DNA from: Gloeophyllum trabeum ATCC 11539
Taxonomy: Eukaryota; Basidiomycota; Agaricomycetes; Gloeophyllales; Gloeophyllaceae
Length of the DNA: 64,000 nt
Reading direction: 5' to 3'
Assembly (NCBI RefSeq): GCF_000344685.1
Contig: NW_006920415.1
Location: forward strand, 330,834 to 394,833
This document shows positions 1-64,000 of the stretch, piece after piece (the stretch's first letter is position 1; each line of letters opens with the position of its first letter). Both the position numbers and the translations under genes were made by a program. The notes under the pieces are model-generated. The model was not told the DNA's origin. It worked only from the letters and a program-made list of their open reading frames with translations, and did no database searches.

Positions 1-55
1 TTCACATGATTCGCACCTTGTTCGTGCTTATCGCTGAAATACTGACTATGTATAG

Positions 56-2444
56 TCCATGCCTCAACAAAGTGTCATCAACCTCCGAGACATCTCTAAT
101 ATCGAGCGGATAGATTTGAAGCCGTACTGCCTGCTGCTGGAGACGACTGGGAAGCGGTATTACTTTGCTCTCAAGAGCGACGAAGAGCTTTATGGGTGGC
201 AGGATGATATCTACTCCCGCAGCCCGCTTATGGGAGTGAGCAATCCTACGAACTTCGTACACAAGGTGCACGTCGGTTTCGATCCCACCTCGGGAGCCTT
301 CACTGTGAGTGGCATGGAGTCTTCTTGATCCGGAGTGTCGCTATAGTGTTGCCGTAGGGTATGCCCGAGCAATGGAGCAAGCTGCTCACAAAGTCGGCCA
401 TCACGCGGGAGGATTACCAGAAAGATCCCCAGGCGGTATTGGACGTCCTCGAATTCTATACCGACCACAAAAAGCGCGAGATGGAAGAACAGGGCCTCAT
501 GTCCATGTCGGCGTCAGGGTCAACGCTCGTCGGATCCACTTATACCTCATCAACACTCTCTCCCTACTCCGCGGATACCTCTACCCCCCGATTCAACGCA
601 GGCACAGGCCTTGCCGGAATTAGCAAGATTGGCTCGCCCATCCCCGATACCCGGCCATCCGCGAAGCGACAAGAGACGGCTCCGGCCGGTCTCACGAATG
701 AAAATGGGATGCTTAATGGTACGCGGCAGCTCCGTGGATGATTATCTCCACGACTGACGGTGATGCCTCCCTCCAGGTGCAGGATCACTCCAACCTTCCA
801 GGCCAGCACCTCCTCGACCCTTGCTTACAGCCAATCGCCCTGCGCCACCCGCACCATCCGGTAAGCCTGCCGTGCCCGATCATACCCCCTCATCTGCGGA
901 CCTCCGCGCACGCGTCAAAGCCCATGGGCCCGACTCTGCGAGGCAGCCCCCCGGGCTTCAGCAGGACCGGGTGCCTCAGCGGAAGGACTCGTTGGCTAGG
1001 ATCAATCAGAACGGACAGGAGCAGGACAGAGAGACCGAGCAGCAGAAGAAGGATAGCGAAGAATCAGAGAGACCCAAGCAAGGCTTGCCTTCTGGCCCGA
1101 GGCCGAATATGGTCCCTGCTAAGTCTGCACCTGCCACGTCTCAGCCTGCCACGGATCCCGCCCCTGGTGCTGCTGGCGCGACTGTTGGACCTCCCCCCGT
1201 CAAGCCCCTTCAACCCGCGAAGAAGCCTGCTGCTCCGCCAGTAACCGTGACGGGCGCAGATGATGACAAGGCTGGGGTGGCTGCTGCCGCGGCTGCTCTG
1301 GAGAAGCCGAAGGAGAAGGAGAAGCGAATCAGCACCATGACGGAAGTGCAGATTATGGAGAAGCTGAGGAGCGTTGTCAGCGACGACGATCCGAAGACCC
1401 TGTACAGCAAGATCAAGAAGGTTGGCCAGGGGTAAGTCTGATCATGTTCCGTCGGTCTGCCCAAGGCAAAGCTGACTGTGTCGTAGTGCTTCAGGCCACG
1501 TCTATGTCGCCAAGACGCTGGCTACCGGGAAGAAGGTCGCCATCAAAGAGATGGACTTGTCGCACCAGCCACGCAAAGAACTGATTGTGAACGAGATTCT
1601 TGTCATGAAGGAGTCGCAGCACCCGAACATCGTGAACTTTTTGGAGTCATATCTTGTAAAGAACAACGAGTTATGGGTCGTCATGGAGTATATGGAGGGC
1701 GGCGCGCTGACGGACATCATCGAGAACAATACTTTGGAGGAGGACCAGATTGCATGCATCTCCCTGGAGGTGAGTATGTCCGCTTATGATAAATGCGTCC
1801 CGCTCATTGTGCCATCTCAGACATGTAAAGGCCTGGGTCACCTGCACAGCCAGCATATTATTCACCGAGACATCAAGTCTGACAACGTCCTGTTAGATGC
1901 CCAGGGCCGTGTTAAAATTAGTGCGTGACAATAGACTGCGGTGCTTATGTTGTGTTAATGACCTCTCGCTTTTGTCCTTCAGCGGATTTCGGTTTCTGTG
2001 CTAAGCTCACCGATCAGAAATCGAAGCGTGCTACCATGGTCGGTACTCCGTACTGGATGGCGCCTGAGGTCGTCAAGCAGAAGGAGTACGGCGCCAAGGT
2101 GGACATCTGGTCACTCGGTATAATGGCTATCGAGATGATCGAGAACGAACCTCCATACCTTGACGAAGAGCCTTTGAAGGCCCTGTACCTGATCGCCACC
2201 AACGGCACGCCGACGTTGAAGAAGCCCGAAGCGCTCAGTCGAGAACTCAAGAGCTTCCTGAGCGTCTGCTTGTGTGTCGACGTCAAGAGCAGAGCCACCG
2301 CTGCGGAGCTTCTTGAGGTGAGAGGTTTGCACTGAACGTTCAGCTATGTACTAAGGCTTTCTATAGCATGAGTTCTTGAAGAAAGCGTGTCCACTGTCAG
2401 GGTTGGCACCTCTCCTACGCTTCAGAACGCAGAAGCAGTCTTAA
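56..2444 (+). CDS. cla4: PAK-family serine/threonine kinase, Cla4-like (5' partial)
   Basis: This is the 3' part of a p21-activated kinase. The first exon seen encodes the end of a PH domain ([11 protein letters not shown], then DELYGW-like residues) followed by a CRIB motif ([15 protein letters not shown] then FTG across the first intron), which binds Cdc42/Rac-GTP. A Pro/Ala-rich linker follows, then a complete kinase domain with VAIKEMD (ATP lysine), HRDIKSDN (catalytic loop), DFGFCAKL and the PAK-type activation segment [11 protein letters not shown]. My splice model is 56-304, 358-718, 777-1431, 1487-1769, 1821-1920, 1983-2317 and 2367-2444, which keeps one frame for 686 residues; every intron is GT-AG. 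A PH domain before CRIB separates Cla4-type from Ste20-type kinases. The start lies outside the window. Role known for the family: polarity, septation and morphogenesis. Confidence 0.93.
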
Positions 2445-2864
2445 TTGCACTCCCTCCGTCGCACTTCCTCTGTATTTACGGCTGTCTACCCTAATCCCAT
2501 GGCTTAGTATTCGTTGTTTTCACCCGCTGTCTCATTCCCATCAACGTTAGGATGTATGTATGACTGACGATGCTTTCCCTTCGCACTCATGCATGTTTCG
2601 ATATTTCATTTTTTCAATGGAGGAAACTGTATGTTGGCTACAATCATCGGGTATGCGGGAATATGTTGAAAGGGTGAGAAGATGCTATTTGCGTCAGAAC
2701 GTAACAGTGAGCTATAAGAACAGAGGTATACTATGCGGCAGGAGAGATGTACATGATGAGAATGGAACACATACGGGGAACATACATAAGGGTGGCGATA
2801 ATCATAGGCTATATGAACATAAGCCGCGTAACATGGGATCCGTTGTGAGTCATGAGTCCGGGAG
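2445..2864. other. Convergent intergenic region
   Basis: The stretch between the stop codons of the PAK kinase (+) and the CNOT11-like gene (-). It must hold both terminators. I see no conserved ORF or clear repeat. Confidence 0.6.
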
Positions 2865-4397
2865 TCAGAAGCGGCCCGCTGCCAAGTTGCGATACAGCGT
2901 ATTGGCGTCCTCGTAGCGCGAATAACGCAGGCTGAAGTACATCATCTCAGCAGAATCGGCTTCCGAATCCGGGTCGACGATGCCCATCTTAATGAGGGAG
3001 TTGTAGAACCGACAAAGCTACACAAAGTGAGTCGGATCCGATTCACGATTCACGACAGAAAGTTAACGTACATTTTGGGCCCCCTGGGCGGCCTGGTCGT
3101 CGCTGATCAATCCGTCCTTCTGCTCCGCCTCGCGATTCTCCACCCACTCGATGCATCCGTGGACAAAACCGCCTAGAGCCTCCAACCGCACGATGTCGGC
3201 GACCGTTGTCCTCCCGCCGGTGACAGAGTCCGTCGTTGGCGTCGTATCGCGCAAGAGTCGCCCGATCAGGTCAAACGAAGGTAACGTTGGCGGAAGCCTG
3301 CGGAGAACGTCGACGTACGTTGCTGCGCCTTGCCGGTTCGATGAGGAGGGAGGACGCGATATGAGAGCTGCCATGAGAGGGTGCGCGAGGCCGGCGTTGA
3401 AATGGATGAACTGAGGTAGATCCACCGACGTGAGCACGGGCGGTGCTACAAGCTCTGGGATGAGCGAGTTCACGAGCTACGTGGGGGGCCCCGGTTAGTG
3501 GAATGGAGGCGGGCTCATGGAGGTCGGACGTACACGCTGCTCGGACAAGTTCAACGTTCGACTCCGCCCAGCCAAGAGTAATGACATCGCTCTCGACAGT
3601 TTCTCATTCCTGTCATCCTCTTCCGCGGTGACCTTTTGCTCCTGGGGCAGCTGCGGCTTGGAGGGACCTTGCTGGACCGCGTTCAACTTGTTCGTCATGC
3701 CAGAACTGTTGGTCCTGTAGGTAACATCATCAGGCGTCACAAGCGCATCACAACACTACATCGTACATATCGTCAGGATCTGAAGCTGGGTTCTCCTCAT
3801 CCAAAGTCAGATTAGATGCCCGTAGCCGCGGATGTTGCGTCCGTGATCGAGCGAGTGTATTTGGAGAATACGGACCAAGCTGCCAACTGGGTCAACTGAC
3901 ATCCAGATTAATTGCACTGGCACACTCACATCGTTGCCATCTCCCTTCAGTATCTTCCATAGAACCCATACCAGCTGCTCTGTATCACTCTCGCCCCCAC
4001 TCGCAGCTATGCGCGCAGCCGCGTCCCTCTCCCTCACAAACGTAGCATACAAGGCGGACTTGAAAGGATTAATAGATATCGGATAAGGCGTATACAAGGC
4101 AAATAAGATATAAGAGACGAGGATGCGCTGCTCCAGCTACTGCCAGATTGATCAAACCGGACTCGGTTCAAAACGTGAGACACTGACTTGGACCCGTGCA
4201 TCGAGAAGGGGTAACAGCGCATCAAGAGCCAGCTGGAAGCGCGACGTTGGCTGCACGAGATGCATGAACGCCTGGGCCGCCGTCGAGCAAGGCAGGGTGT
4301 ACGCCGACTGCAGCAGCTGACCCACGGACGACCAGGCAGGGTCTGAAGCCGTGTTTGCTGGCTGCAGCATGGGCGCCCTCAGGGTAGCCGTCTGCAT
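2865..4397 (-). CDS. CCR4-NOT complex subunit 11-like protein (CNOT11/DUF2363)
   Basis: Six exons (4397-4188, 4136-3930, 3879-3767, 3714-3534, 3476-3072, 3017-2865) join in one frame to 422 residues. The N-terminal part holds an alpha-helical block followed by the family signature LYTPYPISINPFKSALY, like the 'NPF' segment of animal CNOT11. The C-terminal part matches the CNOT11 C-terminal domain layout: VDLPQFIHFNAGLAHPLMAAL, then VRLEALGGFVHGCIEW, then LCRFYNSLIKMGIVD. In animals CNOT11 with CNOT10 forms a module on the N-terminus of NOT1 in the deadenylase complex. The start Met at 4397 is the first after an in-frame TAG, so it is preferred but not proven. A MULE-like element begins only 144 bp upstream and probably sits in the promoter or 5' leader. 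Confidence 0.75.
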
Positions 4398-4530
4398 ATC
4401 GATGGACTTGACAGACGAGAAGGGCGAGAACGCCAGCCACGACTACGACGACGCTGTCTTCGACGTCGGCGGTGGGGACATCTCTTTGAGACTCCGCCCG
4501 GATGTCTCCGAACCTCAGAACTATAAACCA

Positions 4531-4541
4531 GACCGGAATCC
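4531..4541. repeat. Left 11-bp target site duplication of the MULE-like element
   Basis: GACCGGAATCC, identical to 6559-6569, directly abutting the left inverted repeat. Confidence 0.85.
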
Positions 4542-4689
4542 AGGCTCCTAGAACCATCCGTCTCCGCGTCCTCGATCCTCTCTGCTAGGGCGTATGTGAA
4601 GATGTTATGTAATAGGGCTTATATAATGCAACTTATTTATAGATGTGTTTCCTAATTAAGACGACTAGTGAGGATGAGGACGCTCTGAG

Positions 4690-5048
4690 AGGACCCCTGA
4701 TTATCAGTATCGAGGCTTTGTGGAAACGCGGACAAAAGTTGGCCATCTGAGACCCCTCAGGCCTGATTTTTCGCGGACAAAGCGACCGATTTTGGGAGCC
4801 CAGCGGCCAACCCTTATTTTTCCCGCGGACATCACCTGCCCATTTTGGGCAGGATTTCTCGGCATACGCCGAGCGCGGGAAGATTTGAGCGTTACCCACG
4901 CCACAATTCCCAAATATGGAAGGCAAATCGAGCTGGCACCTGATTTTTCGCGGACAAAAGGGCGTAAAATCGGGAAATTTGGCGCGGACAAAGACGCTGA
5001 ATTTTGGGCATCTAAAATAAAGCCTCGATACTGATTATCAGGGGTCCT
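4690..5048. mobile_element. Nested 359-bp MITE (hAT-like by target duplication)
   Basis: It interrupts the left arm of the MULE-like element. Its ends are inverted repeats beginning AGGACCCCTGATTATCAG and running on through GTATCGAGGC. It is flanked by an 8-bp direct repeat GCTCTGAG (4682-4689 and 5049-5056), and the uninterrupted sequence is preserved in the right MULE arm near 6410. The interior has repeated GCGGACAAA and ATTTTTC(C/G)CG words and no protein-coding capacity. An 8-bp duplication fits hAT elements. Confidence 0.85.
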
Positions 5049-5714
5049 GCTCTGAGACGGCTGGCCCAACTCGTCGTCCGAGGTTTTACCGGAATTATGT
5101 AAGGCACGGTTTATCGACGTTCGTCGACTGCCCAATTCGGATTTTCGAAGTGGCTTTCTCGTCGCACCTCAGCTGCCTTTGTCCTCTGCTCGCACGCGGG
5201 TGGACGGCAATAAAGCTGTTAATAACAAAATAATGTATTATATCTGCGTTGTGGATTGCATGCACTTCCGCCGAGTCTCCCCCATATAAATAAAGAAAAT
5301 AGCGAACAATTATTTACTACAAGATTCAAGAAGCTACTGTCTCCATCTCTTTAGCGAAATCAAATGAAATTGAACATAATATCTCATGTCATAAGGTGTC
5401 AGGCTACTTTGCATTGAAGAGCCTGGTGCTTGCCCTTTACCAATGTCGGAAAAATCAGAAAAGCATGATATTGCTATACAATGCCAGATAATGCACTGAT
5501 AAGTCAATCAGGTTCGAGGAGAGTTATCGGGTTCAGAAATGATCGAAAAGCGCATATAAGCCTCCGTCAGGCTGATCAGCCCTGACGGGGGTTACAAGCC
5601 ATTATAAGGCATGATAAGCCCGGATAAGGCCATGAGTCCCAGAAATGAAAAAAGGAGGAGCCACTCACGCCACCCGATGGTCATCGACACCACTATCTAA
5701 GACGTCCACTTTAA

Positions 5715-5815
5715 TACAGGTACTTCGACTGTGATTCGAACGGGCGGCCTTGAGTTGAACTATGATGACATATGTAAAGACTAACGATATAACTACTACA
5801 CTACGCAACAATCGG
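5715..5815 (-). other. tRNA-like remnant (B-box) inside the MULE
   Basis: On the minus strand a tRNA B-box-like GTTCGAATC (plus strand GATTCGAAC near 5733) lies downstream of a D-arm-like TAGTGTAGTAGTTA. The acceptor stem does not pair convincingly, so this looks like a decayed tRNA or a tRNA-derived (SINE-like) piece rather than a working tRNA. Confidence 0.25.
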
Positions 5816-6558
5816 TGTGTGAGTCTCACATTGGTATATATACATCATACATACTGCCTTACCGGGCGACTCGTAATCACTGCAGCGGGACTTGGATACC
5901 GTCGCTCGCGCTCACATCCTCTGACGTATAGACGTACGGCTCTTGTAGATTTCGCCATAACTTTAGACTTAGACTATTATGCTACCGTAGTCAACATGCC
6001 ACCTTTAAGACACTCAACTACCTAATCTAAACCTGACAACACCTGATAAGGGCTTATCAGCCTTGAAACATAACATTATAATGCCTGATCAGTCCGTCAG
6101 GTTCTGTCAGGGCTTATCAGTCTTTTCCAGATTTTCCGACAAATGTATTCAAAATAATCTATCCATCGAGAATACAAAGCAAAAGACCCTTAGACTCCTT
6201 ATGTATTATTACTACACCAGACAGTGCCTTTCTATTTAATGCTGAATTCATATGCTCCGCCATCGACGCGCGTGCGAGCAGAGGACAAAGGCAGCTGAGG
6301 TGCGACGAGAAAGCCACTTCGAAAATCCGAATTGGGCAGTCGACGAACGTCGATAAACCGTGCCTTACATAATTCCGGTAAAGCCTCGGACGACGAGTTG
6401 GGCCAGCCGTCTCAGAGCGTCCTCATCCTCACTAGTCGTCTTAATTAGGAAACACATCTATAAATAAGTTGCATTATATAAGCCCTATTACATAACATCT
6501 TCACATACGCCCTAGCAGAGAGGATCGAGGACGCGGAGACGGATGGTTCTAGGAGCCT

Positions 6559-6569
6559 GACCGGAATCC
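6559..6569. repeat. Right 11-bp target site duplication of the MULE-like element
   Basis: GACCGGAATCC, identical to 4531-4541, directly abutting the right inverted repeat. Confidence 0.85.
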
Positions 6570-7373
6570 ATGTTACACCACTTGGGAGGTATTCGGCGCT
6601 GCGCGGCACGCCAGGTCCGATTCCTCACATGTAAAAGTCTATGGTAAACCCACGGCAGGGACTCTACAAGCAGGGAAATAATCTTTCTTGCTCCCCGGGT
6701 GCTGCGCGGCATCAACAATGCTCATAGTTATTTCATCTTGACCTGAATGATACTGGATGATATCAACTTCTAACTCTCAAGTTAGCGGCCTGCCGGTGCG
6801 GTCAGAGTCTTCAATCCATCAGATACTTGGTGTCAAGCTTTACAGTTACATATATCTGAGGAATAGATAACAAGTGCCTTCTTTGCTGCCCTAGGGTGGC
6901 ATTATGCCACCCTCGATCAGTGTTACTGTAGAGTCAGTGTACTGTATACAGCACGTTTTCAACACTGTGATAGCTTGTACCGTAGGCAACAGGATGCTTG
7001 CCATTAGGCAGCCGGGGGATGCCTGACAGTGCCACCCTGCGTGTGCTTACTGCATATTCCGGGCATGCACAATGGAACATCTCTTGGACTGCCCAGGATA
7101 AGTATTCCACTCGATCTCCCGGACCTGGAAACTCACTCAGCCCGATTAGCAGCATGCAAACTGACTATGACTCGAGATGTTAACATTGATCTCAACATGC
7201 TATGATACAATAATTTGTATAGAATAGTACTCAAGCTGCACAAAGGAGGGGTAAGCTGCCGACAGCCGTCGGCACTTGTCGAGTTCAGCTTATGCATAAT
7301 TTGCTTGGATTACTGTCAGTACCAACCTGAGCAACACAAGCAAGAGCAGAAGCAGCGTGCAAGCTGGAGCGGA
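6570..7373. other. Non-coding stretch between two transposons
   Basis: No ORF resembles a known family. It is probably intergenic sequence left between the MULE-like and hAT-like insertions. Confidence 0.4.
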
Positions 7374-7381
7374 GTGGTCTA

Positions 7382-8021
7382 TAGTGTTCCGTGAAAATGG
7401 CAACGGTAATTAACCCTGTTAATTAACACCGCCTAATTCACCGGTAGTTTACCAGTGAGCCACACCTCGCAGGAAAATGTCAGGTGAAATAGGGTAAATT
7501 AGGGTTCGTAGATGATCATGACCCTTGACCTGCAGGGATAGCTCAACAGCCATAGGAATGCATTTGTAGTGTTTTTAATATCAGTTCTCAGGAAATGTAC
7601 TACTAGTGAAAGCCTGAGGACTATCGGCAAATAACAAACCGGTAACTAAAGCCCAAGACATCATCGCCGTCGCTCTCCTTTTTTTCGCTCTGCGTCTTGT
7701 GCAGAGAGATATGGCTGACAAGCGTCTGCATTTATTGCGAGAATATCTGGAACACCTATCGCAGACACTGCCTTACCAGACGATGACCAGAATCATCGCA
7801 CTCCGGAGGAACAACTAGAGGACTGAGTTAGTATGGGACGACCTGAGGGCGTTAATTTACAAGTCAAATAGGCCTAATGTACTCAGTAAATTAACGGAAA
7901 TTTGGTTGTTTTTGAATCGGTTAATTAACGGGTAAAATACAGAGGTGAATTAGCCCTCCCCTGTGGCAGTCGGTTAATTAACACGGGAGATTAGGTCTGG
8001 GACTTTTTTCACTGAACACTA
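7382..8021. mobile_element. Non-autonomous hAT-like element, 640 bp
   Basis: The ends are inverted (TAGTGTTCCGTGAAAA at the left; CACTGAACACTA at the right) and carry the TAGTG terminus common in hAT elements. An 8-bp direct repeat GTGGTCTA flanks it (7374-7381 and 8022-8029). Several subterminal copies of TTAATTAAC lie near both ends (about 7410-7430, 7918-7930 and 7972-7983) and could be transposase binding sites. No transposase ORF is present. Confidence 0.85.
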
Positions 8022-8029
8022 GTGGTCTA

Positions 8030-8650
8030 CGCGCCTTCAAATACACTGCTCCCCGAACCGCGTTGCTAGTTTGGCATAAATTGGCATTTGTTTGTCCTGT
8101 GGCGGGAATTCCTATTTTAGGATTTGCCACAACGAATTGCAATTGTTGACCGTGACGCGGCATCTTCGACCATTCAGCATATAAAGCCAAAGGACTTGGA
8201 CTCCATCATCCTGGGACGACATCCTGACTGCAGTATTAAACGAGGTCTGGATCCACTTCTAATCTTTCAACCAAAGTTAAATTCATATGTCCAGTCAATA
8301 GGCATCTTGCTCGCTCATTGTGAGCAGCTATGGTTAGCACAGGCGATACATTCGAGTTCTAACATCTCAAAGGATCTGATACTAAGAGGAACTTCGGGAC
8401 GTATCCCCTGGACGGCATACGGAGCATACTCCCATGCTTTTGTTTAGGGACCTACGCTTTAGATCCGCGGTTGCCGTCTTCGGATCAACCTCCCAGCCAC
8501 ACAATAACGAGCCCGTCCTGTGCATCGCATTTGACCTTGCTGACAGCAGGGACACTGCGTCTGGTTATACCGGCGAGCTAAATGTGGGTCCGGAGCAGTC
8601 GCATGGCTAATTGTACAAAATCGTCGCGGTTTCGAACCAAGATTTCTTGG
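8030..8650. other. Spacer upstream of pheromone gene Ph1
   Basis: No recognisable gene. One open frame (8124-8447) has no family features and is probably chance. Confidence 0.4.
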
Positions 8651-8652
8651 CC

Positions 8653-8660
8653 CATATAAA
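8653..8660 (+). promoter_or_regulatory. TATA box of pheromone gene Ph1
   Basis: CATATAAAG about 90 bp upstream of the Ph1 start codon, a plausible TATA element. Confidence 0.45.
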
Positions 8661-8746
8661 GCAGGCCATGCAATTGTGCTTGCTCAACAAGCGAAACCCG
8701 TTCTCTATTCACAAGGGCCTTCTGTTCCTCTCACGAAATCTACCCG

Positions 8747-8869
8747 ATGGATTCCTTTGACGCCTTCTCTCTGACGATCGAACCGTCTGTCTCTGAAACT
8801 GAGACGCAGTCGCTGGTCGACTCCGAGCGATGTGGAGGCGGAGCCTTTTCATATTGCATCATTTCATGA
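8747..8869 (+). CDS. Pheromone precursor Ph1 (CaaX = CIIS), distant from the receptors
   Basis: An uninterrupted 40-codon ORF with the layout of a basidiomycete lipopeptide mating pheromone precursor: start MDSFDAFSL, an acidic Ser/Thr/Glu-rich pro-region, an SER processing site, a glycine-rich mature core CGGGAFSYC and the C-terminal CaaX box CIIS. The CaaX cysteine would be farnesylated, the last three residues removed and the terminus methylated. Processing after the Glu-Arg pair is known for several mushroom pheromones. It lies about 31 kb from the nearest receptor, between a hAT-like element and DML1. A TATA-like box sits 90 bp upstream. Function is inferred from architecture, not from a database match. 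Confidence 0.85.
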   Translation: MDSFDAFSLTIEPSVSETETQSLVDSERCGGGAFSYCIIS

Positions 8870-9326
8870 CCGCACTCGTCTTTCCAAGCTGACCATACCA
8901 TTACGTGAGTAGATGTGTCTCTCGAAGACCTCTAAGTGCTCATAACCTCTTGCTTTGGCAGCGAACGAGACATTGCCTGATACCACTTGCAACACGACAC
9001 GCTTAAGCAACACGGACCCACGCTTCTATACAGTTGGTCTCGATGACCACGCAACGTTCCTTCATTCAAGAGGACACTTCCTTCAGTTGCACGAGTTACT
9101 CCTTTTTCGCCGGACACCTGTCTGGTATCGCGCCCGGCCCCTTCCACGGTGTATCAGTGTAAATCGTTCACGTAGCGCTGTTTGTATGTGTGTAACGCCC
9201 CGCATTTTGTAATTGTAGGACATCCGGAATCTGTCTAGTTGTCACCTTGTTGCGTTTGGACGATTATCATACAGTTTACACGTCGGACGCGACGTTACTA
9301 GCGAATACTGAAAAGAGGCCGCCTTA

Positions 9327-11465
9327 CTAATCTTCCTCGTCTGACACGTCTTGAAATTCTTCATCTTCAATCTCGTCCTCGCCATGATATGCATCATGCA
9401 TCATCCACAACTCGCTTGCCAGTTCCTTGATCTCATCCACCTCCATTCCCAGAATTTCCTTGAATTGTTTCTTCCTTTTGACGCAGTCTTCGACGAAAGA
9501 CGCATAGGAAGAGAAGAGACGGGAGGTGACGGAGGTGGCGTACAGAGATGATAGACAGCGAGTGGAGTACGTGGTAGCTCGAGCTTTCTTGTCAGGAGTT
9601 GCTGGAGGGATACGAAGGGATGGGTTTATGATAGGTGGAAAGGAGGTTGGGAGAGGAAGAGCTGGTGCATGGGTGCTGCGAAGAAAACGTATATCAACAT
9701 CAGTAGCCCCGGCGTGACTGAGAACACACATGTCGTAGAGCGCGAACGGGATACCGGACTTCTCCTGCCAAGCATCGTACAGCTGCCTGTCTGCTCTGGA
9801 GAAGCCTCTAGTAGTGTCCCTCCTTGCGTATACGGCGGAGGTCTGGAAGGGAAGAAGATGTCAACGCTATTATAGACCTACAATAAGGTACGCACTTCAT
9901 GCGTAGTGGTCCTCGAGAAATCGTGCATACGCTCGTCAAACATAGACTCTGCAATCGGATTTGACAAGGGGAGAATACCACTCAAGTGAGCAAACGGCAC
10001 GTTCGTGGGATAGGCGACAGAGTTACAGAAGTCGCGAAGATCGATTGCACCCCCCTTCATTCTAGCGTGAAGAGATGAGGACGCTGAGGTATACATTTCG
10101 ATGATTATCTTGATGCGCACCTCAGAGGAAGAGTGACACTTTCGATGTGGCTCGAGAGAACCGCAGAAGTGTGGTATAGCTTCGATACCTACTCTTCAAA
10201 ATACAGGAATTGTAAAAAATGACAGGCGATTCGAAGACTTACATCCGCTGTAAGGTCAGACATCCAGGCCCCAACGTTGGCCCATGTAGATGGAGACTGA
10301 ATTGGGACAGACAAGGTCGAGTAGGATCGAAGATTCCGAAGATAAAGCGCGTCGTTGATTACAACCCTCATAGCTGCCTAGATGGTCATGCTCAGGTAAC
10401 ATCATAGTTTCATTCACGGAAAGCACCTACATCCGACTCCAATGCGTCCATCTTCACTTCGCCCGAAAGGAAGGGAACGACAATGCACGACAACTTCGGA
10501 TGGTCATCCTTGAGCATTGTAAGCATAGAGTCAGTAAATGAGCCAAAACATGATGTATCATTCATAACATGAATCCCCTGCGATTATGTTCTGATGAGTG
10601 GAAGGAAGAAAGGCGTCTACATAACCAGTGTACCTGCAAGGCGTCACATTCTTCCATAAAATGTCGCAGTGAATCATCAATCAAGGCATTGTCCTGCGGA
10701 AAAACAGTCAGTCGGGGTATAATGGATGGTGCCACACACATACCTGATCATATTGTGTGAAGAGGTCTTGTCCGTAATTCCAGTCTCCTGCTGTATCTTG
10801 CCATTCGGCAGGTTCAGGAAGTTTGTGTAATGACCGCGGGTGGTAGTAAACTCGACTATAATCGGCCCAAAATCGAATATCTGAGGACCCGTTTTCTTGC
10901 CTCTTCCCTTCTACATGAGTCGAAGAGTTGACGTCATTGTCGACATGGTCCATAGATTCATTTTCAAGCTCCTTGTGGTACTGACTCCTTGGTATGGGGT
11001 CCTGTCGAAACTCAACGACATCGCCATTCCTTTTGGCAACTCATGAGCTCGCGTATGTGCTGATAACACAGTTCTTTTACCAAAGCGATGTCACAGTTTT
11101 ATCTTCACCTGCATCTCCGTAGAGATCAGCTCGGAGCGTGCCAAAGTTGCCTGTTGGATTCATTCAGTCACGGGCAAACTTCCAAGGACCAAGGTGTTGT
11201 TTACCTTTCCAGTCAAAAGCAAGCAGTCTCGGGCAGTACGTGGGCTCCCCCTAAGGCATAATTAGACAGTAAGAATTTAACCCACCTTTGCACTTGCCGA
11301 GGGTGAGAGGCCTTCCCGAAAGGAGACGTCGTGATCTGTTAACGGTTCTTCTTTCGAGGCGGACTCCTCTTCATCGTATGTGAAGTAGGCTTCTTGCGTG
11401 TTCCAGAAGTGCTGGCCGGTGTAATTAGCTAGAGGGCCTGCTTGGATGTATATGATCTCCTTCAT
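9327..11465 (-). CDS. dml1: DML1/Misato family protein
   Basis: Multi-exon minus-strand gene. The first exon gives the Misato N-terminus MKEIIYIQAGPLANYTGQHF with W and N following, like the tubulin-related start of yeast Dml1 and animal Misato. Later exons contain further family blocks: CPRLLAFDWKGNFGTLRADL, VVEFRQDPIPRSQYHKEL, DALIDDSLRHF-like and GIHVMNDTSCFGSFTDSML. A C-terminal exon begins TSAVYARRDTTRGFSRADRQ and ends in an acidic tail at 9327. Introns are short GT-AG. Family role: mitochondrial morphology and inheritance, with a tubulin/FtsZ-like fold. The Met at 11465 is chosen because the conserved segment starts there. Confidence 0.88.
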
Positions 11466-11791
11466 ATCTATGCACTGGAGACATCAGAACAATCGCGATA
11501 TGAAGCATGGGACGTGTTACAATACTTACAGAAATGCTTGTGTCAGTTCAAGTCGAAGATGCAACCTACTCTTGATCCTAACGATGTGGAGTTGGGTTAG
11601 GGTTGCCACAGCGCCACATTAAACATTGCTGAGGCCTTATGTAAATGCCTGTGGTGCGGTGTATCCGGGAATGTATGTATTGCGGATCTAGTTATACAAT
11701 ACAAATGAAGAATGCGCTGCGAAGCCCAACTTTATGACTACATGTATACATCATCTTTAGATCATTTCCTTCCTCGTGTTTTATTCCGAGT
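11466..11791. other. Intergenic region between DML1 and the trehalose gene
   Basis: Holds the 5' flank of DML1 and the 3' end of the TPS3/TSL1-like gene. No extra gene seen. Confidence 0.5.
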
Positions 11792-14700
11792 CTACTTGTT
11801 TGCGAACTGCGACAACGTCGGAACAACGGCATCCGGTTCGAGTCTCCACTTCGCGTCAGTTCCCTTATTTCCTGTAGAACATGTCTCCGAATCATCAAGC
11901 TCGTTGAGCCTGCGCAGCAACCTCTCATCACTGCCAACAGCTAGGACAAAGTCGGTATCGCCAATGTCTCCCGACTCAGCGGCATCGGCGGCCATCCAAG
12001 CCGCACGTCCGGCCAGTGGAGAGTGCGCAGGTCCACCGGGATGCAGGATCGCTCCTACAGCTGTGGACCGCGAAATGTTGTTGGGCAAAACCAGGAAACT
12101 GTTGGCACCGGGGACGATGCGCAAACCGTATCGCTCGCCGATACTTTTACGTATTGTCAGTTTCCAGGTAAAAGAGCGGTACGACAGCGCATACCTATCG
12201 AAGATGTGATTCTGCGCCTCCGCAGCCTGTCGGCGTGCCCACTGACGATCGCCAGACGATTCATCAGGTGGTCCCGACCAGAATCGCCATACTACGGATG
12301 CTTCACGTTCCTCAACGAAGGATCCAGGAGTACGCTCTGTGAACTACAACCACCAACGGCATTAGAAACATCAGTGAAGGAACGAAGACCAACGTACGTA
12401 GTTCAGTAGCTCCATACACAGAGGCTTCCATGAAAGGTTGAAATTTGCAACCATATTGATCCATTGCGAACCACCGCCTCTCGTAGGCCGAGTCTTGATG
12501 AAACAACCGTTCTCCGCTCTACCAATACCAAAACAACGTGAGCTAGATCCAAGCAGCAGCGGACTCCGAACTTACACAATCCCAACCTTCGGCACCTTCT
12601 CCGCAAGCACCTCCAGCGCACCTTTCACCGGAAGCCCACTAAGCACCCACACCTCGTTCTTCGGATCCTCTGCAAGCTTGTTGAGGAGGCTATACACCTC
12701 CTCTGGCGGGTCGAACGTCGGCGCCTTTGGGTCGCGCTTCCAGATTGTATCTTCGAAGTCGAGGAGCAACAGCCGCTTCTCAGAGTGCCGGTACCTCGGC
12801 AAGATGTGCCCGATGTCGAATTGCGCGACTTCCCGGGCGTCCCCGCGGAGGTGCTCGATGTTGGTGCGCAGACACCGAGTGAGGAAGGAAGTGACGAAGG
12901 CCTGTGAGTTCTGCGCAACGACATGGTGATGGAGATCCTAAACGGGGCGGGTCAGAACAACTTAGCGTGACACGGGAATCCAACATACATCCCAGCGTGA
13001 AGCGGCCTCGTCACTTTCCATCGTAAGCGCCTGACATCCTGTCAGATTTTGCGAGCAGCATAGACGGAAGAAAAGCACCTTGTAGATCGCCTCAGCAGTG
13101 CCACGACTATCCCAAGGATTGATCGCGATACACGACCTGAATCCGCTATAGCTGTACGATCCCGTGAACTAGTATACGTATCAGCAGATGTCTCCCTTCA
13201 AATATACTGAACACTCACCTCGCTCAGAATCAGCGGCCTCTTAGTCTCCTCCTGGCACTCAACAAACTCGTGCGTCCTGAGCGCCATACCCTCGCGCAAG
13301 CTGGTCACAATGAACGCGTCCGCGACAGTCAACAGCGCGAGGTACTGGCTGAACGACAAGTCCTCGGTGTGCAGGAAGACCACGGGCTGGTACGTCAGCG
13401 TCGAGTAGCGTGAGTTGATGCGCGCAACTATGTCAGCCACGCCACCCTGGAGCTCGTTCTCCTCTGTAGTTTGCAGAGCTACTTGAATGAGTACGACCTA
13501 ATACCCGATACGTTGAGTGTAAAATTCCTGCAAAGGGCAAGTAGATGCTCACCTTCCCGCGGAATTCGGGATGCTTGTCAAGGAACATCTCGAAGGCCAG
13601 GATCTTATGACGGACACCCTAAACGTCATGCCTGTCAGCTTGCGACAAACAGTGCTATAAAGTACTAATAACCTGGACTTCGTCGAGCTTATCACGGCCT
13701 ACCAGCATCTTCATCCCCGCATAACGCTGTTTCAGCGAGTTCACCCACTCGGCAACCTCAGGGTCCTTCCTAGAACCACATTGAGCCTCTCTTACTCTCA
13801 CCAAAGGTATCTCGGATGCTCACCTCCGCTCAGCCAGAAGCCTCACATCAATCCCCATCGGGAACACTCCCACATCCACAAACCGGTCCTCCGTCTGTAC
13901 GCCCTTGGGCAGCGCCTCCAGGGCCAAGATCCGACTGACCGTCTGCCTGAAGTGCCGAGCGTAGTTGGCGGTCTGGAACCCGATCAAATCGGCTGCGAGC
14001 AATCCGCGGAGGAGCGGTTCCCGCACGGAGAGGCAGCGGAAGAGCTCGGACGACGGGAAGGCGACATGCAGGAAGAACCCGATAATGGCGTTGGGAAGCT
14101 TCTCGCGCACCATGCGCGGGACGAGCATCAGGTGGTAATCGTTCACCCAGACTAATGGCAACGTGAGTCATGGGAAGGACGAGAAATGGTATGGGCGACT
14201 TACTGATGTCGCCGTCTTGATAGTTCGCGACGATGGCGTCGGCGAAGTGCTGGTTCACGGCAACGTACTGCTTGTACGAGGCAGATTCGTAGAAGAACTT
14301 GGTCTTGGGAGCGTCCGGGACGGCGTAGTGCAATGCCGGCCAGAGGACCTGTCTGGTATTAGCAAGGTCCTGATCATACACGAGCACGATCTACGTACCT
14401 GATGACAGAACTCGTCGTAGCAGCCCGCAAACTCGGCGTCCGGAATCCAGACAACTGCACTGTCCTCCTCCTCCTTCATCCTCCTCTCCACATTTTTCTT
14501 GAGCGGCTCCTTCCACCCATCCGTGTTCGTGCCCAACACCCCGACCCACAACTGCTTCCTGATCTTATCGTCGACGCTGTTCACCGCGTTCTTCAAGCCG
14601 CCGTTGCAGTGCGGGTTGAACTCGACATGCCATTGCTGCGCAATGCGAGACTCGGGGTCGGGGCGGCGGGCAGAGGACGATCGCGAATGCTTGCGCTGGA

Positions 14701-15251
14701 CACGGTGCGGGATGTGGTGGTCGGTGAGGGTGCGCCGGGGCGATCTCGGGGGTAGCTTGGGTGCAATGGCATTTGGCGAGCTCGTCCTAGTTGTCGGTTT
14801 GGATGCCTGACCGAATAGAGTCGAAAAGGGGTTCAAGGCTTCATTACCGGGTGTTCCAAGGGGGGTCGCAGTCCTGGACTATTACAAGGGTCAGTAAGGA
14901 CGAACACTACTCTCTTGTCAATCGCCACTTCGTAAACTATATAATTCTCTTCCTTCCTCCCTCGACTACTCTCATTTCAGTCTTTCAGAGGGAATCCGCA
15001 CGATAGCCACGGATAGGAGCGCACGAATGAATTCTCACCTTCAAATCTTCTACGATACTCTTCAAGGGCCCCGGTCGCTGCGGCAAAGGCGACCTCGGTG
15101 TATCGCCCAGCTTGAAGCTTGCCGAGGTAGCAGACACTGGCGGCTCCTTAGGAGCCTGGTCTGGAGTAGGAGGGGGCGACTCCCCCAAAACCGCCGTCGT
15201 CGGCAGGAATAGCGATGCAATGACCACCCGGTGGTTTCTCCAAGAACTCAT
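11792..15251 (-). CDS. Trehalose-6-phosphate synthase/phosphatase complex regulatory subunit (TPS3/TSL1-like)
   Basis: A multi-exon minus-strand gene with two fused domains. The N-terminus (HRVVIASLFLPTTAVLGE) is the segment typical of fungal TPS2/TPS3/TSL1 and is followed by a Pro/Ser-rich linker. The glycosyltransferase-20 domain includes VWVNDYHLMLVPRMVREKLP, GFFLHVAFPSSELFRCL, LIGFQTANYARHF and VTSLREGMALRTHEFVECQ. A phosphatase-like domain follows (LLLLDFEDTIWKRD, VWVLSGLP). Key residues look degenerate: the usual DRLDxxKG is DKLDEVQG, and the phosphatase DxDxT motif is DFEDT. I therefore favour a regulatory subunit over a catalytic one. Start 15251 and stop 11792 are clear. Confidence 0.85.
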
Positions 15252-16190
15252 GGCGGTCGGTCGTAAAGATAGAGATACAGCAGACTTGGGATAGAAATAC
15301 AGAACAGAGGACAGTAAAAATCTACACAGATGGCCCGTTTAGAGCACTGATCCATCCAATCGACCGAATAATCATCTATGATGTAATCGAGAGGACTTTC
15401 CCGGTAGCTCGGCACACCGGTACGGAACGGCAGTGGCGGACAGACACGGAAGGAGGGGGAAGGTTGGACAGAGAATGATTCTCAGAATGCAGCCAACGAT
15501 TATCTAAAGGAGCGGGGGATTGTCTGAAAGGGGGGATAAGCGGTAAAAAGCGGGTCTGGGCGACGGTGGAGGATGGCAGAAGGGGAAGGAGAGGTACTAA
15601 GGAGGGGGGGGGGGGGGTTGTACAGCGGTGGCAGAGAATGGGAAAATACGCAAAAAAAGAAAATACTAAGGGAGATCATCGGGGAACGGAGGATAGACGG
15701 TGGCAGGTATGTCTGCACAGCCGTAGGCGACAACTAAAGGGACAAACCACGGAGATGTTGATAGACGTTCTAGTTTAGTTTCCTGCAAAGGGGAGGATCG
15801 TCTACAGCGTAGGAGATATTTCGGCTCATCGGCTCACGATCGACCAAAAAGACAGATCCGCGGTTTAAGCAATTCACTGGGAGAGAGTACAATGGACACG
15901 CAGTTCTAGATTGCACCCAAAATGAAACCAAAAATCTGTGATCAGCGATCGATGCAAGGTAAGGCGGGTGAGCGGCCAAGACCCACCCTCAAAAGACCAG
16001 CAGATCATGAATGGGACATGCATTATACATAATCCTTGATAAGAATCACGTCAGTCATCCTTACATCGAATGATCACGAAGGACTCTTACTAGATATCGC
16101 TATAACAGTACAGCGCCATGTAAGGAGTTCATAAAGCAGCTGCTCGTGGTCGTCTGCCGCTGGCACGCAAGATAACGTGAACCTCCTCGG
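15252..16190. other. Promoter region of the trehalose gene with a poly-G run
   Basis: Low-complexity, G-rich minus-strand promoter sequence, with an uninterrupted run of about 14-16 G near 15603-15618 and A-rich stretches after it. No supported gene. Confidence 0.5.
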
Positions 16191-17487
16191 CTAGCTTGTC
16201 GGGTCGCTGTTGAACGACCTGGCCAGATATATGAGCGCATATCGCATATATTCTGACGGCAGCCATACCATATGTCCAGCCTCTGGTATCCGCGTTATTG
16301 ACGCTGCATTCCGTCCCTTCGACGTATCGATTGCGGTCTCATGCGAATAGCGAGGGCTGCAGGAGGTGACTTTTAAGCACGGATGCCTTGCCAGGCAACA
16401 GGGATTGAGCTCACACTAGATCACTGATCTCTCCAAAAATAACGTGGATCGGTGTCTCCGCGCAGATCTTCTCAATCTGCGTTGCCGCTTGAATCGTAGA
16501 TTCCAGGTCGTCATAATTTGTTGCCTCAAACCGCTTCTCGCACTTGGTTGCCACAGACCCTGTGGAGGTAGATCCATCACCTACTACTCGAAGGCCATGA
16601 TTCTGCGAATACATGGGTAAGGGATACGCAATACAATGCCCGGTTACGGAGGAACGACGTACCACCAGGATCGTTCGAGCGCGCTCGTCCCACAGTTTCC
16701 ATGGTGGCCGTTTAGAGAAGTATTCATACGCCTCACTCCTCGACTCCCATTTACTCTTCTGCGCTGAGATAGCCTTCGTAAGAAGTTTGATCTGCCGTCC
16801 ACGCTCCTCGGAGTGTTGCCGATAAACATCCCGATCAATTAAGGCGGGTTCTACAAGAATGATCTTCTCGTATTTCACGGGGGACGCCTTGTAACATTTT
16901 GTAGAATACAGGCTTCGGTGGGATTAAGGATCAGCGTCAACCGATGGCAGAATCTGTCCTGGAAGATATACGTACACAGCGGAAGTACCAGCCGAATGTC
17001 CGATAGCCACCAAACGGTGCGTGGCTAGATGACTTTCCACAAAGGCAGCAATCGCCTCAGCCCAGTGCGAGATCGCTATGCACACGTTGTTAGCCACATT
17101 TCTACCTTCAGATCTAGACGTTACAGCACTCACAAATTCCGTCATCAGGCACACTTCGCAGTGCTGCGGAGTTCAGGACGCCTGAATCTCCGTGCGTATG
17201 CCAATCAAACGCCCACGCCTCGCGCACGGTCCGGGCGTCACCTTGCAGTTCATAGAGGCGTTCCAAGAACGGCTCCCAATGTTCCTTATCTACGGTGTAT
17301 CAGACCAGCGAAGAAACGAATACGAGCTATGGCGCTTACGGGTACCGCTAGCATGCGCAAGGAGCAGTGTCACCCCTTCCGCCGCTGGTTGGGCAGGGCA
17401 GTATCGGTTGACTGCCATCCTCAGCGCAACACCCTCAACCTTCAGAGGAGTGTTGAAGACAACTTTGTCAATAAGTAAAGATGCCAT
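16191..17487 (-). CDS. Alpha/beta hydrolase
   Basis: Minus-strand multi-exon gene. Exon 1 starts MASLLIDKVVFNTPLKVEG and ends at HASGT near 17342. The next encodes HKEHWEPFLERLYEL and AFDWHTHGDSGVLN. A later exon holds the nucleophile elbow GHSAG (in LVAIGHSAGTSA), then KYEKIILVEPAL. The last part gives HVIFGEISDLV, and a further small exon (16191-16356) gives IPEAGHMVWLPSEY, supplying the expected acid and histidine of the triad. Without that last exon the protein would look truncated at a TGA at 16411-16413; splicing at 16414 (GTGAGC) avoids it. Fold and catalytic type are clear; the substrate is not. Confidence 0.78.
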
Positions 17488-18070
17488 CTCAGCAGGGGTG
17501 CTTTGAACAGAGCGTCTGCGGGTTTGTGGAAGTCAGGGGATCTGGGAAGGCGGCTATCAGTAAGTGTATATATATAACGAGATGATCATGCCTAGTACTC
17601 ACGGGGAAGACGGCACCCACCAGTCAGCCGCCCGCTGCAAACTGGACTAACTTATGGAACCGTACGCCTACACCGCAGCATGTTCCAGTTCCGGTTGAAA
17701 GACAGACGCCGGGTGTCGCGGTGCAACTTCCATTGGACATTCCGGGACTGAAATAGACCGGTAGGCCTATGAACGTGGCTTTTCGGTTCTCACGCATTTC
17801 GAGGTCAAATAAGCATGACAGGGAGCAGCTCGTACCCATACAGTAAACGCTCGCACACGCCGGCAATTGTAGGTTCCATCCATTTGGAACGACGGATGAA
17901 TACAGTGATGACAACCGATGGACAACACGCCCGGTGGCGACATGGGTATCGTACACACGATGTGTCCCCTACACTGAACATGCATGTCTCTTTTGCGTTG
18001 ACTCTGTGAGATTATGAATATCACTGCGTCCCGATAAGAGTCGCATATAATATCTCACCTCCGACGGAGG
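17488..18070. other. Intergenic region
   Basis: Between the hydrolase start and the methyltransferase stop. No supported gene. Confidence 0.4.
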
Positions 18071-18839
18071 TCAGTACACATAGGGTACCAGCCTGTACGG
18101 AACCCTCCTCGCCCACTTGTCCCACTGTTCACCAAACTGGCTCCGTAGCGCTCTATCCTCCCGGGCGGGTCTCGCCACGCAAATTCCGACAAGCGATATC
18201 TCCACAGCAAGCAACACTCCGACGACCCACCTCCCGGTCTGCGTATCCAGGATTCCGCACTCCGTCAACCACGACCCCGGGCTGAACCAGCAAACACACA
18301 CTCCCGCGAAAGCCGTGATAAATGCGATGTAGCTAGGATGCCGGACGTAGGCGTATGGGCCCCACGTGACCAACTGATGGTCCTTGCGGAATGCGAGCTG
18401 ATACGTGAAATGCCTCCCGAGCGTGCGGTAGCATCGGTACCGAATGAAGCTGCCAATCGCGGCGAGAGAGAAACCCGCCAGGAATTGTGGTGTAACGCGA
18501 ACTGAGGCGGCGGACTCAGGCTTCATGGTTAAGGTAGACAATATGCAGTCCATCGGGGGAGCGTGGGGGTACTTGCTAGCAAGAATGACTGCAATCTCGC
18601 ACAAGGCGCCGGCCCATTGCGCGTACTACGAGACAGATAAGCATCGATCATTCGCGTCAGAGAGGACTGAATCTTACCTTGACGATGTTTGGGTACCACG
18701 TTATAACGTTCCCCTTGAAACCTGCGGATCCAGCGAACGTTTTTCGCTCTTCATCCGACACGCCGGGATTGGGGTTCGTCAAGCATACGTGAAGACCGCA
18801 GGTGACGATCAACGTCAGCGGTATGCGACCGAGCGACAT
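18071..18839 (-). CDS. Isoprenylcysteine carboxyl methyltransferase (STE14/ICMT family)
   Basis: Two exons (18839-18678 and 18625-18071). The N-terminal exon starts MSLGRIPLTLIVTCGLHVCL, a membrane segment. The second exon has the family core: FLAGFSLAAIGSFIRYRCYR, LGRHFTYQLAFRKDHQLVTW, GPYAYVRHPSY (cofactor-binding segment), then membrane helices and the C-terminal block RALRSQFGEQWDKWARRVPY. This ER membrane enzyme methylates the prenylated C-terminal cysteine of CaaX proteins, including fungal a-factor-type pheromones, so its linkage to a pheromone locus is functionally suggestive. A decayed 3' copy lies 3.5 kb away at 21718-21957. Whether it is the only ICMT of the genome cannot be known from here. 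Confidence 0.88.
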
Positions 18840-20008
18840 GATTTGAGCCGGGGAAGAACAGCGGGGATGGAGCCCACACGAAAGACAATGTGGTCTTATG
18901 TCCACCCCCGTCATCCCCACGGAATTCCTCACATTGCATTGCGATCTTACCTTTGGTAGGACGCTACACCCCGCAGGACAAGAAGAACCTGTCGTAACAC
19001 ATGGGTAGCACGGAGTGATGCTAGTCAAGTTAGAACGATCACATTGGCCAGGCGGAGACAAATCCGAGAAGCTGGGATAACAATAGGACACTGGATCAGC
19101 AGGCGTCGGTGATATCAAAACAAAACAGTACAAAGTGAGTAGGCGGCGAGTTGTTTGTACCGGTACTGTACTCCGTCGATAGAGCTTGCCCAAATTCGGC
19201 CGTAATCTGCAGCTGAGAGGTGTCGAGATTGGGTGAAAGAATTCAGAGACTGTTGCCCGTGCAACCCGAGATCAGCGAAGTCACACACATGCTCACCATG
19301 CGAAGCGTCCTTGAGGCAAAAGCGTCTGAGTCGGCTAGAGATACACGCTGCAGGAAGAGAACATTAGTAGCGTCACGGGGCGAGAGAGACGTTAAGCGTA
19401 CCTGAACTCACGCAGAGTCTGGGCAACACAGTTCGGCATCCCCTAAGCTCCTGTAGGTCTCTCGTTGTCTTATCCTGGGAGAACTACAATACCAGTGCAA
19501 GGCACTGGATAAAACCTCATAAAACTTTGGTCCGGTCGCTCCGAGTCAGTACAGGCATGGAATGTTTGGGAAAATTTTGAGCCCCATAAGACCAACAAAT
19601 ACCATGACTATCGAATTTCGAATGCAGAGCAAGCTCAGCAGGTCGCGAGGAAATATTATGAGACGTCAGAATAGGTTTTGGACTCTAGAGACCAGGGCGG
19701 AAGTTGAATTCTGACATGTACATGGACGGCGGTTGATGGTCTTGCCACTCCGACTCGAGCGCACCATGCTTGTCTCTTAGGCCTTAGGATTTACGGCTCT
19801 TCGTGTCGACACATCCACGGGTTTCCTACCATTTATCTAGAGGGGGACGGACTTGCGAAACAGGACCACTGATTGTAGGATTGAGAGGACCGGGCAGGCT
19901 GGCACTGATTTACAAGGCTTCCGGTGAGGAAACCGAACCTAGAGGGGATCTTCTGCCACACGCAATAATATAACCGGATGGAAATCAACGTTAACGTCTA
20001 CGTTCGTA
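18840..20008. other. Intergenic region
   Basis: 5' flank of the methyltransferase and 3' flank of the next gene. Several short open frames without family features; nothing supported. Confidence 0.4.
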
Positions 20009-20919
20009 TCAAGGAGGGTTATCCTCGTCATCACTTTCGTCCACAACAATCCGCCTATAAAGCCTGCTCCGTCTCCTTCGTTTGCGGCTTTTAGGGCTAT
20101 CAATACCCTCCGCCTCCTCTCCCAGCTCCTCCTCTCGTTCTCGTTTTCTGTAATTCATCCGTGGCGTTCTCAAGTACTCTGGGTTCTGGTCTTCTCGGTT
20201 GAGCCCGCTTTGGATGTGTCCTGGGGATAAGGGAGTCGCTGGGATGACGCGTACATCCGGGAGCGCGACATTGGGATCCCTCTCCTCCTCATTGCCTGAT
20301 CTTCCGGAATCCGACGCATTGTCTTGGACAAGGCTGGGTTCCTCAGTGACCTTGGACGACAATCCACACAGGAGTGTGGCTGGCAATGTGCTTTGAACAA
20401 GCCTGCTCCTTTGTTGGCGCCGCGTCCTCGCCACTTCGGCCAGTTGCGCATCCGTCAGTTTCTGTAGCAACGCGGCAATGCAATTGTCAATAACCAGAAC
20501 CACTTCGCATTCGCGACCATCACAACGCTCACCTCAAGTCCGGAACTCGCATACCTCTCTCTGCCCAGCGCGTTCTCCGCAAATCTGTCCAGCCACAGAA
20601 GTCCTTCCTCGACCATCTGAGCCAACACGTCCATCCGCTTCTCCACGTACTCGTCCGCCTCGATGGCGACCTCGCCGAATGTCTTCATCTCTCCTCCACT
20701 CGAAGAGTCAGCGCCAGCGCCCTCTGCGGACTCGTCGCCTGACGATTGTGCGTCGATGAGTTTTTGCTTGCTGTCGAGCAGCACGTAGAAATTGATCAAC
20801 CGGCATTCGTCGGTCGATGCGTCGGCGTGAGCCACAGATGCTGAGCCACTCTGGCTTGGAAGCGAGGTACGCGATTTGAATTTGGATGCTTCATCCTTCG
20901 GACGTGAGGCGGAGGACAT
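20009..20919 (-). CDS. Conserved-looking hypothetical protein, 279 aa
   Basis: Two exons (20919-20533 and 20461-20009) joined by a GT-AG intron give one open frame of 279 residues. The N-terminal half is Ser/Lys-rich, then helical and acidic (KTFGEVAIEADEYVEKRMD, MVEEGLLWLDRFAENALG). The second exon starts KLTDAQLAEVARTRRQQRS and ends in a basic stretch (SRKRRRRSRLYRRIV) followed by an acidic tail DESDDEDNPP, which suggests a nuclear protein. I do not recognise the family. Confidence 0.65.
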
Positions 20920-21708
20920 TGTTTAGGTGAGCGGGCAGACGCGGTTGTAGACTGTTGATGTTGTAGACGGTTGATGTTGAAGTCGGGCCGATACGATCGG
21001 GTAGGTGGGACCCACAAAGTTTCTTTGTTGATGTTTGCCGCACCGTCGTTGGCCGTGCCACTCGCGCGATAGCCGTTTTTGGCTAGGCGTCGCCCGGCTT
21101 TGCAGTTATGAACACTTGTTTATGTGCGCCGGGTGTCATCTAATGCGCCGAAGTGCTGCAATCGACCACAGTTGTGGACACTTCACGAGCCGAGGTCCTA
21201 TGCGGCTTTGGACAGCTTTCCAGTGCTCCATGTTGGGTCGTAGAAACCACTAACGCAGCGTGTAGGTAGTTCGAGCAGGTCAGAGGTGAGCTCTTGACTT
21301 GTGCCTGATCCAAGTAAGTCACCTTCACCGTCCGAGGCAATCAGATCACAGCAAGCCAAACCTTCTGTGTTAGCGTCTTGTGCTGCAGATACGTGAATGG
21401 AGTCACTGGACAACCGCCCAGTGGCCTTCAATGCGTGACTCAAGGGAACATCGGTGGTTTAATGCACCCTATTGTTGAAGGTCGATCCGCTGCACATTGC
21501 CCAGGAAATTTTCAGATTCTCAATGGACAAGCTCATGGTGGTCCTAGCAATGGGATCTGGAATGTCAACTCGAAGGATCGGTTTCATATATTCATTGCAG
21601 CTACAATGAATCTCATGGTCGGCCGGTGAGTCGGTGATATCTCCCGTGCAGTAGCGTAAATATACAGACCAGCTCCGACCGGAAGGAGAGCGACGCACAG
21701 AACCGAAG
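20920..21708. other. Intergenic region
   Basis: 5' flank of the hypothetical gene. No supported gene. Confidence 0.4.
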
Positions 21709-21717
21709 TCAGAATAC

Positions 21718-21957
21718 ATATGGAATAATCTCGTAGCGCACTTTCTCGGCCCAACGATCCCGCTGTTCATTAAATTGTTCTCTCATCGCCTTGTCTTCTG
21801 AGAACGATCTAGTCATTCCGCAAGAGATACGCGTGCCAGCAAATACCAGCGCTACTCCGAATTTATATGCGACTGATGAACCTGAGTATATCCTTCCTAG
21901 CAGCATACCGGAAAACCAATGGCATTGCGGGACGAAATTTGTACGACCACTGTCCAC
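21718..21957 (-). pseudogene. 3' fragment of an STE14/ICMT-like gene
   Basis: The minus-strand frame encodes a segment ending KAMREQFNEQRDRWAEKVRY and IIPYVF, clearly related to the end of the methyltransferase at 18 kb (RALRSQFGEQWDKWARRVPY). The upstream catalytic part (VRHPSY block) is missing and the broken GNAT gene begins instead. I interpret it as a relic of a duplicated methyltransferase. Confidence 0.7.
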
Positions 21958-21989
21958 TGGACCCTAAGATTAGGGTGTGGGGGCACGCT

Positions 21990-22909
21990 CACCAGTCGCA
22001 TCTTCTGCTTTGATGTGAAGACCATCCGCATTGACTTGGTCTTTACCGACTACTAGAGGTCGGATATCCTGTGTGACGTAAAGTAAGTGCTAGCATGAAC
22101 CCATGTATCAAACACGTATGCTCACAGTGAACCCTAGATGTCCGTATCTGTCCTTGGACTTCGCAGTGGACGCCTCGACCGTGAACACACTATCCGGAGC
22201 GTACTTGAATGCGTCTCGACAGAGCATGGACAGGAAGCCATCCCAAACGGTTTTGTAAATCGAGGCGGGTCACGTAGATGAACCCTCACCCTTGCCCTGG
22301 ATTTCAGGATCGGTGCAGGTTAGCTGCAGGTACCACGAGTCCGTGGGGGACTCCTTGGCCTTTCACGCCTTGTAGATGCCCTGTAAAGCCATCTCGCGTG
22401 CCGGTGCACATTCGAGGTCACCGTGTGGCGTCAGACGGATTGTCGGGGATTGTTAGGCTTCTGCGTACCACGAGACCTCGGATGCCCCAGGCGCGCATAG
22501 CGGACATAAACCCGCTGCGCATATCCAGCCACATCTTCCCCAGCGACAGCCGTTTGCCTGGCGGCATCCATATAGTGAGGGCGGCGACTCGCTCGCCTTC
22601 GCTGGTGGGGACCACAACAACGGTGAATCGGGCTCCGGAGTTCCAGGACCACTTATTGAGAAACCTGAAGAACGTCTTCAGGTTTCGCACTTCCTTGCGC
22701 TTCGTGTCGTTGTCTGAGAACTGTGGAGGTATGCTAAGGGAAGCACCGTAACGCCAGCAGTGAAGGATCTACCGATCTAATTCCGGTAAAGTAGTGAAAT
22801 TCCGGGTCGACGGTGAACGCTCGCCGCTCCATGGACATGATTTGGTCAATGTCGTCCCTGGATGCCAGTCGTACATAGGCTTCAGCTCTGAATCTTGCAT
22901 TGTGGTCAT
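21990..22909 (-). pseudogene. GNAT-family N-acetyltransferase, broken copy
   Basis: Related along its length to the intact gene at 23368-24342. The N-terminal exon reads MTTMQDSELKP, then needs a one-base frame change to continue as YVRLASRDDIDQIMSMERRAF, matching KPYVRLVKTSELDRLAVVQ of the intact copy. The middle exon (RNLKTFFRFLNKWSWNSGAR onward) ends in a TGA after NPSDATR, and a further TGA precedes KAKESPTDSWYLQLTCTD. At least one frameshift and two stops make it a probable pseudogene, unless the assembly is faulty here. Confidence 0.72.
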
Positions 22910-23367
22910 GTCAGTAAATAGAGGAGTCCCGAATATAAATGAGCGGATCTACATCACCGAGACTCCCATCGCGCCCAAGGCCGTCTTCGAAACTGATTAC
23001 TAGCACCATCTGACACCTGGTGGCCGTACTTACGTACTTCATATGTAAGGAAAACGACCTGCACGACGAGCACGGCACGGTCCTGTTAACTGGCATTACT
23101 AGTAATATTCCTATGACCTAGTATCCTATAGGTGGCGTGCCTTGCGCAATCAATGGTGATTAAGTAGATTGCATCGAAGATAAGCAGACATATGGTATCA
23201 AGTCCCCCGTTCCCTGAAGAATAAACACGTCCACCCCTCGAACTCAGTTTTCAATGGCTTTGGTCGACGAATGGTAGAGAATCGTAGCAGCGCCTGCCAA
23301 AAGCCCGCATGCAGAATGTTAACTACCACTATAACAACCATCACATGAAGATTATTCGGACAACTAT

Positions 23368-24342
23368 CTAGAACGTGCTCACCTTCACCATGCTATATAC
23401 TAGTACTCCTTCCGCGTCGGGTCCTTTGGCGGGCAGGCCGTCCTTGTTCACCTTACCCTTACCCAATCTAAGTTCCTTGAACAGCTGTAGATGACATGTC
23501 ACACAAGATAAGCGTTGCTGAACAGGACTAAATTCTTTTGCTGACCTCGAAGCCGAAGTGGGCATAACGTTCTCGAGAGTGCACGGTGGTAGCTTCAAGT
23601 GTAAATGTGCTCGAAGGAGCAAATTCGAAGGCCTCTCGACATAGCAAGGACATATACCCTGGGACGACGGGACATCAGGGATAAAATTGGGAGAGGGGTG
23701 TCATACCGAACCTTGCCCTTGCATATCTGGGTCGGTACAAGCCAGTTGGAGGTACCACGACGTATTCGGAGATTCCTTAATGCCTTTAGCAGCGAAGGCC
23801 TCCTTCAGTGCTTTCTCGGATACGTCGCCGTATTCAATCCCAACACGCTGAGCGAGTACGGAAAGAGGAGAAGCGTTGGTCAACCAAAGTAAGGCAGAGG
23901 AATTGTGCCTATCTACCAGTAAACCGTTTAGACCCCAGGCTTTGAGGGTCTGGAACAGTCCACTTCGCAGTAGGACCCATGTCCTCCCTAGCGAGATCCG
24001 GTTGCGAGGAGGTAGCCATGTCGTCGAGGCGCAGATTACCTCGCCTGCTTCAGTAGGTGCTACGGCCACTGTGATACGCGCTCCACATTTTAGGCAGGCT
24101 TTGTTGAGGAACTTGAAGAAGACCTCGAGATGACGCTTTTCAGCGCCATCTACCTCCTGTGAAAGAGGCTAGAAAGTATTGTTTAGGCTTCACTATACAG
24201 CAGGCTTGTGGCGTGGACTGACTGTCTTGACGCTACCAAAATAGTTGAACTCTGGATCTCGTAGGAAAGCTCGTCGCTGAACCACCGCAAGGCGATCCAG
24301 CTCCGAAGTTTTGACTAGCCTCACATAGGGCTTTGTCGCCAT
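23368..24342 (-). CDS. GNAT-family N-acetyltransferase
   Basis: Intact multi-exon gene. The first exon gives MATKPYVRLVKTSELDRLAV. The large exon gives FFKFLNKACLKCGARITVAV and SWYLQLACTDPDMQGQGSV, where the last part is the GNAT acetyl-CoA binding region (Q-x-x-G-x-G/S). The following exons give YMSLLCREAFEFAPSSTFTL and HSRERYAHFGFELFKELRLG, the usual last strands, before the stop at 23368. Substrate unknown. It lies next to its broken paralogue in the same orientation, so a tandem duplication is likely. Confidence 0.75.
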
Positions 24343-25116
24343 AATCGTGATGGACAGGTGCTGTAGATCTACGCCGGCTTCTGTAACGAAACGATTGTTG
24401 ACTCTACCTCGATTTATCCAAGACCGTTAGATCTGCCACCTCAGGCTTTTGAGAGGAATGGGGTGGTGCCAGAGGTCTATCCATTTCAGCTAGAGTGCTG
24501 TACCGGGGTATGCCGGATCCAGATGCACCGGTAAACAACGCCACGATTCTGTTACAATTGAAACTGTAACAGAAACGGGGTTGAACTAACCTGAAGCTCG
24601 CGAGCACTTCCAGCTTTGGTTAGCCTCCGGTAAGATCCTATGTTCTGCTGGATATGCCACTTCCAATATTGTTCAGGACACTATAATCCATGGATACTAG
24701 CGACATCGGCCAAGATGTGATCCCTGTCGTAGTTTGGTAGTGAGGCCAGTTCGATCATGATCAAGGCAGAAGTCACCATTTCCGCTAGGATTTGGTTTAT
24801 GGGCCTCCCGCGCTTGATGAGAAACAACGCAGATCATGCCCGACACTGGGACATCAGTGCACTCCGCACTTATGGCATATGGCCTATGTATATGTGGCGA
24901 CATATGCGTGAAGGCTTCTGGAGGAACTCCGTAGACGCTGACAAGTGCACAGGTATTTTATCAAATTGGCTCTTGAACTGTCGCTTCCATTTCCATGAAG
25001 CACTAAGCGCTGCACCTCTTGATCGGTGCAGAGGCATACCCAACGCGTAAAGAATTCTCGGACTGACCCGCATGGTTGGGTACAAAGGCGAGAACCGTTC
25101 AGGAGTTTCTACCTCG
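24343..25116. other. Intergenic region between divergent genes
   Basis: Shared upstream region of the GNAT gene (-) and the DUF6533 gene A (+). No supported gene. Confidence 0.4.
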
Positions 25117-26972
25117 ATGCCATCGATGTCGTTAAGCGATGGAACTGCACTCGCTGTATCCGCTGCTCGCCTACAAGTCGTCCGAGTAAGTGGTGCTTCT
25201 GCGTTCCGCATCTCTCTCTCAAGTGTATTATGCCCCCCTTAACAGTATGTACAAGGCAAGCTTCGCTGGCAATTTTAAGGGTCTTCCGCATCTGACTAGT
25301 GCTCAGTTGCTAGCATGTCGCTCCTAGTGAGTCTCTCGGTACCGTCACATACACAGATCCCGTCTTAACTGACGAGTCACAGGTTGCGGAATGGTTCTCT
25401 GTCATTGGTGACGAGGTCAACCCCAATTCCCTCCGCTATTAATTTTGTCTTCCGTTGACCAGTAAATTAGGTGGAACTCGTATGGCCATCCAAGCGCACC
25501 ATCATGAAGTACCTCTACATACTGAGCCGTTATGGGCCCTTCATCGACACGCCATTGAACGTCATATGTGAGCCTCGCGTTCTGTCTCTCTCTCCGTTGT
25601 TTCAAACTCCCTTTAGACTATCTTCAACTACATATAACTCCACAAGTGAGTACCGTGTTTCGCCTGATTCAGCCTTCGCTGATAGCAGTGTCTTAGACGT
25701 GTCTTTTGAACTACCGAGTCTCGTCGTGTAGGGGTCTCTCCCATAAAGCGGCTATCGGGGATACTGAAAGTTGGGATATCCATTCCCTCAGCGTCGACCT
25801 TTATTGGCATCGTCGTTGCAGAGAGTAAGATTTCTGTATGTGAAGACAGTAGTCAGATGACGGACTAGTTTGTGTTCGTACTCAGATATTCTGGTCGCCC
25901 GGACGATTGCCCTGTACGGTCATAGCCGCCGCGTCTTCATTGCTTTGGTGACCTTGTCGGTGGTACGTCCGAAGACCCTGTCCGAGTACGAATTCCGCGA
26001 CTGATTCCTGAATACAGTTGAATTGTATACTCGGTTCCGTGGTCATGTACTTCTTTCTCTCGTCCTTGGCATGTACGTCGGCTTCCATTTGACCTGAGCA
26101 GGATACATCTTAAACCACAACCGACCAGTCGGCCCGCAGTCCCCACCCCTTCCTGGGTGTAACATGGTTCGCGGGAGCTCTATCGTGTTCGTGAACTTTG
26201 TCATCCTAGTTGTATGGGAACTAGGTACGTCCGACTATCATTTTCCTTCTGCCCTTTCAGCTTGAACCTCTTTCAGTGATTGTCAGCATGACGGCGTACA
26301 AGGCTCTGAACCACTGTGAATTTCTGCTTATTGTTGCGCGCGGCACGTCGCCTGACCATGTTCACAGTGCGCGCATCTCGGACACCACTCATCCAGACGC
26401 TGTATCGGGACGGTGCGTGTCTCGGTCAGGGTTTAAAATATCTTCGTGTCTCCTTAACGGACCTCCCAATCCCCGATCCAGGCGCAGTTACATTCTGCTG
26501 TCTACTTGGTACGTCTTCAAAGAAATTGCTGTATGTACATGGTGGATCACACAGACCTGCAGTCCTCTCCATCGGGAATATCATCAATTTCACCATAGTA
26601 CCAGTAAGGTGTCCTCTCGGTTCTTCCTACGTATTGACGATTAACAATAATTTCATTAGCCTGAATATCTTGACCTCCTCGATACGTGCGTGCCCCATTT
26701 TCTCTTCCATCCACCCCGATCGCTGACAAGCGAGAATGAAACGTGATAATACCAGGCTCACCCGCGTTCTGCACAGCATCGTATGCTGCAGAGTCGTTCT
26801 CAACATCCGCAAGGCCGCACGCAAAGAGGTTATCACCACCGCGCGCACGTCTTTGCCCTCTTTGAGATTTTGGAGCCGCAAAGGGCAGAATGGAGACATG
26901 GAGTCGAGAGGTGCGACTGACTCGGTGCCGCTCAGCGATTTGAGCAGTTGTATCGATCGCAGGGCGGAATGA
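25117..26972 (+). CDS. DUF6533-type multi-span membrane protein A
   Basis: A multi-exon plus-strand gene of the large basidiomycete family of putative seven-span membrane proteins with an N-terminal DUF6533 domain. Recognised exons: a start exon ending AARLQVVR; VAEWFSVIGDE joined to VELVWPSKRTIMKYLYILSR and YGPFIDTPLNVI (25471 on), the DUF6533 signature; TCLLNYRVSS; STFIGIVVAE; ILVARTIALYGHSRRVFIAL; and a last exon starting RLTRVLHSIVCCRVVLNIRK with a cytoplasmic tail to 26972. The small exon after the first could not be resolved by eye. Function of the family is unknown. Paralogues lie at 32.4 and 37.0 kb. Confidence 0.7.
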
Positions 26973-27900
26973 CATACGGATCTAGCCACGGACTTCATTG
27001 TACTTCGATATGTACCATTTCACTGTAGAGTAATGTCTCCGGAGGATCTTGGGAGAATCGTTATTGTTATGGCAAGTGAGACTCAGCCCGAACTTGGAGG
27101 GCTACGATAGCGAGGCAGCCGGAATATTGTAGCCCAGATTGCCCTGAAATGTAGATACATAGCAGAGCAAAGATGTGCGTCCCCAGCAAGTACATGCATG
27201 ACAGTTACATCGCTCTTATATCGGGACCAAGGAAGCATTCTTGCTTTTCCCGCCATATCATACCTCATAGACTTTTGAAGGGTATAAAACTGCTCAGGGC
27301 TGGGCGAGAGAGTCGGAGACGGCCACTGGACAGTGCATGCATGAACACTGTTCAAGCAGGCACGTTCAGCTACTATCTCTCTCTCTCAACCAGACATGAG
27401 TTCTTGCAGTCATCAACAAATCTCTATACCAGTGACCAGCACCATTACATGTCATGAGCAGTGATAACAACAGCTAACTGCATGAGCGCTGTAATGCATC
27501 CATGTAGCTTGATAGCAGCACAGATGAGATGCCAGAAGGCAATGACTTGCCTGAGTCTTGGTACATTCCAGACCGGGTGGGCATTTACGAAGGCTCGAGG
27601 CAGCAGATGAAATGGGGAAGCACGGGCCAAGGATATGGCGTGCAAGACAAAGCGTTCGGGGAGAACATATACAGCGCAAAGCACAGCGGACGATCACAAT
27701 GAACGGAGGGCCTCCAGTCGGCAAACGGCGCGAGTATGTTCTCGCTCCTACAGTATTAAAGGGTCTCGATATCAGGAAACTCACCTTGTATTCGTTCTGA
27801 TCATCACCTCCGAGCGCGCTCAAGGGTACGGAGGACAATCGGAGATGAAGCGCTGCCCAATACTAATGGATCCAAGTCCCAAAATCATGAACTGCCATGG
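26973..27900. other. Intergenic region with a TATA-like site
   Basis: A TATAAAA-like box lies near 27279, followed by CT-rich sequence near 27375, but no convincing ORF follows. No supported gene. Confidence 0.35.
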
Positions 27901-28122
27901 CTATGTCAAGACGTCGAAGATTTCATACCGCCCATGACGCCCCTGGTCAGCGTCCTTATTATACAGACATTCAATGAAATCTTCATCGACCTCGACATCA
28001 TGAAGTGTCATTTCTATCGCGAGAGAGCCATCAGACAGGTGGCAGCGGGAGAAAAACGCATACAGCCTCCTCATCGCTCTGTGGGCCGCGTTAAAAGGAG
28101 AACATGGCCGTGGTGTTTCGTG
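27901..28122 (-). CDS. Possible terminal exon of an unidentified gene
   Basis: A 73-residue open stretch on the minus strand with protein-like composition (AAHRAMRRLYAFFSRCHLSD, then MTLHDVEVDEDFIECLYNKD, ending EIFDVLT and a TAG). An acceptor-like TAG precedes it. Upstream exons could not be assembled and I do not recognise a family; it may be a relic. Confidence 0.28.
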   Translation of the reverse strand, partial: HETPRPCSPFNAAHRAMRRLYAFFSRCHLSDGSLAIEMTLHDVEVDEDFIECLYNKDADQGRHGRYEIFDVLT

Positions 28123-28520
28123 CTATCTATGGTAAACCCTAACCTTATCACTCTCGGTCCACTGGCGCCGTTGGAGGCAACACCATAGACGACTGGACAG
28201 ACGGCTCCGGCTGAGCGACGAATCTTGCCGACATTCTGATATAGTACTACTAGGATTGAGGAGTTCCGGAACAGTGCCTTACAAGATTTCTCCGAGGACC
28301 AGGACTGACATGGTCCACCGAAGTCTCGAACGGCCATCGACAAGGTATGGCAGAGCCTCACGACATGCCCTCTTGTCTGTCGCCCTGGATGAGAATACCC
28401 GTCAGAGACCCACGGCGTGCCTTACAGAAATAGACACAGGCTCGCACACCGAATGTTTATCCATGATACAGCATATCCCGCACAGAACACCAACCCAAAA
28501 ACGAGAACAAGGAGTCCAGG

Positions 28521-29871
28521 CTATTTTTGTAGCCCGCGTTCCCTCAGGTACCGCGCATGCTCGGGCTTGTGCGCCCTGACCCTGGAGTCCGTCATCGAAC
28601 GCCAGATGGGCGTCGCGATCTGCGTCGAGTCCCGTTTAGCAACGCGCAGTCCCCGTCCCAGTCCCAGGCCAGGATAAGAATGACAACGTACAAAAGCAGC
28701 CGTGTCCAAGATGCAGTCGTACACGAAATTGTGGTACGGCGCCGATCCGCGCGTCGCCGCGCGGAACAGCTCCGTGACCATGTCCCCTGAGATGTGCGTG
28801 TGTCCGTCGGCGACGCCTGTCAATTGTACATTGCATGTGTGTGTGTGTGTGTGTGTGCGTGCGAAGAACGGAATAACTTCGAATCAGAGCGGAGTATGGT
28901 ATGCAAGTAGATTTGGTTATATGCCTTTCAAGAGCGCCGTCGCCGCCTGCTCAGGGCTGACCGGCGAGTCCCCCTCCTCGATGAGGCTGGTGATCTGGGG
29001 TTTTGTTCTGTTCTCCTCGACGTAGCCGGGAGTGTGCATCGTGTTCGGGCAGAAGAGGTGCACGTCGATGTCGTAGAGCAGGAGCTCGCTGCGCAGGGTG
29101 TCGGCGAGGCCTGATCCGGTTGAGGGTGATGAGTCGACTCTATGAACCTGTGAGGGACGAAGGAGGTGTACGTACCACGCACGGCGTGCCGAGCCGGCGA
29201 GTAGGAGGACCAGCCGACGAATGACATGTACCCGAGGGTTGACGCGACGAACACGATCTTGCCTTTCCGGCCCTGTTCCACCATTCGCTTGGTGACAGCC
29301 TGCGAGGCGAGTTGGCACTGGTTTCGCCATGCGATGAGACAGCACGTACCCAGGCTGTCCATGCCTCTGTCCAGTAGCCGAGATCCATGCCAGAAGCAAG
29401 GTCCTGCTCGGTCGACTCTACGAAGAACCGCGGAGTAGCGACGCCAGCGCAGAGGAAGATCGCGTCGGGCGTCCGCCCGTCGTGCACCTCAGTGATCGCG
29501 TCCAGCGCTGCGTTGGCCCCGGCGGCCCCGCGCAAGTCTGCTGAGAACGAGCGGAATATCTGGTCTGGGCTCTGGCGTTTTGCCTGGTAACGCTAGCTCA
29601 GTCTCAAATATCCAAGCGAACAACGCGCTTAGGACGCACCTCGATCTGTTTCATAGCATCGTCGAGCCTCTGTTGCCCCCGGGCCACTATAGAGACATGG
29701 GCACCTCGGGCCGCTAAGGTAGTCGCTAGGGCGAGACCGAGCCCCGAGCTGCCCCCCGTCACGTAGCAATGCTATAGAGTAATGTTAGTTCAGCCAGAGC
29801 GCATTCGGCACCAGCACGGTCCCCGTTACCTTCCCGCTCGCGTTCCACGACTCTTTACTCCAGAACGGCAT
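28521..29871 (-). CDS. 3-ketodihydrosphingosine reductase-like SDR, copy 1 (altered active site)
   Basis: Multi-exon short-chain dehydrogenase of the KDSR/Tsc10 type. Start MPFWSKESWNASGK at 29871; cofactor motif TGGSSGLGLALA; AIFLCAG; VFVASTLGYMSFVGWSSYSP; and a C-terminal exon ITGxF-like (DMVTELFRAATRGSAPYHNF). Tsc10 reduces 3-ketosphinganine at the ER membrane in sphingolipid synthesis. The active-site YxxxK reads YSPAR here, while copy 2 has YSPPK. A (GT)n microsatellite lies in its intron near 28838-28860. Tail-to-tail with DUF6533 gene A, as copy 2 is with gene B, so the pair seems to have duplicated together. Confidence 0.82.
28836..28862. repeat. GT dinucleotide microsatellite
   Basis: About eleven GT units inside an intron of the copy 1 reductase. 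Confidence 0.8.
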
Positions 29872-30163
29872 GGTGTCTTGCGCGAGCGACGCTCTCGAGA
29901 CAGCGGTGCATCATGAATCAGAACAGATTCTAGTAATAGAACGGTGCGTGTCTGCGAAGCGGGCATCAGCGAAGTGTCAGGTAGGATTCGCAGATAAAGT
30001 CCGAAATGCGGAACCAAATGCTTCGGGCCGGGAGTTGCCGGCTGAAAGTACATACAGTCCCGGACAACCAAAGGCAACAAATTGATTTCTGACCGAACGA
30101 GATTTTTTGGCGGGAAACCGACTTCAGATTTGGACTCAGGGAGGCTGGAAACGTCCAAAAATG

Positions 30164-30495
30164 AGGTCCCCTTATTTTTCCCACGACTTTTTGATATGGC
30201 CAAAATTTTGGGCCATTTCAACGACATTCTACACGGTCACCGGACCTCCCAGGTCACGCCCGGAGCATTTGGGGACCTGTAAACCCTTGCATGGAGCTGC
30301 ATCTAGGCTTTCAAAGACTTCGGACCTCCTTCTGAGGCCGCCCACTGGCAAGGAAGTTCAAATTTATGGCACATGTTACCTTGATTGCCATATTTGGCCC
30401 ACACTTATGAGAGCTATTATGGCATACCGGCTGGTCCAATTATTAGATTTAAGCCGGAATCAGACTCAGCTCGTTGAAAGGAGTCGATTGGCATA
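30164..30495. repeat. Direct repeat, left of gap
   Basis: About 330 bp starting AGGTCCCCTTATTTTTCCC, repeated almost exactly at 31251-31581 on the other side of the gap. Could be a true tandem duplication or an assembly artefact. Confidence 0.85.
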
Positions 30496-31250
30496 NNNNN
30501 NNNNNNNNNNNNNNNNNNNNNNNNNNNNNNNNNNNNNNNNNNNNNNNNNNNNNNNNNNNNNNNNNNNNNNNNNNNNNNNNNNNNNNNNNNNNNNNNNNNN
30601 NNNNNNNNNNNNNNNNNNNNNNNNNNNNNNNNNNNNNNNNNNNNNNNNNNNNNNNNNNNNNNNNNNNNNNNNNNNNNNNNNNNNNNNNNNNNNNNNNNNN
30701 NNNNNNNNNNNNNNNNNNNNNNNNNNNNNNNNNNNNNNNNNNNNNNNNNNNNNNNNNNNNNNNNNNNNNNNNNNNNNNNNNNNNNNNNNNNNNNNNNNNN
30801 NNNNNNNNNNNNNNNNNNNNNNNNNNNNNNNNNNNNNNNNNNNNNNNNNNNNNNNNNNNNNNNNNNNNNNNNNNNNNNNNNNNNNNNNNNNNNNNNNNNN
30901 NNNNNNNNNNNNNNNNNNNNNNNNNNNNNNNNNNNNNNNNNNNNNNNNNNNNNNNNNNNNNNNNNNNNNNNNNNNNNNNNNNNNNNNNNNNNNNNNNNNN
31001 NNNNNNNNNNNNNNNNNNNNNNNNNNNNNNNNNNNNNNNNNNNNNNNNNNNNNNNNNNNNNNNNNNNNNNNNNNNNNNNNNNNNNNNNNNNNNNNNNNNN
31101 NNNNNNNNNNNNNNNNNNNNNNNNNNNNNNNNNNNNNNNNNNNNNNNNNNNNNNNNNNNNNNNNNNNNNNNNNNNNNNNNNNNNNNNNNNNNNNNNNNNN
31201 NNNNNNNNNNNNNNNNNNNNNNNNNNNNNNNNNNNNNNNNNNNNNNNNNN
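30496..31250. other. Assembly gap (N)
   Basis: 755 unknown bases. Any open frame running across this stretch is meaningless. Confidence 0.98.
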
Positions 31251-31581
31251 AGGTCCCTTATTTTTCCCACGACTTTTTGATATGGCCAAAATTTTGGGCC
31301 ATTTCAACGACATTCTACACGGTCACCGGACCTCCCAGGTCACGCCCGGAGCATTTGGGGACCTGTAAACCCTTGCATGGAGCTGCATCTAGGCTTTCAA
31401 AGACTTCGGACCTCCTTCTGAGGCCGCCCACTGGCAAGGAAGTTCAAATTTATGGCACATGTTACCTTGATTGCCATATTTGGCCCACACTTATGAGAGC
31501 TATTATGGCATACCGGCTGGTCCAATTATTAGATTTAAGCCGGAATCAGACTCAGCTCGTTGAAAGGAGTCGATTGGCATA
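31251..31581. repeat. Direct repeat, right of gap
   Basis: Nearly identical to 30164-30495; lacks one C near its start. Confidence 0.85.
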
Positions 31582-31809
31582 TTTTCCGCATTTTTCCCGA
31601 TTTGTTTTGTATACGGCCAAAATTTTGGCCCATCCCGACCCATTGTTGAAGGCTACAGGGTGTTTATGGGAAATCGGCTCGTGCCAATCTCTTCTTTAGA
31701 GTCTAAATCACTCATTTCTGCAATAAAATTGGGGTTCCCACGGCTGCTGGACCTCAGGAAATCTGGTCACCGAATTTGTTGTCTTTGGTTGTCCGGGACT
31801 GTAGTACAT

Positions 31810-32400
31810 GCCGTTCGTCCTCGTCCATCGCGTTCTAATGGTTGGTTGACTCGAACTGTTGTCATCCTTGTGGGCCAAGTGTATGGGCAGCATCTATGGA
31901 TATACACCAGCTCTTCTTCTGCTTTTGTTCAAGTGCGGCTCAGCTATCTCCTAGCAGTGTTCGACCATCATGATCGCGCTCTGATGGCGCCTTGATCCAG
32001 AGTACTAGCAACACTAAGTGAAGCTGAAGGTTCTCTGCGACATGCATCAGTGATTATCTATGTGGCCGCGCCCTTCAATTCGATAATCTCCGGGCGCGCA
32101 CCGCTTTGTCCAGCCACGACGGCGCCATGGATCTATCTCCTCGGCCCGGTGTCTGGATAACATACTCATGTCCCAACCTAAAACGGCAGACATTGTATTC
32201 CGGGATTCGAAACGCCGAAAGTTCACTTGGATCGACCAGCGGGCACGCCGAGGCAGTGATCGGTCCTGAACCCATCATGGACCGATTAGATAGCCCCCGT
32301 ATAAGATCATACACCCGCGCGCATGCCTTATTGACCCGACTTCACTACTGCAACGCTCCTCTAGCTTGTTTCTTCCTTCCTTTGACATTCGTCCAACATC
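31810..32400. other. Intergenic region upstream of DUF6533 gene B
   Basis: No supported gene; probable promoter of gene B. Confidence 0.4.
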
Positions 32401-34244
32401 ATGTCGGCTTCCACTAATGTTGTGGTGGCGGCCCAACGCCTCCAGGTCGTACGGGTACGTGCCGCACTATCATGGCTCATGGCGTTCTTCTGAGATTATA
32501 GATATGTAGTATACGCAAGGTTCGTGAAGACTGCGGCCTCCATGCTTGTCGCGTCTACTAAGTCCTCTAAAGTTGCCAGTATGGCCGTATTGGTATGTGC
32601 CTTGTCTGCGCCCTGTATGTCTCCATTATAACATGAAAGGGCAGATCGCCGAGTGGTGTTTCGTAATTGGCGAGGAGGTGAGGAAATAGCGAGATCCCTG
32701 AGATCGTCCCTGCTTAATGTGGTCGCAGGTGGAATATGTCTGGAAGGGCAGATGGACATATCTGAAGGTCTTCTACCTCCTGAGTAGATACACCCCGTTC
32801 TTGGACACGCCGTTTAATCTACTGAGTGAGTCGTGTTAAATTTCCAGTACTCTCACAATCCTCATATCCCAAAGACTACTTGACGCCACGCATCAAGCCG
32901 GAGGCGAGTCCTCTCAGTGAGATGGCGCATGGATGAGCGACTGATTCACGTCAGTAGACATGCCTTGTGAACTACAAGATAGCCGCTAGTGCGTCGACGA
33001 ATATTGGACCCACATTAAGCCGCTCCTAACGCCTATACTCTGAAGCCTCGACATTCGTGGGGATGTCGATCTCGGAGTGTATGCCACACGTTGCGTTGAC
33101 ATCTCCAACCTCTTACGAGTGTCTATCCATGCACAGACATACTTATCGCCCGTACCTACGCGCTCTACGGACGGTCACGAACTATCGGGCTATTCATGCT
33201 CATCACCGTCTCTGTGCGTCTCCCTCCACCCACCTTTCACCTCCCACCGCAGCTAAAGTGGTCCAAAAGATCTGCACCGTCGCCGGGGCAATCACGCTGT
33301 CATTATTCGAGGTCTCGCTAGTCTGTAAGCCGTTTCTGCTTGGCGTCGTACTACAGCGAGACTCAAGATTTTGATAGTCGGCCCGCTGCCGTCTCCCGAG
33401 ATCCCGGGATGCATTCTGAGCGAAGGCAGCAACATCGCGTTTGTCAATTTCATTATCCTCCTCGGCTGGGAGTTCTGTGAGTGGATGGATATTCGCACAC
33501 CACCGCCGTGGGTCTCTTGCTAACCATGGGAACCAGTCATCGTGTGTCTGACTGCGTACAGGGGCATCCGCGACCGTCAGTCAGTCCTGCTGTTGGGGTA
33601 GGTCGTGATTCTGACGTCGGAGTCCATCTCGCAGTGCGGATATCGAGGGGTCCAATGGCTCAGACGCTTTATCGCGATGGTGAGCGCTCCTGTTCCTTGT
33701 TCGCGGACATCTTCTCATAGTCCTCTCTGTTCCAGGGATCTTCTTCTTTTTCATCCTATTATGTGCGCAAAAACCAATCATTACATTGACCAGCCGTTGA
33801 TTCATTCATTCTAACAGTATTGTCAACGGCGAATATCATCGTCTTCGTAGTCGCACCGGTGAGACTTTTCCCTGTAACATCGCCGCTCAGTATGCTCACC
33901 CATCCTATAGCTCGAGTATTTGGACTTGGTAGATACGTGAGTACCGTCGCCTTCCTGCCTCACTTCTGATGGTATCTCTAATCTCCCTCCCTCATAGACT
34001 AACCCGCTGCCTGCACAGCATCATCTGCTGTCGCGTGCTGCTCAACCTCCGCGGCGCCGCCAACGACACGGGCTCCGGGGCCCCGAGCACCGGGCGGCCC
34101 GTCTCCTCGCTCCGCTTCATGAAGGTCCTCGGCGCGAGAAGGACCCCCGCGGACTCGGAATTTGACTCGACGGTTGGCGACGGATCGTTGCCGCTGCATG
34201 AGCTGGGCTCGAGCCGGCCTGCGGACCCGGAGCTGGAGAGATAG
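32401..34244 (+). CDS. DUF6533-type multi-span membrane protein B
   Basis: Paralogue of gene A. It starts MSASTNVVVAAQRLQVVR followed by a GTACGT donor. Recognised pieces: AEWCFVIGEE joined to VEYVWKGRWTYLKVFYLLSR and YTPFLDTPFNLL; ILIARTYALYGRSRTIGLFM; and the last exon RLTRCLHSIICCRVLLNLRG with a tail ending ADPELER at 34242. Introns are short GT-AG. The exon just after the first could not be placed with certainty. Function unknown. Confidence 0.68.
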
Positions 34245-34798
34245 TGACGGCGATTTACCATTATGGCTTAGATGCGTACGTGTATGATTTGTATGATTTG
34301 TGTGTGTACGAGATGTAACGATCATGTGCATGTATGTGTATGAGACTAGAAGTTCTAGTAGAAGCCTAAGGTGTAGCTCGAGATCAGCGGTGGAATGGAA
34401 GCTATGTACAGATGTACTACCAGCCCGGGCGAAAAACGAGGGCTCTGATGTCCCTTGTGTAGGAGCGCATTTATCCAACCACGGGGATCCTTACTTCCCC
34501 GCCCCCAACATTCAGCGAAGCTGAGAACCGGAGCTGGCGAGCGCTCCGCCACGGTCGATGCGGTGCGGTGATCCAGTCAGCCAGTCAGTAGGGACCAAAC
34601 GTAATGAATCCGGGCATAACGGGTCAATAGGGAAGAGGGTCTTCGATAGCTGAGATAGAAGAGATAGAACGAGGAACGGCATGTTGAACGAACAAGGGGC
34701 AAGAGGTATTACGGGTATAGTACAGGTAACCGAGGCGCGGGCCTCGGTGAATGGCGACATGTGAGCAGGGAGGGAACGAATGACGAAGCAGTAACTCC

Positions 34799-36078
34799 TC
34801 AACGAAGCGGGAAGCCTTGCTGCTTGAGGTACTGCTGGTGCTCGGCTTTGTGCTTGCGGATGAGACCATCCGTTTGGGACCGCCAGAATGGTAAGCCGAT
34901 CTAAGCATTGGTACAAATTCAGGGATGGGCAAGGAAGGTCACGAGGAGGTACACGTACACGAGCAGCGGCGTCCAGGAGCGAGTCGTAGATGAAGTTATG
35001 GTACGGTGCGGATCCGCGCGTAGACGAGCGGAAGAGATCCGTGATCAAGTCCGCAGTGATATGTGCGTGACCGGCTTGGATACCTGGATGTCGAACGGAC
35101 CGTCGATCAGAACGTGTGAACGAGGCAGTTGGAGATGGTGCAACTGACCTTTCAAAAGCCCTGCAGCAGCTTGATTCGGTTGCAGACCCGAGTCATCCTC
35201 TTCAATTTTGAGGGTGATCTTTGGCTTGGTCTTGTTTTCCTCTTCGTATCCTGGTGTGAACATGGTCGGAGGGAAGAAGATGTGCACGTCGATGTCGTAC
35301 AGTATCAGCTCAGACCGCAGGGTGTCGGCGAGACCTAGAAGACCTGATGCAGCTGGGACTACTGGTATCATATGTAAGGGGTCCTACCTCGGAGAGCATG
35401 CTTTGGCGGTGAGTACGACGCGTAGCCAATAAATGACATGTAACCGAGAGTGGAAGAAACAAAGCAGATCTTGCCCTTTCGCTGCTGTTCTACCATCTTC
35501 TTTGTAACTGCCTATTGCTGAGATATTAATGATTGAGCACTCTACGGTGCGTGATAGGACTCGCCCAGGCGGTCCATGCCTGCACCCAATACCCGTTTGT
35601 CATTCCTTCCGTGAGATCCTGTTCCGTCATCTCAACGAAGAACTTCGGGGTACTCTTCCCAGCGCACAAGAAGACAGCGTCCGGGGTCAGACCGTCATGT
35701 ACGTCCATGACTGCCTGCAGAGCGGCGCTGGCTCCCTCTGCCGTCCCGACTGAGAACGAATGCTGCCGGAAGACTTGGTCATTCGAAACACGGGCGCTCT
35801 GGATTCAAGCAGGAGTCAGAACTGCATTCCCCCCTCACTGCAAAACAGCTCTCACTTCAACTTTACCGAGAGCATCCTGCAGCTTGCGCGAGTCTCGAGC
35901 CACGATAGAGACGTGCGCACCGTGCGAAGCCAATAACACGGCTAACGACAAGCCGAGGCCGGCGCTACCGCCCGTTACATAGCAGTGCTAACTGAAATTG
36001 AGACCGGAATCCTGCACCGACGCCAGAGGACCATACCTTGCCTGCCGGGTTCCACTTGCTGCCACCGAATAGACCCAT
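34799..36078 (-). CDS. 3-ketodihydrosphingosine reductase (KDSR/Tsc10-like), copy 2
   Basis: Minus-strand multi-exon SDR. Start MGLFGGSKWNPAGK (exon 36078-36037), then HCYVTGGSAGLGLSLAVLLA with the TGGxxGLG cofactor motif, DAVFLCAGKSTPKFFVEMTE, CFVSSTLGYMSFIGYASYSP with the intact YSPPK catalytic motif, LADTLRSELILYDIDVHIFF and the C-terminal exon DLITDLFRSSTRGSAPYHNF, ending QQGFPLR. Predicted to be the active 3-ketosphinganine reductase of sphingolipid synthesis. It is tail-to-tail with DUF6533 gene B. Confidence 0.86.
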
Positions 36079-37006
36079 CGTTGCTGTAAAATGTGTAGCG
36101 CTGGCGACCGTGAATGGCCAGACCCACTCGGTTACCTTATATAAATGAGCTCCTCGTGATCTGCAGCCTGGAAGATGTAAGTACGCCGCTCACAAGGATC
36201 TTGCCGATGCAGTGCCATTCTAAGTTCCCCAGTGTGTATCATCGACCTCCATTCTTAGATTCGGGTGAACCTGATTCAATGGCCCTTTAGACAGGAAAGT
36301 GTACTCAGGAGCAGCGTGTTATGGGCGGACCGCCTTCTGATGAGAAGGTGAATGTCGCGCTTGAATCATCCCTCGGACTGATGCCTGATACAAGCATGAT
36401 ATTCCAAAGTATCCTCTTTGTGGTGTCTTCTACCATTGGCCTAGGTTGGGCCTTCGTAACGGGGACAACTTTGACGTCCACTGCCGCGCACTCCGACGAG
36501 AACTCCGAGACAGTTCTATGGAATACGTGTCCAGTTCTCACATGTTCTCATATGTGAATCTCTTGCCTAAACGCCTCTGGAGATACAAGGCTTGTATCAT
36601 ACTTGCCTGGGCACAGTATGGCGCCCAGTAGCCACTGGCCAGTATCGCCCGGTGCGGACTCAGCTTGGAGAGCCGACACGGGCGCAGAGGTAGTGTAACT
36701 GCCATCGCCCCTGCATTGCGTGCTCTTGTGCTTCCACAAGAGAGGCCCGGGATTACGCCTCATTGGATGAGCCCTGATGATGGGTCCCTTGGTTGATGCC
36801 CTGATGCCAATAGAGCTTGCACTGCGGGCCTCGCCGCCTCGGCATGTCTGGCACTGATTCCTTGTTTCGTCCTGGATGTGATTTGCTTTATCGCCGCATA
36901 CCTAGCGCCCTTCATCACGTGAGAGCTAGTTATGGACAAGTTACCAGTGGTGGGCTTTATATGCTAGAGTTCATGCCCATGACATGTCGACGGACGTATA
37001 GCTCTC
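36079..37006. other. Intergenic region between divergent genes
   Basis: Upstream region of reductase copy 2 (-) and DUF6533 gene C (+). Open frames around 36305-36541 lack family features. Confidence 0.4.
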
Positions 37007-38855
37007 ATGGATTCCCTGGTAGCGGACGTTACATTCGCTGTCTCTGCGGCTCGGTACCAGGTCGTCCGGGTACGTCCTCTCCAAGACCGGTATACCTCAC
37101 AATACTCGCTGAAGCTGTCTTGTGCCTCTTCTCCGCGAGTCAGTATGTTCAAGGTACGCGAAGTGACAACTGTCCACTACAGGTGCTGATACTTTTGCGA
37201 TCTCGCTAGTCGTCGCGATGACGCTGCAAGTATGTAGATCTTCCGCCGCTGCCCTCGCAGACCTCGATGACTAATGATACTATAGATCGCAGAATGGTGC
37301 TTCATCATTGGCGATGAGGTACCTTGTCTCTTTGCCTGGAATTGACGAATACTGAACACGCTGGGCTAGGTAGAATTCATATGGCCGTCCCCTTGGTCTA
37401 TCATGAAATGTCTATACTATATCAGCCGTTATGGCCCTTTCATCGATACACCGCTGAACGTTATATGTACGTGCAGGCCATATGGCTACGCTAATGTTGA
37501 CCTTCACCATTTAGATTATCTGAAATTCGGCATCTCTCCTCGCGTATGTTCCTCTATCCTTCACATAGCGAGCTAACCATGACGGTCAATATTTTCAGAC
37601 CTGCCTCGTCAATTACCGAGTGTCTTCCTGTACTACGCTATTCTTTCTCTCGTACCCCATATTTTAACCGTCTGCTCTCCAGTGTCCACGTTTGTCGGCA
37701 TTGTAACCGCGGAGAGTAAGCTACATTCGCTTCCGCGGTTCGCTCCAGATCTAAATTTTCCGCCAGACATTCTTATAACCAGGACAAGCGCTATCTACGG
37801 CAACAAACGCAAGATTGTCGTGTTCCTTGTCTCCCTCTCTGTTGTACGTTCATTGTCCCCGTTCATGTACACCACTCCTGAATTAGACCAACAGACGAGC
37901 ACCATTGCTGGGGCGGTTGTGATGTACTTCTTCCTTGCGTCCCTGCACTGTGCGTTGCCGCTGGATACTACTGGTATGGCTACTCAATACCTTAACGACC
38001 GCTAGTTGGCCTCCAGTCACCCCTGTTACCTGGTTGCTTCATGACAAGCGGGAGCTCGATAGTGTTTGTCAACTTTGTGATTCTGGTTATCTGGGAACTC
38101 CGTTAGTGTTCAGCGGTTGAATTATTTCTCTGGCCATTGAATGCCGGATATTGTTCCTGTGCAGTGATAGTCTCCATGACGGTGTACCGTGGAATCCATG
38201 ACCGTGAGCTACAGATCGATCTTCCTACGCACGTTCCTGACGGAGCGTTTGTGATCAGTGCGTGTCTCCCGGACGCCTCTGATCAGGACTCTGTATCGCG
38301 ATGGTGCGTCCCTTTGCGCATTCGGTCCGTTGAAGTGGGACTAATGGATAGTCTAGGCATCCTCTTCTTCTTTGCTCTTCTTCGTGAGTAATGGACCTAC
38401 TAACGAAGATCGGCGATTAATAGGACCCTTGCAGTACTCTCCGTCGGGAACATCATCGTATTCATCATTGTGCCCGTGAGTTTTTCTACCGCCCTTTTGC
38501 AGGCTCGTCCGCTAATGACAATGCTCTTCAGCCGGAATATATTGATCTGCTCGATACGTGAGTCCTCTGCGTGTGGTAGCTGGTTGGCGGACACGATTGT
38601 CTTTCCTTACTTACTGATATTCACAGTTTAACTCGTGTACTTCACAGCATTATCTGCTGTCGCGTAGTACTCAACATCCGAGCGGCTGCGATGGAGAGTA
38701 TAGAGGGGACTCCCCGACCCACTGTCTCGTCGATCACCTTCCAACGATTCAAAGAAAAGTTCAGACGGAGCCATAATCCATCATCCAGCTTCGGCACGGA
38801 GTCTATCCTTCTCACTACGTTCAATCGTTCCGTAGATACAGGAGCGGCGCGATGA
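37007..38855 (+). CDS. DUF6533-type multi-span membrane protein C
   Basis: Third paralogue. Start exon MDSLVADVTFAVSAARYQVV ending R before GTACGT. Then IAEWCFIIGDE, VEFIWPSPWSIMKCLYYISR with YGPFIDTPLNVI, YLKFGISPR, TCLVNYRVSS, STFVGIVTAES, ILITRTSAIYGNKRKIVVFL, and a last exon LTRVLHSIICCRVVLNIRAA ending DTGAAR. It is closer to gene A than to B by eye. Function unknown. It is the last gene before the receptor cluster. Confidence 0.68.
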
Positions 38856-40291
38856 CTTGTACATTTCATGTCCGTGATGGTCTAAGATGGGCCAACTGTA
38901 TCATGAGCTTTATACGAATTAACGACCATTATTCATGCGCGATAACGCAAGCGCGGCAAGCGCGTTTCGAGGGTAGGGCCCAAAACTCGTACTTACGGAT
39001 GCGCGTACATTCACCGTGCGAGTAAACCTGATTAGCTTTCCGAAAGGTCCGTAAGTCTCCCATGTTTCTACGACTTAAATGAAAGAAGCCGCCCTTGTCC
39101 TTGTTCCTGAATCATTCCATGGCGATTTTCAGGAGTCCTTCTGATTCATCAACGTTGAACTGTGATAAGAGATGTCATGATGGCCGGCCAAGCAGCCACC
39201 GGCAATGCCTTCGGGTGTACAGGCACTATTAAGAGGACAGCCCCCTGCTGCTCTCCGTGGGACCTTCACCACTATTCATCACACAGAGACCACGTACCTG
39301 TCATTGGGCCCTTTGTGGCAACAAAGCAGAAAAGAGACTTCGTCGGGTTCCTGGAAGTGATTGCAGGAATGAAAGGGTGATCGTTCGGCCTGCTGAAACC
39401 CGAGGCCTTTCTCGTGCGCTGACTGCGGCCATCTGTCACTAGCAGTTCAAGTTCCCAGCAATGGTGAAGCCGAAGCAACTGAGGTGCGGCGGTTGCATTA
39501 TACTCACATCGAGATTGCATGATGCATGTGCCACAGAGCCAAATATTCTACTCGAGAATTCGCTTACGGGGACGAGTCGATTGTTCTACGATATGCTAGG
39601 AGCGAGTCGGGGCGGATTTGAATACTACGTCAAAGCCCGGGAAATAAAGAGATTGCCGGTCCGGACCGGCTTTTGAATTTGCAGATTGGACTTGGGATTC
39701 TTCCCTCGACAGTCAGTGTTGAACGTTGAAACTCCCAATGGCACTGCCATCTCCAATTAGTAGTGTCAAGTGTCATTCAAGACCCCTTGTCTCTGAGTTA
39801 TCCTACAGTGGTATTCTTACGTTCGAGCGAGGCCGCTCTTGCTCAACTTGGCCTGGATTCCCACTGGATAGGTACGGCGCATGGCATGGGCTACTGTATC
39901 TTTAGGACGTTCGGCTGTCCGACGGCAGTTCGTAGTGTATCGCAATAATGCATAGGTGGCGTGTTGCATCTCCACAGGACCAGGCCAGTGAAGGACTCGA
40001 AATTGACAGCTTATATTCACACTCATGCAGGAGTGTGGCGGTAGATAGTACAGGTCAAGCGGTGGCTAGTACGCTCTGATTAATTCCCTCGCTCCTTTAG
40101 AGAATCTGCGGCTGATCAGATTCCTCCACGTCCTTTCCAAGCGCAACGGTGTCCATTGGGCCCAGGTAGATCGTCCGGATGGCTTTCTCCTCGTCAGTAT
40201 GACGGACATGTATGATGGGCCCTGCCGAATCCTGTGGATCGTTGGCGCTACAGTAATGAGCAACGCTACAAGATCATGGCTGCTGGAATGC
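38856..40291. other. Gene-free spacer at the left edge of the receptor cluster
   Basis: 1.4 kb searched on both strands for short CaaX ORFs without success. No supported gene. Confidence 0.45.
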
Positions 40292-41514
40292 TCACTGAGA
40301 TTGCCCTCGCCCCTGGCTAGGACTTATGAGCCTCAATCCCGCTATGCGCTCCAATCTGCTTAAAATGTAGCGAAATGCGTCCCGGTAGCGTGCTATGGCT
40401 TCCTCAGCCAGACCAAAGAATGCGAAGAATAGGAAGCTACAAATGATAATGTTCCATCGACTGAGCTCGATAGCCAGGACAGCCCGGCTGTCCGACCTCC
40501 ACAAGAGCGATGGGATTTGGCCTAAACGCGAAAAGTTGAAGTGGGTGTCACTCCAGCTCACCCACGGGTTGATTTCATCGGCATTGATGCTGAGGAAGTA
40601 TGCGGAGACCGGTAGGCCGACGATTGCTTCCAGACTTGCTAGAGCAAGAAGTCGGCTGAGTCGGTGTCTAGAGAGGACCGTGTACTGTCCAAGAGTTTTC
40701 GAGCGGCTCTTCAGAAGGGCTCGAACTGTGAGCACTACGACGGCTAAAGGTTAGCCATCGAATATGCACGTATGTCTGAATTGGGGACATACCGCTGTAC
40801 ACTGATGTCAAGGTAGAGATGACCAGTGGCCAGCAATAGACAAGCGCGAAAGTAGGAGGGGTGTTGTATATTGCTGGCCAACAGCCTATCTCCTCGAGGA
40901 TGTCGAATCGATGTCCTTGAACAATGTAGCCTACTACTCCTTAGAATTCACTGGCCCAGCGACATAGTTGGAGACTTACTCAGCACAATTTCCAGGATTG
41001 GGAGGCCCAAGCCTATTGCGAGGTCGATGAGAAGACGACGCTTTTTCTGTAAAAAACTGAGCCATCACGCGAGACAGGTAATCGTAAGAGTTACCGTGTC
41101 CTTGGAGATCGAGAGCGGCCGGGTGATAATTTGGTTGAGGGTTCTGTTGATACAGAAGGAAACGAGAGGGATTGCGACATTGGTCCCGATGTATATACGA
41201 GTCGCTATTACAATACAGAGTCAAAGAAAAACTGGGCTATGGATATAGCGCGTACAGATATCACACCATACCGGTGACCAGTTGATGGCGTTATTCCGCC
41301 ATAATACGGAGTTGATGAACACATTAAGCGATTGCACGGCCGTCCAGGCCATGTAGAGAAAGACTCCGGTATTCCATGCTGCCATAGAACATGTGAGACA
41401 ACATAGGCTGGACACCTGGGGAGACTCACCTTCGGCCTGCCAGGAGAATGGAATGATAGCGAGAACGAAACTGAAGAACGAAAGAATAGAAAAGACAATG
41501 TTCGAAGCCGACAT
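40292..41514 (-). CDS. STE3-type pheromone receptor R1
   Basis: Minus-strand GPCR of the STE3 family. Exon 1 begins MSASNIVFSILSFFSFVLAI; then AWNTGVFLYMAWTAVQSLNV with VWCDI; RIYIGTNVAIPLVSFCINRT; KKRRLLIDLAIGLGLPILEI; the STE3 hallmark YIVQGHRFDILEEIGCWPAI; then ICL3 and TM6-7 (RHRLSRLLALASLEAIVGLP, NPWVSWSDTHFNFSRLGQIP, FFAFFGLAEEAIARYRDAFR). Six GT-AG introns by my reading. The cytoplasmic tail is short, ending at 40292. It binds a farnesylated peptide pheromone of a partner and couples to a G protein. Subgroup I with R2-R4 by eye. Confidence 0.92.
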
Positions 41515-43147
41515 AACTGCCCCTTCGGAAGGAATGTTCAGAGCGGCTCGGACATAGCTGAATGGTGGGGTGCTTAATTGAAGAAAGCGGTGTTGGGTAG
41601 TCGATCTCAGCCTTGCCCTATTTATGAGCGTTGCGCCGTGGTGGTCGCGACAAGGATGACGAGAGCGGGTGCCACGAACACCGATATCTCCACGCTCTGA
41701 GTTTATCATGATAAGACCAGGAACTGTGCATCTCTTCGGCTTGGAAAGGATATTCTCGTCTGCCTGGGCTCCACCTGTGCCGAAGTTGGACTGGAGCGCC
41801 CCCGTGAAAGTAAAAGCTACGTTGATTGAACTACTCTGACACGTACATAATGCGCACTCACATTATAATGGGGGCCTCATGTACTAACTGCCGGTGTACT
41901 CTTTCCATATGGCATTCAAGTACGGCGGCTCAGTGGATGAGCTGCAGCGAGGTAACCTGTACCAAATGAAAGGTCGTTGACGCTATGAACTTCGTAACCA
42001 CTGGATTTGGCTCAAGCTCACCTAGTATTTGGTCATGTAGGTCCACAGTTACGAGATTCCGATGTCGCCATCTTCACCATACATACATCAAGAACATGAT
42101 ATCTTACTTTCAGGGAGACAGCAGATGGTAAAGTCTTCGGTCAATTACACAGTCCACTTGGTCAATCATAAATCTTATATAGGTGCACGATTTCATCCAG
42201 ACGGGTTGTCAGCATCTCATGCTGCGTTCACCGAGAGCGGTCAGTCTGAGTGTGGACAGGATCTGTTTTTGGCAGCTATCATAGACTCGGAGCTACCGGA
42301 CGCGACAGTCACAGTGCACGTGATTGAATAGTCACAGGAGTGTTGTACGGGCCTCAGATTAGAAATATTGTCCCGCGATGCCACGCACTTGCATCCAGGG
42401 AGTTGGTACGAATTTCTTTCCAATTATGAGTATGGGAAGGACTTGTATTCACGGAAGCATGGATACCTCCATCTTCACTGTACTGATGCTACGCTTGAAG
42501 GACCCACAGAACCAGTTCTTTAATGTTGGGAACAACAACGTGGCGCCCCATCTTTACCCACACCCTCGTCAACCAATCTGCAAGTACTGTATGAGCTGCC
42601 TTCCAACAGCGGCGGGTCTATGAATATTCACGACTCGATTCCTATATGTTTCAGACTGTCAAATTCCATGCTACCTCTGTGGAAGATTTGATCCTTCGAA
42701 CTATCGTCAGTACTTTGTGCAAGAGAAAGGTATGTTGCTGAGCGCGGACTCCTGAATTAACCACTGATAGAACCCCCTGCTACACGTGTCGTGATCGAGC
42801 TTTTAGGTTTATTCTTGGGTATGGCCTCTTCGAAGCTCGGAACAACCTCACCTGCGAAGGCCGCCAGCGCGCCCAAACTACGCCAACGCAATAATAAGAT
42901 TATCCTGCACAGATTATATTGTGCATGATATAGAAATTGGAAGGAACGTGAGTGCTGATGTATGCTGTCCATGTGAAAAGGGCGTGTGATTGGGCAATAT
43001 TCGATATCGGCCCTCCGTCGAGAACAGGTCGTATTCACGGTCGTGCTGTACGCGTATATGCATTGCTTGGTTTCGGAAAGCGACCATCAGCTCTCCGAAT
43101 ACTATCTCCCAAGTAAGTGATGTACCTTCGTGTCCGGCGCATATGGA
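41515..43147. other. Spacer between R1 and pheromone gene Ph2
   Basis: Shared upstream region of R1; several open frames but none with receptor or CaaX features. One short ORF at 42455 starts MDTSIF but does not end in CaaX. Confidence 0.45.
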
Positions 43148-43303
43148 TTATGCGATCAAGCACCAGCAATGCTGATCCGCGCCGTTATCCCTCTCCGAGT
43201 CGGAGGGACTTGATACGAAAGGGAGGACATTCTGCGCGCTCGTTTCGGAGGCTGAGTTAGTCCCGTCCAGCAGGACATCATCGACCATGAAGATGGCGTC
43301 CAT
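43148..43303 (-). CDS. Pheromone precursor Ph2 (CaaX = CLIA)
   Basis: 51 codons without intron. Begins MDAIFMVDDVLLDG, has an acidic Ser-rich pro-region, an SER processing site followed by the predicted mature core DNGADQHCWC, and ends in the CaaX box CLIA. A longer upstream Met exists in frame, but MD-I-F is the normal precursor start and a TATAAATA box lies about 100 bp upstream of it. Its QHxWC ending is shared with Ph3. It sits between receptors R1 and R2. Confidence 0.9.
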   Translation of the reverse strand: MDAIFMVDDVLLDGTNSASETSAQNVLPFVSSPSDSERDNGADQHCWCLIA

Positions 43304-43401
43304 AGCAATGGGCGGAGAGTGATTTGGTGGCACCGGGCCTGAACTTGATATTATGGGAATTGTAGGTTTGGATTATAGTCATCACTACGGTGAGGATACC
43401 T

Positions 43402-43412
43402 CTATTTATACC
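43402..43412 (-). promoter_or_regulatory. TATA box of Ph2
   Basis: Minus-strand GGTATAAATAGAGG, an excellent TATA box, about 100 bp upstream of the Ph2 start. Confidence 0.6.
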
Positions 43413-44334
43413 AGGGAGTAATCCTTATCCTCAAGATTACTGGTTGAAGACCACTCTCAGGTACGTCCTTGTACTGCCTCCTACCAAAAGCGGCATTCCT
43501 TGTTTTCTGTTAGCCCCGTTCGGACCGGTTTACCCCAATGTCCACAGGGACCCACTGATACGTATGAGCACCCAACATGCGTCAGACGTACATTTGACGA
43601 GCTCTCTCGGGCATCTCTGCATTGTCTGTGTGACACAACGTGTTCTGGGGCTGCCGAGGGGCTACCGCAATTGCTCCCATAGATCTTTGCAGGGTTCTGA
43701 CTCTTACGCGCGTCGTGATTCTTTCCGCTTGTCTATTCTCTGGGCTCGTATGGTGCCGGGGACTGACACGCCCAACAACCACCATACTTACCTGGCCACA
43801 TGCCCTGCGCACTCAACTAATGCCGCCCGCTGGTACACAGAGGCCATCTCTGCGCAAGGCAACTTATCATGCCTAACATGAGCTGGTCGATGGAACGCCA
43901 CAAGGGGATCATCTGGTTATGATGACCAAATGTTTGCTCCCAGCTCGAGTGCGACCTCCCCTAAGGCGGCTCGGAGCCTACCGATTCGCTACGCGATACT
44001 TGACTCCGAAGTCCCTCATCCTTTCTCGCTATGTATTATCATCTCTTGGGTGTCTCGCTTGCCTTCATGCTCCATGATGCTACCCCGGGAAGGCCGTCGG
44101 GTATCTCGCACATTCCTGGGCTCGGCTACTGGCTAACCTCATAATGCCACTGGCCTGGTCTCTGACATGTAGCGGACGTCCCCTCAGAGTGTTCTTGTTC
44201 TCTGAAAGGAGTCTCTTGTCTCCGTCACGTCAAACTGGTGTATCTCGCCCATCTCCAAAAATCGGTCCACTGGTTTTATACTGTTCAGAAAGATGCCCCC
44301 CAGGACCTCTGAATCTCAATGAAGCTCTCCACAT
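43413..44334. other. Shared promoter region of Ph2 (-) and R2 (+)
   Basis: Divergent upstream region. Open frames present (43390-43881, 44144-44461) lack family features. Confidence 0.4.
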
Positions 44335-45480
44335 ATGTCGGATAGGACGTATCCGCTCTTCCCTGTCGTGGCTGCCCTTGGGTTCACCCTTGTGCTTATT
44401 CCCCTGCCTTGGCATCTCCGCTCGTGGAACTCCGGGATATCTTACTACATCGCCTGGGTAGCCTTGGGCTGCCTCGTTCAGTTCATTGACGCCATCGTAT
44501 GGCACGATAATACGTTGAATCTCGCTCCAGTGTGGTGCGATATCTGTTAGTACCTTCTGAAGCCTTCGAATATACGCCTGACTCTGAGAACTGAGAACTA
44601 GCGACTAGGATACTTGTTGCTGCGTCCTTCGGCATACCCGCGGCATCACTCTGCATTCAGAGACGACTCTATCGAATTGCGTATATGAAGTTCTCCGCAG
44701 ATCAGGCCGCGGTAAGGCATCTGCTTTTAGCCTTCGCCTGGAAGCACTAATCGATCTTACCAGCCGCGCCGGTCCGTGGTCATAGACAGCATCATTTGTG
44801 TGCTAATGCCTACGATCTACTTGGGTTTCTGTACGTTTCCTCTTACAATTTCTCAGTGGACATAATGATACTTAGGGAATCCGTTAGACTACGTCGTAGA
44901 AGGACATCGCTTCGACATCTTCGAAGATATCGGTTGCTTACCCGTCTTCTACAACACGATACCAACCATTTTCTTGATATACATATGGCCCCTCGTCCTG
45001 GGTCTCATATCAGCAGTCTACTGCAGTACGCCCGTGATCTATACGCGTCAACCCGGTTTCCTGATGTTCTCAACAGCGCTCTCCATGATCGCCGTCATCC
45101 GACGGCTAAATGAGCTTGACAAGCTCTTTGCCTCCACCCCGAATATGAATACCAGTCGTTATCTTCGCTAAATGGGGGTAGCCTGCATGGGATGGGTACT
45201 GACCGTTCCCATCGCGGCGTATCTGATTTATCTCAACGCGTACGCTTTGAAGCGTTGGGTCAGTTGGTCGGATACCCACTACGACTTCTCTCGCGTGGGT
45301 CAAGTACCTGCAGTAGTATGGCACCAGGATATACGCACTGCCGTGAGCGTTGAGCTCGATCGCTGGTTATTTCCCGCTTGTGCTTTCATTTTCTTTACGT
45401 TATTTGGACTCTCTGAGGAGGCTCGCCGACACTATCATGCGGGGTTCACTAGTATCTTGCCATGCATGCGGTCTCGGTGA
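44335..45480 (+). pseudogene. STE3-type pheromone receptor R2 with premature stop
   Basis: A plus-strand STE3 gene: MSDRTYPLFPVVAALGFTLV, LPWHLRSWNSGISYYIAWVA, VWCDI; TRILVAASFGIPAASLCIQR; RSVVIDSIICVLMPTIYLGF; the hallmark YYVVEGHRFDIFEDIGCLPV; then the third loop NMNTSRYLR followed by TAA (45169-45171) where the relatives have Leu. The frame then continues normally (MGVACMGWVLTVPIAAYLIY, WVSWSDTHYDFSRVGQVPAV, LFGLSEEARRHYHAGF) to a stop at 45478. A single TTA-to-TAA change would explain this. The product would lack TM6, TM7 and the tail. Otherwise intact, so recent loss or a base-call error. Confidence 0.85.
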
Positions 45481-45674
45481 CGTTCACTACTGTATACAAT
45501 TGGATTATGCGACATGCTACAAGCAGATTTACAGAGAAGTTTCAAGTTTGACAACTGGGAAGGAGGGGGGCAGGAAATACATGGAGCCCGAATCCTAGTA
45601 GGCAAGAAAGGTGTATGCTACATGATTCACATGTCCGATGATATAAGAAAGAAATCCTACCAAGGATCCACCGC

Positions 45675-47334
45675 CTAGACGATATCAATCGTGCTTATGT
45701 GAGGTGACGGTCTCACGGATAACGGCGCATCGAGATCGTGCCGAGGCACAGACGAAACGTGAATGAAGTGGTCGTCGGGCCACTGCAGCTCCAATGCTTC
45801 CGACGGATGGGGTTCAGCTGACGACGGCATCACAGCCCGTTGCCCTGAGAATGGGCGATCCGTCTTGCTTTCGTGCCCGTCCATGAAGGAGTCAATATCG
45901 CCCAGTATTATCACAGAGTCGAGTCTATCTGAGAACGATAGGTCTGAATCTCTCTGGGGTCTACGGTGCGTGTTGAGATGGAGGGGGAGAGTGATGTTCA
46001 GCGGTCCGCGCACGTTAACAGGTCCTGGCTTTGTTTTCCAACTGACAGAACTGAGGGTATTGAGCGGTAGATAAAACAGCATGAATAGGAGGTAACGACA
46101 TACACAGACGAGCCTGGTGCTTTTGACTCCGATACCGACTCGTACCCAAGGCATTTCGCAACGAAGACGTACAAGCGACGATAATGCTTTAACGCTTCAT
46201 CGGCAAATCCAAAAAACGCAAAGAAGATGAAAGCGCAGATGACCGTGAACCAGCGGCTAGACTCGAGAGACGCTTGCAGCACAGGATTCGATCTCCAGAT
46301 TACAGCCGGGACCTGGTCGACCTTCGAAAAGTTGAAATGCGTGTCTTCCCAAGAGATCCAGGGTTGTACTGGGAATGAGGTGACGTTGAGGTAGATCGTA
46401 TAGATGGAGAGGGGGATGCCGCAGAGCACCTCGACGCCGGCGAGAGCCATGAGACGGAAGTAGCGGCTGGAAGTGAGATTCGTGTGAGGGGACAGGAATT
46501 TGCTGAACTCGGTCTTTCGTTTCACAAATTGGCGGATCGAGAGGGCTGCGTAGTATGTTAGAGCATTGTACAAACACTTGCAGGTTTAAACATACCTGAG
46601 TAAACTGCGGATACCATGGCTATGGCTAGCGGCCATACTTTGGAGAGAGGATAGGCAGGCCAGGTATTGTAGATAAATGGTTCGCAGCCTATATCTTCGA
46701 AGATATCAAACCGATGCCCTTGGACAATGTAGGCTGCCCTAGAGTCAGATAGAGCATGGGATTGAAATGAAGCCACGCACAAAGAATCATCTGCAAGAAC
46801 GGTATACCCAAGCCAATGGCAAGGTCAATCATTACACCTCGGCGTTTCTACTCACGAATGATTACGCTCCAATTCATACAAGCCCCGAACACCACATACC
46901 TCCTGCCGAGTAACTACAACAGCTTCAACTTTGGAAATATGATACAGTCGACGATTTATGCATAGGGACGCGGCAAGGATGGCGACGCTGGAGCCAATAT
47001 ATATTCTACTAGCTGAGTAGGATGGGTACTTAGATTGTTGAAATCCGCATAATGCATAGTAGACTCACAGATGTCGCACCATACTGGGGCCCAATTAATG
47101 GCATTATTGTTCCACACGACAGAGTTGATAAAAAGGTTCAAGCATTGGATGGCTGTCCAGCCCATGTAAAGGCACGTGCCCGTGTTCCATGCTGAAGACG
47201 AGGTGAGCGAACGTTCAGCAGATACATCACCTGGCTGGCGCACCTTCTAAATGCCAGTAAAACGGTATTAAGACGAGGACGAAGCCTATGAAGGAGAACG
47301 CAGAAAATACGGAATTGGGGACGTCGGTAAGCAT
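45675..47334 (-). CDS. STE3-type pheromone receptor R3
   Basis: Minus-strand receptor, all hallmarks present. MLTDVPNSVFSAFSFIGFVL; AWNTGTCLYMGWTAIQCLNL with VWCDI; RIYIGSSVAILAASLCINRR; KRRGVMIDLAIGLGIPFLQM; YIVQGHRFDIFEDIGCEPFI; RQFVKRKTEFSKFLSPHTNL with SSRYFRLMALAGVEVLCGIP; QPWISWEDTHFNFSKVDQVP. A last intron with donor GTATGT (phase 2) leads to a tail exon, VWKTKPGPVNVRGPLNITLP onward, ending STIDIV at 45675. The start Met at 47334 directly precedes TM1. Subgroup I. It is convergent with R2. Confidence 0.92.
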
Positions 47335-48097
47335 AGAAGGTAAAGAAAGTACAGGTGGTCAACACACTACAAGATAGCAAAGAATGATAGCGAAAGCACT
47401 GGATGAGAAGACGCAGAGAGGGCGAGAGTCGTAGCGCCGTCCTCGACCCTTAAGGATAGTCGAGGCCGTATACTCGCATACCCATTCATCCTCTTCAGGG
47501 TCTTACCTTAGAGCCAGGTATGGAAGCCTACAGCGTCCTCATGAGAAAAGAGGGCTGGTCGATTTTTCACCATTGCATCTGGATAAATCCCGGCAGTTTA
47601 CTTTGTAGCTCAATTAGGATCTCCGTATGTACTTGCCGGCATGTCGACCGCCACCGGACGACCTTGTGCCAAATGAGGCCGGTGGGCAGCATTTGACTGT
47701 GCATCCTATCGCCAGCATACTCCCCCCGGTGCACACAAACGTAACGCTGACGAGACACAGCTTTTGTCCTTGACAGGATGAACGGTGTGTAGCAGGATGT
47801 AGATAGAACCTAACTGACAGTAGCGATAGGGTCCAGCTTGATCGGCATATGCCGGCGGCACGTTCCGTCTACCCAAGACATGGTAAGCCCCTGGTCCCTG
47901 CGGTTCCGCCGGATTCATAACAGATTCACTCTGAATGTAACATTGGATATATTGACTTCTTTGAAGACAATCCATCGGTCAGTAACACTCGGAACAGATG
48001 AAAGACAACATTTTCAACGCAGGTACACCAGCTACCAGTGGAGGTGTCGCATCAAGCACTGAAGAATCAAGATTGTGATTGAACTCATATCGCTGAA
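47335..48097. other. Intergenic region upstream of R3
   Basis: Divergent promoter region of R3 (-) and the RG-rich gene (+). No CaaX ORF found. Confidence 0.45.
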
Positions 48098-48986
48098 ATG
48101 ACTTCGCCAGCAGATCACCCTGCCAGAGGACGCGGTAGGGGTAGAGGGAAGTCTCGCGGAGGTTTAGGAAAGTATCTTCGCGCTAGAGGCCGAGGTCGCG
48201 GACGGAGTCGCCCAGCCGAGTTCGGGAAACGTCTGGTCCTCGAAGGTGAGGAGGAGGAAGAATTGGATCCGGACTCCGAAGAGGCGAAGGAGTTCGCTCG
48301 CAAGTACTCGCGGCGAGAACTTGGCTCGAACGCCGATCGATATGTCGAGCCCGAACCCGAGCTAAACTCGGACGGTAAGTTGTATCCAACAGAGACGCTC
48401 GATCTGCCTATCGCATCGCTAACGAAAAATCAGGTGAGGTTGAGGAAGAGCCTGAAGTAGATCTGTCCGCGTTTCTTGCCCGCCAGCGTCTCTCGCCAGA
48501 ACCAGATCCCTCGTCTTCCGCGCCCCCTCCACCCGACGAGGAAGTGGACGAGAGCCTTGATTATCTAGATACTGGTGCATCTTCCGCTCGAAGCAAACCG
48601 AAGAAGGGCAAAGCGCAGACGATCGAATGGGACGAGAAACTAGAAGAGCTAAGCCGTGAAAAAGCTATCGCTGACGCCAGTAGAGGCAAGCACTTCCGCA
48701 ATGCTGTTCGAGAATCCTGGATAATTGCTAAGTCCTACTCAGAATTGAAAGAACGCTTCAAGGCACAATCCAGCCAACAACGGTTTCGGCCTGTGGTACC
48801 CGGCGGCGAGAAAGACAAGAAAAAAGGCACGTATGAAAATATTCGATTTATTCATTTACATTTACTCATGTCACGCCGCTAGGAAAGGAATATGTCGAAG
48901 CACCGCCTCTTCCAATCGAGAATACAAATCGTGCGAAGGACCAGAAGGAAGAGATGCAAGACTTTCTGGACGATTTGCTTGGATAG
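48098..48986 (+). CDS. RG-rich, acidic hypothetical protein inside the receptor cluster
   Basis: Starts MTSPADHPARGRGRGRGKSR, an Arg-Gly repeat region that may bind RNA, then an acidic block (EGEEEEELDPDSEEAKEF). Exon 2 (after an intron at about 48375-48432) continues GEVEEEPEVDLSAFLARQRL and a conserved-looking core IEWDEKLEELSREKAIADAS with RGKHFRNAVRESWIIAKSY. The last exon reads KEYVEAPPLPIENTNRAKDQ and ends EMQDFLDDLLG. Keeping this acidic C-terminus requires a GC-AG intron (donor GCACGT after AAAAAAG); a GT donor three bases later gives a less plausible tail. I do not recognise the family. It is not a mating gene by sequence. Confidence 0.68.
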
Positions 48987-49821
48987 GCAACTCGCGTGTG
49001 TAGGAACCCACAACCCTCGTTTCAATCCGTCGTTCAAGCTTGTCCTTGTTTCTAAACCCGTTCTTCTGAGCTCTCCCTCATTTTGTAGGGGACGACCCTA
49101 GGCCTACTCGACGTGATTGTTCCGAACTGCTCTGTGGCGACTCAAAGGTCCCTCCGATGGTGCCAATGAGTGATCCACACCCCTTTTCAGCATATTGCCT
49201 CAGGCCTCAGATCTTATACTTTGCTTGAGCCACAGTCATCTAGACTCTCGACTGTCTTCGCAAGAGTTTATGCGCCGCTTTGAAAGCAGTCACCGTCCCG
49301 TGGCTTGCCGACTCTGTTTCCATCATCGTATCACTGTGCTGTGGCGAGGTGGGCCTTCCGCAGCAGTCTCGAGTGGCTTGGTTGATTTCGTCGCATTATA
49401 AACTTCTTTGACTTTCTCCCGCTTCGATAGACGCTTGTTGCGGTCGTGGCTTACCTACACCACAATATCGGCAACAGGATGGCAATCCGTGGATGCCATG
49501 TCCAGGTAAAATTCTCGGCTGATAATACAAGGGAGGAAGGCCATGCCACACTCAAGCACGGGCGGTCGTCTGTGTTCATCTATAAACGACATTAATATAA
49601 AAATACTGGTATTGGTCGCATTGAAGTGTCTAGGGATACAGTTTGGAGGAAAGAAATACAAAATGACCGAGGGACTCTTGTCAGCATCATTGCTAGTGTT
49701 TCGCATCAGAGGCAAATGAGTATGGATGTAAGCTATGAGCATCTGAATGGGACAGAAGGTCGTAAAAAATAAGTTAACGGGACTGGTATGAGCGGCGCCA
49801 CAGGCGCTAGGAACGTGATAA
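48987..49821. other. Intergenic region
   Basis: Convergent 3' ends of the RG-rich gene and R4. No supported gene or CaaX ORF. Confidence 0.45.
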
Positions 49822-51630
49822 TTAGACGATATGGATGACATCCGAGTCCTGTTGACGAGGTGCTGTCATCATCTCATCCGATGGGCTCGACGGATGCGGC
49901 ATCGCTACGGGGCAGACGGACGGAGGGGAGAACGGTCGATGAAACGCGGGGACAGCAGGTCGGTCGTACTCTGGCGAGGTCGGTCGAGATGCGACGTACG
50001 CCTCGGATATCGATATGTGGTGGTTAGGATCCGTCTCGAACGGCAGATGATTAATAGTGGGACATTCGCTGGTGGCCGGAGATGGCGGCAACGACGAGGA
50101 TGAGTGGAAGGTTGTAGCGTCCTTGATCTTGGCGGGTTCAGGTAATGTCGGCGTAGACAGCCCGTGCGACTTCTCGACATTGTAGCCGGGCGAGTCGACA
50201 TCGGTGGTCGCGAATGATGAGGTGAAAGACATCCCTCCTTTCTTCTTGAAGTCTGGACTTGATGGAGAGTACATCGGCGGAGGCCCGCTGGACATGATGG
50301 GGGGTTTGGGACGGACGAAACTAACAATTGGAATTCGTTCAGCTGAGAGAGGACATGAAGTCTGAAAGAAGACACTAACCTAGTCGGGAGAGTAGCTTGC
50401 AGCTTCTTTGCAGGAGGCTTGAGTCCGAATCGCTTCGCAATCCACCAGAACAACATACTATAATGTCTCCTGGCTTCCTCGGCGAAACCGAACAAAGCAA
50501 AGAAAATGATGCAGCAAACAGGGAAAATCCAGCGGGATAATTGGACAGATGTATAGTAAGACGGGTCGTTCATCCATATTAGCGCTGGAACTTGACCGAC
50601 ACGCGAGAAGTTATAATGCGTGTCCGACCACGAAACCCAAGGTGCGATGGGGACGCCCTTGTTGTCAATGTAGATGCTGTAGATCCCTATCGGAATGGTG
50701 CAACAGATTTCGCAGCATGCGAGCAGCATCAATCGGAGGTATCGACTTGCGTTCATTGCTTGGGCTGAAGTGGCGAACTGGCTGAACTGGATGCGACGGA
50801 TGAAGAAGTTACGCAAGGATAGTGCTATACCAAAGTCAGCCACCTCATCTATCTATTACAGCCGGCACATTACTCACCTGCATACACGAAAGAGATGCAG
50901 CCTAGTAGTGGTGGCCACATGAACAAGAGGAAGTACGCGGGAAGCGTGTTATATGTTGCCGGCTGGCACCCAATATCTTGCAATATGTCAAAACGGTGAC
51001 CTAGGCCATTGTGTCAATTCATGGGACGAGAGACGGTTCTGTGAGCTATTCACCTTGCACGATATAATCTGGAAAGAAGCCCTCAATAAGCCAGAACGGT
51101 ACAACTCACGAAGAACAACTCACGAAGAATCATGATCAGCAGCGGAATACCGAGGCCAATCGCAAGATCGGCTATTACAGCACGCTTTTTCTGTAAGTCA
51201 CGGGCGGTTAGGGCTGCTGAATGGGTTCCAAGAGCGGGACGTACATCTTGCTTGGTCATGTTAACGGACCGTATGGACGATAGGAGATACAGACGCCTGA
51301 CAATACACAGAGATGCCGCCGGAATTCCGACTCCTGCACCGATGAAGAATTTGGTTGCTTTAACGAATGTCAGGAACTCGATACGCATATAACTACTGAA
51401 CGCCGACACTTACATATATCGCACCACACAGGTGCTATGTTGTCTATCCTTCCATCCCAGACTACTGCATTGACGAACATATTCAAGCTACCTAAACCAG
51501 CCCAGAGCATGTAGAGGCAGGTGCCCGCGTTCCATGCTTGGAGATGCCAGGACAAAGGCGTAAGGGCAAGGATGAACCCAAGGAAAGAGAAAACAGGGAA
51601 GAGGGGATATGTGGGATCTGTGAGAACCAT
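49822..51630 (-). CDS. STE3-type pheromone receptor R4
   Basis: Minus-strand receptor: MVLTDPTYPLFPVFSFLGFI, LSWHLQAWNAGTCLYMLWAG (no intron here, as in R2), VWCDI; the block KKRAVIADLAIGLGIPLLIM; YIVQGHRFDILQDIGCQPAT, with an extra intron inside VQG; FATSAQAMNASRYLRLMLLA; APWVSWSDTHYNFSRVGQVP; FFALFGFAEEARRHYSMLFW. A phase-2 intron (GTTAGT...TTAG) leads to a long Ser/Pro-rich tail ending QQDSDVIHIV. Start at 51630: the Met just before TM1 is preferred to one 81 bases upstream. Subgroup I; tail much longer than in R1. A GTGAC-type palindrome lies about 140 bp upstream. Confidence 0.93.
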
Positions 51631-51770
51631 GTTTTCTCGCGAGGCGAAACGCCAGAAATGAGGAGTCCCGAGCGCAGGGAGACGCCATTTTATGCATGCA
51701 ATTAAGGACAATGCAAGGGATGCGGAAGCTTATCTCGCCTAAAAGGGCAGGAAGCTGTAGTGGTAGTGAC

Positions 51771-51784
51771 GTGACAGTTGTCAC
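51771..51784. promoter_or_regulatory. GTGAC/GTCAC palindrome upstream of R4
   Basis: GTGACAGTTGTCAC, inverted GTGAC half-sites four bases apart, about 140 bp upstream of R4. Related palindromes lie upstream of Ph3, Ph4 and R6. Confidence 0.4.
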
Positions 51785-52212
51785 GCCTCGGGGATCGGCC
51801 CAGCCGGCCGGGGCCCGCCCTACCTTCCAGTTGGCCGCAATGGCTTGCACTTGAACGCTGCCACAACCTCGCCCTGGCTAGCGGCACTCACAAAACTAAA
51901 CGGTTTGGTCATGCCAAGATTGATTTAATATCAGGGTTTACCCTCTTTTTTAATATCACCTTCGTCCATGGCGTAAATTATTGTGCTCTCTGGTGCGGAT
52001 ATTATATTAGTTGATCCCTCATTGTAGTCTCATTTTTGGAATTGGATTAAAGGCCAAATGTGCAAACTATTCAGATTCCCGTATTTCGCAGCGCACCCGT
52101 GGCATGCATGCATGCAGCACCCTAAGATGCACAGACATTGATTTCGTGGCGGTGGCAGTGGCTGCCACGACATACATACCTAAAGGCTGATTCCCGCGAT
52201 GGACGGGATATC

Positions 52213-52224
52213 GTGACATGTCAC
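52213..52224. promoter_or_regulatory. GTGAC/GTCAC palindrome upstream of Ph3
   Basis: GTGACATGTCAC, a perfect palindrome, about 260 bp upstream of the Ph3 start. Confidence 0.4.
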
Positions 52225-52341
52225 AATATCACTTGCCATATTCGGTCGGACACTAGAACCGCACTCTCTGCCCAGAATGGACAGTGCAAAGAGCAGGCAG
52301 CACCCTGGTTTCAAAGCGTATTGTCATGCGCCTCATCCCTT

Positions 52342-52350
52342 CACTATATA
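52342..52350 (+). promoter_or_regulatory. TATA-like box of Ph3
   Basis: CTATATATTG about 135 bp upstream of the Ph3 start codon. Confidence 0.4.
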
Positions 52351-52483
52351 TTGCCCCCAATGTCTCCCCATCCCACCTCTTCACTCAGAACTTCGCCCAC
52401 ATATCCGCGACCTCCCTTATTGGATTACTCGCTCTTCGCCGCTGTCAGCGTGCGCACTCCAAGCAGCTTAACAAATAACCGCT

Positions 52484-52612
52484 ATGGACGAATACGAGTT
52501 CATCAGCAATATTATTGCCCTCGACGTTGAGGACGACCCCGCATGCGATGCACCGCTCGACATGGAGCACCCAGGCTGTGCGACCCAGCACGCCTGGTGC
52601 GTCATCGCATGA
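52484..52612 (+). CDS. Pheromone precursor Ph3 (CaaX = CVIA)
   Basis: 42 codons, no intron: start MDEYEFISNIIALD, an acidic pro-region (VEDDPACDAPLD), MEH as the likely processing site, a predicted mature core PGCATQHAWC and the classic CaaX box CVIA. EH as well as ER is used before mature pheromones in mushrooms. The QHxWC ending is shared with Ph2. It lies 854 bp from the start of R4 in divergent orientation, sharing an upstream region that contains two GTGAC palindromes. Confidence 0.93.
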   Translation: MDEYEFISNIIALDVEDDPACDAPLDMEHPGCATQHAWCVIA

Positions 52613-55207
52613 TGACAGCTTGCATGATCTGTATGTAGCCATTGCGTTTACTTTACATGCGACATTTGACTGACAAGGGCATGTGAAACAGTGATGTGCA
52701 GCATCTCTTTGCTCTCTTCTTCCACGTCCATCGGTAAGACCGCCTTCTGCAGGTAATCTCCCCATTTCTTGTCACCTTGCGGTTTCTGATGCGAGTTCAT
52801 TCATAGCAGAAATGAGACACTCCCCTCTATGCTACTTAGCCCGCAGTTGATCTGCGTATTCCGGGTCTCTTGGTCTATCTTATTCGTCCGGTACACTGCC
52901 TTTCCTCTTTATCTTCGGTTTGCTCTCTCTTCTGGGTTATATCTTGTAGCACTAGTTTCCGCCTGTGTTTCTGTATCGGTAGCGTCGGCTGATTGTACGA
53001 AGGAGATACTCACAGGACGTATCAAATCCGCTTGTATTCTATTGCTCTCGGTTCGGTCGTACAACTGGTGCTCCGGCTACTAGTAGTACGAACCAGAAAC
53101 ATTCTCTCACGATGTATCTCTTTGCTACTCTTGTACTGGACTTCTAGTTTCAGTGCCTATGACTTGCCTATGACGGCCCGGTATTTCCGGAGGCCCATTC
53201 TTCGCCTAAAGTAGTGATACAACTGCCTTATTAGTTCCCTTTGGACTCGTTATATGCCGACTGCCCTCCACCTGCCTTATAAGGGAGGCATTTAGTCGGT
53301 CGCCTTTGGGAGACTACCTTTGGACGCTCCATTGTGCCCATGGACCGTGGGCTCAAGAGTACTCAAGCAATACCTTTATAGTTTAGTCTAGGTTTGCTGA
53401 TTGGTGGTGTTCATGGTTCTTCTGTATGTAAGTTACAAGGTCTGGCCTAGCCAGGCTTGTGGCGTGGACGCGACGGGGCTAATCACGTGGTCCCACTGTT
53501 CTCCCAAAGCAGTAGTGCTCCTACTTACCTAAATCGGCTGCGCATGCTTTCCATTGTTTCAATGCGCAGTCGTCCTTCGCCTTCTTACCCTCCGACCGCC
53601 ATGTTGGCTGAGCGCAGGCTTCCTACAGGTTCAGTGTCCCCTGAGGTCCGAGATCAAGCGGCCATCACGCTCAGCTCCCCTCTGAGGACGACAAAAACTA
53701 TGAAAGAAAGCTTGTCTGCGGAAAGAAGTCCAGTCAGGATGAAGGCGGAAAGATATCTTCAACATTATTTTAAAAGAAAAACCATCGTTCAAGCCTCTCA
53801 ACGTTATGAAATGCTCTGGACCGTCAGGAGCATTATAGGGGCGCGACATTGCCCCGGCTCCCGCCCAGCACGTCTGAGAAATCGAGTGGGGCAGAAGGGA
53901 CGCGTCGAAACGAATATCATTGTCGTCCGGCAAGATAAAATGACTAGGTCAATTTTTGAGCGTCACGTCCGGCAAGCCCTATTCTAGTCCATGTTGAGTG
54001 AACAAAGGAACGGCACACGCGCCCGACACGCTCAAGCAATGTCGCTATCCGCATCAACATGGCCGGAGCTTCATTTCAGAACATGTGCTTCATGATCAAC
54101 TGCATGCGGCAAAAATACGGAGAAGATGTAATGCTGAGGTGTGAATAGCAGCCGGTACGTCGACTTATCCATTGTTCTCAACACTTGGGATGTCTTCTAG
54201 CGCGTCCTGCTCTCGTCCGATCCCCGATCTTCCGTCTTGCTGGGAGTCAGCTGCAAGACAATCGTTTTCAGTGAAGTCAATCCGGGACGGGGACGAACAT
54301 CATCCTGCGTGACCAGAAGTGCCGGGTCCTCATCATGAATCCGAAGTTATCCTGCGAGACTTTTGGTACCAGAATCAGACAGCACAAGCCCCGGCAGTGA
54401 GACACCGGAATATTTCTATATCGTCCAGTGTCCCTAGGCCCCATTAACATGGCACAGGAACCTGACGATAAGAGGAAGGAACCGGAACCGCCTCTTTCTC
54501 GTGCGGAGTCAATAAAAGTGCCATACTTCATGGAATATATACGCACTGAAGGGACAGGAGCTACGTATGCGGCCGTGCAGCCCCTTGGGCTCGAAGCCTA
54601 CTATGCCAAACTCAGTCCTCAACCGAGATTGGAGCTACCAGAGCAAAGGGACATAAAACTGGAGAAAGCTCACATAATTAACTCGAGTTGGGAAGAATCC
54701 CTAGCCTGCTAGGCACCCAAATATCCACAAGTCATATGCAGATACCTGACGTGCCTTGAGACTCGGGTTTGACTGGGATGCAGAGGTGGAAATCAGGCTT
54801 CAAACTGTCTGTAAGCTTGAAGTGTAGTACGGAGGATTTCGGGGTATATCTGCGTGCACAGAGGAGAGCATGTCGGACGTCCAGGAGCGAAGCGACAAGT
54901 CGACGCAAGTTGGAAAAGACATTGGCAAACAATTGGTTGGTGCTCTCTGGATGCGCGGGATACTGCTGTGTGGAACTCGGACTTCCAGTGCTGGGAACGG
55001 GGAAACCGATAATAGGGCAAAATTACGGTAGTGCCACAGGGCAGCGTGTTCATGCATACCAACAGCATAATGCCTTCGCGTGGTTCCCATTGTACGACGA
55101 GTCCAGTATGGAGGAGGGCAACTTTGCTCGACACAACCGGTTTTCAAGGCAGGACGAGCGTATTGCCGAATACGGAATGATCTTTCCAACTCCGCCAGAT
55201 AATGCCC
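52613..55207. other. Gene-poor 2.6-kb stretch between Ph3 and Ph4
   Basis: Several open frames without family features, including 53457-53987 (176 codons), 54428-54712 (94 codons) and 54769-55281 (170 codons). None has a recognisable domain; the last two could be exons of an unknown gene. Both strands were searched for MD-start CaaX ORFs without success. Confidence 0.35.
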
Positions 55208-55219
55208 GTGACAGGTCAC
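55208..55219. promoter_or_regulatory. GTGAC/GTCAC palindrome upstream of Ph4
   Basis: GTGACAGGTCAC, inverted half-sites two bases apart, about 410 bp upstream of the Ph4 start. Confidence 0.35.
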
Positions 55220-55627
55220 AATTGTTCTTTCTTTTGTGGCGTTCAATGTCTGGCCCCTGTGGACCGACTCGTCTTGCATAATGCATTTGTTCTCGGACCA
55301 TGACGGTCCGCCGATTGTGGAAAAACGCAGCGAGCCACAATGTGGATGATTTTGTGGCTCGACTCGCCGTTGTCCTATGATTTTGTGGCCCTATGGCGCT
55401 CGACCAGCGATGCGACGGCTCAACTCTCCATTTATTGTTTCCTCTGACCTGTAAAAGGCGCGTCGCGCTGTACCCTGTATCCCCAACATGCTAGTACACT
55501 CGAACCACCGCTATTTTTCTCTGCACCACCCTCCTCGTCCGCGAAGGTTAGACTCTCCGACGCGATACAGCGCACCCCATTGCCCGCACACAACTGCCCA
55601 GCTACATCATCACCACAAACATCATAC

Positions 55628-55771
55628 ATGGATTCATTCCTGCCAATCGAGTTAGCTGGTGCTTTCGCACCGGATAATTCTGCGACGGCCGATAACCCCG
55701 CCCTCGACCCCTCTGTCCCCCGCGACGAAGACTCGTGGTGGGGCTACGGCAGTTACTGCGTCGTAGCTTGA
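55628..55771 (+). CDS. Pheromone precursor Ph4 (CaaX = CVVA)
   Basis: 47 codons without intron: start MDSFLPIELAGAFAP, a Pro/Asp/Ala-rich pro-region, a possible processing site VPR, a predicted mature core DEDSWWGYGSYC and the CaaX box CVVA. An in-frame Met 48 bases upstream exists but MDSF is the usual start. The SYC ending resembles Ph1 (AFSYC) rather than Ph2/Ph3 or Ph5/Ph6, so its receptor partner subgroup is unclear. It lies between R4 and R5, 1.1 kb upstream of R5. Confidence 0.93.
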   Translation: MDSFLPIELAGAFAPDNSATADNPALDPSVPRDEDSWWGYGSYCVVA

Positions 55772-56848
55772 CGAGATATTGTACGTTCGCCGTTTTCATC
55801 GCGCCGATGGCTCGTTCTGACGCGGCCTTAGCTTTCAGCAGATGGTCAGGAATCACTGCAAACGGTCAAGGGCTTCTGCGTTGCCCGTGATGGACAGTTA
55901 GACTCTATAGGTTGATGAGGAAGAGAGCGCGTGGCTATAAGTTATCTGTATCGTTATTCGCTTCCTTGCCGTTTGTATCAGATATTGTTCGGTTTTCAGA
56001 CGCCTGCCAGTAGTACAACTTGTATCGCTATCGCGGAACCTATACCATTGAAGCTTGATATCCACCTGCGGATCGCTCCTACCTTGCAGTCAATATTTCG
56101 GCCGATGTGCGCAGTTTGCGCGATCCAATGCATCTGTGCACCAAACGGTCCAAGCCTTGCTCTGGTGAGCGGTGGCGACGGCCTCCGCATAGGCATCTCT
56201 GTGAGCCCTGCGCGGTCCAAGCAACTGCGACTTGTTGATAACTCGCACTACCTGACGAGAGAAGACCTGCATTTTTCCAGCTGAAATGGATCCTGGGCAG
56301 TTTTGTCCGTCTGCCATCGCGAGGGGGGGGGGAGCCAAGATGGGGTCCTTCAATCAGCGTCTCTGGTAGTTCGGGAAGTTGGTGCGTTGAGTACTCTACA
56401 TTATGTCTACATAGACTGCCGACAGATGTCGGGGGCCACGGCGCGTCATGATCAGGTGACGGCGAAACACGGTGCACGAATGTCAGTCGAAGTCACTCAG
56501 CAACGACAAGAGTCCGACTGGGATACCCACTGTCACGTTTGTAGTCGACAATAGACATGGACTATTCAACCGGAGACTGGATCTTGTAGTGGACGCTAGA
56601 CGCATCCAAATTCACACGACTTCTCGGCACGGCATTCCCACGAGCCGTTTGTATTCTGTATCAGGCTCATTGTGTGGGTATAACAGTGCGTACAACAACT
56701 CGTGCTTGTGTTCACATTCGGGACAGGGCTTGAATCCATTGTCCCTTCGACATTATGCAGGCCGTTTATACAGGCGACGCGAAGATGCCTCGAGCCTCAC
56801 TCCGTCCCCGGGAGTCTGCTCACCTTTTCTTTTTCTCTGACCCTCTCC
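55772..56848. other. Spacer between Ph4 and R5
   Basis: Promoter region of R5. Contains a run of about ten G near 56324. A minus-strand ORF starting MDSSPV (near 56740) ends in a bare GCV and is not a full CaaX. No supported gene. Confidence 0.45.
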
Positions 56849-58325
56849 ATGTTTGCTGGTCTCCCTGTGGGTGCCTTCCTCGCTGCGCTGCTCGTTCTTG
56901 TCCCCCTGCCCTGGCATTGGCAAGCTCGTAACGTCGCCACGCTCTCCATTATTGCATGGCTTTTCGTCGTCAACATAATCTACGGTATTAACGCTATAAT
57001 ATGGGGCAGTGATGCCATAATCAGGTTCGCACCGTGGTGCGACATCGGTGCGTCCTCACATTGCTCGCAAATACGGTGTACTCACCACCACCATTTCTCC
57101 AGTTACTAAAATACAGATTGGATCCAACGTTGCGTTGCCTGCTGCCTGTTTCTGTCTGGATTGGAACTTGGCCAGCGTCGCCTCTATCAACCGGGTCCGA
57201 ATTACTACTCAGGATAGACGCAGGCGCCGTATCTTCGAACTCGTGATTTGCTGGGGAGTACCTGCTGTGTATATGACATTACGTAGGTGTCACTCGTGTT
57301 GCAACTGCGGAAGCGTACTCAAGTCTTGTCTGTAGATTATATCGTGCAGGGTCACAGGTTCGACATCGTCCAGGGATTCGGCTGTCGACCGACTACATAC
57401 GTCTCCTGGCCGGGCGTACTAATTATCTGGGTCATCCCCCTTCTCTTTACTCTAGCAGCGTGCCGATTCGCAGGTGAGCTGTCATTCACTCCAGCCAGGC
57501 CCGCCACCTGACCCTGACGTCTCCTTCAGGTCTCGCCTTATATTACTTCATCCTCCAACGAGCCATGTTCTCCAAGCACCTACAGAGCACCAACTCTGGA
57601 CTTACCCCAAGTCGGTACCTGCGCCTCCTGGCGCTGTCCCTCGCCGAAATGTTCTGGGGCCTCCTTGTCACCATCCTCAACATGCGCTTTTCGCTGCAGG
57701 CGGGGCTGCGTCCGTGGATCTCCTGGGAAAACGTGCATTCCGACTTCTCGCGCATCAACCAGTACCCGCTGCTTGCGATACCGAGCACGGCGCTGTCGTG
57801 GACGCTGTTCCTCTGGTGGACCGTACCGGTGTCGGCGATGCTGTTCTTTCTCTTTTTCGCCTTTGGGGAAGATGCGATGAGGGAGTATCGCGCTGCCGTC
57901 GGGTGGGTCCGCCGGACTGTCCTTCGCCAGAGCGTACAGAGCGAGAATAAGTATCCATTCTCGAGCTCATCTCACTCTACGTATGTGCACCCCCCCTCTC
58001 TCGCCCTTGTCTCATTCACATTTCTCCTTCCAGTCTCCCAACACGCCCCAAGAGCCCGCTGGTCATCTCTATCGGCCACGAAAAGCCCGTCATCGAGACA
58101 GCGTTCCCTACGCCTACTTCGAGCACCGCCTCGGACTTTCAAGAGACGAAAGCTGAACTACCCATCCCGCTGTCTCCCGTGTTCCTTGCCCAGTCGATGC
58201 GCTGCCCGTCCAGCATGACCGGCAGCCGCGCTACGATCGCTAGCTACTATTATAGTCCCCCTTCTCCCGGCAGCTCAGACGAGCGTCGTCCGCAGTACGT
58301 CTCTCATTCTCACCAGATGGTGTAG
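56849..58325 (+). CDS. STE3-type pheromone receptor R5
   Basis: Plus-strand receptor. Exon 1 begins MFAGLPVGAFLAALLVLVPL, then PWHWQARNVATLSIIAWLFV, IYGINAIIW and PWCDI. Then TKIQIGSNVALPAACFCLDW, RRRRIFELVICWGVPAVYMT, the hallmark YIVQGHRFDIVQGFGCRPTT, GLALYYFILQRAMFSKHLQS, SRYLRLLALSLAEMFWGLLV, WISWENVHSDFSRINQYPLL and FFAFGEDAMREYRAAVGWVR. A last intron (donor GTATGT) leads to a Ser/Pro-rich tail that ends YVSHSHQMV at 58323. Start chosen as the Met at TM1. With R6 it forms subgroup II: both have NVATLSII and WENVH/WADVH in place of WSDTH. Confidence 0.93.
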
Positions 58326-59315
58326 CTTGACTTCGTTGGCTCTCGTGTGTATCCTGATCTTCTCGTTGTCCAAGTCACAGTGTCCTGTATTCCCGTCGAA
58401 ATTGGCATTCGCAGTCGTACTCAATTCACATTCAACTGACACTGATGCTCATACTCATGCTCATACTCACAGTCATAGCCACATTTGTTACAGGCCTTAT
58501 TCCACAGCTTCTGTCGGATGTACACGTACTATTTATCGTTACGAAATACAATTTTTTTGTGATCTACGTGCCTTGTCGCCAATCTGTGTGTTGCGATATA
58601 CTTATACCAACCTCGCATTTTCCGATTGATAAGATTGGAGGTTGCGGATGCAAATGCTCAGCGAAACTTGCTGCTTCTAATGCATCCCTTCTAAGTACTG
58701 AGCTTCACGCTGCGGTGTTGCGTTGAGTCGTCTGGGTGTACCGGAGCGGTTGGGATATTGTCCTCGAAAACGCATTGTCCCGTACACCTCTTGGCTTAGG
58801 GAGGATATTCATGTCATCGCCCCCTTACAGTGAACAACCACAGATAATTAGACGTGATGACAGTCCATGATTTTTGACGAGGGCACATATTTTGTGAAGC
58901 GTTGATGCGCAAGAGTTGGAAAACAAAATGCGCGCAGATGTAATTTCGTCGGGATACAGATACATCAGGAACACTACTCATGTACGAGTCATTTATCTAG
59001 AGGCTACACTTTATACAGGGAATGGAACAGACACCGTTACAGTAAGGCATTTCAAGCAAAACTGAAGAATGAATGAAAGAGGGGTACGATCAATCAGCCC
59101 AATGGAAACAAAACTGCTAAATGAGTTGGGCGTGGATCAACGCGCCGGAACCGACGAGTATAGATGCACACAGTCGCATGTCTTGTGATGCGGCACTATC
59201 TATGAAGAAGTCTATTAGATGTCCTCGAAGTATGATCAGGGGATGGCGTATTACTCACGGATATATATGTTGAATAAATTAGTATTGTTGTGGGTCTCCG
59301 CTTGAAGCGAGAGAT
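58326..59315. other. Spacer between R5 and Ph6
   Basis: Convergent 3' region of R5 and Ph6, with imperfect CTCATA repeats near 58445. No supported gene. Confidence 0.45.
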
Positions 59316-59462
59316 TCAACTGATTGTGCACCACCAGCCCCCTCCGCTGCTCCACGCCTCAGAATCGACTGGAACGGAGGAAGTGGTGATATCGGTGCAG
59401 TCCGCCGAGGTCGTGTCCAACGAGAGTGACAGCTCGAGGATGAGTGACTCGAAGGAATCCAT
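59316..59462 (-). CDS. Pheromone precursor Ph6 (CaaX = CTIS)
   Basis: 48 codons, no intron. Starts MDSFESLILELSLSLD, has a Thr/Asp/Ser-rich pro-region, a possible processing site at SE before the predicted core AWSSGGGWWC and ends in the CaaX box CTIS. A final Ser is compatible with farnesylation. GGWWC is shared with Ph5. A TATAAA-like site lies about 185 bp upstream near 59648. It lies antisense to a longer frame on the plus strand (59290-59514) that has no family features, which hides it from a simple ORF search. Confidence 0.9.
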   Translation of the reverse strand: MDSFESLILELSLSLDTTSADCTDITTSSVPVDSEAWSSGGGWWCTIS

Positions 59463-60949
59463 TACAAGGATGCGTGGTTATGGGTGCTCGTTGTGGCGCT
59501 GGCTGTCGCGGTGATTATGCCTACCGCTGATGCGGGTGAAAGTGCGACGAAGGACGAAGAGCGAAGAGCGAAGACAGCTGAGCGAAGTGGATCGCAGAGT
59601 ATAGACAACGGGTTGAATATGAGGGGGGCAGACATTGCTGTATGACCTTTATACGTGTATACCAGGGACACCATGCGGCAATATACATAGTCAAGCCACG
59701 GTACCGACAGTGTCCCCATTGCAGACTCACGACGAACGCTATGATGCGACAGAAAAGCTGTTCAATGGGACTCACCGACGAGACGACTACGTCGACATTG
59801 TCATCTAAAATGGGAAAGACGACCTCCTGTGAGAGACGCAGCACGAGGTCATTTCACCGCTTCAGTCTTTGCGAACACGACCCTGCCTGTCAGGCCGAAC
59901 AAAGAGCAGGAGTACTCTTCGGACGAAACAATGTAGGCCATATAAGGTAGTCTAGCCTTTTGTCAGACCGTGGGACCAGGCCCTAGTACCCAGCTTGTCT
60001 AGCATTGCGGTCACGGTCACGCTGGTTTCTTGCAGAGCTCTCGCGTCCTAGTGATGTTGTAGCTCTCTGACAGCACTCTACTGGGTCATTGTCTTCCAGA
60101 ATCGCAGTTGTTGTCCGTCTTGATTTGCTAACTTTCTTAGGAGACACCGGCGGGGAGGAAAACACCGGCATGCTTTGCAAAGCTACTCTACCTCATGCCA
60201 GCGCACATGTACATTGTCTTCACTATCCCGCCCCTACGCGCACTTCCCCGGATTGCTTTCCTATCGTACTTCTTGTTGAGTGTATGCCTATATTCGACTC
60301 CCCTCCTGGTTCGCGCTCTATTGGGAACGGGGATAAAGTCCCCGACCTCCCCCGTATACGCATCATATTCGCTCTAGACCCCCTTTTGCTTGAGTTGTAA
60401 TGGACGCTCGAGAGAACTCAATAGAAACCAGTAGGTCAACCTTCCATAGTGAATCTTTTGCGCGATAGTATCCTCTCCGCGATGCAACGCTGATTGCACA
60501 GCTATGCCCTACGCCGCTGCTAGCTGGCTAACCTGCGGCGCTGCTCAAGCGCTGAAGTCGCGAGTCGCCAAAATTGAAATACACAGTACGGAGTGGTCGT
60601 GATGTTCTTTACATTCGTAAGACTGCTATACAGAAGTAAGCCGTTGCACTATTCTATCATACAGTCTCGATCTTGACTGCTGTACAAGTCAATACACACA
60701 GAGAATATATAGATAAGGAATGTCATAGTCGCACAAATATCGACGTCGCAATAATGTGTTGGGAAGCCTGAGGCGGCCTAGAGGCTCAGTTCGGAATGAA
60801 GTCAGCAGTCGACCGTAAGGACATTGGATGATGCCCTACATGCGATTAGGCACTCAGTGAAGTAGACTTCTCCGACTTGACAAGGCGCTTACCAATAATT
60901 AGAGGATAAATTATAGCGACAGAGACCGAGCATGCTTGGGGCTATACGG
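59463..60949. other. Spacer between Ph6 and Ph5
   Basis: 1.5 kb without a supported gene. The open frames at 59983-60180 (-) and 60195-60377 (+) have no recognisable domain. Two GGTCAC direct repeats at about 60009-60020. Confidence 0.4.
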
Positions 60950-61105
60950 TTACATGACCGCACACCACCAGCCACCAGGGGCCCAGGAGGACCTTGATTC
61001 CGCGTCGACTGGAATATCGCCTTTCTGAATGGAATGCTCCATAAAGCCGCTTCCTTCGTCCGTCGAAGTCGGAAACCCGGCTGTGATGGTGGCGAAGTCA
61101 TCCAT
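60950..61105 (-). CDS. Pheromone precursor Ph5 (CaaX = CAVM)
   Basis: 51 codons without intron. Starts MDDFATITAGFPTSTDEG, has an acidic pro-region, ESR as the likely processing site, a predicted mature core SSWAPGGWWC and a CaaX box CAVM. A terminal Met is accepted by farnesyltransferases in general, but Ala is commoner in mushroom pheromones, so the exact box is unusual. The core resembles Ph6. A TATAAA on the minus strand near 61233-61238 lies about 130 bp upstream. It lies between R5 and R6, both subgroup II. Confidence 0.9.
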   Translation of the reverse strand: MDDFATITAGFPTSTDEGSGFMEHSIQKGDIPVDAESRSSWAPGGWWCAVM

Positions 61106-61232
61106 GATAGGGCGTATGGATCGAAAAGAAGGGGATTTAATGGGTTTGATAGGCTTGTTCGAGCGTCCTTGGTGTTGGCGCAGTGTCTTCGTAGGTTGGT
61201 ATGGGGGTGCGGAAAACTGACCGTCGGCCAGC

Positions 61233-61238
61233 TTTATA
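61233..61238 (-). promoter_or_regulatory. TATA box of Ph5
   Basis: Minus-strand CTATAAAGC about 130 bp upstream of the Ph5 start codon. Confidence 0.45.
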
Positions 61239-61896
61239 GGCCTCGCCTGAGCGCTGTGGCCAGCGTGTCTTATTCATCAGAGGACCTGCGGTGGGATGCG
61301 CTCTGGACAATCACCACTAGCCGGTATGTGGATCTGTGGCGAATGAAACACGTGTTAATGATGAGCACCCTCATTTGACAGTCCAGCCCGCAGTGTAGTC
61401 TGTGGCTTCATTCCGAATCGGGCAGACTCAGCTGTCGTGGCGTGCTGCTGGATGGACTGCGCTGCGGCCTGCAACGGGAATGTCTGACCTCGTTTCTCTA
61501 TAGAAGACGTGGTTTTGTTCTGAACGTTCTGCCCTCCGGTTCTTTTGATTTATCCGACAGTACCCTGATCGATGGGATATCCCATAAGCTTCGGGTCATC
61601 CTACTAGCGGGTAAAAGACCAGTCACGTACGGCGTACGCATCTCAGGATGCCTGACTCAGTTCACCAGATAGTTTTGCTCATCCAGTTGCTTCCATAATT
61701 TCATTTCACGCTCTACCCAATTGAAGGACCATCGGCCATTCAAAGGAGATCGCACAGAAGTGTCTGATGGTAGTGTAGAACGAAGGTAGTATACATGTTT
61801 AGGGATACAGTGTTGAGTCGTAGAGCGTCAGGCAAATGAATAAATAAATAGAGGTATCCCACTCGTCATCGCTTATGCATCGTCTATCGGGACCCC
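61239..61896. other. Spacer between Ph5 and R6
   Basis: Upstream flank of Ph5 and 3' flank of R6. No supported gene. Confidence 0.4.
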
Positions 61897-63425
61897 TCAA
61901 GGACACGGCTTTTCATCAAACCTGTCCGACAAGTCATGTAGTGCCTGAGGTTCGGCTTGCGGCCTCGGCGCATACTTAGTGAAGTGAGAATGCAGCACGG
62001 ACTGTGGTGATGAGCTCAGGATCGGCGAAGACTGGGCTATAGAAGCGTCTTCGAGGGTATCTTCCGCGCCGGGATGGGTTGCAGACGAATATAAGCTTGC
62101 AGTCGTGGAACTAGGGTAACAGTGAACCTTGTATGTTGATGAGTCTTGAGAGGCGTACACCATAGACAGAGATGCAGACGCTGATAACGAGACGGGGGCA
62201 GGTTTGGGCATCGACACAGTACTTGCGCTGGTCATCGGTTGCCTGGGGTCTGGATGTCAGCCGTAGCCAAATAGGGGCTGTTCATGGGACCTACCATGCT
62301 ACAGGCAACGAACTCGTATGCCTCGACTTGGCACTGGGTCTTCTGGGTTTTAGTCGAAGGATCTTGGATGCTATCCATGAGAAACACGCTTTGTACTCGT
62401 TGACGGCATCTTCGCCGAACGCGAAGAACGCGACGAATGTGAGCGTGGCGACGGGGACCATCCACCACAGCACGGTGTACGTCCGTAGGAACATTTGAGG
62501 AAGCAGAATGGTAGGGTACTGAGCAATCTGTGAGAAATGCCAGTGGACGTCGGCCCAGCCGGTCCAAGACTGGAGGTTTGCGCTATTGAACCACACCGTG
62601 TAGCCGGTGAAGGCAATGCCGATGACCATCTCGACGACGGCCATCATGATGAGGCGTAGGTAGCGCGCAGTGGTGAGACCGGCTTGGCTGTTCAGATGCT
62701 TGGCGAACGAGGCACGCCGTTGGATGAAGTGCATGAGGGCACAACCTTTGAATACCGTGTCAAAGCAAGGACGACGGATCCTGCAGACACGACTTACCTG
62801 CAAATCCCAGCGCTAAGGTCGCCAAAAATAAGGGTACTACCCACATGAGGATGAGCGCTGGCACTGATGCATATATTGCTGGACGACATCCGAAGTCTTC
62901 AATTATATCGAATCTATGTCCTTGCACGATGTAGTCTAGAGCGACGTAAGAGAGACCGCAAACGCAACGATGGATAACGACTGACGAAGTGCCATAAAGA
63001 CCGCAGGTAGACCGAAGCACATCAAAGCCTCAATGATTTGACGTCGCCGCTTTTCTGGGAGGGTCGTCCTTGCAGCTCTTAGAGACGAAACTTGCTCCAA
63101 ATGAATGCAGATGCATAGACATGCTGCCGGGAGTGCAAAATTACCACCGACAATTATTTTGGTCGCTGTCAAGAAAATTGTATCAGTCTCTGCGTTACAG
63201 CAAGCAATAAGCAATGTACACACTTATGTCGCACCAGACTGGAATAACAATCTCGGCATTATTGGCCCAAATAACAGCATCAACGCCGTATATTACATTC
63301 AGCACAAACAACCAAACTATTATTGATAGTGTTGCGACATTTGCGGCTCGCCAATGCCAGGGCAATGGCAGAAGGATGAGTGTGGCGCAAAGGAAAGCGA
63401 TAGTAGGGAACTCGGGATGATGCAT
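61897..63425 (-). CDS. STE3-type pheromone receptor R6
   Basis: Minus-strand receptor. Start MHHPEFPTIAFLCATLILLP at 63425 with PWHWRAANVATLSIIVWLFV, IYGVDAVIW and VWCDI. Then TKIIVGGNFALPAACLCICI, EKRRRQIIEALMCFGLPAVF, YIVQGHRFDIIEDFGCRPAI, RASFAKHLNSQAGLTTARYL, RLIMMAVVEMVIGIAFTGYT, WTGWADVHWHFSQIAQYPTI and FFAFGEDAVNEYKACFSWIA. A phase-2 intron (GTAGGT...CCAG) leads to a Ser-rich tail ending RFDEKPCP. Subgroup II with R5. Two regulatory-looking sites lie upstream: ACAAAGGGA about 100 bp and a GTGAC palindrome about 185 bp from the start. Confidence 0.93.
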
Positions 63426-63526
63426 AGCGCAGACCGGGAGGCAAACGCTTCGCAGGGTAAGCACCATCTGCTTAAGTACCCCGTAGATTGGGAAGCAGGC
63501 ATTGATGTAGAGTCCATATCGAGGTC

Positions 63527-63535
63527 ACAAAGGGA
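63527..63535 (+). promoter_or_regulatory. Candidate pheromone response element upstream of R6
   Basis: ACAAAGGGA, an exact match to the pheromone response element bound by the HMG-box factor Prf1 of Ustilago maydis, 102 bp upstream of the R6 start. Confidence 0.5.
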
Positions 63536-63606
63536 TGCTATCCTGCACTATTGGCGGTAAAGAACAAAGCCACAGGACAATGAATGGAGCCAGTTTTAGT
63601 CGTAAC

Positions 63607-63617
63607 GTGACTGTCAC
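63607..63617. promoter_or_regulatory. GTGAC/GTCAC palindrome upstream of R6
   Basis: GTGACTGTCAC, inverted half-sites one base apart, about 185 bp upstream of R6. Confidence 0.4.
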
Positions 63618-63660
63618 GTGCCCTGCGCTACAGTCACGCAACCGCCCGGCGCCGGGTAAC

Positions 63661-64000
63661 AGGACCCCTGAAAGTACCAATGGAGTTTAGATACCAGAGA
63701 ACCTGATTTCCTTCATTTTTACCGGGACCGAATTCCGCCTAATTTGGCTGTTTTTACCGGGACGCGATACCAACCTAGTGTTGGAGCGACTGTGGGAATC
63801 AGAGAGGTGACACCGCTCTGTTTCTCAGGCTGTGGCAAACTGCACGGATTCCAAATTTAGCGACATTCTTTCCTTTTTGAGTTATGTTTATCTTTCGTTC
63901 TCTTATCGTAACTCTTTATCACTCTGACAGCTCATATAGCGTTGCGATAGGCTTTTGACGTATCTAGATTGTTGTACTGTACCTTGCGAGCTCGAGGACC
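63661..64000. repeat. Possible transposon end running out of the window
   Basis: Starts with AGGACCCCTGA, the same 11 bases that begin the nested element at 4690, followed by two copies of TTTTTACCGGGAC. The other end would lie beyond the window, so this is only a candidate. Confidence 0.3.

What the first reader, a model, noticed from the sequence alone, without database searches (positions are those of the whole stretch)
40292..63535. Large pheromone/receptor mating locus: six STE3 receptors and five pheromone genes in 23 kb
R1-R6 all carry the STE3 hallmarks (VWCDI-like end of TM2, GHRFDI loop, W-SW-DTH-like extracellular block), and five tiny intronless ORFs between them have the full precursor layout (MD start, acidic pro-region, ER/EH/SR-like site, CaaX). 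Most of the precursors are under 55 codons, so a usual gene finder would miss them.
Basis: partly seen in the sequence, partly recalled or inferred. Interest (0 to 1): 0.9.

Follow-up and report, generated by a model that had tools for sequence, protein, structure and literature searches.

The report
Mushroom pheromone-receptor (PR) mating region
This is the pheromone and pheromone-receptor region of a brown-rot mushroom fungus, real and larger than first described, but of a kind already known in many mushrooms.

Summary
Window 40292-63425 holds six STE3-type receptor genes (R1-R6) and five small CaaX pheromone-precursor ORFs; 40 Markov simulations of the 144 kb region gave none of this layout, against six observed. 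Corrections: R2 has an in-frame TAA (45169-45171), and the cluster continues outside the window with R7-R9: nine STE3 genes in about 62 kb of one contig, with no match elsewhere in the genome. The fungus is Gloeophyllum trabeum or very close (R6 324/324). A PAK-like kinase (236-2332) and a SNF2 gene bracket R1-R7, as at MATB in Trichaptum; ICMT genes are linked, as in Boletales; HD genes are on another contig. [quoted passage not shown] Best reading: an extended Agaricomycete PR (MAT-B) region that mixes candidate mating cassettes with conserved non-mating receptors. Mating function and allelic polymorphism are untested. New member of a known kind; low to moderate interest.

The parts
40292..41514 (-). 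R1, STE3-type receptor, 6 exons, 321 aa
   Evidence: Model; PF02076 304.9 bits; 295/295 aligned residues identical to the partial G. trabeum ATCC 11539 protein P0242
43148..43303 (-). Ph1, pheromone precursor, 51 aa, ends ...SERDNGADQHCWCLIA
44335..45480 (+). R2, STE3-type receptor interrupted by TAA at 45169-45171; the frame behind it stays open and STE3-like
45998..47334 (-). R3, STE3-type receptor, 6 exons, 359 aa (C-terminal tail uncertain); 74-78% to Heliocybe and Neolentinus proteins
   Evidence: 325/326 aligned residues identical to G. trabeum P0007, whose tail differs
49822..51630 (-). R4, STE3-type receptor, 7 exons, 492 aa
   Evidence: 316/323 to the partial G. trabeum protein P0241, the differences lying at one splice choice
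52484..52612 (+). Ph2, pheromone precursor, 42 aa, ends ...MEHPGCATQHAWCVIA
55628..55771 (+). Ph3, pheromone precursor, 47 aa, ends ...RDEDSWWGYGSYCVVA
56849..58218 (+). R5, STE3-type receptor, 4 exons, 401 aa (C-terminal tail uncertain)
59316..59462 (-). Ph4, pheromone precursor, 48 aa, ends ...DSEAWSSGGGWWCTIS
60950..61105 (-). Ph5, pheromone precursor, 51 aa, ends ...ESRSSWAPGGWWCAVM
62291..63425 (-). R6, STE3-type receptor, 4 exons, 324 aa
   Evidence: 324/324 to G. trabeum P0121, 76% to Neolentinus P0122
8747..8869 (+). D1, further pheromone precursor, 40 aa, ends ...DSERCGGGAFSYCIIS; member of the dispersed, non-mating-type-like set
18074..18625 (-). ICMT-family (isoprenylcysteine carboxyl methyltransferase) ORF
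   Evidence: PF04140 49.4 bits
236..2332 (+). PAK/CLA4-like kinase: CRIB (PBD) exons in 236-459, kinase-domain ORFs 1476-2332
   Evidence: that both belong to one gene is inferred from order and strand

Best explanation
This is the PR (MAT-B) region of Gloeophyllum trabeum or a very close relative, in extended form. Small CaaX precursors would be farnesylated, trimmed, carboxymethylated (ICMT-family genes are linked) and exported, and would activate STE3-type receptors of a partner nucleus or hypha that carries a different version, feeding the G-protein/PAK/MAP-kinase pathway that controls nuclear migration and clamp fusion. Cassettes suggested by adjacency: Ph1 with R1 and/or R2, Ph2 with R4, Ph3/Ph4/Ph5 with R5 and R6. 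R3, R7, R8 and R9 have no pheromone ORF directly beside them; R3 and R8 are conserved and are probably non-mating-type receptors. Shown: gene content, predicted gene structure, homology, flanking genes, HD genes on another contig. Inferred: processing, receptor-ligand pairing, mating role.
For: Nine STE3 genes at C6:371-433 kb account for all 33 matches of the genome search (such counts are lower bounds). Five precursors interleaved with R1-R6, with none of the layout in Markov controls. R1-R4, R7 and R8 have exon runs of 110/113, 67 and 138 nt, the 138 split 15+123 in R4 and R7; the same lengths are reported for S. commune receptor genes (PMC8161036, passage). A PAK-like kinase at window 236-2332 and SNF2 ORFs at C6 about 423.3-425.2 kb bracket R1-R7, as PAK and SNF2 bound MATB in Trichaptum (PMC8970355, passages). 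ICMT-family hits at window 18074-18625 and C6:314-318 kb, as at Boletales B loci (PMC5473757 section 15). HD pair on contig C1. In a quick tree R5 and R6 lie on the side of S. commune BBR1 and C. cinerea Q875K7, R1-R4, R7 and R8 on the other side of a branch with SH-aLRT support 100.
Against: No comparison of mating types: R1, R3, R4, R6 and R9 are identical or nearly so to ATCC 11539 proteins over the aligned parts, which fits one strain or mating type but equally genes that are not polymorphic. R2 has a stop codon. Two of five precursors (Ph4, Ph5) lack a listed cleavage dipeptide in the last 16 residues. Pfam's pheromone model PF08015 hit none of the C6 precursors at E <= 1. No paper in the listings reports the mating system of G. 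trabeum by title or abstract (5 of 5, 20 of 152, 13 of 13 and 15 of 80 papers listed).
Confidence: 0.78

Rival explanations
1. The same PR-orthologous region, but in a bipolar species: the HD locus alone decides mating type and the pheromone/receptor genes act after fusion or in self-signalling, without a mating-type role.
For: Near identity of five receptors to the ATCC 11539 proteins. The bipolar Phanerochaete chrysosporium keeps three clustered receptor genes at a B-orthologous locus (PMC4101180, passage), and in bipolar Agaricus bisporus the PR genes have lost the mating role (PMC8305134, passages).
Against: Seven receptors and five diverse precursors in 28 kb; in Boletales, tetrapolar species have more receptor and precursor genes than bipolar ones (PMC5473757, passage). 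R1, R2, R4, R5 and R7 have long end branches, 0.5-1.6, as expected of diversified mating receptors.
Confidence: 0.3
2. Part of the receptor count is an assembly effect: alleles of a dikaryon placed side by side as paralogues.
For: The origin and ploidy of the sequenced culture are unknown; R5 and R6 are 49% identical and have pheromones between them, like two versions of one cassette.
Against: No second copy of any receptor in the genome search. No direct repeat of 40 nt or more in 40-64 kb; only two inverted pairs of 72 and 40 nt at 75%. Five of the receptors (R1, R3, R4, R6, R9) have their match on a contig of 2,004,249 bases in the ATCC 11539 record.
Confidence: 0.07
3. R2 is a working gene and the TAA is a sequencing error or a strain-specific allele.
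For: The frame behind the stop stays open. Against six homologues R2 has 52.2-66.5% identity before the stop and 36.3-51.0% behind it; the intact R4 shows a similar drop, 49.3-65.2% to 31.9-42.3%. The R4 drop is partly due to its longer, variable tail.
Against: No read data; no G. trabeum protein like R2 among the listed hits.
Confidence: 0.35

Closest known systems
MATB (PR) region of Trichaptum, PAK to SNF2 (PMC8970355, passages)
   Same: STE3 genes with interleaved pheromone genes, PAK on one side and SNF2 on the other, conserved non-mating receptors mixed with mating ones
   Different: There four receptors and two precursors in 30.3 kb; here seven receptors and five precursors plus D1 between PAK and SNF2 over about 94 kb, two more receptors behind SNF2, and ICMT-family genes in the region
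B locus of Rhizopogon vinicolor and other Boletales (PMC5473757, section 15 and passages)
   Same: Six receptors and eight precursors in R. vinicolor, linked duplicated ICMT genes, receptors of both ancient clades
   Different: More receptors here; four ICMT-family hits at 22-57 kb from R1; not Boletales
Extended B region of Schizophyllum commune (PMC8161036, passages)
   Same: Pheromone-recognising and receptor-like (brl) genes in one region; same exon lengths 110/113-67-138
   Different: There six receptor genes, one of them unlinked; here all nine found lie on one contig
[quoted passage not shown] cinerea, L. bicolor, A. bisporus and Pycnoporus (PMC8305134 section 15; PMC4101180 passages)
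   Same: Several precursors with similar G-rich mature tails (GGGSGNGAYC, GGGSGNNAYC), scattered in A. bisporus
   Different: Tail here G-x-G-[AG]-[FNW]-SYC; at least seven genes on five contigs; one of them (D1) lies 31 kb from R1. Homology to those peptides rests on the resemblance of short tails, not on a search

Membership tests
STE3 pheromone receptor (PF02076) | Full-length match above the curated cut-off | tested here: met
   R1-R6; R7 311.1, R8 (as P0001, 454/455 identical) 371.8, R9 157 bits over positions 1-286; R2 only as two halves
STE3 pheromone receptor (PF02076) | Seven transmembrane helices | tested here: inconclusive
   Crude hydropathy count: 7 in R1, R3, R4, R6, R8, R9; 8 in R5 and in R2 read through the stop; 6 in R7; 6 in R2 up to its stop. 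No structure prediction was run
STE3 pheromone receptor (PF02076) | Intact reading frame in every receptor gene of the cluster | tested here: not met
   Eight of nine models open; R2 has TAA at 45169-45171. R2 alone is therefore not claimed as a working receptor
Basidiomycete a-factor-like pheromone precursor | Short ORF, MD start, acidic, C-terminal CaaX | tested here: met
   Ph1-Ph5 and D1-D7, 33-51 aa, net acidic, MD start
Basidiomycete a-factor-like pheromone precursor | Charged dipeptide cleavage site ER/DR/EH/NH/EE/DE before the mature part | tested here: inconclusive
   In the last 16 residues of Ph1 (ER), Ph2 (EH), Ph3 (DE) and of 7 of 7 dispersed precursors; not of Ph4 or Ph5 (tails printed, judged by eye)
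Basidiomycete a-factor-like pheromone precursor | Match to Pfam Pheromone (PF08015) | tested here: not met
   No C6 precursor at E <= 1; one match on C14 at 17.3 bits, below the cut-off of 22
Agaricomycete PR (MAT-B) locus | Receptor and pheromone genes interleaved | tested here: met
Agaricomycete PR (MAT-B) locus | Conserved flanking genes PAK/CLA4 and SNF2 | tested here: met
   RSM19, DML1 and RIC1 were not searched for as such and did not show among the ORFs scanned
Agaricomycete PR (MAT-B) locus | HD locus unlinked (tetrapolar layout) | tested here: inconclusive
   HD pair on contig C1, PR on C6; contigs are not chromosomes. A third Homeobox_KN match lies on C8 without Mating_N
Agaricomycete PR (MAT-B) locus | High allelic divergence between mating types | not testable with these tools
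   No second strain of known mating type; five receptors match one other G. trabeum record
Agaricomycete PR (MAT-B) locus | Pheromone of one haplotype activates a receptor of another and controls nuclear migration | not testable with these tools
   Needs crosses or expression
[quoted passage not shown]
   Seven genes on C3, C6, C9, C11 and C14 (three); the ten residues ending in Cys share 6.5 of 10 on average, cluster precursors 3 of 10, between the two sets 2.5 of 10

The most novel reading that the evidence does not exclude
The seven dispersed precursors with the shared G-x-G-[AG]-x-SYC tail are the ligands of the conserved receptors R3 and/or R8, so that this fungus runs a second, non-mating self-signalling circuit beside the mating one. 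Whether non-mating receptors interact with pheromones is called unknown in PMC8305134 (passage); here candidates for both sides of the pairing can be listed. No call tested the pairing.
Probability: 0.18. Interest if true: 0.55.

Novelty: new member of a known kind. Interest (0 to 1): 0.3.

Why it matters
It gives a gene-by-gene map of the pheromone/receptor region for a brown-rot fungus of the Gloeophyllum kind, including small precursors that gene finders easily miss. It also lists seven unlinked precursors with a common tail, candidates for the missing ligands of non-mating-type receptors. It does not change the general picture of how such loci are built.

Tried and rejected
The Pfam Pheromone model PF08015 missed all six C6 precursors and gave one sub-threshold hit on C14, which turned out to be a member of the dispersed set. 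The GC dip at 30-32 kb falls on a run of 755 N. My first R4 and R7 models lacked one in-frame intron each, and the first R4 model ran off its region; they were corrected, R4 after seeing an 18-residue gap against P0241. No Rfam match in the window. No PDB relative by sequence for R8 (as P0001) at E <= 0.001. Recent tandem duplication was rejected: R3/R8 share 66%, the other pairs about 51% or less, and there are no direct repeats of 40 nt or more. For neighbours, 54 different ORFs were scanned with Pfam (with ten each, with five, one of them a repeat); 18 gave a hit at E <= 0.01 and 36 none. Shorter exons were not scanned, so the gene map of the flanks is incomplete. The ICMT linkage was weighed by a rough Poisson estimate (13 clusters in 35.5 Mb, two near the locus, about 0.002), with an interval chosen after seeing the hits, so it is only indicative. 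A search for relatives of the dispersed precursors in other species failed at the length limit and was not made; of the cluster precursors only Ph5 was used as a query against the own genome, so unlinked relatives of Ph1-Ph4 were not sought by similarity.
Full report
Where it is. R6 is 324/324 identical to a protein of Gloeophyllum trabeum ATCC 11539, and R3 is identical in 325 of 326 aligned residues to another, whose tail differs. R1 matches in 295/295 and R9 in 294/294 aligned residues to partial proteins, and R4 in 316/323, the differences lying at one splice choice. All five are listed with a contig of 2,004,249 bases; C6 here has 1,998,718. So the fungus is G. trabeum or very close. R8 matches only an unnamed source (454/455). 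R2, R5 and R7 have no G. trabeum match among the listed hits; they were part of the A3 profile search, but only 120 of 235 hits are listed, only the 7999 candidates sharing most words were scored, and annotation of that record may be incomplete.

Receptors. Models from conserved exon frames and GT-AG introns: R1 40292-41514(-), R2 44335-45480(+), R3 45998-47334(-), R4 49822-51630(-), R5 56849-58218(+), R6 62291-63425(-); beyond the window, in window-based numbers, R7 66690-67972, R8 97512-99144, R9 101203-102274, all (-). The tails of R3 and R5 are uncertain. Pfam STE3 spans the model in R1 and R3-R8, positions 1-286 of 292 in R9, and two halves in R2. The 39 introns are 47-59 nt; GT-AG was required, so it is no evidence. 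R1-R4, R7 and R8 have consecutive exons of 110/113, 67 and 138 nt, the last split 15+123 in R4 and R7; the same lengths are reported in S. commune (PMC8161036, passage). In R5 and R6 the first two are fused (180 nt) and followed by 138; in R9 171 and 138.

R2. TAA at 45169-45171 stands where R3 and R4 have leucine (RYLR*MGV against RYLRLML in R4). The frame behind it is open and still STE3-like (77 bits). Against six homologues it has 52-67% identity before the stop and 36-51% behind it; the intact R4 goes from 49-65% to 32-42%. Recent loss, a strain allele and a sequencing error all remain possible.

Pheromones. Ph1-Ph5 (coordinates in parts) are 42-51 aa, start MD, are net acidic and end in CLIA, CVIA, CVVA, CTIS, CAVM. 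Ph1 and Ph2 share QH-x-WC, Ph4 and Ph5 share GGWWC. Spacing suggests cassettes: Ph1 between R1 and R2, Ph2 0.85 kb from the start of R4, Ph3 1.1 kb before R5, Ph4 and Ph5 between R5 and R6. R3, R7, R8 and R9 have no precursor directly beside them. Pfam's pheromone model hit none of these.

Dispersed precursors. The scan also found D1 at window 8747-8869, 31 kb from R1. Protein searches of the own genome from D1 and its hits gave six more: C14:240093-240194(+), C14:247011-247124(-), C14:300651-300764(+), C3:146331-146459(+), C9:234336-234461(-), C11:28397-28522(-); ORFs were read. Single E-values were mostly weak (1e-7 to 0.3 between different members), and membership rests as well on the layout of the ORFs: MD start, 33-42 aa, G-rich tail, SYC and aaX at the end. 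Over the ten residues ending in Cys they share 6.5 positions on average, the cluster precursors 3, and the two sets 2.5. All seven have ER or EE before the tail. A. bisporus, C. cinerea and L. [quoted passage not shown] PMC8305134 section 15), and Pycnoporus has four similar precursors of seven (PMC4101180, passages). I take the dispersed set as the form of that family in this fungus; this rests on resemblance of short tails. A search from Ph5 found only itself and, weakly, Ph4.

Neighbourhood. The CRIB domain search gave two genes in the genome, one at window 236-459, followed by kinase-domain ORFs at 1476-2332: a PAK/CLA4-like kinase. SNF2 ORFs lie at C6 about 423.3-425.2 kb, 3.2 kb from R8. 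In Trichaptum PAK and SNF2 bound MATB (PMC8970355, passages); linkage of CLA4 to the B locus of other mushrooms is noted in PMC3140503 (passage). ICMT-family hits: 20 rows, 19 places after joining two on C2, 13 clusters genome-wide; four places on C6 at 314-318 and 349 kb, the last at window 18074-18625. ICMT genes near B are reported for Boletales (PMC5473757 section 15). HD genes: Homeobox_KN plus Mating_N at C1:1454193-1454771(+) and Homeobox_KN at C1:1453301-1453381(-); a third Homeobox_KN match, on C8, has no Mating_N. A peptidase M3 (MIP-like) gene lies at C1:1500668-1502214, 46 kb away; a second M3 gene is on C8. PR and HD are thus on different contigs.

Tree. A quick tree of 71 rows, the nine receptors and 62 chosen by me from 322 hits, puts R5 and R6 on the side of S. 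commune BBR1/Balpha8 and C. cinerea Q875K7, and R1-R4, R7, R8 on the other side of a branch with support 100. R3 (end branch 0.24), R8 (0.11) and R6 (0.26) have close relatives in Neolentinus, Heliocybe or an unnamed source (74-78% identity). R1 (1.31), R2 (0.51, 61% to Heliocybe), R4 (0.58), R5 (1.0) and R7 (1.61, 54% to Neolentinus) have none as close among the hits listed. R9 has a branch of 4.2 and its place is unsure; the tree program warns of R7 and R9. In Trichaptum the conserved receptors of the region are the non-mating ones, and in Flammulina the polymorphic two are the mating ones (PMC8970355 and PMC3140503, passages). By that analogy R3 and R8 are likely non-mating; R6 is ambiguous because pheromones lie beside it.

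Judgement. The locus is a large but recognisable PR region: other counts are four receptors in Trichaptum MATB, six per genome in S. commune, six in R. vinicolor, seven per genome in Flammulina (papers above, passages). The listings of searches (53 rows seen of 250 papers counted, some repeated) show no paper whose title or abstract describes the mating loci of Gloeophyllum; this is not a full search of the literature. The region is of a known kind.

Noticed in passing
window 8747-8869 and C3, C9, C11, C14: Seven dispersed pheromone-precursor genes with a shared G-x-G-[AG]-x-SYC tail, none beside a receptor.
   Followed up: yes
window 236-2332: PAK/CLA4-like kinase at the left edge of the window; one of two CRIB-domain genes found in the genome.
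   Followed up: partly
window 18074-18625 and C6:314024-317889 (L016): Four ICMT-family hits linked to the PR region out of 19 places found in the genome.
   Followed up: partly
window 45169-45171: In-frame TAA in receptor R2 with a conserved frame behind it.
   Followed up: partly
C6:432036-433107 (L012): R9, an open but extremely diverged STE3 gene (branch 4.2); apart from its own G. trabeum match, the best hits listed reach 30-34% identity.
   Followed up: partly
window 30496-31250: Run of 755 N under the apparent GC dip. Gap or masked stretch unknown.
   Followed up: no
window 13851-14878: Glycosyltransferase family 20 (trehalose-phosphate-synthase type) ORFs.
   Followed up: no
window 48083-48879: R/G-rich then acidic ORFs between R3 and R4 without a Pfam match: a non-receptor gene inside the cluster, or not coding.
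   Followed up: partly
C1:1453301-1454771 and C1:1500668-1502214: HD gene pair 46 kb from a MIP-like peptidase, farther apart than in the 17.9-19.6 kb bfg-MIP1 region of Trichaptum (PMC8970355, passage).
   Followed up: no
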